The notes beneath the pieces were generated by a model, which saw only the letters and a list, made by a program, of their open reading frames with translations, was not told the origin of the DNA and made no database searches. The position numbers were made by a program, and so were the translations under genes. From Ascidia mentula (taxonomy: Eukaryota > Chordata > Ascidiacea > Phlebobranchia > Ascidiidae), in NCBI GenBank assembly GCA_947561715.1, contig OX387197.1, forward strand, positions 8,429,001 through 8,493,000: a stretch of DNA of 64,000 nucleotides, given 5' to 3'. Each line of letters begins with the position of its first letter. Position 1 is the stretch's first letter. Shown piece after piece: positions 1 to 64,000 of the stretch.

Positions 1-215
1 TTGAAATACCTTTCTTGTCCAGCAGTGTCCCAAATTTGAAACTTGAAACAAGACCCACCAGCTGAAGTAAAGAATCTTGACTTGAAAGCGGCGCCTATGG
101 TGTTGCCAATTTCACTGTCAAACCGGTCTTCCACAAACCGAAGCGTAATGCAAGTTTTTCCAACGTCGCAATTACCAAGCACACACACCTTTTCCACGCG
201 ACAGAAGGACATCAT
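1..215 (-). CDS. Rab-family small GTPase (Rab5/22/31-like), 5' exon, partial
   Basis: The minus strand reads MMSFCRVEKVCVLG from an ATG at 215, followed by the P-loop GNCDVGKT (G1), the switch-I region NTIGAAF (G2) and WDTAGQE (G3). This order and spacing are diagnostic of Rab GTPases, which regulate vesicle traffic. TIGAAF and RFVEDRF recall Rab5 and Rab22/31, so an endosomal role is likely but the subfamily is not certain. The gene runs off the left edge: switch II, the NKxD and SAK motifs and the prenylated C terminus are missing. A possible splice donor (AAG|gtattt) lies within the first 10 bases, so the exon may end just inside the window. A second ATG directly follows the first; either could be used. 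Confidence 0.85.
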   Translation of the reverse strand, partial: MMSFCRVEKVCVLGNCDVGKTCITLRFVEDRFDSEIGNTIGAAFKSRFFTSAGGSCFKFQIWDTAGQERYF

Positions 216-1378
216 GTATCCAACATTCTGAACTACTGTGTAACTCCTGTTGTGAAGGAAGTATAGTTTCGCTAATATGGCAACCTGCCTAGTTTCGCAT
301 AAACTTCCGCGTGAATATGCAAGTCAGGTTACGCATGGGCTGAATGGAAATAGGACTTCGGCGGAAGGTGAATGCTCTAACGCCCGACAACGTTTATGGT
401 GAAGGAAATTTCCACAACAACCTATTAGATTTTACCAGAAAACAATTCTTTTATTACTGCGTTTACCTTTAACTACGATACGAAGCATGGCATGCTGACT
501 ATTATTTAGGTTACGGTCGCCTGGCCTTACTAAAACGAACTTTTGTCTTCTGAAATATGTTTACAACTACCTCTCTTGTGGCTTACGTGAACAATGGTTG
601 CATATTCAACTGCTGTGGAGCTGCACTAGACGAACAATAGCAGTTGCGCGTCTTGCGTTGGAAGAAGATTAATGCGTCAGACAGTTGCGTATTGCCAATT
701 GCCAGCCACGCAAAACAATGAATCAGAAGCTTCGGAGGGCGCACGCAAATATAAATGACGCATGGGAATGCTCATTTAATTTTTTTTAATTAAAACGGAC
801 ATCACGCTCAAAACTTTCGCCTACAATTTGTTGCCAGGAATTTAAAAAGAGAGTCAAAGGTACTTTTTATTATAAACACAAGTTCATCAAATTTCAAGTT
901 GGACCATCGAAGCAAGAATTTCAGTAACAATAATAATCGTGCACATTCTACAGGAACGCAAATGGCGGGCAACGGCCAGAATAGATCCACAAAATTATTT
1001 TGAAACAAATACAACTACTGCAGTTATGAGATAAAATTAAAGTTATTATTGTGGCAGATTGTGGGGCATACCACAGTACAACAAGCTAATGCTAATAAAT
1101 GGGCTACATGATAAGAGGTTAATAGCTGGTCAATGGCAAACCAATATATTTACCATGGCACAATTTCATAAGACCATGTACAGTTGGATAAAAATAAACA
1201 TGGTTGGTTTAAGTGCCAAAGTGTTTAAAATGTTGCATCTAGAACATACAGCACATTTTTCCCTAAAAAGGAATCACATTATAAATGAATTAAAGCCATT
1301 TAGTTGTTTCGCCATTTGCTATAGATTTTTAGACACTGTAATGAAGCTTCATCAAATATCCCAAAATGTGAAAAAAAA
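216..1378. other. Intergenic region between Rab-like gene and UMP-CMP kinase
   Basis: No convincing exon was found. The part next to 1378 should hold the 3' UTR of the minus-strand kinase; a minus-strand AATAAA (TTTATT on plus) sits near 866-871. Short open frames here (for example 1059-1382 plus) lack family motifs and splice context. Confidence 0.5.
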
Positions 1379-2566
<1,188 letters not shown>

Positions 2567-3746
2567 TTTGGAACTGAGAATTCGGATTTGTTGAAAAACT
2601 CCACAAAATAGTTTCATCCAAAAATATCACTAGTTTAAAAAAAGTTTATCCAACGCAGTTGGTAAATTGGGCAACTTTCTGCATCATAAAATATCATGAT
2701 GTATTGACACCGAAAGCCATGTTTTGGTATCTTGACGTCAGCATTGATTTTGCCGCAGAATGGGAAGTTAGTTATTACAACGCTTCGCCAATCTTGGAGT
2801 GTTAGTAAACTGAACAGGTCACTGTCAGATTTACACCCCAAGACTCACCATCCACAATTACACGCAGTATAGGATGCCACCCTCTCCAGTCCATCACAGA
2901 TACACGGAGCAAAGCAACTATTTGACAGCAAAGCACTACGGCGGCAGAACGTCAAGAAAAATACAACTACACCGGGTCACAAACTTTTCTCCAAGCTTGA
3001 TCCAAGTCTGTGTAAATTTACAATCTGTTGGAAGTTTAATGGTTAGGTGTTAACAGGACAACTACCAGTTATTTTTGGTTATATATTTGAATTGAAAGAC
3101 TACACTCAAGTGTAGCGTTAATATTCCGACCGATTTCTATGCTGCATCGGCTTATATGTGGATCAAGTTTGGCGAAAACTTTGTGGCCCGGTGTAATAGA
3201 ATCTTTCGTACGTCAACCGGCTTGATCGGTGAAGCGGAAAGGGTAATGACGTCACAATGCATATTTGCATTTTTTGGAAACATTTGATATATATTTTTTT
3301 TTTTAAATCATCCTCAATATTTATAGATTCCGCTTCTATCTTATACAAGTATACATTTCAACCACACGAAAAGCTATTTTTGCTGACTAATAGTTATACA
3401 TGTCTTCGTGTACGGTGACTACACATGTTTTCCGCAACAAACGAAGTTTAAAGTTGAAGAAACTCCGATTTCGCTCCCTGTGACTTTTGGACCTCAGATC
3501 GTTATCGTTACAGGGTGGGTTCGTAGTTTAGAACAAGTGCCATCAACGGGATTGTTGTACTTGCGATTACGAATGTGGGAAGTGACTAATTTATGATAAC
3601 CTGAAGTAAGTTTTTTTTTAACTTTTAAATGCTCCGCTTCTTCGCGTATAGTTGTTTTTTGTTAATTTATGCAAACTGTGTCAGATTTCATTATCTTGGA
3701 ATCACGTCATTGAGATGTATTTTTTAACATGCAGAAAAGAGGGGAT
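2567..3746. promoter_or_regulatory. Shared 5' region between divergent kinase and ALG6 genes
   Basis: This 1.2-kb interval separates the start codons of two head-to-head genes and so must hold both 5' UTRs and promoters. No clear TATA box or other core element was recognised. A short plus-strand frame at 3408-3596 has no family motifs and is probably untranslated or intronic. Confidence 0.45.
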
Positions 3747-5772
3747 ATGAACCGTTTCCAAGTTTTTCTTACACAAGGAATTGCTGCAGTCTTGCTACAC
3801 TGCATTGGTTCTATTTTAATAAGATGGTGTGTCGCACTTGGTCCATATTCAGGTTGATTTCTTTTGTTAACATAAATGTAAAAACAATAAACACAGATAT
3901 TTCTTTGTCTTTGTCAGGTAAAGGAAAAGCACCAATGTTTGGGGACTATGAAGCTCAGCGACACTGGCAGGAAATAACATACAATTTACCTGTTGACACC
4001 TGGTACAAAAACTCTTCCCAGAATGACTTGTTGTATTGGGGTTTGGACTACCCACCACTGACTGCATACCACAGTTGGATCTGCGGTTTATTGTAAGTGA
4101 TTGCTGGTATTTTTGTGTTAACTTAAATTAAGAATTATGTTGGTCTAAAAGTTGTATTTTGTAGTGCTTTTTGTATAAACCCCAACTGGGTGACGTTAGA
4201 AGAATCAAGAGGAACAGAAAGCCAGCAACATAAGTTGTTTATGCGATACACAGTGTTGCTTGCTGATGTTGTGATATTTTTCTCTTCTTTGCTGGCCCTA
4301 AGACATGTTAGTAAGAAGGATGCGAAAGGAGGATATACTTCAGCTTCACATTTGTTATTAACATTGTTTTATCCCGGAATAATTCTGATTGATCATGGCC
4401 ACTTCCAGTACAACAGTATCAGCTTAGGTTTTTTCATTTGGGCAGTTGTTGCATTTGAATGCAACTGTGATTTAATTGGATCAGTTGCCTTTTCATTGGC
4501 CCTGAACTATAAACAGATGGAACTATACCATGCCTTGCCAATATTTTGTTTCTTGTTGGGAAAATCAATGAAGCAGTCTTGGGTAAACTGGTAATACACT
4601 GTTGCTTGCACTTGGTTGGGTTTGTTACCGATTGTTTTTATTTACAAATCAGCATTGGAAAGATTACTGGACTTGGAATAACTGTGATATTTACTTTTGG
4701 AGTTCTTTGGGCTCCATTTCTCACCGATGTGGAAAGTTTGCTAACTGTCATACAGAGATTGTTCCCCCTTAATCGTGGACTATATGAGGATAAGGTTTCC
4801 AATTTTTGGTGTGCATTGTCACCTGTAAATACTAGTATTTATTTTTTAGCAAAGTTGTGTTTTTTATACATCATTACGCTTCGTTTTATAGGTACTCAAA
4901 TTCCGTGAAATTTTTCATCAAGATTCACTGGTGAAATTATGTGCCTGTACCACTCTGATCTTATCGATACCTGCATCATTGCACACTTTTGTCTATCCAA
5001 GCTACAGGAACCTAAAATTTTCCTTGGTAGGCAACCTTTGTAAAAAATGTGTTTTTATTATTGAATATTGAAAAAAATAATAATAATTTTCTTCTTGCTC
5101 AGGTTAATGTGTCTTTAATCTTCTTTCTGTTCTCTTACCAAGTTCATGAGAAATCAATACTTATTCCAGCAGTGTAAGCACATAATTATAATATTCCAAG
5201 CGTACAAGTGACACATTTCTGTAGTTTCTTACAAAAACCTTTAAATTTCAGGTCTGCTTGTTTGTTATATGATGACGTACCTAGAATTTTGATTTCCTGG
5301 TTCCTGTTTTTGACTACATTTAGTATGAGTCCACTCTTGATGAAAGATGGATTAATTCTACAACTATTCTCCACTTCAATCATATTTTTTATACTTTGTT
5401 TTTTTTATCATGGCTTTTCCTTGAAGTCAATATCAATGATGTGCAGAAGTATTGGGATTACCAATAAGTTCTTGAGGAAAACTTTCGAAAATGTGGTTGT
5501 CATATTGGTAAGTCGGAGTATTGTTGTAAATGTGCATTGTGGTCTTTGACGAGAATAACATTTTTAAAAATATGTTGTTTTAGTTTTGGTCCTCCATAGC
5601 AGCTTCCACGGCATTGGTTGTTATGATGAACACTTTAAATCCACCGGAGAGATATCCAGATATATTTTCAGTTGTTATTTCAATGCTGTCATGCATCTGC
5701 TTTTTAACATTCTCGCTTGTTTTTCACCGACTGCAATTTTTTGGTGCCAACGAACAAAAGAAAATCGAATAA
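3747..5772 (+). CDS. ALG6: Dolichyl-P-Glc:Man9GlcNAc2-PP-dolichol alpha-1,3-glucosyltransferase (ALG6), complete
   Basis: ER-membrane enzyme (GT57 family) that adds the first glucose to the lipid-linked oligosaccharide for N-glycosylation. Eight exons: 3747-3852, 3918-4092, 4165-4590, 4653-4824, 4892-5026, 5103-5173, 5252-5507, 5584-5772; all phases agree and give 509 aa (human 507). Family motifs: GDYEAQRHW at residues 44-52 in the first luminal loop, which carries the conserved acidic residue, then [13 protein letters not shown] from 75, [15 protein letters not shown], and [10 protein letters not shown] in the second half. Many hydrophobic segments are present, as expected of a multi-pass protein. 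The C terminus EQKKIE is lysine-rich and might act as an ER-retention signal (inference). Introns are only about 60-80 bp. Confidence 0.96.
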
Positions 5773-6121
5773 TACCTTTTCGTTTAACAAGTATAAATAG
5801 AATTTACAGAATGTCTTGCAAACAAAAACCAACTTCATTTATTTCGTCAAAAACGTTTATTTTGTTTCTCCTACAATTAAAATCTTTCGATAGCGAGTTG
5901 TATTTCTCAATAATCTGTACTCATTCGATTCACATGTATCGCGGAGCAACGTTGGGTTGCGGAGTCGAAGGTTTTCGCGGGCTATCAATACTGTGACTCC
6001 TTTAAATAGCTGCTGCGATTGCGGCCAGAAAACATTGGCAGTGATGTTCCAAAACACAGTTATTCGGATTCAAATATTTATTTCATTTATCACGTCACAA
6101 CCAAGACAATATTAGCTACCC

Positions 6122-6287
6122 CAGTGCTTCCCAACCTTTTTCAGTTCGACCCACTTTTAATGCAAGTTTTATTGTGCGACCCACAATGAGATATGACCAA
6201 CCGTGATTTAATAGAAAACTGTAACATTTAGAAATGCGTCGCGACCCACCTGAAATCGCATCGCGACCCACTGGTTGGGAAGCACTG
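6122..6287. mobile_element. hAT-type MITE, copy 1 (166 bp)
   Basis: Terminal inverted repeats CAGTGCTTCCCAACC and GGTTGGGAAGCACTG bound the element. It is flanked by 8-bp target duplications AGCTACCC (6114-6121) and AGCTACAC (6288-6295), one mismatch. CAGTG ends plus an 8-bp duplication are the hAT hallmark. There is no coding capacity, so it is non-autonomous. The interior repeats the phrase GCGACCCAC. Confidence 0.9.
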
Positions 6288-6737
6288 AGCTACACAATTA
6301 ACGTTTTGAATTACGGTTAGAAACAAAATTATTAAAATTCTTACAAAACGTGTAGGTACATTGGAATAAAAGACCTAGGGTTGCCGAACTTTTGGGTTAT
6401 GTATTTCACAAAAAAGACCATCATTTGGTTCTAATGGTAAACTCAAATATGTCCAGGATCCCGGCCCCGGAATACAGAAATATTTAGCCGCGTGATTATA
6501 ACCATTATTTTCCTGCAAATGTAACTACATACGTCCCCAGGCATAATAGGCCTAGCTTCAATAGTCCAATCCTTTTTACCCTCTTTTTACTTTTAAACAC
6601 CAAAAAGCAATTACAAAACAGGAACAAGAGCACCTGGCGTCGAACATCTTGAGAAAAATTGTCTTGCGTGTCGAATAGTAAAAATGTCGTATCTGGTGAC
6701 TGACGCCTAAGAATGGCCAGGCTTATTTCGATTACAG

Positions 6738-6897
6738 CAGTGCTTCCCAACCTTTTTCAGTTCGCGACCCACTTTTAATGCAAGGTTTATTGTGCGACCC
6801 ACAATGAGATATGAGCATATATGTTACGTAATTATAATGCAATAATTTTGTGATCTAATACTTCGCGACCCACCTGAAATAGCTTTGCGAAGCACTG
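6738..6897. mobile_element. hAT-type MITE, copy 2 (160 bp)
   Basis: A second member of the same family, same orientation, 450 bp downstream of copy 1. The left end CAGTGCTTCCCAACC is intact; the right end is GCGAAGCACTG, shortened relative to copy 1. Flanking 8-bp duplications are GATTACAG (6730-6737) and GATTACGG (6898-6905), one mismatch, showing an independent insertion rather than a local duplication. Confidence 0.88.
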
Positions 6898-7020
6898 GAT
6901 TACGGGATTCTTGTACTTACATAAAGTTAGAATACAAGTTAAAATAACGACAAAACAATTAAAAACCTTGCATGTTGTTGGCTGCTATGTCTCTTTTAAA
7001 ATCCGATTGAACGAAAAATG

Positions 7021-7100
7021 GTACTTGTTTGGTAACAATGCAACACTCTTGGTAACAATGCCACGTGTTCGGTAATAATGCTCCATGTTTGGAAACAATG
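7021..7100. repeat. 20-bp tandem repeat, 4 degenerate copies
   Basis: The phrase GGTAACAATG recurs exactly every 20 bp at 7031, 7051, 7071 (GGTAATAATG) and 7091 (GGAAACAATG), with diverged sequence between. Confidence 0.75.
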
Positions 7101-8644
7101 GTTAGTTTAACGCGTTTATTTGCTGAACGTTAAAGCAAGTGTTGGCTGGTTTTTGCATGGATTTTGTCCAAAAGTTTATTGCGGTTGCGTTTATTTAGCA
7201 ATCTAAACAGACAAATTTATTTGGGGTGGGGATCCCGAGCGATGATGCCATTTTTCAACACTACGTACGTAACCGTTTAGTTAAAAGCTGCTGTTTGATA
7301 GAGACTCGAAACACAAATTTCCCCCCCAAATTTTTTTTGCGTTTTGAAATTAAACGACTTCTACTGACACCAACGTATTTGAACCACTTTTCCCACCAGC
7401 ATGTACGGTTAAAAAAAATGACAACTACATATGTGAATAGGAAAATCGTTGCCGCCCAATCTTCGAAAAAAGAAAATTAGTAAGATCGATGTGAATGTTG
7501 CAAGATTGGCGTAACCGATACGTTAGGCTTAATTAAGTTATTGTAGTAATTCAATTTATGGACTTTTGTAGATCACTATGGTGTTGGTCTGTACGTGGTA
7601 CTGTATACCTATTATCTACCGGTAACTTAACAAGAGTAGTCTGCATCAAATGTTCTGATGGATCTATAATTGGTGCGTCGCAAGTGCAGTTAATCTTTCC
7701 AAGTGTGTCCCATGAGAAAAAAGTTGTCTACGCGTCATTCATGCTTCTGACGTCACAATGTTGAAGGTAAAGATTGGCTAAAAATGCATTGGTTTAAACA
7801 ATGTGTGTGGTGCAGCGAGAAACCCTCTTTTTGGAAAATTTCGCGTTTGGGCAAAGCAGAAATTGTCGACGAATATCAGAACCAAGCACCAATAACGAAC
7901 CTACACGTTTTAGCAAAGAAAAAGCGCCTGGAATTAAGGGCAACTATAGCGCGTCAGGCAGCTACTTGGCTTTGGTATGCGCCTTTACTGCAGCGATTAA
8001 GTCTCGATTGTGCGGAGTCCGACAAAAAGTTATTGGTCATAAGACTTTCTTGTTATCACACACTCACTAAACTACGTGATTTTGTAAAACATGCAAACAG
8101 ATGCTGCAAGGAGATATGCTGAAGCAGATGAAACATGTGTTTTCTAAACCATAACGCCTGCTATTTATAGACTTAATATAAATATGGCTTGCATCAAAAA
8201 AGATTATTGAAAGTTGCAAATCGGTGTAAAATAATAAAAAAATGTGTAGGTCCACATTTTGTGTTAAATGTAATTCTGTGATCACGAAACAAATTGGTTT
8301 TTGTGGAAATCCCATTTTTGATGCGTTCAATATTTTCCACAATATAATTAACGCCATCAAAGGGGTTGCACAGAAATATATTTTAATTGGGTCGCAAAAA
8401 AACTTTAAAAAAACTCTGGTACTACAACGATTCGGAATATTTGGCAAGCTAAACATTAGGTTCTTTTACTGGTTACGTAACTGTTTAAATAGAAAAGCGG
8501 CAAAGCTTTTTAAGTGATTTAGTTTATGTTTTTAGTAAATAAAAGGAGAATTTTTGAAGTTTCAAACAACACTGTTTTGTAAACTAAACGTTATGCGTTG
8601 TTTGTAAATGCTGTATTGGAATAGTACGCAGTTAGTGATTTGCC

Positions 8645-11600
8645 ATGTCTGTCCAAAGAAAAAGGTGTGTATAAGTTGTTTTGTATTTTGGAGTTTATTT
8701 AGTTGGTGATACTACTGTTAATATTTGCAAATCATTTAGAAATGCTTATTTGTTTGCTTTCACAGAAAAGCTGCCAAGTCTTTAGGTGGTCTATTTAACG
8801 AAGCTGCTCTCCAGGAGCTGGGAGCTCAACCAGAAACTATGAATGACCACTTAAACAGATATTTCAGATCAATGCAAATGGCAAGCAGCTCTACACCTTC
8901 AACACCAATGACACAAAGGGCTAGAAAGTAACACAGTTTTTACCATAGATTTGTAATTTTATGCAGGAGTCGTGCAAAAAAAGGACTAATACAATATATA
9001 TACAAATATATTTGCAAAATGTTGGCTAATCCATGCCCATACACAATCAACATTTGTCAAAAACAAATCCTCTGCTGAATCACCACTTTCAGCCTCTATT
9101 TAGTTTGCAATAAAAACTCATGTTAAGTTCTCGGTTGAATCTATTCACATGATTTTCAGAAAGACTTTAAAATAAGATCTATATTGTTTAATTCAGACAG
9201 AACTCTTTAAATATGTATAGGAATCTCCCGACAGTCTTATGGGCAATAAGACTTGGTATCTGATTTCTTTAACAAGTTATTCATGAGAAAAAGTCATTTG
9301 TCTTTCTGTTGTGCCTGATGTAGATATTTCGCTTACAATTCGGCATCATCAGTATCACTAAAAAAAAATAACGCGGTTTGAAACAAAATGCAACACAAAA
9401 ACATGAAGGTCTAAGGACTGCACACTAGTATCTTTTTTAATGATACTGACGATGCCAAATTGTCGACGCAATTTATTTATCGGAAACAATAGAAAGACAA
9501 ATGACCTTAGGTTTTCCCTTTTATAACTTCTTTAATTCAGAAAACAATGAGATGGTGCATAGTTTAATATGTTTTTACTTCATATGTTTGGGTCTCTGGT
9601 AAATCCTGACTTAGTTATTTACTTTTTTTTTTGCTTCAAAATTAATAGAAAAACAATGTTTTATAGAAAAGTTCAAAAACAAAAAGTCAACAAAACTTCA
9701 AGTTTTGAAACAAGTATGTATTGTCCATTTGCATTTATATAGTTTTTAAAATGTTGCAGCATGTAAATCCTCTTTTAATCCAAATTTTAACAAATTATTT
9801 TGTTGTTAGGGAAAGATTCTTTCACATTTACTCAACCAACTGAATCTGGTGACACTGAACAAGTGAGGTTGGTTCAGCCAGCACCATTACAGCAAGGTTT
9901 GTTATAAACTAACTACATTTATATTTCAACAAAGCACATAATACTATCTAAAATTTAGAGAAAAAAAAATATAGAAATTGTAGCAGAAATGAATAAACTT
10001 ATAAGGCCTCGCTTTTGAAAACAGTATTGTTGACGGGTTATTGACCAACGGCACAACAAACGATTGTTTCATAAGAGTCATCGCCGCGTGAATGCAGCGC
10101 GCGCGACTAAGAAACAAAGAAACAGCGGAGACGAACACTTGACCGTAGTGTTCGTTGTTCCTGCGTAGCGGGAAATTAATCGCACGTTCACACCCCACAA
10201 AACAATGTGCCAAAATGCTGAGGGGGGTGTTCTGACACCTAAACACCCCCCTAGATCCGCCACTGATTTAAATGTTAAACACCCTGACAATAATATTGCC
10301 CTGACATTAGTGAATGTTATTTTTTTGCATTTTATTATTATTTATATTTTTTTGTGAAATTACATGTGTAGATGATGACATAAAACAAACTGATGTATCC
10401 ATGGTTGCACAAGACAATCAAGGACAAATGACAAAGCGAAGAAAAAGACCAACTGCCAGAAAAACAATCAAAAAGAGTGCAAGGTCCATTGAGCAGATAA
10501 ACAAGTTGCAAAAAATGGAGAGAGACAAATCCAATGATAACCAACGACACAAAGAAACCATGGCAGAGACACAGGATTCTGCACAGAAAGAAGGTACAAG
10601 TCGTGTTAACATCCCAGATCAACTCTTACTTGAAGAAAATTCTGCACAAGACTCGTTTTCCCAATTGAAACAAAATGTCCCGTCCCAAAACGTAAAAACC
10701 AAAGGCACGACCGGCACAATAACACTGTTGCAATCGCTTCAAAATGACGGTTTGGAACCAGACAAACTCCATAGTCTTCCTAATGTAAAAGAAACATTGG
10801 AAAATGATTCTTCACCTCCATCACCCGCCGCAAGAGACGAATCGGCGCTGCATGAAGCCAACACCGGGCATGCACCCGACAGCGCTGTTCACATTAAAAC
10901 GGGATCCAAAAATCCCAAAGTTACGGGCGACAAAGTCATTCCCAGACGCACAAAGGCGAAAGGAAAATTACAACAACAAAAATTAAAAGATTTGAGAAGT
11001 TCACATAAAACTGAAAAGCAACTGTCCAAAAGTCTGAGTCCCAAACTGCCCAGCGGACCGGAAACAGAAGTTTCTACAAAGAGGCGCAAAAAGGCAAACT
11101 CAAAAACTAGCGACACCTTGCGTAAGATGACAAAAGCACCTGAGAATGAAAACGGCAGTAATGTGCCCGACTCTGCTGTGCGTTCTACAAGTCCAACTAG
11201 TTTTACACGTATTACTCCAGGCTTGCGGAAAGGAGTGAAAATGCACAAAGGTACGACTTTCATACCTTGGTAAAAATATATATATTTTTTTTTCCATTCC
11301 AATAATGGCTATCGGTGGAGTAATAAACCGCTGAATATTGTCGTCATAACTTTTACTTGCTTCCTAACAAAACTTTTCCATTGACGCAGTTACGCAGGAG
11401 AGAACCAGAACGGGGCAATCCGACCACTTACGGTTTGTAAAACGGCAATTGGGCATCGCGCAAGAGACGTTACTGTTTGCTGGAAACTTTCGGGGTTCAT
11501 TTGATACAAATATGGCCGGTATGAGTTGAATATAAACCATGACATGTATCAGTTGTTCGCATGGGAATGTATTTTAGGAAAGAAATCCCAAGTGAAGGAA

Positions 11601-12342
11601 TCCGTGGTGGAAAATGTCATCAAGAAATATAACAAACTTTTGCTTCGACACGGGCATGGAAATTCAGAGGTATGTCGAATAAATATAAATATTTTAAATT
11701 TAGGGGTGACGATTCTTTGTCTCTCAGAAAGTTGACGACTTGTCCGTAAATGCTGTAAACTTAATAAGGGAAAATACCAACGTGCAATTCCACGACAAGT
11801 ATTGGAAACGAGCTTCGAGGTATGTATATTTCTATCCAAATTACATGTTCGCGAACAAAGGCAAAGAGCTAACAACTTTATTTGCACAGAGACATGAACT
11901 TCACGTTTCCAGACGAAGTTCCGGAAGTCCACGCGGTTAACAAAACCCAGTTTCGTCGTTACGAACAACTCACCAAGAATATTGCAGGAACGAGACGCCA
12001 CAGGGAGCAAATAGTACATCACAATGTTTTTCACCTATACCACGCAACGTTACATTTTGCTACAGCGATTACGTTTTATTCACAGTTTTCGCATCTCAAG
12101 CTGCTAATAGTGTTGCTGTACGATCTCGACGCGTTGAAAAAAGTCGGGGACAAGTTGCGAGAAGAAACGCCCAGCAGCCGCGTGGAGGCCTCCCTGCGAG
12201 CGAAAAAGTTTCGCACAGCGGTAAACGACGGTACGCGATTACGTCAGTCGATAAAAAATGACAAACTTCAAGTCTCTCATTCACACTTTTTAATGCAGCA
12301 AAGCGGGTACTGCAGTTTTTAAATGAAAAGAAGGAGACCTGA
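8645..12342 (+). CDS. Unrecognised Lys/Ser-rich, probably nuclear protein (multi-exon; one junction unresolved)
   Basis: Function not recognised. Candidate exons: 8645-8664 (ATG, MSVQRK), 8766-8927, 9810-9896, 10372-11250, 11390-11436, about 11553-11669, 11730-11820, 11889-12009, 12087-12230 and 12299-12342 (stop TGA). The 879-bp exon encodes a low-complexity basic stretch rich in K, S, T and Q with clusters such as KRRKRP and KRRKK that look like nuclear localisation signals. The C-terminal exons encode charged, probably helical sequence. Phases agree from 9810 onward if the weak donor TTT|gtaaaa at 11437 is used. The 8927-to-9810 junction does not agree, so an exon may be missing, or exons 1-2 (open to a stop at 8931, 61 aa) may form a separate product. 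Nuclear role is inference only. Confidence 0.6.
9291..9508. mobile_element. Imperfect fold-back element (intronic)
   Basis: Arms 9291-9356 and 9441-9508 are imperfect inverted complements of about 66 bp, beginning AGTCATTTGTCTTTCT and ending CATCAGTATCA. The spacer is about 85 bp. Its core (ACTGATGATGC followed by AAGCGAAATAT) also occurs in the fold-back element at 12479-12676, so both probably belong to one MITE family. It lies in an intron of the unrecognised gene. Confidence 0.75.
10010..10264. mobile_element. Probable non-autonomous hAT element, one end visible
   Basis: The plus strand ends CCCCCCTAGATCCGCCACTG at 10264; read on the minus strand this is CAGTGGCGGATCTAGGGG, typical of hAT termini. 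The internal sequence has a C-run/G-run inverted repeat near that end. The opposite end and the target duplication could not be placed, so the left coordinate is approximate. Confidence 0.5.
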
Positions 12343-15300
12343 CGAGTGAGGTTTTCGCCTGCGATCATTTCTTCAGCTTTTACTCAAGCTTTGCACAAAT
12401 GATTGAGAATTGATTCTGGGAATCATTTCCCATTCTGTTGCAATTTGGCCCTGAAAATTTCCACCTTATTATATATATAACAACTGTCTAGGAAACTTTC
12501 GTTTCAGGTTAAAATCTTTCAGTCTTCTTTAATTAGACATATATATTTCTTTGAACCTAATTCTTAATTTGCTTTTATAGACACTGATGATGCTTTTAAC
12601 GAAGCGAAATATATATGTCTAATTAAAGAAGACTGAAAGATTTTAACCTGAAACGAAAGTTTCCTAGACAGTTGTTTGCACAAATGAGAGCGAAATATTT
12701 ATGTTCTCTTTTTTCAAGACAGTATTTGGTGCGCATTCGTATTGTTGTTTTGCAAATATAAAATGAAAGCTCTTGACAATTGACCTGTGTAATGCCGACC
12801 TTTTGTGTCAGAACTCATAGGTCCACTTGATTGTCCTGCCAATAACGACCGATTTGCCTGAATCCCTAATTTCGAAATATATTATGGATACACCTGCGCT
12901 GGTCTGTATAAGACCGCGTAATGTATTTATGCTAAGGTAAGTTTCGTAAATGGAAATTGCTCTCTTTCATGATGGACCAGTCTGTGGAAGGTTAAATACA
13001 TCCGTTACTTTTACACAGACGTACCGGCAGCTGTGAGTGCAAAGATGTTATGAAGACCGCATATCAATATTTCTATTAAAAAAGTTTCGCCCGCGGGGAA
13101 TGCCCGTCTTCTACTCCTTTGTCAAAGAGAAATTCAGTGATGTCACAAGGCAACCGGTGATGCATTGGGGTCAAATTTATGGTTGAATAAGCAGGGAGAG
13201 TCACGTGCTGTTGTCAGAGCGATTTTTAGCATGTTTGATGCAGTTTTAGCGCATTTTTTGCCCTTCTCAGTCAGCTAGTCATTTGGTGCTGTGAAAAAGT
13301 TAGTTGAAAAAGCATCAAAATGTGTTCATAGCTCAAAATTGAATCACAGAAGTATACCTTAGTTTGTGATTTTATGTTAGGCCCGCCTCTTATCCACGCA
13401 TTCAGGTCAAATTAGTTGCTTAAAGCGCCCCCCAGGGGGCTTTTAGCTGAAAAGGCTGCAAATAATGTAAGTTGGTTTTGCGAAAAAAAGGAATCACAAA
13501 AACCTCATCCAATTTGCAGTTTAATGTTGACCCCAATATAATGTCGCGCCCCGGTACTTGGCGCGGAACGTCACACGAGGCGGAATTCCCGCAGTTAAAA
13601 CGCGTATCTTTAATGGGCCTCAAACTCGCTCACTCAGTTGATGTTATTCTTGTTATCGAATGTGCAGTACGCACTCGTACGCAAGATAGAATGTATTCGA
13701 AGTGTAGACGATACAGACGTCGGGAGGAGACGAAAAGACACGTAGGACACGTGGACCCTTGGAACACGGTTTCTACACAGAAGGCAATGTGTTAAACAAA
13801 TACACTTCACACGTAGTTAATTACAGCATAAGGCTCACCAACTATTTGGGAACCGGGAAACTCTGGACCACAAAGACGGTCCAAGCAGTTACTGTCTCGC
13901 ACACCTAAACGAAACAGGCAACATAAACTACAAAGCGCCACCATGACGTAACACACACAATGCTTACCGATAACTTTGGGCGACAGAAGATTGAATACAC
14001 CACGCTTCACGTGTGTACAAATGCAAGAGAGACACTGAGAGTACAAAGACAGCGTCAACACCGTGTGTAAACTTAGTCACATAAAAAAGGGCAGCTATAT
14101 ACTGTTCAGCGGAGCGAACTGACTTCTAAGTCATCGCAGTTAAATTTGCCAAAGTTACAATTTACACATTTCGGTTATCAGTCGTTACACACATATGTAC
14201 AAATAGACTCACCAGAAAAATGCTCGTTCGCAACACAAAAAACCTTTTGCAGAATAAAATGACGTAGCACTGCGCTGCACAGTTGTCGGACACGAAAAGG
14301 CCAGAACCACGTTGCGTTATTATTTAAAACTTGGTCTCTTATTGTTAACGTCACAGACCGCATGAGATTGCAACACACATTAGTGTAGAGAAAAATGTGC
14401 ATTCATAGAAATCGGCAATTACTGGCAAACAAGATGTGACACGCAACCCTTTTCTACGCTATGGCAAAAAAATTGTCACAGGAAAGTTGCTTTGGTTAGC
14501 CCCTGGGACTGTTTCTGCAATCCTATAGGACATAAAATCCTCCTGAAGGATCCTCAGATCCTTGCTGTGTCTTGTCTGATGCAGCTGCAATCATTTTTTT
14601 CTCTTTAAATAGTACCAGTAGATCTTCATGGGTCACCGACCACAGGAATTGTTGTGGGCAAAAAAGCAAATCACTCGGTATGGGTATTAATGCTGATAGC
14701 CTTTAAAACTTGATTTGGGAGATTTAATACTGATATGGGGCCTGAAATGGATAGATTTCTCTCCGTTGTTATCGTGTGTTAGACCCACAGATGCCTCTAA
14801 GACCTCTTTCGCAGATTTTCAGATGCCATAGCCTATATAAGATCCCTCAGGAGAAGAAAAATGTGCCGTTCGAGAAGCTTTTTTGCAGATCACATGCAAC
14901 TGTAGAGAGGATCAGAACCTTGTGGTAAAATTTCCCCAGTTTCAAAGCCAACAATGGTGTTTATGCGTATATGCCCCCTTTAGATATTCAAAGGCCCTGG
15001 TGCGCCACACCATATGTAGACTTTATAACCTCCCTCGTTAAGGTCTACTGTTTGCAGAGACCTTCTTTGATTAGCAAACGTGGAATCGGCGCCGAGGATA
15101 TAAGCGTTTTTATTCCGTTGTCGAAAATATACCTAAACTTTCAACATATCGCTGGAAACATATTTAATTTACTTTACATGTGTATATAAGCACCATCTTG
15201 CTCAAGCAACCCGCAGTCGAATGTCGTGCATTGTTCTGTGAGAAAACATCGCTAGGTTACGTCACAACAAGCCAACAAAAACGTTCTTCATCTTGCAATA

Positions 15301-16302
15301 AAGGAATTTCAAATAGGAGGAACCGAAACTTCGGCAATTTTCGGCAAAGTGGAAAACAATTCAATCGTATTGGTTCCTTTTTCGAAAATCGCGTTTAGAT
15401 TTTTTTACAGCAAGTAAAACATCTTTGATTATCGTCAAGTAAAACATTCTACCAATAAAGCGTCACCAGTTGCAGGTTTAAACACGTTGCAAAGAGGTAA
15501 CGCTGTGTTTCATTTTGTTTCATGGAATATAATCGGCTTGCGTCGTTTCATACAATTACGTTTGCGCGTCTATTTGTAAGTGAGAACGTTGAGAAACACG
15601 GCGCTGAAAAGCTCGGTTTTAACGTTTTCGGCGGCAAGCGGTCCAGTCTAGACCTGACCTACGCTACGAGACGAAAATTAAACGGCTTTTCGTTTGTTTA
15701 CCTAACGCTATCCACGCGCCCAGGCCGCGACAAGCGCGGGGATTTAATTTGCCTTTTTCTTTTGAATCGCTTCAAAACGCCGCCAAAGCTCACGTGAACA
15801 AGACCAAACGTTTCGGCGGGAAACTTGTGTCAATCCTCAGCCTATTGTGATGTGCTTTGGAAATGCGGCACTTGTGTGTGCCATTTAATGCTGGTTTGTA
15901 TTTTATAGACAGTTCAAGGTTAGATACAGAGTCAAATAAACTACTGTAGAACATTTGAAGAAACTTGGATTAAATGCCGGTTCGGCAGTACAGGGCTTGG
16001 CTCTTGTTTACACAACCGCCTTTAACGAAAATCAGACAAAACCGCGCGAAACTGCACGTGCATTGTGATATGTGGAATCGATTGTTGGGCAAGGGAGGAA
16101 GGATGAGCATTGCGTGTTTTGTATGAACAGATCAGTACATTTGGCGCGAAATGGGAACGGCCCACATCTTTCGATGCTTTGTTATGCGAGGCAACAAAGT
16201 GCTGCTGTTACATGTGTAGTTTTTTTTACCTATGAAAAGTAAAGGTTGATCACTAATTGAGTTTGTGCATCATTTCAGTGTGTTGTAAATTTATGTTTAA
16301 AA
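12343..16302. other. Intergenic region upstream of ZNF367-like gene
   Basis: Apart from the fold-back element, nothing recognisable was found in about 3.9 kb. Open frames (for example 13472-13795, 13807-14061, 15522-15797) have no family motifs. The part near 16302 should hold the promoter and 5' UTR of the zinc-finger gene. Confidence 0.45.
12479..12676. mobile_element. Near-perfect fold-back element, 71-bp arms
   Basis: 12479-12549 and 12606-12676 are perfect or nearly perfect inverted complements (AACAACTGTCTAGGAAAC opposite GTTTCCTAGACAGTTGTT), separated by a 56-bp spacer. A transcript would form a long hairpin. There is no coding capacity. It sits just downstream of the stop codon at 12342, so it may lie in that gene's 3' UTR. 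Confidence 0.92.
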
Positions 16303-18952
<2,650 letters not shown>

Positions 18953-19733
18953 TATGCTTTATTGGTTTCTTGTTTGCTTTTTGCATAAAAGTTCCATGTT
19001 GGTTTTATGATTTTTTAATTGAAATGTTAAAATTTGTATGCTCAAAAAATATCCTTTGTTGAAATGAAGCATGATCAGACTTGTATCTTTACAACAATGT
19101 GAAGTTTTGTGTCATTATGCCTTTGTTACCACTGTTATCCAATATGTGGACTTTAATTCTTATCACAAAACTGCTTTTAACTGGTATTGTTCTACTGGGT
19201 AACTAGCGTGGGAAAACACAACTTTAAATAATAGCTCATCGCTACATATCATATTTGTTTCACTTAAGTTCACAACAATAGTCTTACGCTGTGTGTAGGG
19301 TACTGGTTTGTTGTGCCTGTTGCTAAGCTAACATTGTCTTTCCTTTTGCGTCAACACTGCCACTTTTTCCATATTCCAAAAACGTGTGCCATTGCAAGGA
19401 ACCTTAGTTGCTGCTTAAAATTTGCTGGCTAGTTTTCTATATACACGGGGTAGGTGTTCCATTGCTTATTAATCATTATATACATACTTATAATTTTTGA
19501 TGAAATGTGTGTCCAATTTTATCATTTTAATGTGAAATTTGCTTCAGTGTTAGTTGAGTTTTACATGTTATGTTCGTTTCAATATCTGGCGTTTGTGTGT
19601 TTTGGCAATTCTTCATGTTGAAAAGTGTACTTTTGCACAAGCCTGACTGTAATTGGCTAGCAATAAAAATAATCTGCTCATAAACAAACAATGTATTTGA
19701 ACCCAACAAAACAGTCAAACAGCCGAGAAAAAA
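18953..19733. other. Convergent 3' region between ZNF367-like and receptor genes
   Basis: About 780 bp without an exon, presumably both 3' UTRs. No RNA gene or repeat was recognised. Confidence 0.5.
19662..19667 (+). terminator. Polyadenylation signal AATAAA, ZNF367-like gene
   Basis: AATAAA about 710 bp after the ZNF367 stop and about 70 bp before the stop codon of the convergent minus-strand receptor gene. If used, the two 3' ends nearly meet. Confidence 0.55.
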
Positions 19734-22412
19734 CTATGCACACTTGTAGCCTAAATGCTGTTCATTAAATAAGTACATGGCCACAACCGCATCAATAAAC
19801 ATTACTATGACATAAGTAGAACTCAATGAGATTATGGCAGCTTTATATACATCGTGCTTGGAATTACTGTTCACATACTGGCCCAGTAACATCAGGTAAA
19901 GACAACAAGCCACAACCACAACTCCCAGGCACCAAGATAAGAGAGATGGCGGTGAAATTGATGTGGGGCACAACCTCTTTCCTACATGTGCATGTGTTAC
20001 AATGCTGTGATGAAGCTTACTTTTTTGACTGCAAACAGGGGCAGCAACCTGGTTGTCCAATTCCTTCGCAGCAACAGACGAAGTACCTCCATTTATCATC
20101 ACATCACTTTGTTCCGACTCGAACAAGCTTGTGCGAAAAATCGAGGTTTTAGGTTCAGTTTTTGCTGATGGCAGTGGAACAGTGGGAGTATCATGTTTAG
20201 TACTTGCAGCACCATGTTTTTGGTTGTCAACTAGCAAGGCATCATGAGTAAAGTTGAGGGCTTCATCACTGCTTCTATCCTTTATACTAGCGTGCCCATA
20301 TGTAGTATTGTGATTGTGGAGGGTGGACACAGAATAGACTTCTACCAATGTGGGGGCATCATAATCAAAATGTTTTTTACGTTTATATCCCTTTTGTGAA
20401 GTTTCATCAATGTCTGCAATTTCCAACTTATGAACTTTTTGCTTGTCTGTGGCAAAAGTATCAGGTATTGTTTGTGGACTTCTTACACCAAGGTTCTGTT
20501 TCTCTTCTTCAATATTGTTAAAACTGTCTATTGTATTTAACATTTTTTGTGGAAAAACTTTTTCTAGAGTCGGCTTTTCACAAATATGTAATTTACTTGC
20601 AGTGCTTAAGTGTTCAATTTCATGATCAGACTGGTTCATTTTATCATTAGCCAAGTTAAAACTGCTTATTGTGGATGTCATAGTTTCCACAGAAAATTGT
20701 GATGGAACACCTGTCAAATTCCATCCAGTTTCAGTAATGCTATCTTCTTTACTTGGGTTACCACTATCTTGGTCTATGTCTGGAATTCTTACTATAGTTT
20801 TACTGCTATTCAGTGAGCTGACAGAAGGTTTCTGCTGTTTTATACTGGACTCTGTGCTACAACTTTCAATCTCATCCAAGCTTTCCTGTGAAGTTATTTT
20901 GTGTACTGAATAATTTGCATTTTCCACACTTGATCCCTGGCTTATTTCACGTAACTGTGTCATAAGTTCATTACTTGATGAAGTAATACTGCTTTTTTGT
21001 TTCACTACACTGTAGGACCGAACACTTTCTGTTCCCGTATCAGTAACTAAATCTGGGTAAGACCACCTTCGTTTTAAATCCCAACAGGTGTTATCAAAGA
21101 GAACATTTTTGTCATAACTTTCCTTAACCATGGTTACAGCATCTTGTGGTATATCACTGTGAGATATGCCAAGTAGTTTTAACAGAGGGGCCTTAATCAT
21201 CTTTATAAATGGTAACTTCAACCCTGTGGTTTTGTCAAAAACAACGTGAGAGCAAAACTGATGCAAGTACTCCGAACTAGTTTTGATTTTGCATATGCTG
21301 TAAGCAGCTCTGTACAAAAGCCTCAACACTAATATAAGGGGAATACATGCAGCAGTTCCTAAGATGGCCATTGTTACAAACCCCTCGTCTCCACCAAATT
21401 GGTTTACTGTCGATTTAAACAAGTTTAAACCAAAAATCATGTTGGAGTCGTGGTCAACCTCGGGTAAAGCTGAAAAGAGAAATTGAAAACTGAGAGTAAA
21501 AACCATGCAAGCTGCATTTAACACCATCACGCAGAGAAACCTTTCGATCCTTGAAAGATATGAGTTTTTGGGAGAAGACAACAACGATATTAGCAAATGA
21601 CACTGAATAAGTTTAAAAAATTTGTTGTCCCAAATACTTCGATGTTTCTGAATTTTTACTGAGCAAAGATGATCGGGAGATTTGCTTATGTCTACCTTAG
21701 ACCGACTTGAATACCACATTGAACCACTAGATACATGGAACAGTCTGATACTCCTCAATTGAAGTTTAAATTTAGTCGTCTCTTTCATTCTTGCATAACC
21801 TACATAAGGATCCTCAACCAATAGCCAACCAACTACATCCAGGATCACATCATCAGAAAATATTTCTTCCGAAAATGACTGTAGTTTTAAAATACACTTT
21901 CCTTGGGAAGCACTAAGCAAGTAAACATGATCTGTGCCCCGTATCCACACTATTGGTGCATGCAGCCTCTCTGTTTCCCTCACTCTCACCATTAAATGAT
22001 AATAACAATCCCTCAATGGTGTACACTGGTACTCAAAGCTTAGCTCATACTGGCATCTGTTTTTCCCCTTCTGTGGTGGGACTTCCAGCACAATTTCTGG
22101 CATTCTCCTGTGTAAGTAATACAATATCGGCAGGAAAACAAAAAGTGCGCACAATATGGCCGAAGATAACAGCAGTGTAGGGGTAGGATCAACAGGGTAC
22201 ATTAATTTCCATTTGACCTCTGATGTCAAGATGCTGATTTCTCGGATGGCTGGTGGTGTGTTAGGGTCAAGTGTGCCATGTATGACTAACTGAAACCACA
22301 GCATTTCTGCCTGAATGTCATTGTAGACCCATGTGGTGGCAATAGATGTGTAAGGAATATTAAAATCTATGTCCATGTTAGCCATACCACTTATCCCGGA
22401 ATCACCATACAC
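19734..22412 (-). other. Receptor membrane module: polycystin-1-like, 5 TM helices with PLAT-like domain
   Basis: This single 893-codon exon encodes TM1 (TLLLSSAILCALFVFLPIL, about 22181-22113) followed by an intracellular region with the layout of a PLAT/LH2 domain (YELSFEYQC to HLLISLLSS). Next is the polycystin-like SYLSRIERFLCVMVL entering TM2, then TM3 (GFVTMAILGTAACIPLILVL). A Ser/Thr-rich loop of about 430 residues follows, then TM4 (LSWCLGVVVVACCLYLMLL) and TM5 (STYVIVMFIDAVVAMYLF), and the protein stops about 12 residues later (stop 19734-19736). Polycystin-1 continues with a TOP domain and six channel helices; those are absent here. Confidence 0.72.
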
Positions 22413-25400
22413 CTGAGAAAGAGAAAAGTTTGAACAAAAACACATTCACATACAATTGACAAGGCTTTTTTGTACTTTGAATGGACCAGCTTTCTTCAGT
22501 TGACGGTTGTCACCAACATACAACAGAGAGAAGGATGTTATGTCCGACAAACCATCATCAACACACATAATCATGAAGGCAAATACAGCCTTTGCTTTTC
22601 CAAGGTAAGCTTCAATTAGCCATGGCTTATTATCATTGGGCAAGTATGAAGCTTGCCAGAATGTAAGTGGGTTGTTGTCCCAGATGAATCTAAGAAAAAC
22701 AGTAAAGAGAAACCCTTACCAAAAAAATATCAAATGTAACAGTGTTCAAACGCCCACTTTATGTCACGATGTGAAAGGGATGAATTAGATTCATACACAT
22801 CTGAAAGGCTCATGTGTTTGTCATTAAATTTGAGCCATTGCATTGGCAATGACATATCCAATCTCTTGTATGGGGGGCCAAGGTGTTCCACAATATCAGC
22901 AGTGTTGTTTCCTGCAACTCGACGCTGGGTTGCTAAAAATGATTGTTTTGTGAGCACATGCAACTTTTTCTCTCAACAGTTTTTCCTACAACCTATTATG
23001 GGAATGTATTTGTTTTGGATTGAACTGCATATGAAGTCGATGTTAGGAATGGGGTCCCAGTTTCCCTTTTCACTGCACACAGTTTGTTTGGTCTTTGCTT
23101 TACCTTGAGAGGAAAATAATACATTCTTCGAATGTTTTCCACAGAATATTGCATGGAAGGATCATTAGCATGAATCAAAAGAAAATTGTGGATTTGATGG
23201 AAGCCACAACCCACCTTTTACCACATAATGGGTACCATTATTTTCTCCTATGGAATGTAACGATGAACATGAATACTGAGCAACAGCCATATGTAAGTTA
23301 CTGTTCCAACGCAGCAAAGCATTATTTAATTTCGGAGGGACTGGACACACAATTCTTAAAATAACATAAATTTCAGGTATTAAGATTATGCTGAAGATGC
23401 CTAACAAATAAAACCTTCTGCAAGCAGTGGGTGCTGTAGGATACCACATTCCATCTTTGGCACAATTCATCTGAAGAGATTGCTTTTTTGTCGCACTAAT
23501 CCAATAACCAGTGTCGCATGTAAGTGTGTATGTTGCCATATAACTTGTGTTTTGTAATGAGTTTACACCTTTTTCCACATCCTTTGGTGCATGACATGAT
23601 AGAGGAATGCACTGAAACTGAATTAAATAACAGTGTTCATGGGGTTTTTGAGAACAAACCAACTTACTCTTCCTATGCTTTCAGACCAGCTGGCATTGGC
23701 CTGACAAACAAGCGTCGCTGAATAAATGCCTCTTGAGATCCACAATCCATCTTTACATTTTACTGTGACTGAACTTTCTGAACACAACAGGTAATAGGGT
23801 AAATAACTTTTTTATAAGAACATTAATCAATTAATTACAACCACAAAACACAGAAAAAATAAGGACAATTTTCCTGAGAACAATGAATAAACTTACGATA
23901 CAAAAAACTGGAACCACTCAAAATTGAATGTGGGGGTAGGTTTGGCCTTCCACATGACACTGGTCTACATACTCCAGTAAAATCCTGCAGTTCGCCACTT
24001 TCCATACAAACCACTTGATCATACCCAGCCATTTTGTATCCAAACAAACATACAACAGTTAGAGGGTGACCATAGAGAACTTCAGTTTCCTTCAAATAGA
24101 TTTTGTACTGAACTAAAAATGTTAACTAATAAAGTAAAAGCTAAAAGGCCAGGAAATTTTAAATAAAGTGTTCCTGCATGATACATGAAAACTCATTGTC
24201 AAACAAATAACAAAGTACAGATAGTGTTCTGTAGCAAAAAAACTCACAAAACATTAAAAGAATTTTCACCCAAACCCCCTTATAATGTCATATGTTAAAA
24301 ATGTCAAATTTAAACTATCATTGATTATATGATAAAGTATAAGATTTGATCAAAAAGACATTTTTTGCAGGTTAGTTTAATTTCAACACACATTGTTCAC
24401 AGATTTGTCGATTGGAGAATATGGACAAGATACTGGGAGACAGTGAGTTGTTTCCATGCTGGGAAACCAGTTTCCTTGATCATCACAAGTGTAAACTTGC
24501 ACAGTTACATTTGGTCTAAACCATGCTCCAACGTGACACCTATCATTTCAAACAAACATTGGTTACATAAGCTGGCAAAGTGTTGTTGTTTAATTATGTT
24601 GTTGTAATATGTGTTCAACTTCTGCATAATTTATTATTTATGCATTTATCGATAAATGGACTTACTGGTATTTAGTTTTCCCTCCTTTAAGTCTGCTGGT
24701 ATGCAAAACTTGGTCAGCAAGAGGCATTGTGTGATCGGTGCAAGTAATTACCGTGCAATTCAGTGTAGTCGGGTTAGGTTCAAACTGTCCAGAACTTGAG
24801 CAATATGTCTGAAAGTAAAACAAACATTTTAACATGACTCAGGGGTGGGTATAGGCATTTTCTCTAGGGGTTAACATCCAAAGCTCATTTTGGCACATTC
24901 ATGGCAGTTTTGGTCACTAAAAATATATAACCATGCTTGCAGTGCACAAAGCATTTTAGCGTTGAATCAATTTGAAGACAACCCTTTGGTCTGCCACTGC
25001 AGCTTTTATTCAGTTGTTATAACACATTCTAGGATAGTGATTGCCCCAATCACCAACTCCAGGATCCGAACCAGCTGTGACTTAATTTACCCCACCCGAT
25101 CAACATACTCACAGTGATGGTTGGTTTCCTGTTGTTGACAAAAAACATTCCATGGGGACAGGAGTAAGACACACTGATGTTGTAATAATACACACTGTTA
25201 GCAATGCTGTGGGCTGTAGCCATTTTGACCATCTGATGATGTAATGACAAGTTATCAAGCAGCTTTTACCACAAATGCATTATATTTACCAGTGGTGGAG
25301 CAATACATATCACTCTTTCACAATCAGCAAGGTGAATAAGTGGTGGCTCCCATCTCACCGAGGGTGAACATATTATATTTTGTGATGTTGTGTTTAAAAC

Positions 25401-28400
25401 TTTGACTCTGTAACCGTTGTCACACTGAACTCGAAGAGTTGTACCGATAAGGAAAAAATGTTGTCTTGGGAAACCTTCGAATGAAAAAACAGGTAAACTG
25501 GTCTGTTATCAAGCTCAGTATTTACTATGTTACCCTTTAGGTTTAATGCATTGTCATGTACATCATAGAGTTTGGAATGCAGAGGCAAAACATCAGGTGC
25601 CCAACATGACAAGTGCTTGCACTTCTTTAAGGTATTAAAACCAGGAACCCAAGCAGCTGTAATGAATCACTTTTTAAATAAATGATTTCAACATAAAGGA
25701 GACTGATAATACCCATAGGAGAACATTCCATAGAAACCGTATTTAGTCCAACAGCAATTTCGTAACCGACTTCACATTCGTATTTCCACACTGAACCTAT
25801 ACGCGTGTCACCAGATGTATTTGCATGAAGCATAGATGGTGGGTCAGCACATCTGACACAATTCAAAATAAAAAACAACTTGCAGCACAAAAAAAAACAA
25901 TATTATGTAAGAAAGTTATTCGTTTTTAACATACAATATTGGCTGATAATGGCGATGGCCATACATAAAAAAATTTACCTGCTTTTTCCAACCATAAAAC
26001 ATTGTAATTATCCATCAATTTAACAATATACCACTGTTTTATGTTTGAGATGCTTTTAACATATGAATTACCAACCACAGACATACTTAGAAGGACTGCA
26101 GGTTATGGCGATTGGATCTGGCTCCCACCTTCCATACCACATACAGGTTAGGATGATCTTGTCACCATGCCACAAACTTGAGTAACCACTCTGACATGCA
26201 TATATGACAGTACTACCCACACTATTAGTTTCATTGTCCTGGTTGCTTGACAGCAGCGAGTTTGGTCTGTACAAACAGTGCTATGAAATGCAGGCACACA
26301 ACAACTTTTCTGGTTATTTGTCACAATTGCACACAACTTAACATATTTGCCAATGATTAGTCCAGATACAAACTATACTTAATTTACTTTTGTAGCAACT
26401 GTGGACACTGAACTGGTTCACATGTATATTTGGTTTGATTTTGTGATTTTATCATTGTCCAAGTTCCATGACTGTTGCAAGTGAGTGAAAATGTTGTTTC
26501 ATTTATCAGAGTGTTATTTTGACTTAATGCATATCCAGGAAGACATCTATAATACACACTATCCTGAAAATAAAATAATCAACTGTTTTTTTTTCACAAA
26601 ATCTCTTGTTTCTTACTTAAAATGTTTTATTGTTCAGTTTAAAAGTAAAATCTGCACGTTGTGGTGTGACCAGGACAGAACAAAGACAAATTAAATCATT
26701 CATTTAGTGATAAAAAAAGGCAGCAACCTAGTTGCCAATTACCATGTAGCTGTGACCTGTGACAAGTGCAAATGTTCCATTAACAATAAGAGGTGGTTTG
26801 TCACATGAAACTCTCACACAACCAGAGCCAACATCAGTCTGGGTAATATTAAATACCCAGAGCCCATCTTTTTCACAAAGAGCTGAGCAAAAATAGTGCA
26901 TAATTACACAAAACAAAAATAACAAATTTAACAAGTAAAATTTTAATCCGCATAAGAGTCAGAATATCTCATTTTTGGAATATTAAAAAAATGTACCTTG
27001 GATTAGGTTCGTATTCATTCCAGCCACTTGGAAACCAATATCACACGTATAATTGGCCACTGAACCATAGGTAGTTGTTGAAAATGAAAGGTAAGTAGCC
27101 TTTGGTAAAATTAAACTTGGTGGTCCACAGTCGAGTATGGTGCACTGTAATTGGTTGGGATTTGGTTGCCAAGTGTTGTGAGCAACACATTTTGATGAAA
27201 CTTTTGTATGGTTTGCCACAGAGGAAAAACTATATCCAGAATCACATTGATAATGTGCCTGAAAAAGTAAAAGTTACCAATCACCTGAAATGCCTAAAAG
27301 ATAAATTTACACCTGAAGTGTATTCCGTCAATATATTTTAAGATATGAACTCACTAAGATGAACATAATAAACAGTTTTTCTTCTAAATCAAAGCAGAAA
27401 CAACAAGGCAATTTGGTTTACATTTGCTATGAGAGTTACAAAAAACTAAAATAATTTCACTTTTAGCACAATAATGGCTTTGCTGTTTGCATGTTTTTTG
27501 GCAGTAGGTAATTTGAGATAACACTTACAACACTGTGATATTGAGTTCCAGTGTATGTTAAAGTGGAGAACGGAGCATCTGGTGGTTTATGACAGTGAAT
27601 TTTACTACATTTCATATTTTTCACAGGATCAGGGTTCCAATTAGATCCTGTGACACAGGTTGTGGTACCAGTTGTTACTCCAGGTCGCATTTCGAAACTT
27701 GACAGGCATCGTATTGTGGCCGTCCCATCAAGCTGATATGAGTGAACTACAAACCAAAATATTCATTGGGTGTCTTTTAAGACAAGACAGAAGCAAAGCT
27801 TCTAATTTCTGTTGAACTCACAACAATAAAAACCTCAGTTTAACAGTAAAAATAAAAATAATAAAAAATAATCTTTGCTAAATTACTTTCGACAACTGCA
27901 TTTGCTGGAGGCAAGGGCAAGTGACAATTAAACTGTGTCGATTCTAAACAATATATCAGTTCTGGATTGGGCCACCATTTTCCACTTCCTGTAAAATAAA
28001 AAAAAACATCAACTTTAAAGAATCATATACCGTATTTTACGGACCATAAGGCGCAATTTAAATCCTTTTTTTTCCTCATATATTGATCGTGCGCCTCATA
28101 AGCCGGTGCGCCTAATGTATGGATCAAGTAGTGCTTTATTGCCTACACTCAAAACCAGTACCGATACTATTATTATATAAATAAACCACCGTCTTACACA
28201 ATAAACTACGGTAAAAGCAACTAGCAACTGTGATATTCACTAGGCTCATTTTTTCTTTTGCTCATTGTACTATTGTGACTTGCTTACATTTATTACGTAA
28301 CAAGTAAACTTTTATTAATGAGCTTTATATGGTAACCCATACTCCTTAAAATACGTTGCGTTCTATAGCCTTATGTTAGAACAAAAATCTAATCAAAGCA

Positions 28401-31400
28401 ATTTATTGACAGTGCGCCTTATAATCGGGTGCGCTTTATGGTCCGTAAAATACGGTACACAAAATATTATAATGCTTTAACAACTTACCGCTGCAAGTAA
28501 TATGTAAACTGGTTGTGTTGGCAGCAATATAGTGGCCAGCAATGCATTGCACAACAACTGTTGATTCATAAACATAATTCTGTGTTTCTGGAGCAACAAT
28601 GGTTGCATTTTCAGGAACATAAGGTACCCCACAACTTAATGTGGAAAATGTGATGTCACCCACTGTCATGTTAACAGAGCCCTGAGCATGGTGCAAATCT
28701 CTGCAACACAAAAACCCATTGGATTTCAATTAATGCAAATCCTTTTAACACATTTTTAAAAAACAAAACCTTTTCTTCCTTTGCGTGGTTGTTTCTGTGG
28801 AGTTGAGGACAAGCCATTGGCCATCTTCATTACATTGCAGAGTTACAATGGATTGTAAGCCTGCATTTAATGACCCTTCATCGGCAAAATATGTCACACG
28901 ATCAAGAAACTGTACACCACCGACCACCCTCGAAGAGTGCATACGTTCACCAGGATCTTTGCAGTGAATGCGTCGGCAACCTGTCATGACTGGACTAAAG
29001 GGCAACCACTCGCCTTCAAAACAAACAAAAAACATTAACTGTTGTACAAAAATGGACAACCTAAATGTCTACATACCCATACTCCCACACTGTAATGACG
29101 TCAGCTTTGCACTAGATGTTGCAGAAACGTAGCCATAAGAACATGATACATTAAAAAATGTGCCAACTGGAAAAGCAGTTGAAGCTGAAAAATGGAAATA
29201 GTAAGAGTATGACATGATTCATTTTTTGTCAGTCACTAACCTGGACCCCCTGGGTTGTCAGTTTTGATTTGTGCAAAAGGGATTACAGCTACGCTTGGAC
29301 ATGTAACTGGTTGACATGCTATGTTTATCTCAGTTGGATGCAAGTCCCACAAGCCTTTCAGCCCACAGGTAATAATCCACCATGATTGCTTGTACTGCCT
29401 AGTGAATAAAGTATTAATGTTGTACGGCGGTAAAAATCATTTTCTGACCATACACAAATGATAAAGTGATGTCAAAAAGGTACATCAGCAAACAGAGCAC
29501 ACTGGGTTCTAACTGTGAGTATCAGTTTATCACCTTTTATCAGCCAAAGTCGTTCGAACAAAATACATTCCATCCCTGCACTTGTATTCAACAGTTTCCC
29601 GAAAGTAATATTTTTCTGATGGATCTTTCGCAGTCATTAATGCATTCTCAACTGCCCGGGGGTGGTCACAAGTAGTTGCAACACAACTGAAGTTGCCACG
29701 GGAAGGCTGCCAGTTGCCATCAGATTGACACTTTGACACCATGGTTGTGGAAAAGGTATCAGACTGTCCATCTTTTATCTGGTATCCAAGCTCACATGTG
29801 TACGTTGCAGTTGATTGGTATGTCACAGTGTCCATAGAGAGCTGGGAATGTTCAACAAATCCTGCAGTAGAAAAGCCATAAAGAGTAACAGAAAAAAAAT
29901 TTGCATGTAAATTCATACAAATAATTTTCTTCAAAAAGTAAAAAAAAGCATTATTTTTCTGAAAAAAATGTTGGTGCACACTGATAATAGATATAATAAG
30001 TTAATTAGCATTGACAAAGAGGATAACGAAAAACACACCTGGCTGCTTGCACTCCACGTCAAAACAACTATAACTATTAACATCGGGTTCCCATGATGTG
30101 GCGTAGGACAAATCTCCTTTCTCCAACACTCGCATTGGAGTGGCTATGCATGTGGAAGTAAAGGAATGTTCCGGACCACTTCGACCGAGCCACTTTCCGA
30201 TGGGACATACATAAGTCACTGTGTCACCGTTAGTATACAATGTTGAACCCCCTTTATGTGTTGCCCCCGACAACAATACTTCTGGTGGTGTTGGGCAGTG
30301 GACAGGTTTACACATATATTTTGATTCCGCTGTTAGTTCCGGTTGCCACAATCCATCCAAGTTGCAGGACATGTCAATGTGAGAAGTTGTCGTGTCAATG
30401 GCATAACCAACACTACAGGTAAGGGTAACATGATCCCCGGCAACGTACTGGTTTTTGTACAACTAGAAATACACAAACAATTATCTGTAATGGAGTTCTA
30501 TGTAATTTTTGGGTTTGAAAGGCATAAACATAATCGGAATATGTAGAAATGGTCGAGGTAAAAAAACTATTGCAGAATAGTATTGTTAGTTGGTACTTGT
30601 CAAACATAGGTACAGATATATGATGAGCAAGGTACGTAACCAACCATGAATTGTGATTTTTATGCAAGTAGTAAATCAAAGGACACCAATATTAGTATGA
30701 ACTTGCAGATATACCTGTGAAATATTCTGAAATACAGAGTGGGCAATTTCTGGTAAACTGTCACACACCAACAATTCACAATCAATTGTGGCTGGAGGTG
30801 GGAACCACAAACCATCAGATTGGCAAGTAACCATCATGAAAGACAACAATCCCCCTATCTTTCGTCCAGGCATGCATGTGTAGGTAACCTAAACCCAACT
30901 GGAAATGTCACTCACAACTTTTTTATGTCAACAAATCTGATTGTCGGTAAATATAAAAACAATTGTTTTATGGAAGCTAACCTGGCTGCCAATTGTTAAA
31001 TTGGCTCCACTTTGTGACGCAAACTTAATCGGAGTCGGATTTCTACATGACGAAATGCTACATGTGAGTTCTTCTGGATCAGGTGACCACAAGCCTTCCC
31101 GTGTGCAAACAATTTCTGAATAAACTCTGGCAAAGGTAAACCAGTAGCCCTAAAAAAATGCTGTCATAAAAAAGTGATCTGTTGTTTCTCAACAAAAAGC
31201 AGTGAACGGAATAATTAAGTGATACAATGCACAGTGTATTTGGTATGTTTCAGAACTAAGAATGAAAAATTATATTGGAAATTCATGGAGTTGATAAAAC
31301 TAATCCTAAAACTATCTCACAAATCAATTCCAACTGCTTCCCAATCTAAAACCGAAACAATACAAAACTGCAGTATGAATGATTTAAACAAATTACTCAA

Positions 31401-34400
31401 TATGAAATTCCTGATGCTACCAGGCATATTGCAATTAAAAATGTACTGATCTTCTGGCATAAAAGATCAGTACATTTTTAAATTACTTAATGCATACAAT
31501 TGCAAATACACCTTAAAGAGTAATTACTTCAACATCAGTCAGAAAACAAATTAAAAACTTTCAATATGTCCTTATTACCTTATCACACTGGTATTGGAAG
31601 ATGGAACCGTGATCCAAGGCTTCCATAGTAGTGTTGGGTGAACGTGTTGCATGGATGATAAAACCAGGATCTGAGCACACTATTTTTTTGCAATCAATTC
31701 CCTCCCCAATCACAGGTTGTGTCCAATTTCCCCATTTATTACAAACAGCATCAAACTCCCTTGAGCCAGCTCTGCAAGGTTAATGTTGTTTACTCCTAAA
31801 AGTTGGTGGCAAATAGTATGATTTGTTGGTCTTGTGACGGAGATTTTTTTGGCTAGGCTTTTCAAATGGACTTTCTTAAAACTACAATTGAATTAACACT
31901 TGTTTACTCCCAACTAGACTACTTTGAACAGTGCAACAAATTTTAACTTTTTACTTGGGCATCACATACTGTGACTAATGTTCTTTACAGAGATAATGTT
32001 AATGTAACACATTTCAAAAAACATTGTTCAACTGGCAAATACACCACAATCGCCAGCAATACTTCAGCAACCCCCAAAAATACACAAAGTAATTAAAACA
32101 TATGACTACAAAATATTTGTACACCACAAACCTTTTTGAATCAGTGATACTTTGGAGAAAAACATTAAGAACCCAGTAACCCGTCTCACAATTAATAACT
32201 GCCTTTGATCCATAAACAGGTAAATATGTTTGATTGACTCCTTTTGAGAAAATGATTGGAGCTCCAAAGAGTTTGGAATTGGCATCAATGCTTATCATGG
32301 GAAATACACTGACAACAGAGTGGGAAAGTATTGTCGGTGCAGGGCAGACAACATCAACACATGACTGAAACAAAACAAAAACATGACACCATATTTTTAC
32401 TATGGTTATGTCTTGACTTGGGGGTTGAGTTATGTCAGGCACATGGCAAACTGTCTATCTATCATAATACATAAAACATTTTATACATTCAAGTTTTCGC
32501 CAATGGTAAAAATGAACTGATACTATAAACACAATTCAATAAAACTGTAAGTTTGTTAATCAATAAATCATTAATGCTGGGTTACCGGAATTGCAAAAAA
32601 ATGGGTAAGATTAATTTGAATTAAAATTTATCAACAATAATCATGTCACGTTTTTGTATAACATGACTTACTACTTTTGGATCATCTGGGTTTGGTCTGT
32701 AGGGCGTCCATTTCCCAGTTGCAGCACACACCAAAGAAAATGAGTAATTCCCAGGTTCCACCCACTTTCCAGTGTTGCAATGGTATGTTATGATTGTATC
32801 AATAGCAAAACTACTGACTAAAAAGCCCCCAAAAAAGAATTTTATTTTGAAAACAAATTATCACAGCAAAACAAGCTGCTAATAAATGCCCAAACACAAC
32901 AATGTTCATTTTTTGTACTTATACTGCCATAGGTTTAAAAGGCGAGCCAGTTTAAAGTTAATGCATCACAAAGTGTTAACCTTTCTTGTAGTTCAACTCT
33001 GTGTGTTCCCAGGCATTGGGAGCTGAGAAGTCAGAGGCAGAAGTTTTGTGATTGGGTCGATATGTTACTGCCATTGTTGTATGTGGAAGATTAGGAGGTT
33101 GACCACAATCAACAAGAGAGCATTCAATATGGCGGGTGTTTGGATTCCACTCCCCAAAGCTTGAAAAAACATTACTTGGTTTGTTGGTAATAAAAATGCT
33201 GTTTGATTTTCAGCATCGCATTTATTTGCTTTTCTAAATTGCAATCAGTACAAAATCATTTTTTTAATAGTTGTTAGATAAAACACAATGTTTTTTGCCC
33301 GCTGGTTTTGTAACTTTTCATGTTAATAGTAAGTGTATTTGAAAAGATACCAAAAAAAGCAAACTATATGAAAAAATTATATCAATTACATTTTGTCATT
33401 TTTCTGTTTTAAAATTTCAGTAGCAAATTTTCTACAAATCACCATTACATCAGTACACTTAATGCCAAAGGTTATTTTCGAAAGGTTGTGTAATGCATTT
33501 GTATCGCAGAACACAAATGCATTGTTGAAACATATAGTTCAGCTACCTGTTACAAACTGATTCTTCATACAAGAAACCCTCCCTGTACATACAGATGTCA
33601 AGTGTGGTTTCCACAGTTTTGTCAACCACCCAATAACTTTCAATACCTGTTGCATCTCTGTTTCCTGCAAGTCACAACATATTTTTGAGAGCAAAATAAT
33701 TCTAACCATACAACAGTAAAGCTTTTAAATATAACTCTATCTGTGAAAATTAAAACTAAACCCTCCCCCCCAAAAAATGACTTTCCCAATATGGGTTAGG
33801 TCATCAACTCCACAATTTTTCATCTTTTATACAAGGTTGTCTTTTACATGGACAGAATGTCGATACCTGTCACAGATAACTTAATCTCAGTTTTTGTTGA
33901 GGTGTCATCACTGACAGTTGTAAGGAAGCCACCGAAGTTGGCCGCTCGCATTGTCAGCAGTCGGGCATTACTTCCATCTTCTACTTTCATACATTCCCAA
34001 TGTTGGTAAATATTTCCTTTTTCACATTTTTTCACAACTAAATGCACAGAATCTTCCTACAAACATGTGAAAGTCCCTTTTCACCGTCAAAAGACTTTTC
34101 GGAAACAACTAAACACTTCAAAAGTTTTTAATTATTTTTGAGAATTCTAATTCAGATAGCAACCAGAAAGGAATCCTAACATTGTACAAATTGCCATTCA
34201 TAATGTATTTGCAGTCAAAAGGATATATGTAGTAATAAGTGTGCAATTTAATATGTTGTTATTAGGCAGAAAAAAAACATTCTTGTTTGTACAACCAACA
34301 CTAAATAAATTTGACAAGCCTTACATTGAGCACAGGCAATGCAGCTGCAGTCAAACAGGTGTCTGTGTACTTGTTTTTTAAGTGAAATGACCAATGCCAG

Positions 34401-37400
34401 ACCCACAAATTTCTCTCTGTGGCAAACCCAACACAGTCAGGTTGCATTAGAACCTCCATTGGTGGTGAATCCACTGTAACATGAGTGTCAACTATATCTG
34501 GGTCCTTTCCACCAGAAATGTATATACACTGACTCCAGTGCGGTGAGAAAAGTTTGAAAGCACGCCTGATCCAGTGTGATGCAGAACATGCATACCTTTC
34601 AATTACAAGTAAATTTGTCTAAGTAATTTTGATGATCTTTTCCACTTTATTGCACAACCAATGCAACTGGACACAGGTTAATTGACAATTACAAATGGGT
34701 ATGTTTTTGAAACAAAACATTATCAACAAATTTAGGTATTTATTTATTATTACCTTATTACGTTGCCTGAATTTCGGTCTGAGCCTCTCATTATGGCACC
34801 AGGAACATTGTTGGGCCATGGACATAATACAGGAATGCACTGTGCCATGGTTGGTGCCATGGGTGACCAACCACCATCAATTTGACACTCAAACACAACC
34901 GTGAATTTGTTTCTGTCCAACCAGTAACCTGGACAAGTAAAAATTCACATTAAAAGACAGTATATGTATTGAAACTTCCTTTGATTACCTGGTAAGCATC
35001 TGAGTGTCAGCATTGACTTGTAGGGAATAAGACTTCTCTTTGGTGCCATTTGTTGTGATCTCATGCGCAAAAGTTTTTTGGATGTTGGAGCTGGGCAGGT
35101 AACAGTTAGACACTTTGTGGTACCAGGATCTGGATCCCACCTGTTTTATGTCGTCATTTGAAAAAAGTTGCACTAATTGAATTTCTGTGAACAGCTTAGG
35201 AAAAGCATTGCCTATCCCCAAGGCCACAACAATTGCTTCCTTTTGCTATAGACCACATTTATGGAAACGTATATTCCCAAAGTTAAAATCTGTCGGCTTT
35301 CTTATGAGTCAAACATTTTTCACCAAACAGCATCTTTAACAACTTATTCAATTAGATCTCAGGTTGGGTTTTGTTAAAAAAATTCCAATTATTTAAGAAG
35401 CAGCATTGATCAAAAACTGAACATTCACAACTAGTATTCATGAGCAATCATAAGGCTTGTTAAAAGTCACATAACAAAAAACAAACTAACGTACTTTGCA
35501 CTTTTGTTACACTTCACTTCCATTTCCACCTTTCCTGGTTTTAACCAAAATCCCTTCAAACAAGTGTACTTGGCAGTGGCATTGTAAGCCAGGGATGGAG
35601 AATAGCTGAGTGCATTATCCATGGCAGTTGGCTTTTTACATTGTATCTGCACAACACACGCAAGTATGACTTATATTGTCTCAAAAATTAATACACTAGT
35701 CTGCACCGTCGTGCACAAATCCTGAAGAACAGGTTGCCAGGTTTCGTCTTCCATGCAAGTTGCGACATGTCTGTAATCACCTGATCTCAGTTTTGTTCCT
35801 TCTTTGCAGGTAAAAATTACCTTCTGTCCATAACTTGCCTTTCCTGGAAATTCAATAAGAGCATTAAACATCTGTTGAATGAATTTTTTCATTGAGACTA
35901 CATTCTATGTTACACATAGAAAAGTCAAACATCAGAAAAGTATGTGTTTTTTCAAAGATGTAAATTTTATCTTACAAGAAAAACAAGGTATTTGTGTAAC
36001 AAATAAATTAATAATTGTTCCTTTTTTCATTACTGACCCACCTTTGACGCTGTTGACTTGAATGTCCATTCCCGAAACACTTCTGGGAACCGTGCAATTA
36101 ACGCGATAACATTTTAACCCAAACAACCAGTTTTCCCTCTCCTCACGGTCACTGACATAAGCACTCAATTCATCATTACCAGTTAGTTTCTTTAACTGTG
36201 TGGCAGACAACAATGTTGTTAAAAGCTAAATTTCATTGATGATGAATTAACTAATTTTGGAGTTGACAAACGTAACTTAAACCCAATAATAAAATTTTAA
36301 GAAATATTCTTCAACCAAATCGAACAAACGCAGTAAAGCTTTAGAAATAAACACCTCCCACTTGAAGAACTGGTTGCATGTAATTGTAGCGGTTTTGAGT
36401 GGATGAGGAAAGCGATAACCACGTTTGCATTTGAGAGTTATTGTCGATCCGTATGCAAACTGCATGGATGCGAAGTCACCACTTTCGAACACTGGGATTG
36501 AATTTTCAGGTTGAAACGGTGCATCACAATGCCATCTGGAATATCACCACAGTAGAAAAATTGATGTATGTTTATTCTACTCTGGGCCAAAGCATTCAAC
36601 AAATAATAGAAAGTCCTTGGAACAGAATAATTCCAAACAAAACAAAAGGTGAAAAAAAACAGAGGAATTATTATCTGGGACAGTTGTCCTCAACCTTTTT
36701 GCATTTGCAGGCTGTAAATATTACAAGCAACTTTTGTAGCTCAGTGATTTGTAAAAACCAAACTAAAATGCACTAACCAGTAAAAAAGAATATTTAACAA
36801 AACTATACTCTGCACTTTGCACCCAAAGAAATCCATTTAGTCGTCTATCAAGAAAATGTATTAGAGGACTGGTAAAAAGTAACACAGATCATAGTTGACC
36901 TCTGCTACTTACTGTGCTTTTGTTTCACACACACTCCCTGCAAGCCTGGATGCACAAAACCTTGGTTCCAATCTGTGAATTTCCTTAGTGGTGATCAACA
37001 TTGCCACGCACCAATCTGGAACTGGTTTTAGTGATGGTGAACTTCCATCTGTTCTTCGACAAAGGCTATCTCCAGATTCCTCAATCTGTTGAGACACTTA
37101 TCCAATCAACTTAATAGGTTGGACAATGTTGTTCTCTTTATCTTATGTCACAAAGATTAACCTATGAGATTGGTTACCATCATATGTAGACATTTCTCAA
37201 TGGCTGATAGGGTTTACCTAAAAGTTATTCGCAAATTATTCAGTCATAATAACAGCTTACATGATAGAGTTTGAAATATATAGTGGCCAAAAAGATTTTG
37301 TTTCGCACTAACAACTGAACAAACATTTTTCCAAAATTAGAGGAATTGGCATAACAATCTAAATAATGAGAGTTTACTTGGCATGTCTGTAGTCCTGAAG

Positions 37401-40400
37401 AAGAAAACTTATTTCCAGCCACAGAGCAAACATCATCTTGTAAAGGAGCAACATTCACTTCAGATCCATTTTCTCTTTTCATATAAAGGCAACCACACCA
37501 TCCAACTCCTTTCATAAGTTATGATTTTAGTATAAAGTATGTATAAAGAGAGGATGATTTAAGTATAAAGTATGTATAAAGAGGGGATGATTTAAGTATG
37601 AAGTATGTATAAAGAGAGGATGATTTAAGTATGAAGTATGTATAAAGAGAGATGATTTTAGTACAAAGTATGTATAAAGAGAGGATGATTTTAGTAGAAA
37701 GTATGTATAAAGAGAGGATGATTTAAGTATGAAGTATGTATAAAGAGAGGATGATTTTAGTACAAAGTATGTATAAAGAGAGGATGATTTTAGTACGAAG
37801 TATGTATAAAGAGAGGATGATTTTAGTATGAAGTATGTATAAAGAGAGGATGATTTAAGTATGAAGTATGTATAAAGAGAGGATGATTTTAGTACAAAGT
37901 ATGTATAAAGAGAGGATGATTTTAGTATGAAGTATGTATAAAGAGAGGATGATTTTAGTATGAAGTATGTATAAAGAGAGGATGATTTTAGTACAAAGTA
38001 TGTATAAAGTCGCCACAAGAGGATGATTTTAGTACAAAGTATGTATAAAGAGAGAATGATTTTAGTAGAAAGTATGTATAAAGAGAGGATGATTTAAGTA
38101 TGAAGTATGTATAAAGAGAGGATGATTTAAGTATAAAGTATGTATAAAGAGAGGATGATTTAAGTATAAAGTATGTATAAAGAGAGGATGATTTAAGTAT
38201 AAAGTATGTATAAAGAGAGGATGATTTTAGTAGAAAGTATGTATAAAGAGAGAATGATTTTAGTAGAAAGTATGTATAAAGAGAGGATGATTTTAGTATA
38301 AAGTATGTATAAAGAGAGGATGATTTTAGTATGAAGTATGTATAAAGAGAGGATGATTTAAGTATGAAGTATGTATAAAGAGAGGATGATTTTAGTACAA
38401 AGTATGTATAAAGAGAGGATGATTTTAGTATGAAGTATGTATAAAGAGAGGATGATTTAAGTATAAAGTATGTATAAAGAGAGGATGATTTAAGTATAAA
38501 GTATGTATAAAGAGAGGATGATTTTAGTAGAAAGTATGTATAAAGAGAGAATGATTTTAGTAGAAAGTATGTATAAAGAGAGGATGATTTTAGTATAAAG
38601 TATGTATAAAGAGAGGATGATTTTAGTATAAAGTATGTATAAAGTCGCCACAAGAGGATGATTTTAACATAAATGATAAACATTCAAATTACAAATAAAA
38701 CAACATATCATACTTTCCTGAGAAATTAGATTGGAAGTTGCATCATTGACAACTGCCATGGTGGCACCAGTTCTGTTTTGGAGACACTTGTGTGTTTCAA
38801 AGAATGTAAAGCTGGTAAAGGACGGTACAAGTCCCCTATGTACGATAAAATATGAATCTACAAGAGAAATTTGTTGATGAAAAATTTGAATTTAGGTAAT
38901 CACCAACAATAAACTGTGCAACACCTGGTGGCTTTAATTCCCAATGACACAAAAACTTCAGGTCCTCGTGAGAAGCCCACAAAGAGAGCAGACCAGTGGC
39001 ATGTTTGCCACCAACCACAATCTCACCTGTCAAACTATTGGGATCCACAACCAAGTAGTTTGATGAAGAATTTCGCCTAAAAAACATGTAATATTAGTTT
39101 TCGTATTTGACAACAAATTTAGGCAACCATCAAACACAAATTTGTAACTCCATTTTTTTGACAAAAAGTTAAGCATTATTGAAGTTGGATCTATTTGTAC
39201 AGTCACATAACTGCCCAAGCTCACAGCTCATTAAACCTCACTGACCTTATCCTTAAGAGGTATCCACTGTGTGGGCCGCAAATAAAACTTTGGTTTACAC
39301 TGTCAAGTGAGCAGTTTTCCAGAAACACACTATTCCTAATAATTCCATGATCGTTTTCACTGTCATTGAAGGTAGTAGCATGCAGACAAAGACCTGTCAT
39401 GTATTTTTGTATGACTTTCACAATGAATTTTGTACAGTTTTAAACGAGTAGATTTTGCAATTTCGCATGTGCACTTTTACCTAAATCAATGTTGTATAGA
39501 TGACCATGAGTTAACCACGTCCACCACAGGCCAGATGTATTGTCAAATGAACACGATTGCAGCAAAACTTTTCTCGTCTCATTATCGCCATACATGCACC
39601 TAACAACATGCAATAACTAAACAATTTCAGAAAAACAGAAACCTTTCATGAAAATTAGATTACTTGTTTCGTATTCCCATTAACAGAGTAATTAAGTCTA
39701 TCAATTACCTGTCTGTGTACATAAATCTTTTTTCACCATTCAATATTGACCCCATGCTCTGAATCTTGAACACATGATACTGACGCAAGGTGTTTAGATA
39801 CATGGTGTGCTTGTTCAGTCTTCCATCCTGACTCTGCCATACTCTTTTCGCCAAGTTCTCTTTACTTGCCCCAATATCTTTTACACCCAACCAGTACTCG
39901 TGATCTTAAACAATCATACACTGCATTTGGGTGCACCCTCTCATGATAACTCCTTCACAGTGGTACATTTCAAATACTACGAAAATAATGCTTGTCTTAC
40001 TTGCATGTCCTTTGTCGGAAGCAATTAGCCATCTTACAAGGTCGTAAATTATTTTATTTTGTGGAAAGGCAAGATGTCCACCACGTTGAGCGCATCGCTT
40101 ATTGGCATCTGCATAACTTGTATAGACTGTGTAGTTGGAGTGCACACTGTAGCAAGCTGTAATAAAATATTAAAAGAATTTTATTTAAACCATTTGCAAA
40201 CCATTGCGACCGAATATGCAATAATCAAATGTTAACAAGAAATAAAACCAACAGGTTAAGCTATGTTGAGTAAAAAAACTCCAATTTCAAAAATCATAAA
40301 TGATTGTTGTCAGAAGTTTGTATTCTAACAAAAGTCAACAAATAAATCCAACAAATATTGATGATTTTTTCTAAAATTTCTGCCTATGTGCAAGTCAAAA

Positions 40401-43400
40401 CTAGGTTTAATATATACTGAGTACTACCCACTATAAAATCGTGACATACATTGATTAAATGATCTCCAACCAGGTGGGCAAGCTGGCAGACATGTGTGTT
40501 TACCCTCTGACCATGTCCCATCATCCTTACATGTCGTCTGCACCAAATTTTTGCCAGGTGCTGTCAGGTAGCCTTTTGAACACTGATATACTGCCACACT
40601 TCCAAAACTGTACCTCCGTTGTACTGTCAGCAACAATGCATTTGTGATTTCAGCTGGTGGTTTACAAAACACACGTTTACACTCAATGAGGTCATGTTGC
40701 CATTCCCCTGCAGATAAATAGAAGAAGATTACCATATAGAAATATCCTGCACACGCATTACCTTTTTCTGTGCACACTAGTTCCTGTAATATATATTGTG
40801 TTGATACATTGTAACCTTTCTTGCAGACGACTTTAATTTTTGATTGCACAGCGTAAAAATCTGCAGCACTGCCATAAAATATGCTTACCACCTTGAAACT
40901 GCAGAATAAAATCACAATTGAATAGAACCACATTTTACAGGTTATTACGAAAATAAGTGTTTGCTATTTTGGTTTGGTTGCATAAGTTCAATGAATACAA
41001 CTTCATGTGTGAACATTTTGCAGTTTGCCTAAAATATTAAAAAACAAAAGTACGCCCTACAAATTATTTTGAAACAAAAAAATACCTTCTTAACACTGCT
41101 TTGGGAAATGTGCAGTGAAGTGGGCATTTCTCTATAGTCATGCAATACTGAGCAACATTTTTTTTCACCCAGCACCAAGGTCGAACCAGATTTCGAGTAG
41201 GGTTCCTGCAAAAGTTGTGATCTGGAAAACTCATGTCCCCGTTGTAATACAATCTCCAGTTAAGACACCACCATCTGCCATTCCAGTGTGTATATCCTTA
41301 ATTAAATAATATTTTTGTATTACTTTGTTAGATTTTATAATTTTGTACCACAATCACAGAAACATGTATTTCCAGGTCAAAATCCACCAGCTTGGTACTT
41401 GGATACCGAATGACAATATACCAAGATGACTTATTTTAACCTGAAAATAAACGTTTTTGTGATCGTGGTATAAATTATACATAAGATGAAAATCGTCAAA
41501 GCTATTGCAACAAAATGAGAAATAATTCCCAGAATCGATCAAAGGTTCCATAATTTTTGAACATGTATAAGTGGGTATTTCATTGTTTAAGCTATGTTTT
41601 CATAATTTTCAAAATAAATATTTAAAAAGTTATTGAATTCAAATGAGTTTTTGGCGGCACCAGTGAATGACTGTCCTCGGTCACTATAACATGCTCCCCG
41701 TGTTTGACATGTGAATGGCAAGGCCTCTTCTCCTGTGGTAGCCTCCCATGTTCTTGTTGCAGTATCCATGACTACAACTGCAGGCAATGGACACCTTGAA
41801 AACAAAAACAACTACAGAAATAACAGACATTTAGGTGTTGACAATAAGGCCACATAACACAGAAAAAAAAGCTAGTTTGCGAGGGTTATAATTTATGTTC
41901 TAATTGCAAAGCTGCAGACAGGGTGTGTACATGCACTGTTTCGACCTGTAAGGTCTCATCAGTGCAGCTCTTGAGTGGCACTGTGCTAGGTTTTACACTA
42001 GCAGGCACACTAGTCTCCACTTTGTTATTTCCAGGATAATTATTGATGTTTTTTTCAATTCTGGTTACCTGGGAACCAAACAATCTTGCCAAGGTGTGTC
42101 AGGTTTTAGAGTCATACACCATGTATGGTCTTCAGACTTCCGATCCAAAATTTCCGTTGGGGGGCCTGGAGGTCTTCTACAACTACTTCCACTTAAATCA
42201 AATTTTGTCAAATTCTTTTGTGAAAATGGATGGCGGTGGGGTTTCTAATAAACATGATGCAATTTTTTAGTTGCATTTACAACACTATGGTTGTTCACAT
42301 TACACTTACACCTAGTTATCATCACAGCATAGAGTTTTAGCATTTCTTAGTTGTGTATAATGTATTATTAAATAAAAATAAAAAATTTAGAGCAAAAAAA
42401 TATTTTTGTTAAAAACTTGGCTGGCTCTACAAGGTACAACCAAATTAAAAAAAAAATTGTCAAATAATTCTGTTTTTCTGTTAGGGGAGTAATAATAAAG
42501 AGATGCAATTGCTAAGGAAACATTTGCAAAACATAACAAATACCATTGAAATCCATGGTTGGCATCTTAGTCCATCCCTTGTCCATGATCTAAAAGGCAT
42601 GTAGATATTACATTAATAAAATGTAAAAACAGTTGCTGTAAAATACAAAATATGACCACAACAACCTTGAACCACGATAGTCTTTCATTTTTATCCACTC
42701 AAGAGCACAATCAGCCATTTCCGACACCCCAACTGCATTGCTGTGTGCAGTCTCTGCTTCCCACTTATCTGTGTTGGTTTCTTTCTGTAATGTATCAATT
42801 ATGTTGGAAACAGTACACAACTTTTGTTGCAAGCCAATATTAAGCTTTTTGCCCCAAGTTTTTGAATGGTTGTTTTCCACCTCCCAGTGCAACTGGCTGC
42901 GATCCTACGACAGAAGGTGATTCTCCATGAGGAAATCACCTTTACATGGGCGCCTGATTCGATAACCTTTATGGTTTTATCGTTATTCGCAAAATAAATG
43001 TGATTTGATTTTTTTTATCATTGTTATCAAGGATTTAGCAAATATCTGTACTCGGCCAGCAATAGTTTACCTTCACAACCAGAATGTGCAAGAGTCCTAA
43101 TTTGGTTTCAGCCAGTTCTGTAGACAAATAGTATTCTTTGTCTGATGCTGATCTAACATAATCTCCTTTTAGTTTAGTTTCATCGTAAAACACTGGGGCT
43201 GATTTAAAGATCCAGGACTGATATTTCAATCTTGTCATGTTACAAGGGCGCAGAGTGACTCTAAGTTGTTTTCCCTCTTCCACGTTGTCCAACATGGAGT
43301 CAAGACACAAATACAAGTCACGGTGTCTAATTTGTGTGACGACACCTGCACAAATTATTACATTTCATGAAGGACAAGTGACTTGCAATGTAATTTAGGA

Positions 43401-46400
43401 TCCTAAGTGCCTTTGGACCTAAAGTAAAGGATTACCATAACACAATTTTATCATTTGTGAATTAATCACAATGTTTTGCTTAGAAAATTTAACGACAACA
43501 CCCAGTTTTTCCGGCATGGATTTTTTGCACTTTTAATCAAAAATTACCTCGTACACTTAATTAACATATATACTGTTATGTAACTATGCCCTGTTCAAGT
43601 TTTTAAATGCCCCTGTTAGAAAATCACATTCAGAAGAATGTAACAGAAAACAGTAAAAACATTTTTCTGACCATACCAGACAGTTGCCATAAGAAAGCGG
43701 AGTTGTCGATTTGACAAGGAACAAACACAATTGTAATGTTTGTCGTTTCATTGACATTTGCTCCAATCTCAACTTCAGGTTTGGCACATTGTGTTAGATT
43801 GAGCAAGTTTTGAAGGGCAAATTGTTGGCCTATTGCTCCTCTGCTTTCAATAGACTGAAACTCTGTCCAAGCTTGAGGTTTTAATTGTGATTTTTCGGGC
43901 ACAAACTTCCATGAAGTACTTCCCCTGCCTGGGGTTGGGGTTAGACATACTGAACTAAGACCTAAAACAAAACAAAAATAACATGTTACATACTGATATG
44001 GCCAGGGCAGTGAAATATGCAGCTTTAGGAACTGGCATATATTAAACTTCAAACATCTGCATAAGTATATGTTAATTATTTCAGTAACACATAATGCCCT
44101 ATGTATTTTCGCACATCAACTAAAAGACCTTCAGATCAAAATCTGTTAGCATTCGAAACATTCCTCATGTATTAGAAAATAATGTTCATACCAGTAAAGC
44201 AAATTTTTCTGAAAAATACATGGCCAAACATATTACCTGAACATTTACACCTAAGAAAAAATTGGGTCATCTCATGCATCACTGTATAAGTTCCACCAAC
44301 ATGAGATTCCTTCTCCCATATCCACACCTGGGAATGTTCGTTTCTTTCACATTCTTCAACTACAGCGTAAGTGTGCATTTGGTAAGTAGCAAGACACAAA
44401 CCACTTGCCAAGTTCTTCAAAAGTCCATCACCCAGCAATACCCACCTATAACATAAAACAAAGTCTGCACCATACATAAAGTTGAAACAGAAATAATTGA
44501 GAAATTTGATCCTACAGAATCAATCCAAATTTCACGTTTGTAGATATAACTAAAAAAAAGATAGTAGCTCAAACCTTTGGGATGATTGGTCTTTATTACA
44601 TGGGCTCATTTGTAACAAGTTGGAGTCGAGTGCTACTGGCTGTGTAAGACATTTTCCACATCCCATCAGCATAGCATATGGGCCTGGTGGAGTTCTAGAT
44701 AGCATGATGGAAATGGGGACTATCCCAACCTCCGGAAGCCAGGTGGTAAATAGCGAATTTCGTATTTCTGAAATGTGAACCTAAGAAAATATGTTTCAAA
44801 ATATATATGTTGTGTACATGTTAACCTTGAAGGCAGATGCCTTTTACAAACTGCTGTACTTGCTGCATGCTGCATATAGCTAAAATAATGACACAAATAT
44901 CAACAACCACCTAAAAACTACCTTTTTGGTTTGATTGAACACGACCTTGAACATTGATCCCAGCTTTTTGCTGTTGAAATTCCAACCAGATATGACATAA
45001 CTTTGTGTCTCTATCCAATGCTGAGAGGAGGTGGATAGCTTTCGCTGGCATGGTGACAAAACTAAAATGTCACCGTGTACTGGAGCTTTCGATGAAAAAC
45101 TAATGCACTCCTTAAAGGCAATGTTAACTATTGAGAATGATGACCACCAGAAAAAACGTTGTTCCTCTTTGGAAAAGTCACACAAATCAACCACCAATGA
45201 AATACTGTTATCAGGTTGCTGTTTTGCGGCAATGCAATGACGTTCTCCATTCTCTGGGCGCCAAAGAGACCGAATCAAGAATTGGTGTTCAATGTCAATT
45301 GAAGGAAACACTCTAAACAAGCAGTTTGCAAAGTATTACGTCTGCTGTTATGCCTTTAGTCTATTAGCCTTGACGATATTAGACAATTTCATACTGAGAG
45401 AGATTTTTTTGGAATACATACTGTGAGTTATACAAGCTATTGATCAATGCATAATTTTACTTGTGTTAGTGGTAATTTTTCATACTTGGAACTGCCTGGA
45501 CCCGATATATCCAAGCAATCATCAACATCACAAGGGGAAGGAACCCTCCTCTTTGTCGCATAACACCACACCCCCATTGAGTCTAGATTAGGATTGCGGC
45601 AACTGTGGTCATTTTCCTTCGGTGGATAAAGCAGACCAGACGCCTTGGGACGAGTATGTTCTTTCACATTACTGCCAGGGGATGCCCATTGCTCACAAGG
45701 CACATCATCGTGTGTGGCATCAACATTTCCATAGTAGGTTCCACCCAAACCAAGTGCACACCCCGCGTCTTCATTACCCTTTCTGATTCCAGCTCTGGTC
45801 CATGGATTTGTTTCACCAACTGGTTGACCATCTGACACATATCGCAACGAGTGGTCAAATGTACCAGATTGTGAGGTGTCCATCTCCTCATAAACACCTG
45901 TACAATACAGAAACTCCAATGTTCATGATTTATATCTGGTAATATTGCAGAATTTATTGACCATGTACACATCTGTCAAATCCTATTTGTGTTTTTAGTA
46001 GCATGTATTTCCGACAAAACCTTCAATTGTTTTTTTGTTGCTTACCAACGTAGGATTTTGTTGTAAACCATTGAAGTAGTTTCACATTGTTAATTACTTC
46101 CAGATTTTTCAATGCCACCAGCGTCCAATTGTTTGCAGCACAATAAGCTTGTGCCTCCAAAAATGTCTTTCGCTCTCTGAAAGCCTACAACAACATTTTT
46201 ATGTTGGATCCATGGAGAAATGAGGGTCGAAGTGGTGGATTATGTTGTTAGTTCCTTTGCATTGTGAAATTTAGTTTCATACTATCAATCGACATGGACA
46301 TTGCTTAATTGTAGTTTGTATTTTTTGTATGATTTTTCAAAATTGTTGCAAAAGCAAAGAGAGGTTTTGAAATACATATACCCAAACATAATTGTATCAA

Positions 46401-49369
46401 AATTGAAAACACCAAAGTGAAGCAAACAAATAATTTTAAAAATACCTAATGGTTTTACCAAAACATAACTGTTTAAAAACTACTCGTCATGAACAGTTTG
46501 CAAATTTCTTGCTTTCAAAATATACCCCCAAGGGGTTAATTTACCCCTGGTTGGGAAACGTGGATCTCAAGTAAGTGGCTATTTGACTTCCAAAGCTTCT
46601 CAAAAAATTATTAAAAATTACATTTTACTTTTAAACAGAGTAAATGTGATATTATCAACTTGGACTTAGTTGTGGTGAAACAGAGTCTGTGATGTGGCCA
46701 GCTTTACTCTATGTTTTTCCTCCCGGCAACTTCACAAAGCAATGTGAAAGGTTTCAAAATGGCACAAAAACTTGATTGATACATACTAATAAAGTAATCT
46801 GTGCACCTTAAAGCAATTGACATCAGGTTTGTGTAATGAAGATGACACATAGTGCCATGAAGGCAAACAGTACTGGGGACATGGGTGAGTGTTGCATTGA
46901 ACTATTCTGTAGTCTGATCCCTTGCAGTAGGTTCTTCCATACTTTGCACATGCTCGAAGAACTTGTTTAGTTCCACCACCACAATGTCTTGAACACTCTA
47001 CAGGAGTCAATATGCCAACCGCACCACCACCTGAAAAGTAAAATATAAATGTTTTTCTTGGAAGAAATTTAATCTAGTCCTAACAAATGTAATAAAGCGG
47101 AAACCGACAAACAATTAGTAACATAAATTTCTTTATTTACCCATTGCAAGAAGCAATTTCGGGTAACATAAGATTACCTCGTTTTGAGCAAATATGAAGT
47201 CTATCTGTTTCAAGGATGTGAAAGTCTGTTGTTTGCCGACTGAACACAGAAGTCATTTCAAAATACAGTCCTGGGCCTTCTTTACTAATGGCAAGGTATT
47301 TTTCATTCACTTTATCTTCTGGCATAACTTTTTCTGGATCCTCAAGCATTACTCTGTTTGTAGGATTATCACCTGCATTTTTATCAGTGCTTAGGTTGTT
47401 TTCAGAATAAGCCCAATGCATTTGCATGAGGGCTTAGAAAAGTTGTTTGTCATAACCGTAAAAGCATCACACCATTAAATGCTTCAATCTCTATTTTAAT
47501 AGATTAACATGAAACATGTTAAGATTATGACCATAACAATTTGTTGCAACTTTCTCAATATAAGGTCACAGTGACTCATTAAAAAACCATAAATAAAAAT
47601 GCGAAATTAGTTTTCTTACATTGCCATCTCTGTGTGTAATCGAGTATATCACATGGTTTCAATTTGACGACAACCTCTGTTGAATTCGGGCCTGCCTTGT
47701 TTACTGCCAAACATAGGCCAGTAAACTCATGTCTTATATTATATTCAAGTCTCCATTGCCACCAAAAATTATCCAGCTTACGGCTTACTTGTCCTGGGCA
47801 CCTTCGAAATGACCTGCATTGAATCATAACAGATGTTAATCTGTTTTAAACCCACAAGCAAACAGTTACCAGGGAACAGATTCACCACTTTCAGTAACAT
47901 TGACATCCCAGCAAGTATGTGTTTCCCAATTCATGATCACCCTAAGAGGGTCCCATCTCAAGCCAAGTGGACAATATTCTTCATCACTGCGATCACTGCA
48001 CTCATAGTATCCATTGCAATTCTGTTGAAATTGTGCAGAACTTCATAGTTTCATATTGAAAATAAGGGAGACACGTATACAGTTCCCTTGGAAATGTTTT
48101 AATTTTTTAAGTTGCATGCTGGATATTGTTCATGTTTAAATGCAATAATAGTTTGCATGCTTTAATTTTTTTTTAATTGTTTGTACTGCATTTTACATTA
48201 AGCTGTATTTCGTACAAAACCTTTGAAATATCAAGGCAGCGGCTTGTATCACACAAAAATTGGTTGACTCCACAGGTGTGAACAGGGGCTGTGCTGTCGC
48301 TAACAGGACTGGACAAAGCCTTTCTTCCCATTGGTAACATTGACCTTGATCTTCCAACAGCTTTTTTATCAGTTGATAATCTATTTCATTTCATAATCTG
48401 TATGTTTCAACTCAAACACAGACACATGTGAAAAAACACTTAGGTGCAAAGTTACCAATGTTTTGTCAAAAAAAAATAGTTACAAAACAACAGTTTTAAA
48501 AAAGTTGTTGTCAGTGGCTACTAAACTAATAATATACTAAGCATATTGCCACAACCCCAGACCACCATACGTGTTTGAACTGCAAAAATCACTTGGACAG
48601 TCTTCCACGTCATACTTGATACCATGACAGTCTAAACTTGCGCACGATCTAGTTCTCAACCTCTTGGAACCATCACAGTTTTTACTGCACTTACTCCAAC
48701 TGTTCCAAGATCCCCACCTGAAGGACAAAACACAATGGATTTTGGCACAAATAAAATGAAGTAACTGCATTTGAGCAAACATGTGAGGTCTTGTTACATG
48801 CATTGTGACAGACTGCTTTTGTTTAATTTATGTTTGTTTAATTCCTTTTTTAGTTAATGAAACATGGCTCACGTGTTCAAGTTGTCACACAAATCACATG
48901 TTTGTGCACAGTTGTCAGCTACATACTGCCACTTGCAATGTCCCTGCTCTTTGTGAATAGCACAGAATGATGGGTGAAGTGTCTTGTCAGTGCATGAGAG
49001 GCTGTCTTTTGCCAAGATCCCATTTGGTGGTGGTGCTTAAAAACAATCACTTCATTAAAAAAACATAAACAAAACAATGGTCTACAATAGGCACCACACA
49101 TTTAGAACAATTTCTGTGTTTTTAATAAAAACAATTAGTTTTTTGTTTTTATTAAACATTAAAAAAGAAAAAGACTGTTTAGAACAAAAATTATGATCAT
49201 TGTAGTTATTTAAGCATGGCGCACTATAGTATATAAGCATTATGCACCATAGTTGTAATGACATTGATTTGAGATGTGGTAAAACCACAAATTTAATCGG
49301 ATTTCAATTTATTTATAACTAACCGAAAAGTAACACGACAACCAAATATGTGCAAATTCCGCCGTTCAT
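19734..49369 (-). CDS. Giant mosaic surface receptor: ShKT/TSP1/LDLa/ricin/C-type lectin/kringle/CCP array/polycystin-like 5-TM
   Basis: One minus-strand gene of dozens of short exons is inferred, from ATG 49369 to stop TAG 19734-19736. Order: signal peptide, ShKT, TSP1, LDLa, ricin-type, TSP1, C-type lectin, kringle, ricin-type cluster, two kringles, two CCPs, C-type lectin, ricin-type, about 28 more CCPs with an embedded ricin-type segment, discoidin-like domain, and a five-helix membrane module like the first half of polycystin-1. Continuity is supported where checked: exons 49369-49324, 49035-48873, 48717-48566, 48360-48221, 48021-47870 and the one starting 47813 join in consistent phase, and the kringle exon ending near 41073 (phase 2) joins the CCP exon near 40901. 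I did not verify every junction, so two adjacent genes cannot be fully excluded. It probably binds glycans or proteins at the cell surface; the function is unknown. Confidence 0.72.
22446..22963 (-). other. Receptor discoidin (F5/8 type C)-like domain
   Basis: Exons around 22935-22745 and 22690-22475 encode MQWLKFNDKHMSLSDV, then WDNNPLTFWQASYLP and PWLIEAYLGKAKAV, with IMCVDDGLSDITSF; the domain continues into the last exon (WVYNDIQAEMLWFQLVIHG). The pattern of Trp in a D/N-x-x-x-x-W context, then WIEADLG-like, then a final hydrophobic strand is that of discoidin-like beta sandwiches, but divergent. No clear GPS cleavage motif is visible before the first helix. Confidence 0.5.
28030..28455. 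mobile_element. TIR transposon (426 bp) in receptor intron
   Basis: The ends CCGTATTTTACGGACCATAA and TTATGGTCCGTAAAATACGG (reading in) are near-perfect inverted repeats, flanked by TA on both sides (28028-28029 and 28456-28457). The interior repeats GCGCC(T/C)ATAA phrases. No ORF, so it is non-autonomous. Superfamily is uncertain: a Tc1/mariner-like TA target or an IS3EU-like element are both possible. Confidence 0.85.
31435..31481. repeat. Perfect 19-bp stem, 9-nt loop hairpin
   Basis: TTAAAAATGTACTGATCTT and its exact complement flank CTGGCATAA. It lies in an intron of the receptor. The stem is AT-rich and short for a miRNA precursor. Confidence 0.8.
33844..34600 (-). other. Receptor ricin-type segment embedded in the CCP array
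   Basis: Exons near 34597-34326 and 34065-33850 interrupt the CCP pattern. They encode DTCLTAAALPVLN followed by VVKKCEKGNIYQHWECMK, the Cys-Leu ... Cys ... QxW signature of a beta-trefoil repeat. CCP modules resume at about 33665. Confidence 0.6.
36909..37508 (-). other. Receptor cysteine-bearing exons of uncertain fold
   Basis: Exon 37508-about 37378 encodes GWCGCLYMKRENG and DDVCSVAG; the next (about 37095-36912) encodes SGDSLCRRTDG, DWCVAM and SVCETKAQ. They belong to the receptor by position and splice sites but match no domain I recognise. They could be the end of the preceding beta-trefoil or a WSC-like module. Confidence 0.5.
37525..38660. repeat. 33-bp minisatellite, about 34 copies, filling a receptor intron
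   Basis: The unit GATGATTTTAGTACAAAGTA plus TGTATAAAGAGAG (33 bp) repeats with small variants (TTTAAGTATAA, TTTTAGTAGAA). Two copies carry the insertion TCGCCACAAG, at 38010 and 38645. Because 33 is a multiple of 3, the minus strand stays open with an 11-residue repeat (SSLYTYFILKS). The flanking junctions make it an intron (37509-38713), nearly all of it repeat. Confidence 0.95.
38714..40160 (-). other. Receptor C-type lectin 2 and ricin-type segment
   Basis: The exons near 40160-39990 and 39905-39710 give a lectin fold: YADANKRCAQRGGHLAF and EYWLGVKDIG. Next come ricin-type exons with RCMYGDNETRKVLL, LCLHATTFND and FLCHWELK. The last exon here (to 38714) ends NDATSNLISQE and is followed by the intron filled by the minisatellite. 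Confidence 0.7.
40440..40901 (-). other. Receptor CCP/sushi modules 1 and 2
   Basis: Exons encode IKVVCKKGYNVS, ELVCTEKG then GEWQHDLIEC, followed by FCKPPAEI, VYQCSKGYL, TTCKDDGTWSEGKHTC: two CCP modules with the conserved four Cys and Trp. The segment ends CPPGW, the start of C-type lectin 2. An in-frame ATG at 40933 lies upstream of the acceptor and is intronic. Confidence 0.82.
41073..42900 (-). other. Receptor kringles 2 and 3
   Basis: Kringle 2 is split: an exon ends ADCALEWIKMKDYRGS, the next gives WTRDGLRCQPW, and a third (42197-42070) gives SSCRRPPG, HTWCMT and PWQDCLVP. Kringle 3 is split between an exon ending GACYSDRGQSFTG (donor after ACT G) and an exon starting YTHWNGRWWCLNW with NFCRNP, RPWCWV and YCMTIEKC. 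The joined phases agree. The third kringle runs straight into the first CCP Cys (PLHCTFP). Confidence 0.8.
43035..45320 (-). other. Receptor ricin-type beta-trefoil cluster
   Basis: Several consecutive exons (about 45315-44922, 44770-44575, 44448-44237, 43963-43676, 43346-43070) encode repeated Cys-Leu and QxW-like motifs: HCIAAKQQ, SPCQRKLSTSSQHW, SGLCLATYQMHTYAV with NEHSQVWIW, and LYLCLDSM with NMTRLKYQSWIF. This implies at least two, probably three, beta-trefoil lectin domains in tandem. Sugar-binding residues cannot be judged by eye. Confidence 0.7.
45437..46190 (-). other. Receptor C-type lectin 1 fused to kringle 1
   Basis: Exon 46190-46046 supplies the first half of a C-type lectin (EAQAYCAANNWTLVAL). 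The next exon supplies the second half (YVSDGQPVGE, GCALG, YGNVDATHDDVPCEQW). It then runs without a break into the second half of a kringle: HSCRNPNLDSMGVWCYA and ending PCDVDDC. The first part of the kringle looks short or merged with the lectin end. Confidence 0.75.
46786..47813 (-). other. Receptor ricin-type beta-trefoil segment and second TSP1
   Basis: Exons around 47813-47620 and 47430-47175 show the ricin-B pattern: TGLCLAV, then KLKPCD and a QRWQC (QxW) motif, followed by RLHICS. The exon ending near 46810 encodes a TSP1 core, VECSRHCGGGTKQVLRAC with HPCPQYC at its end, running directly into the next lectin (CLPSWHYV). Confidence 0.75.
47870..48360 (-). other. Receptor LDL-receptor class A module
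   Basis: Exons 48360-48221 and 48021-47870 join in phase 0 to give a class A repeat: C...NQFLCDTSRCL then NCNGYYECSDRSDEEYC. The terminal C-S-D-x-S-D-E-E acidic cluster is the calcium site. The first exon also carries a basic linker (GRSRSM). Confidence 0.85.
48566..49369 (-). other. Receptor N terminus: signal peptide, ShKT, TSP1
   Basis: Exon 49369-49324 encodes MNGGICTYLVVVLLFG, a typical signal peptide. Exon 49035-48873 encodes a six-cysteine ShKT module: SCTDKTLHPSFC, GHCKW, then NCAQTCDLC. Exon 48717-48566 encodes a thrombospondin type-1 repeat beginning WGSWNSWSKCSKNC with the basic stretch KRLRTRSC and ending DCPSDFC. Junction phases (1, 2, 1) agree. These modules are extracellular and disulfide-rich. 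Confidence 0.85.
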
Positions 49370-50305
49370 GATGACGAAAAAAGTTGTGAACTGTCATTTA
49401 CGCTAGTTATGTGCGTAAGGAGCCATATCCTAAAACATACAACAAATCAACTTTTCATCCTTCCCGCCCGGTTATTTACATGTTTTGCTTGAATGATTTT
49501 TACTGTTTATGTTTTTTCAGGAATCGCATGTGACTGTAAGAAAATAGTTAAGATATTGGTCTATATTTATATTTTCCTGCAGTTTTTAAATAAAATTGTG
49601 AAACAGTAGTAAACGAACGACACTAATTTATGCAACAATTCCCAAGAAACACTGCCACCTACTGGTATGTTTTCATGATAACCAAAACTCTTTCTTTGGC
49701 GCGCAGCACTTTGGCGCAATTCGCTTCGTTTTGGTTTTAATTGGACGAATGCAAGCAGGTTGGCTTTGGCTTTTAAATCAGAACATTATTCGTTTTAAAT
49801 AAGAAAAAAAAACGATGTAACGTTTCATCCGCTGGCTCAGCTTTTATTCACATAAATAGCATGTTTTGATTTAGCGAAATGAACCCACCGCACAAGAGGA
49901 CTTTGATCCTGAAATTACGGCGTAACTCTGTACCGTACTTGCTGGCAGACTTAGTGCGAACTTATCAATAGCTTTTGCATAATGAAGCGAAGTGTAAAAC
50001 ACTGATTTGTAATGGAATGTGTTGTGTACCGTGTTGTTTCCATTGTAAACGTCAATGGAAAAGAGCGTTTCCTAAAACTGAACGCAAAACTCACTGTGAA
50101 TGTTTTTTGTCCTTAACATGATCCTCCTTGTCTTTATATGCATATTTTCTTTGGCACTAGTGTTCATGGTAATCCACATGGAATTTTAAATTTTGTGTTG
50201 TTTTGGTTCAGTCTAATCGTTCTTGCCACAACTACTGGAAAATATAAACAGCAGTAAATGGGCTAAAACTGTTACTGGTTGCACAATAACTATATATTGA
50301 AAAAA
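49370..50305. promoter_or_regulatory. Divergent promoter region of receptor and ASF1 genes
   Basis: 936 bp between head-to-head start codons. A GGCGCGC-rich patch near 49690-49720 stands out from the AT-rich surroundings: TTTGGCGCGCAG and TTTGGCGC recur and resemble E2F sites (TTTSGCGC). This would fit cell-cycle control of ASF1, but it is inference. Confidence 0.45.
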
Positions 50306-51325
50306 ATGACCAAGGTACAAGTTGTCAATGTGGAAGTGTTAGACAATCCTTCAAACTTCTTCAATCCTTTTCAATTTCAAATCACATTTGATTGTCTTGA
50401 AAACCTACGAGATGGTAGAGTTTATTACATCATAGTCATTCCTAGTTTTTTCATGTGGCAATAAGTTGTTTATTGTGTTTCAGACTTGGAATGGAAGATT
50501 ATCTATGTCGGTTCAGCTGAGAGTGAAGCTTATGACCAAATTCTAGACTCTGTTCTGGTTGGACCTGTACCTGCTGGTCGACATAAGTTTGTCTTTCAAG
50601 TAATAAAGCACTACAAGTTTGTGAATTGGAGTGTTTTATTTATAGTTTCACTCATTTGTTTAGGCTGATCCCCCCAAACCAGAACGAATACCTGTGGAAG
50701 ATGCTGTTGGTGTTACTATAGTTATTATAACATGCACTTATCATGGCCGAGAGTTCGTCCGAGTTGGGTATTATGTAAACAATGAGTACTCCGATGCAGA
50801 AATGCGTGAAAACCCCCCAGACAAGCCGGATTTCCATAAGGTATTTTTGTTTAAAACAGTAGCGATGTTCGCTTCTCTTGGGATGCTCTTGTGTTTGTGT
50901 GTTTCAAAATCATTTGTTTGTTTCTGGCCAGAGCATATGTATTTACAAAAACGAAGGATCCCTTCTTTTTATTGCAGCTAGTTAGAAACATACTGAGCAC
51001 AAAACCGAGAGTGACAAGATTCAAAATCAACTGGGATGACAATGCTGCAGGCAGTGATCAGCAGCAAGATCCACCAACATTGGAAGGCAATGTCCCACCC
51101 TCCCCTCCACCTGGAGTTCAGTATAGCGAATCGATGCTCGAAGACATTCAAGAAGCAATGTGTGAAATGCCAAAAGAGCCATTCAAATCAGGACATGACC
51201 CAAACATACCACAACCTTCTACGTACAATGGCGAAAACTTCCAAAATGGCCAGAATAGCAGACAATTTGCACCATGCTTAGAAAATTCTATTGACGCCCT
51301 TGAAGCACAAATGCTAGTGGAGTGA
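50306..51325 (+). CDS. ASF1: Histone chaperone ASF1, complete
   Basis: Nuclear chaperone that binds the H3-H4 dimer and hands it to CAF-1 or HIRA during nucleosome assembly. Exons 50306-50414, 50484-50599, 50664-50840 and 50978-51325; phases 1, 0, 0 agree and give 249 aa. The conserved N-terminal immunoglobulin-like core (about residues 1-155) is near identical to vertebrate ASF1: [77 protein letters not shown]. The C-terminal 90 residues are variable and acidic/Pro-rich, as expected. The start is ATG at 50306; the upstream in-frame codons have no ATG. Confidence 0.97.
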
Positions 51326-51375
51326 TTAAATTCCAATATTATTCATCGCAGTTAAATTGTCCTGATCTGCAAACT

Positions 51376-51381
51376 AATAAA
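51376..51381 (+). terminator. Polyadenylation signal AATAAA, ASF1
   Basis: AATAAA 51 bp after the ASF1 stop codon. It leaves a very short 3' UTR before the convergent gene. Confidence 0.75.
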
Positions 51382-51495
51382 GTTTGCTGTACTGGATTGT
51401 GGAGTTGTTGCCTTGTGGAACATGTAGTCGTTACTGACATCACCTACTACGAAGTAAAGCAAGACAGTACTGAACACTGGTCATAAAAAGATACT

Positions 51496-51501
51496 TTTAT
51501 T
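51496..51501 (-). terminator. Polyadenylation signal, TRAPPC13
   Basis: TTTATT on plus (AATAAA on minus), 33 bp past the TRAPPC13 stop at 51534. The two convergent genes end within about 115 bp of each other. Confidence 0.7.
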
Positions 51502-51533
51502 TGTTATTGCACAGTATACAACATTTTTCAGTT

Positions 51534-53409
51534 TCAATTTGAAAGTATCAAAACTTGATGAATGTCATCAAAATCGTATGTTCTGTTCAGTTCAGTGTCT
51601 GTTATTTGCAATCCTGAAACAGTCTGTAAAAATAAAACATATGACAGATATGTAAAGAGGGTAAATCAGAAAATATCCAATGTAAAATTTTTTAACAGAG
51701 GGTATTTAGGAATGAGCTAACAAAAAAAAGATTTTAAAAATGAATGATATTTTTTTCACAATAATACAAACATGCCTACCTGCAATCCAGGTGAAATAGG
51801 CAGCAATGACAAAGAAATGCAAACAGACTCTTTAGGGGGCAACTTCTGAAGGTTGTACGATGATAAACCTTGCCACAACATCCGGGTTGTGTTACCATGC
51901 TTCACCATAAGGTTCTTTGCCCTTTCACTGCATTATATAAAGTTAGTCATGTCTAGATAAACAAGGAGGATATAGTTGCACCTGTAATTAGTTATCTTGC
52001 ATTTCATCTCAAATGGCTGATTAACTTCATGTTCGTTGGGTGCGGAGGCAACTTCCAAACGAATATCACTTTGTGTTGTTATCTAAAAACAACACTTCTT
52101 GATAGTATTTTGTGATTTGCATACAGCTGTTTATCTTAAACACATACAGCTCTCTGAAGTTGGCTCGTCTGCAGGCGACCCCTTTCTCCAAAACTTGATT
52201 TCCAAACTATATCAAGTTTTCCGATAGCACTTGCCCCTTCGGTGAACACTTGTAAAGAGTATTTTGGCTTTAACTTTAGTTGGTACAAATACTGCCTTAT
52301 TTCAGAGGGCTTCATGTAAGTCTGCAAGGCAACACTGCAAAAAGCAAAGCATTTGTTATTTTAAAGACCACAATGTCAATGATTGTAAATTTTTAGTTTA
52401 AGTAAAACAGAAGAAAATGAAGATTCATCGCCAAAACAATCTCTCTGCTGCTGGTAATAGTTTCTATAACTTACCTATTGGGACTGGCACCAACGTTCAT
52501 GGGTTTGACATCATATGCAGGTGATGGGTCCAGATTAACCTTTTCCATGCATATTTGTGACTGTGTTATGTTTTGGATTTGTGTTTCCAGGTATACCTCA
52601 TCACACTAAACAGACGTCCACAAAAATTGAAGATGGAAATAGATATTATACACACTATATTGCAATGAATTACCTCCACATTGTAAAATTTTGTTTTTAC
52701 ATCCAAGGGCTTTAAAACTTGAAACTTAAAGAACTTGCGGAAACTCTTTGGGGAATCGGCATCAGGTTTGTTGTAAGAAACAATGCACACCAAGCTAAAA
52801 TCGTAAATATTTCAATTGAGGGTTGCAGGTGGACGTAATATGATATATAAAGAAAATATACATGTGAGTGCCAAGCTCTTTTACTTCATGACTAATCACT
52901 TCATCAAGTGAACTTCCAGCAGCCAGGTTAGGGATGGGTTTGGCAAGGGAAACTGGAAGTCTGTGGGACTCTGTTTGCAAATCAGCCTGCAAGGATAGTG
53001 GCAAGTTTTGTCATTGTGATCAACCAGATTTCGCAATTTACTTACTTTGAGGCTGACATTAGAAACACTTAAGTTACTTTCATTGATAACACTCAAATAG
53101 CTGACAAAAGTTTCACCCAAAAATATGTTGCCAAAGCTTTGAGGAAGTACCAGCAATTCACCTGCTTTGCAAAAAGAAAGTGTAATTATTTGCAAAAGTA
53201 GTCGAGTCATAAAACAAATTTAAAGCCTTCTGCATTACATCATGTTACTATTCATTAAACATACAAGTATGCTATGACCGTAAAAAGTCAATAATACCTG
53301 TGCCAAATGGCTCTAAAGCATTACAATTTCCAAGTGTGTTTGGATACAAATCATGTGCCTCAGCAGTGATCGGAAGTGATGATATAATGGATGGCTTTGT
53401 CAAACGCAT
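51534..53409 (-). CDS. TRAPPC13: Trafficking protein particle complex subunit 13, essentially complete
   Basis: Accessory subunit of TRAPPIII (with TRAPPC8/11/12), which activates Rab1 in ER-Golgi and autophagic traffic. Exons: 53409-53298, 53161-53046, 52986-52862, 52794-52674, 52605-52475, 52334-52148, 52082-51982, 51927-51780, 51623-51534; phases agree and give 376 aa (human about 417). Family motifs: [83 protein letters not shown]. The start is uncertain. MRLTKP lies at the beginning of the second exon; an upstream exon with ATG at 53556 would join out of frame (TGA), so it is treated as 5' UTR or a misread sequence. Confidence 0.93.
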
Positions 53410-54220
53410 CACTGCAAATACAGGAAAATGTTAAACGGTATACTTACAAATTATGTTAATTCTATCATGTATAAGAAGAAAAACATATTCAGTTCAAATT
53501 TTGCTTTCCTAACTCACCTCTCAAAACCAATGGATGTTCTTTGCTGTTATCCATACTGCACAGCTGTACATACCATAAGTTGCCGAACAGATTCAGATGA
53601 ACTTTTATCCGTATTTACTCAAAACCTAACGTCAAAACTTTGACTCAACAAGTGTGTTACCTTTCTATGTTATGAACATCGGGGAACCCCCCAAATTACA
53701 TCGCAATGCGAAGATTATGCATTTTTAAGTATTTTTCCATGGTCCGGAAAGAAATTATTCCAATCGGACACATTGTGGAAGTAAAAAAATTTACTCTATA
53801 TTTTTACTCATTTTTAATCAAAGCCTAACTTTTTGTGACTATACTATGCTTGTCAGTTGAGGTAAGCGACATGCAACTTATTCAAGTTTCTTTTGTACTT
53901 GGCCGTAACAAACCAAAGAACACAATAGTGTTCTTTGAACAAACGCTAAACAGAGTAATCTCACATCCCTGGACTCACATGTGAAAATAAACACGAACAT
54001 GGTTGTGGTGAATGATCTGTAATTTGTGCGCCTTTTGACTACTGACTTTTGCCGATTTCAATCAAACATTGGATGGGTGCCATCCGAAAACTCTTTTAGC
54101 ATTGTATGTATTAGCGAAATGCAAGTTAATATACATTTGAGCATAACATACAGTAAATGTGCACTGCATTACAAGGCAAAACCAACTTAGTGTAAACAGA
54201 GCTACCAACAACGACGTTAT
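53410..54220. other. Region between TRAPPC13 and coiled-coil gene
   Basis: About 800 bp between two minus-strand genes. It includes a likely 5' UTR exon (53518-53556), the TRAPPC13 promoter and the 3' UTR of the upstream gene. No other feature was seen. Confidence 0.4.
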
Positions 54221-56366
54221 TCATATGTCTATCCTTGCATTGTATACTATTGCAGCTGGGGCCATTGCTACGGTATGTTGAGCATATTTTTGCTTGGAAC
54301 TGCTGCCATTTGCGATGCCTGCTTTCGGTGGTGGCGGCGGCGGCGGCGGAGGTGGCACTGGTGAGTTTTTACTACTGTATTCCACTAAGAAAGATTTCTG
54401 ATTTCTGATAGGATGTTTCCCATCATAACTGTCTCTTTTTTTAGATTGTACATAATTTTTTGTTTGCATTTTGTTTTGAAGAGTTGCCGCGTTGGCTAGT
54501 GGATAGGAATGGCGCCCGTGCAAGTTAGAAGCGCTCAAACCACTTTGTCGTTGCCTTCCGTGACACTCATGTGCTGCTTGAGCAAATTTTTTTCTCATCG
54601 CCATGCTGTCTTTTTGAAATCCAGCTTCCACCGATCTAAGTTTCCACAAAGCTGCAGCGGAAGTTAACGCACTGTAGCTTGCCTCGCAATCAGAAGTGTC
54701 TCCGAAATTGGATGTACGTAAACTTGGCCTGGAGAGCATAGAGAGTGACCGCCTTGCTGTATTTCCGACGGAGTTCGTACTACGGTTCCCGGCGTCCATG
54801 CGCACCGGTATGGTAGTCTCTGTTTGTACACTCTTGCTTCGACATTTTTCCCTTGTCTTCCTTTCCGTGTACTCAACGTACATCTGCAAGGAACTGAGCT
54901 CCCCCTCCACCTGAAATCGGCGTCGTATTTCGTCGTTTCTCATCATCTGCGCTATTTCCTTTTCTTCTCGCAATCGCAAGATGATCTCGTTCTTTTCGCG
55001 ACATTGCGATATTGCCTCGTTTTTTAGGTCTCCAGCCACCTGAATGGGTATCAAGCACCTTTAATTCAATGTCTATAGTAACATCTAGTAATATACTAAC
55101 ATCGCTGTAGTTTCTTTATTTTATTTCGCTTTTGGCGTTTCTGAGAGCATTTGTATCCAATATCTCTATAGAGTGTGCATGGGGCACATACAACTTACCC
55201 GGATAAAGTCAGAAAGCTCATCAAGCTTGATTTGAAGAGCTTGGTTTTCGGTCTTAAGTTGATCAACACATTTGTTGAGTTCCCGAACCTCTCGACCCTG
55301 ATGAGAAAAACACACAGAAACGTTACGGTGAAACATTGAAAGCAACACCATCGGAAACACTTTTCCTACTTCCTTGAACAGTTTTACCAAAAAAACTTTT
55401 ACTTTTGCATCTTTTTTCTTCTCAGGTTTGTACGCGTTTCCAAATAAGGAGGTGCGTTGCAGCTTGAGATTTTCAGCCCCCAGCTTCTTCGTCTGTGCCT
55501 TCAGATCCTGCATCTGCTTTGTATGGATTGCTTCCTGGAGCTTGAGGCGGTCGCGCAACGCCTCTTCTCGCTACAAAAAAATCGACAATGCTGTAAACGT
55601 TACTTGTAATCGTATTTTGTCGCCCAGTATACATAAGGCCATTATCTGAACTAAAGGCCGTCAATGGCAAAGCTAACTCCGCGGTTATGCCAAGGCGTTA
55701 GCGGCCATTATGTGCAAACGCTAGATCGAAACCTTGATACCCTTCGCGAACACACTACGATTGTATTGAAGAATGGTGATTGTATATCAGACAATCAATA
55801 ACTGTTCTGACAAATGAAGTTCGGTGAAACGGAGTTAAAAAAAATGTCACACAAAAACGTTTCTTTTGTGCGACCGAGGGATTTTTGAATAGGCTATTTT
55901 GGGGATCCTAAAAGATTTTATACTCATACAAAGACATGGCTAAGAGATGTTGAAGTAGAAAGCTTTGGTCATAGCATATGTTTTTGTTTTTTTTGTATTT
56001 ATTTTTTATCGTGACATATTATTGACAAGGTACCACAACAATTGTAAATTGAATTTACTGAAATATTTCGATTCAGATATGTTTCGCTAAAATCTATGTT
56101 TGTGGATTTCTCCTTCAAAATGGGAATTTAACTATTAGCATGTAATAAATAAAATAACATGCCTTGAGCGCCTCGTCGCGTTGCTGCAGGAGGTCGATAC
56201 TACCGCGGTCCCTGCTTCTGCCCTCGCACGACATTCTCGGTTCATCATCTTGTGATGGAGTGGAACGATATTCAGCATACCGAGTCGTTGGATTCTCTCG
56301 ACTAAATCTCGCTTTTCCTGTGTTTCTGGGTAACCGAGCACTGCCATTTACCAAATTTACTTTCAT
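54221..56366 (-). CDS. Coiled-coil protein with poly-proline tail, unrecognised
   Basis: Function not recognised. Exons 56366-56163, 55570-55403, 55297-55199 and 55039-54221 join in phase 0 to give 429 aa. Heptad-like charged sequence runs through exons 1-4 (RDEALKREEALRDRLKLQEA; REVRELNKCVDQLKTENQAL; KNEIILRLREEKEIAQMM), predicting a long coiled coil over roughly residues 60-200. The rest is Ser/Arg-rich and includes a ten-proline run encoded by a GGC-type repeat at about 54334-54360. Intron 1 appears to use a GC donor (AAG|gcatgt) because the GT alternative breaks the frame. Low-complexity and coiled-coil content suggest a structural, cytoskeletal or ciliary scaffold, but this is speculative. 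Confidence 0.7.
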
Positions 56367-58887
56367 TCTTTCGCCAGTGTTAAACTGAGAACGCTATTAT
56401 ATATTAAACACGTGAATTTATATGCTTTGTATAATGGAGCAGTTGTACTACAATTTCACTACAGGATCTTCTCAATCTTTCAGTTTAATTTTGTCTGCTC
56501 CCAACTTGATCTTCACATATTGTCGCCTACTAAACTAACTCAACTATGCATGCCAACGAGTTAGGTAGATGCTAAGTGTTAGTGGTGAGTTCCAGGCATA
56601 TAAAAGATGCCTAAAACAACATTATTCTGCCGGATGTGTGACATCATGCCTAGAAAACAGATCAGTTAAGGCAAAGAGGTCGCTAAGCCAAAGCATGGGG
56701 CAAGGCTTAGTCGAAGGCGTTTTACAAACTACGATTTGTTTATGACTTTGCTAATGTCGTAAGACCATTGTGTCGGACATTAGCTGAACTATTCGAAAGT
56801 TACTACACAAACGACTAAGAAAACATGGCCAGGCCAAGCGCTCACGCAAACTCACTTTGATAGTGATTATAGTTTTCGCGGAACCTTCGCTGGGCAGCTT
56901 TGTTTTCACTGTCCTTGTACCCTTTAGTCAGCTTTAGGTCCATGGCAACAATAAAACGCTATCCGGTCCCAAATTATTCGCCTTGTTATACGGACTTTGT
57001 GACAGGACCACAGCATTTGCTTGTTTTGCTAGGTCTTTTGTCGTGTTCTGGACAATGGACATAAACGACTGAACGAATTTCCCGATGTTTGTCATCCTAA
57101 GTTGTACGCACACACTGTCGCACTGCTAGTAAAAAGAGACGAGCCATAATAAGCCAAAAAGGTCATCCCCATTACACATTCGCGCAGCTTTGATATTTCA
57201 TCCGAAAAAACGCAATGTTAATGCTCAATACTGTTGCTGCATAGTTATTTTTACACCCTTTACCTTACTCATCCTTGCTAACATATGCTATAAGTCTCAC
57301 AGCACGTCTTGCCCAACAGAGCAAGTCAGGTTGTTGTTTGCCTAAAAGTCGGGGATAAAGGCGTCCTTTGTGTGTTCTGAAACAAACATCAGAGTGGTGT
57401 AGGGAAAAGGTACATTTATTTGTAATAGAAACACCAGCATATGGTTAATGTTTAACTTGGGGTGTAAATCTGTCACTTTTGATAATCTTTTCAGCTATTC
57501 AAGCAGAAATGTGATTTGCCTAAACATAAGTAGATACCTAAACGTTGTATAGGGGACTATGACGGCAATATAGCATTAAACCATGCAGTCTCGAGGACAA
57601 AAATCGTATTGTACAAAGTGAAAGTAATCGTTTTGTAAATTAATGTAAGCTTTTCGTTCGTTTACGATCCCTATGGGTTTGGCTTGTTTCTTTCTTATTG
57701 GGCGCAAAGTCCCTGCTTTCCTGACCCTTAGACACGCAACATAGAGCTTGTACATTGAAACGTCCTACTCATTTATTCGTCTTTGGAAGAGCATCAACCG
57801 CATACCCTTTGAAACTAGACTGTAACTGAATACCCGGTGCTGTATGCAACCTATACAAAAATATGAAAATAAATGTTCTAAATGTATTGCAGTTAATGAA
57901 AACCCAGTTGGATCTGCTTTTGTGCCAAGGTACCCAGACAGGCTGTCGGTCAAGCACCGTGTCCATTTTCAATAATATTCCAAAAATAACAATATGATTT
58001 TGAATTATATTTCTATTCTAGGGCAGCCGATATTATACGTTCAGCTGCTCAATGCCAAAGGGCGGCATTTTCATTATCATTTAAAAAGGGCACCAAACAC
58101 GTCAGTGTAACTGAACAAAACAGGGGTCTGGTATTTAAATTTTTATTCAAGCTGTTAGTTTCAGCAATTGCGAATTTGTTTTACCATTTTTGCCAACGCC
58201 TTTGAAAATACGACCAATAAATCTGTTCCCATAATGTTCATGCTCTTTTGTGCAAACGTCAACGTATTTTATGTTAAAAAGGCGTTGACGTTGGATGACG
58301 TTTAATTACGTTCTCCGACGCGACGATACGCGAAAAAACGGCAAATGCGCTGAATAATTTACTTACATTCAGTATTGCTTACGAATTCGCCTTTGATGGA
58401 CCGGTTTACTCAGAAATATTAGAACTTTTGAATTAGTGAACAGTTTTAAAAATATTGACAAACAGTTTATTCTGTAACATGCCTTTCTAGTTAAAATCGG
58501 TATTACTGTTAATTCTGGTGTTGGTAATAATACTCCTCGACATCAAATGAAACAGCCAACAATTGACATGTTGATGACGTCAATTACATGGAAGTCACAA
58601 TTGTAAGAAAATTGCCCAAGGCTATGCAGCTGATAATTTTACCTATAGTGTTGTCACCTACCAAAATGTGACATATTTTATTTGACCGAAAATCAATATC
58701 TTATGCCCACGTGTTTGCTCTAAATTTAACGATTTTCTCGTATTCTGAGACGCCTGCTGCGGTTAAAAGCTGTCGAATCGTGACGTTAACGCACAATCAG
58801 TCATTTGGTGGTGGCACGTGCAAGGAAAGCATAAAGGTTATACTGCCAGGCCTAGAATACGTCTGGCTTTCTAGTTAGCCTCAGAAG
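56367..58887. other. Intergenic region
   Basis: 2.5 kb with no recognisable gene or clear repeat. The minus-strand frames at 57765-57972 have no motifs. It likely holds the promoters of the flanking divergent genes. Confidence 0.45.
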
Positions 58888-58906
58888 ATGTTCAACCATC
58901 TCAAAG
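58888..58906 (+). CDS. Candidate alternative first exon A
   Basis: ATG followed by MFNHLK and a strong donor AAAG|gtaagt, ending in phase 1, which matches the acceptor at 62662. It is too short to judge by content; support is the donor, the phase and the pattern shared with exons B and C. Confidence 0.4.
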
Positions 58907-60243
58907 GTAAGTTATTACTTATTTATTTCAGAGCAGGTAAATACATATACACAAAGGTGGACACAATCTCTTATATTTATTGCTTAAGTGTTATTTCTGT
59001 GGGGTAAAACCTGTTGTTATACGTCATAAAGTCTACAAGAAACTAACTTCCACAAAATGTGCGTTCTGGCATGAAGCATCGATATTTTTCCCGCGAATGC
59101 TGTTACTCTCGAATATCAGTGAACTTACGAGGCTTTATAAAATTGACTACTTTTTGTTTATCTCCCAGTGGGAAACTTAATTCTTCTTCCATGTGCTTTG
59201 ATGCGCTACCAAATGGTTTTGCAACATTGTTTGCTTCTCTTTGGTTTAGTAATGTTGGGCAGTTAGAGGTGATTTATACCGTCTACATTGTCAGAACGTA
59301 GTGTAACAAGGTTAGTCTTTCCAAATGTATCTCAGTAGCGTCTGGTCTACCGGTATGTTATTTCAGAATAACGCCAATTGTTTCCGCCATACAGACAAAA
59401 TCCGAGCAATGAGACATTCTTCCGGCAACGATTTGCAGCAACGCGCGGAAACGTTGACTATAACAGTGCGTGTCAACTGTAGTAGGCTATAGCACTAATG
59501 CGATAGTAATGCTTTTAATCGGTAGGTAGCTGACAAAATTGTTTGCACTTCCACAAACCTCACCACCTTGTGCACTGCTTGTACAGGTAGCACAGTGTAT
59601 GTAGAGAATGAAAATAAGGCAAATATAAATATATATGGCAGAAGCAAAGTCTTGTTAACAGCTGTGCGTTATATTTTCCTAAATCTTGAAAATCGTTCTT
59701 GAGGCACGACTGTTAGTAGTGCTTAGCGGGATCATAGAGCTTGGTTACTGCTTAACGACAGACCATGGGCAGTGGCAGTATATATAGCACAATCTTTTAT
59801 ACCACGACGATTTACAAGCGTTTTCCAACTACAGTCGACTCAGCGCAACACGCCTGTACTTGGCTCAAGTGGTACATTCGGCGCTTTTAAACGTAATGTT
59901 GGAAGAGTGTCAGCGCTTCATGTGGATTTTCACAAATACGCGCCAACTCCAACCAGGCCGTGGATAATGTCTGTTGTCTTTTCCCATTATACGAGTGAGT
60001 GGGTAGCCTCTCCGCTGTACCAAATCCACCATGTCCGGTATTGGAATACTGAACTGTTTTGTAGAGATGTGTTGCGAAACTTTGCGCTATACACTGCTAG
60101 CCGTATTGACAGCCAATAATTAAACTGCAAATTGGCTTGACAGGTGGGCAGTACGTTAAAATCAATATGTAAAACATCAGGTTTACACGGAAGCAAATAA
60201 ATGAATAAATGCGCCCGATAAAGTTTTGTGGGCGATAGCCAAA

Positions 60244-60448
60244 ATGGACTTCAAATCTGACGAGCGCAGCCAATCCTCAAACATTTGCAGTTGGGAATCG
60301 TTTCTACAGAAATTTTCTTCGGAAATTAACAACAGAGGTATTAGGCGCGAAGACAGTTTCCATAGCGGTGACAGTGATGAAGATTTAATATCAGAAGAAG
60401 AATCAAACCTTAGAATTCAACAGCGATGGAATCAAAACACAAAAGCAA
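60244..60448 (+). CDS. Candidate alternative first exon B
   Basis: ATG at 60244 opens 68 codons of hydrophilic acidic/Ser-rich sequence (MDFKSDERSQSS; REDSFHSGDSDEDLISEEES) to donor GCAA|gtaagt, in phase 1. DSFHSGDSDED looks like a casein-kinase-type acidic cluster. The longest and best supported of the three first exons. Confidence 0.55.
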
Positions 60449-61800
60449 GTAAGTTCCATGTACGGAAGAAGCAAATCTTTCACCGCCACGTGTTTTTATT
60501 GCAGTAGTACAAAAGCCACAGTTACGTAACAATGGAAGATATGTCGGAATTAAACGTGAAGTGTACTTTACAATAACATTAGTATGATGTATGTGAAATT
60601 TGCTGAGAAACTACATGCTTCAGTGTCTATTTGTCAGAGCGATTTAGTCTTTAGCAGCTACGCGGCGTGATTTAGATTGGAAAACTTGTCGACTAACGAG
60701 ATAAAATGTCCAGTCTCTGCGCAGTGTTTACACTGCAAACAGTACCACTAAAGGTGCTGTAATGTTACCATTGCTGCGCAACCACATACATTCCAGGAGT
60801 TCATTGATAAACACAAGTGCTGGTACTGCTGGATTTTGTGAACTAGAAAAGTGTTAAATTAGTTTTTTAGCTGTTCAAGTACAGCTAGTTGAAAAGAGCA
60901 AGAGGCATCTCAAAGTACTTAGAGTCGTTTGTCTGCCCAATCCAAAGAGGTGCTGTTATTCAGCGGAATCAAAGTAGAATCAGACTGCAGTTAAAACACG
61001 AGCTACTGTTTTGTGGTAGCGGAGCTTGAATGTAAGTATTGGCAGGCAGTACCGTCACGAACCAGCTACACCACAACAACCTTTTTTGCGTAACTGAAAA
61101 TCATGTGAGGTTGGGCAGTCGCAATTGTAGTTTCGGTAAAGTGAGCCTATGAACTGAATGTTTCCAAAGTTTTTCTTTGCATAATTCGTTTGTTAGCGAC
61201 CTGCCTTGAGTGCCGTTGCATCAGTTCGCTTGCAGTCAGCTACATGCTTCAAAGGATCGCCAGATAGCAGTTTTGTTTATCCATCAAACAAATCATACTT
61301 TCTTGCTCAGCTTAATCATCAGTCTGAACAACAGTTTTCGCTAAACAACGAAGTGACAGCGTAATAGATACATCCTGTAATAGATTCGATGAGTTGTGGT
61401 TGCCTTGCGTTCAGTTCGAATAATAGCGCAGCAGATAAAGGGTTACACATCTTTGCTACAAAGAAAAACAGGCCTGAAGTTGCTGCATTTACAACTTGCG
61501 GTTTTTCAGTCAACTCAATTGACAGACTGCAGGCTTTAAGCAAACATGTTTTGGAAGTGGTACAAAGGAAAGGCTTTTAAAGTGCAGTAAGTGAAACGCC
61601 GAGTGTGTTATCGGCACGTTTCCCTCATATCAGGTTTGAGCGTGTGGTGCAGATGGCAAGCAAGCCAATCCAGACAGCGGATTGTGTTGTTTAAGTTGAG
61701 TGAATTGTTTCTGTGTTTACAGTCAATACTGTATTGTTCTTACTGCAGTAAGCTTTGCTTTTGAGTAAAATCATCACTGATAAGTGGAAATCCCGCGAAC

Positions 61801-61828
61801 ATGTCCAATGTGCCAGTTACTGTCTCGA
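61801..61828 (+). CDS. Candidate alternative first exon C
   Basis: ATG followed by SNVPVTVS and donor TCGA|gtaagt, phase 1. It lies 834 bp before the shared exon. Confidence 0.4.
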
Positions 61829-62661
61829 GTAAGTATGAGTCAAAAATTTTAAAGGCCAAGTAATTATCGGTACGAACAAAATGTCAGAATTGTTGTGCGT
61901 ATGTTGGTCATTTCCAATTTTAAAAAAGAAACCAAAGGGGCCACGTACATTGAACAGAAGGTCGCTTGTCGGCTGATCCTTTAATTGAATTTGCGTGTAA
62001 GACAGGGGTACGGCTTATACCGGGTGGCACAAAGGAACCGACGTTTGTAGGCAACTTGCTCAACGGGAAAAGCAGTTTCATGCATGACTGGCTTCAAGCG
62101 CGGGCGTTTGTCTTCATGTTGCCTTGGACTGTTTACGTGAAAACAGTGATCCGACCATCTGCTTTTTTGCACGTTGGCGTTTTTATTCTCAAATGCCACA
62201 AATGGATTTCGCAAAAAATGTGAAATGCATGTTTTATTTTCTTGTGCTGCATTATTTATTAGAGCAAAAAGAGGGCAAGTCGTTCGCTTAATGAAATTTG
62301 CTGAGGTCGCACGTTTGCAAGTTTTTTTGCTACCTCACATGTTATTTCTGTGTAGCACGATAGGAGTTTGCACCACATTGAAATGTGCCTGTTTGTTTTT
62401 GTTTCTGACTTAAATAATAGCTCTGTACAAAATTTTGTTGTACATATTGGCGCTTTATTACACAACTTGCTGCGAGTTTTAAATATTTTTCATATCCTAA
62501 GTTAGATCAATCATTTGGCCTCATGCTACGACCTCAACAATTTTCAAATTTCGCTGAATTGTGCTAGCGACCTGTAATTAGAAAAAGTTCTGACATTCTT
62601 TATGTGCATGTTTACAAGCGAACCATATTGTGTATTTATTTGCTATTTGTATGCATTTCAG

Positions 62662-63018
62662 CAGTGGAAGAATCAAGGAAGTGTTTAATGGGGCGCTCCA
62701 AGTCAGCAGGAGACGCTGTTACGGGTCACCGTCCTCGAATTGCAGAATATGCATGTGAGTGTTTACCTTTGTTTTTCTAGCGCATATTTTGCGCCTCAAC
62801 ATTTCATTTCTTCCATTAGGTTTTGCGTAAAAAACTCAAAGGAGCGCATACTACCGGGAATGAAATGGCTTATGCATTTGTTTTTCAGATACCGACCCAT
62901 TGGACTTGATTTGCGAAGATCAACGTCTTCGTCCTCTACAACTACGTCGTGCTTCCGTGAGGCTCCCGAGCCTTAGTGTCAGGCGACGAATGAGCGAATG
63001 GTCATACTCCGCCTACAG
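62662..63018 (+). CDS. Shared downstream exons of unidentified gene, partial
   Basis: Exons 62662-62754 and 62889-63018 join in phase 1 and leave in phase 2 (TAC AG|gtagta). They encode ESRKCLMGRSKSAGDAV, HRPRIAEYAYTDPLDLICED, then a basic, Arg/Ser-rich stretch QLRRASVRLPSLSVRRRMSE ending WSYSAYR. RRAS and RRRMS are PKA/basophilic-kinase-like sites. The protein continues beyond the window and I do not recognise the family. Regulatory N termini with alternative starts are common in signalling enzymes. Confidence 0.6.
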
Positions 63019-64000
63019 GTAGTAGAATTAGTGTTTGCAATAGGCCCTGTGTTGTACCAGGTCTCAGTGTAACATAATGAGTCTAGTTCTATTTCGGTCC
63101 GTGTCCTGTTTCAAAAATATCATAAAATATTCATCGACCACACTAGAAACACGCGTATGTTGTTGCCAAGGCATGTTGGTTACAAAACTCTTGCATATGC
63201 GTTGCAAGTGGAACCGAACTGAATACCCAGTTTGAGATCACTAATCAAGATTTAAATACAAGACCAACAACCATTTAACACATTTAAGTTAACTGATTTG
63301 CGGGTTGAAGATAATTTTTTGTTTGTTCAGGTAGGATGTTTTTAAACAATGCTCACAAAGATACCGGCCCTAGAAAACAAAATTATTGTAAAATCGGTGA
63401 GAATTGGATTGTGCTGACCGTGTTGCTTGTAAAACGAAAAATAGTGATTTTGAACTGTTATGGAGACAACAGGACCTGTAAACACATTTCAAAATCATTT
63501 CTGTGTTCAACATTTGGGATAAAATTAACTTTCCGAACAGATTTTGTTTTGTGTAACAGAATTTATTTTATGACTTTTTTTTATTCACCTCGCAGTCCGT
63601 TAGTTGGCGCAACAGAGAAGAAAGCTCTTGCACGACATTGTAGGAAAACAATCTGCAAGCAATTGGCAACATACGGCCATTCCAAGCAGAAAAACCTTTA
63701 TAAAGATATAAACACTTGCTGTACTTCAGAGGAGCTAAGAGTCACAATTTACTGTAAAATAAACAAAATAAAAAAATAAGTATGAGACGACCACGCCCTT
63801 GCAGCCTATACAAACAGCACAATTTTGGAGTATGACGATGTGCGGATGTTTGCGAGGTTGTTTAAGGATGGAGGACAGTGTAGTGGAGGCGATATATCGT
63901 CGTCATCCCATTGTAGAACATACGCCCCCTTGTACGAACCCTCCCTCGTCCTGCTGCAGTGTCATGTTCGTATACGTATTTTCTCATGATCAGAAATTTT
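63019..64000 (+). other. Intron of unidentified gene, to window edge
   Basis: After the donor at 63019 no further exon with a clear acceptor, donor and family motif was found. An open frame at 63336-63779 has no domain and low-complexity Lys/Ile codons. Confidence 0.4.

Follow-up and report, generated by a model that had tools for sequence, protein, structure and literature searches.

Long arrays of CCP modules are found in receptors and regulators such as CR1, factor H, SEZ6 and CSMD, in which the array serves as a stalk or a binding surface. In the ascidian Ciona, the sperm protein s-Themis-A is polycystin-1-like, crosses the membrane five times and acts as a self-sterility receptor; s-Themis bears REJ, GPS and LH2 domains, and the fibrinogen-like v-Themis lies in its first intron on the opposite strand (PMC9265791; PMC7018956). 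Here we describe a locus of Ascidia mentula within a window of 64,000 nucleotides (the whole stretch of DNA analysed; positions refer to it unless a contig is named). One gene at this locus probably encodes an adhesion or recognition receptor of ~4900 residues on the cell surface, composed of N-terminal binding modules, a CCP stalk and a five-pass anchor. The predicted protein has a signal-like start, modules in a fixed order, split domains whose exons match in phase, and five hydrophobic helices near the C-terminus.

The gene runs on the minus strand from an ATG at 49369 to a stop codon at 19734 (both checked on the sequence), and these limits, the single strand and the order of modules agree with what the initial annotation of the window had proposed. 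The final model has 69 exons and 4892 codons (stop included), with GT-AG introns throughout and consistent phases. It was built by a dynamic program weighting codons, splice sites and CCP matches; exons 1 to 22 were set by hand from the sequence and exons 23 to 69 are an automatic draft. Because the procedure forbids stops and enforces phase, an open chain of 69 exons is not evidence by itself. It is very unlikely, though, that the model is a misprediction or a pseudogene in which genuine exons of CCP-type genes were joined by the modelling method: exon borders in 40.0-37.2, 33.7-32.1 and 26.1-24.4 kb are in our judgement poorly fixed, and no second half of the C-type lectin turned up, but the LDLa module and kringle 2 exceed the curated Pfam cut-offs only once their exons are spliced, and the last exon is open over 892 codons. 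On the 5' side, plus-strand exons starting near 50.3 kb (50.3-51.3 kb), which we take to encode the histone chaperone ASF1, imply that the receptor gene cannot reach much further. The other neighbours are presumably ALG6 (3.7-4.9 kb, plus strand), a ZNF367-like zinc finger gene (17.0-17.3 kb, plus strand) and TRAPPC13 (52.8-53.2 kb, minus strand). A 319-codon open frame at 10314-11273 on the plus strand has a signal-like start and is Lys/Ser-rich thereafter, and Rfam gave no match at the gathering threshold anywhere in the window.

Exon 1 (49324-49369; all parts of the gene given below are likewise on the minus strand) carries the start codon, opens with the hydrophobic, signal-like peptide MNGGICTYLVVVLLF and joins exon 2 in phase 1. 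The ShKT module of exon 2 (48873-49035), as named in the initial annotation, is matched by Pfam ShK at 20.6 bits, just under the cut-off of 20.9, and at 17.6 bits in a longer piece. TSP1 module 1 in exon 3 (48571-48717) scores 22.9 bits, exceeding the cut-off of 21.6, and TSP1 reaches 29.5 bits over two stretches in a piece of exons 2 to 8, the second stretch being placed by eye in exon 8 (46807-47030) as TSP1 module 2. The LDLa module is split by a phase-0 intron between exons 4 and 5 (47870-48299); its score of 19.8 bits in an earlier mis-spliced draft rose to 32 bits (cut-off 24.1) with the two exons joined, in a piece scored without one lysine codon that is present in the final join. A ricin-type unit in exons 6 and 7 (47178-47813) follows at 22.8 bits, under the cut-off of 29.

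The weakest joint of the gene is at 46.8-45.9 kb, from TSP1 module 2 to kringle 1, where no domain crosses exons 8 to 10. At its best-scoring end (46807) exon 8 stops in phase 0, and phase 1 is required by exon 10, so that a nondescript exon 9 of 79 bases (46098-46176), itself doubtful, must be invoked to connect them. This phase conflict, together with the absence of a spanning domain and one AATAAA at 45958, would fit a division of the locus into one gene for a secreted ShKT-TSP1-LDLa-ricin-TSP1 protein (49.4-46.8 kb) and another for a five-pass kringle-ricin-CCP receptor (45.9-19.7 kb). We regard this division as unlikely: a scan of the interval yielded no hydrophobic exon from which a second gene could start, and the sole candidate it gave that runs from an ATG to a phase-1 donor has a start that is not hydrophobic.

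Downstream of this joint, exon 10 (45486-45897) encodes kringle 1 at 41.2 bits (cut-off 34.3), which was also the sole match in the window in an exon-by-exon kringle search of the genome. Exons 11 to 16 (42666-45312) contain ricin-type units scoring 60.6 bits over two stretches, with 45.3 bits across exons 12 and 13 (above the Pfam cut-off) and 19.4 bits across exons 14 and 15 (under it). Kringle 2 is assembled from four exons (exons 16 to 19, 41661-42904) and scores 42 bits (E 1.2e-10), above the cut-off. Kringle 3, over exons 19 and 20 (41086-41794), reaches 22.9 bits, under the cut-off of 34.3, and was absent from the match list when the join sat in a 298-residue piece. The kringle count therefore goes beyond the initial annotation by two modules, and two of the three kringles lie above the cut-off; the TSP1, LDLa and ricin-type modules that it listed are likewise confirmed by their scores. 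The first CCPs occupy 40450-41115, where CCP 1 scores 30.8 bits and two stretches score 64.4 bits in a longer piece. Judged from cysteine spacing, the kringle 3 exon supplies the first cysteine of CCP 1, and exons 21 and 22 supply the remainder of this module; its Pfam alignment begins past the exon 20-21 junction. With a kringle spread over four exons and an LDLa module restored by splicing, a gene break between the kringle and CCP parts, which the initial annotation had named as the case against a single gene, is unlikely at the sequence level. Domains spliced in phase thus give good support to the proposal of a single mosaic gene from 44.8 kb, where ricin units lie, onward into the CCP arrays; at 46.8-45.9 kb the proposal is without domain support. 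Elsewhere in the genome, six kringle matches are present within one 1843-codon open frame at C73:10167204-10170578.

Between the first CCPs and the second array, a segment of uncertain structure (38714-40156) contains the N-terminal half of a C-type lectin (Lectin_C, 17.4 bits) and ricin-like pieces (20.6 bits), both under the cut-off, so the C-type lectin of the initial annotation is retained in its first half only. Near these exons is a minisatellite with a 33-base unit in ~34 copies with 93% matches (37521-38645), which is intronic in the model. CCP array 2 (34754-36535) is recognised both by a CCP HMM and by Pfam Sushi, a ricin-like unit at 19.9 bits (33867-34595, under the cut-off) lies between the CCPs, and in CCP array 3 (22990-33159), where the draft has 28 junctions between exons 41 and 69, CCP matches cross 16 of them. 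All seven CCP pieces submitted to Pfam scored above the Sushi cut-off of 20.7. With the HMM, which derives from 14 of this gene's own CCPs and whose counts are thus partly circular, 48 matches above 4 bits were found on minus-strand open frames (45 of them in 40.9-23.0 kb), against 5 on the plus strand, counted over the whole window. The spliced draft holds 32 such matches, 28 at 9 bits or more, and 19 of the 32 cross an exon junction; Pfam by itself gives 22 Sushi stretches over the pieces submitted, one perhaps counted twice. In total, 4077 residues make up the draft ectodomain, 210 of them cysteines, and it bears 47 N-glycosylation motifs.

A second giant mixing many CCPs with ricin-type units is found on chromosome 5 (C69:7126530-7137908, that is, L066:2031-9899 plus L067:2-3508), where a 3792-codon frame, intronless within the frame, contains 29 Sushi and five Ricin_B_lectin stretches. 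Its similarity to the window model is weak and local (22% identity, E 7.5e-6, over one CCP-ricin pair), and unlike the window gene it has an uninterrupted frame, ends in a CUB and a trypsin-like domain (GDSGG was not seen by eye) and has no matched five-pass part.

The region preceding the membrane part (22227-22924) had been called discoidin-like. Its exon borders are provisional; a tail exon at 22800-22758 in the automatic draft is doubtful, and the longer alternative 22924-22758 is preferred. Pfam gave no match to this region at E<=10, F5/8 type C (discoidin) included, and a PDB search gave two weak unrelated matches only, with no discoidin at E<=10. The discoidin label was accordingly dropped, and the region ahead of TM1 is without a supported fold.

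The last exon (19734-22412) encodes the end of this region, TM1 to TM5 and a short tail. Hydropathy reveals five hydrophobic segments, in agreement with the five helices first proposed, arranged as TM1, ~190 residues, TM2, TM3, a 449-residue loop (23% Ser/Thr), TM4 and TM5. The evidence for the polycystin-like label given to this part is very thin. The motif HLLISLLSSPKNSYLSRIERFLCVMVLNAACMV aligns at the equivalent place of TM2 to a polycystin-1 profile made of four paralogues plus polycystin-1, with 31% identity over 35 columns, an hhalign score of 28.4 and a probability of only 12%; 3 of 1000 local shuffles that preserve hydropathy scored as high or higher. A plain TM2-3 HMM of the four paralogues also aligned the last exon at the expected place, and ranked it ninth, behind 7 of 2000 shuffles and one further open frame from the window. 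For TM4-5, 133 of 300 shuffles were as good by hhalign, and the paralogue TM4-5 HMM did not list the last exon. No Pfam match to the last exon was found at E<=10, and its two PDB matches were at chance level. By comparison, the corresponding piece of L054, a genuine polycystin-1-like gene in this genome, gives a match to polycystin-1 (6a70) at E 5e-33. A single-sequence structure model of the TM region was useless (pLDDT 36). Apart from itself, the last exon has no paralogue in the genome at the sensitivity of the search, in which 2 candidates were scored.

The accessory domains of the polycystin-1 family (PKD1, PKD1L, PKDREJ) were also searched for. Between TM1 and TM2, no PLAT/LH2 match was found in Pfam at E<=10, the paralogue PLAT HMM did not list the last exon, and none of the 45 PLAT places in the genome falls in the window. 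Before TM1, no GAIN/GPS match was obtained at E<=0.1, nor at E<=10 in the pieces scanned, and REJ had no Pfam match in the pieces scanned. The reading frame stops after TM5, ahead of any PKD channel domain (TM6-11), and the window is not among the 11 channel places of the genome. Nor does the 449-residue loop contain ITIM or ITAM tyrosine motifs. The family is resembled in the succession of TM1, a long region, TM2-TM3, a loop and TM4-TM5, and possibly in the TM2 motif; the window gene differs in having no significant match, no match to PLAT, GAIN/GPS, REJ or channel regions, and five helices instead of eleven. It is quite conceivable, at somewhat below even chance, that the membrane part is another multi-pass or lineage-specific anchor whose likeness at TM2 arose by chance. 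The lack of a family or structure match, the four accessory domains unmatched in the pieces scanned, the TM4-5 result and the low HHalign probability for TM2 all favor such an anchor, but a polycystin-1 core agrees with the TM layout and with where the TM2 match falls. Because of the layout, we place a much-diverged polycystin-1-type core, as in Ciona s-Themis-A, slightly above even. A polycystin link is possible, not established.

Four clear polycystin-1-like genes (L051 to L054) are found in the A. mentula genome. L051 and L052 (C1, 5.28 and 5.31 Mb) are adjacent, ~30 kb apart, have PLAT and channel regions, and are possibly a tandem pair. None of the four has a fibrinogen place within 1 Mb among the matches listed. 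Dozens at least of Fibrinogen_C matches, dense and mostly on one strand among the matches listed, are found at C70:16876242-17970226, which suggests a large tandem family. At the window locus, no nested fibrinogen gene of the Ciona type was found: intron 1 has 288 bases, and no Fibrinogen_C match lies inside the window among the matches listed of 176 genome places.

On its predicted anatomy, the protein would be an adhesion or recognition receptor with a long reach. Its lectin, kringle, LDLa and TSP1 modules near the N-terminus may bind glycans and proteins on a microbe, a coat or another cell; the array of ~28 CCP modules would act as a stalk that keeps them far from the membrane; and the five-pass part would anchor the protein and could pass a signal inward via the TM1-TM2 region and the 449-residue loop. 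A polycystin-type pore is not possible for this protein alone, as it has no channel domain. Innate immunity commonly employs CCP and lectin modules, so that immune recognition fits the module content. An immune or complement-like receptor instead of a gamete one is a serious candidate, if one we hold at somewhat below even; the CCP-ricin giant on chromosome 5, with its CUB and trypsin-like end, is in line with it. Gamete recognition fits too, given a five-pass polycystin-1-like sperm protein in Ciona and a block to selfing in A. mentula, which is cited as blocking self-fertilisation in PMC7344649; such a citation is a reason to test the gamete idea and nothing beyond that. In its most specific form, a tunicate gamete or self-recognition receptor with a polycystin-type five-pass core, without REJ, GPS or recognisable PLAT and with a lectin-kringle-CCP ectodomain, would do the job of s-Themis in Ascidia, which we consider a long shot. 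The main proposal, that of a single receptor gene, can be tested at once, since polyA RNA-seq (ERR10378036) accompanies the published A. mentula assembly (PMC11109543). If one transcript carries all the modules, it would show the reach of exon shuffling in tunicates, and the gene would become a candidate for telling self from non-self, or for recognising microbes, in an ascidian cited as blocking selfing (PMC7344649).

Among the open-licence literature matches listed, this combination of modules was not described; polycystin, sushi, kringle and ricin came together in one listed paper, on astacins. Orthologues or an existing annotation of the gene may well exist. The window gene resembles CR1, factor H, SEZ6 and CSMD in its long CCP array, and we know of no CCP-rich receptor or regulator that combines a five-pass anchor with kringles and ricin-type units. 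Every single module is known; of the combination we found no description among the matches listed. Compared with s-Themis-A, the predicted A. mentula protein shares a five-pass membrane part behind a large ectodomain and a phlebobranch host that blocks selfing, whereas REJ, GPS and LH2 belong to s-Themis and were not found here, and the CCP-lectin-kringle ectodomain belongs to the window gene. The receptor thus appears to be laid out like s-Themis-A, a likeness of layout that does not imply membership of its family.
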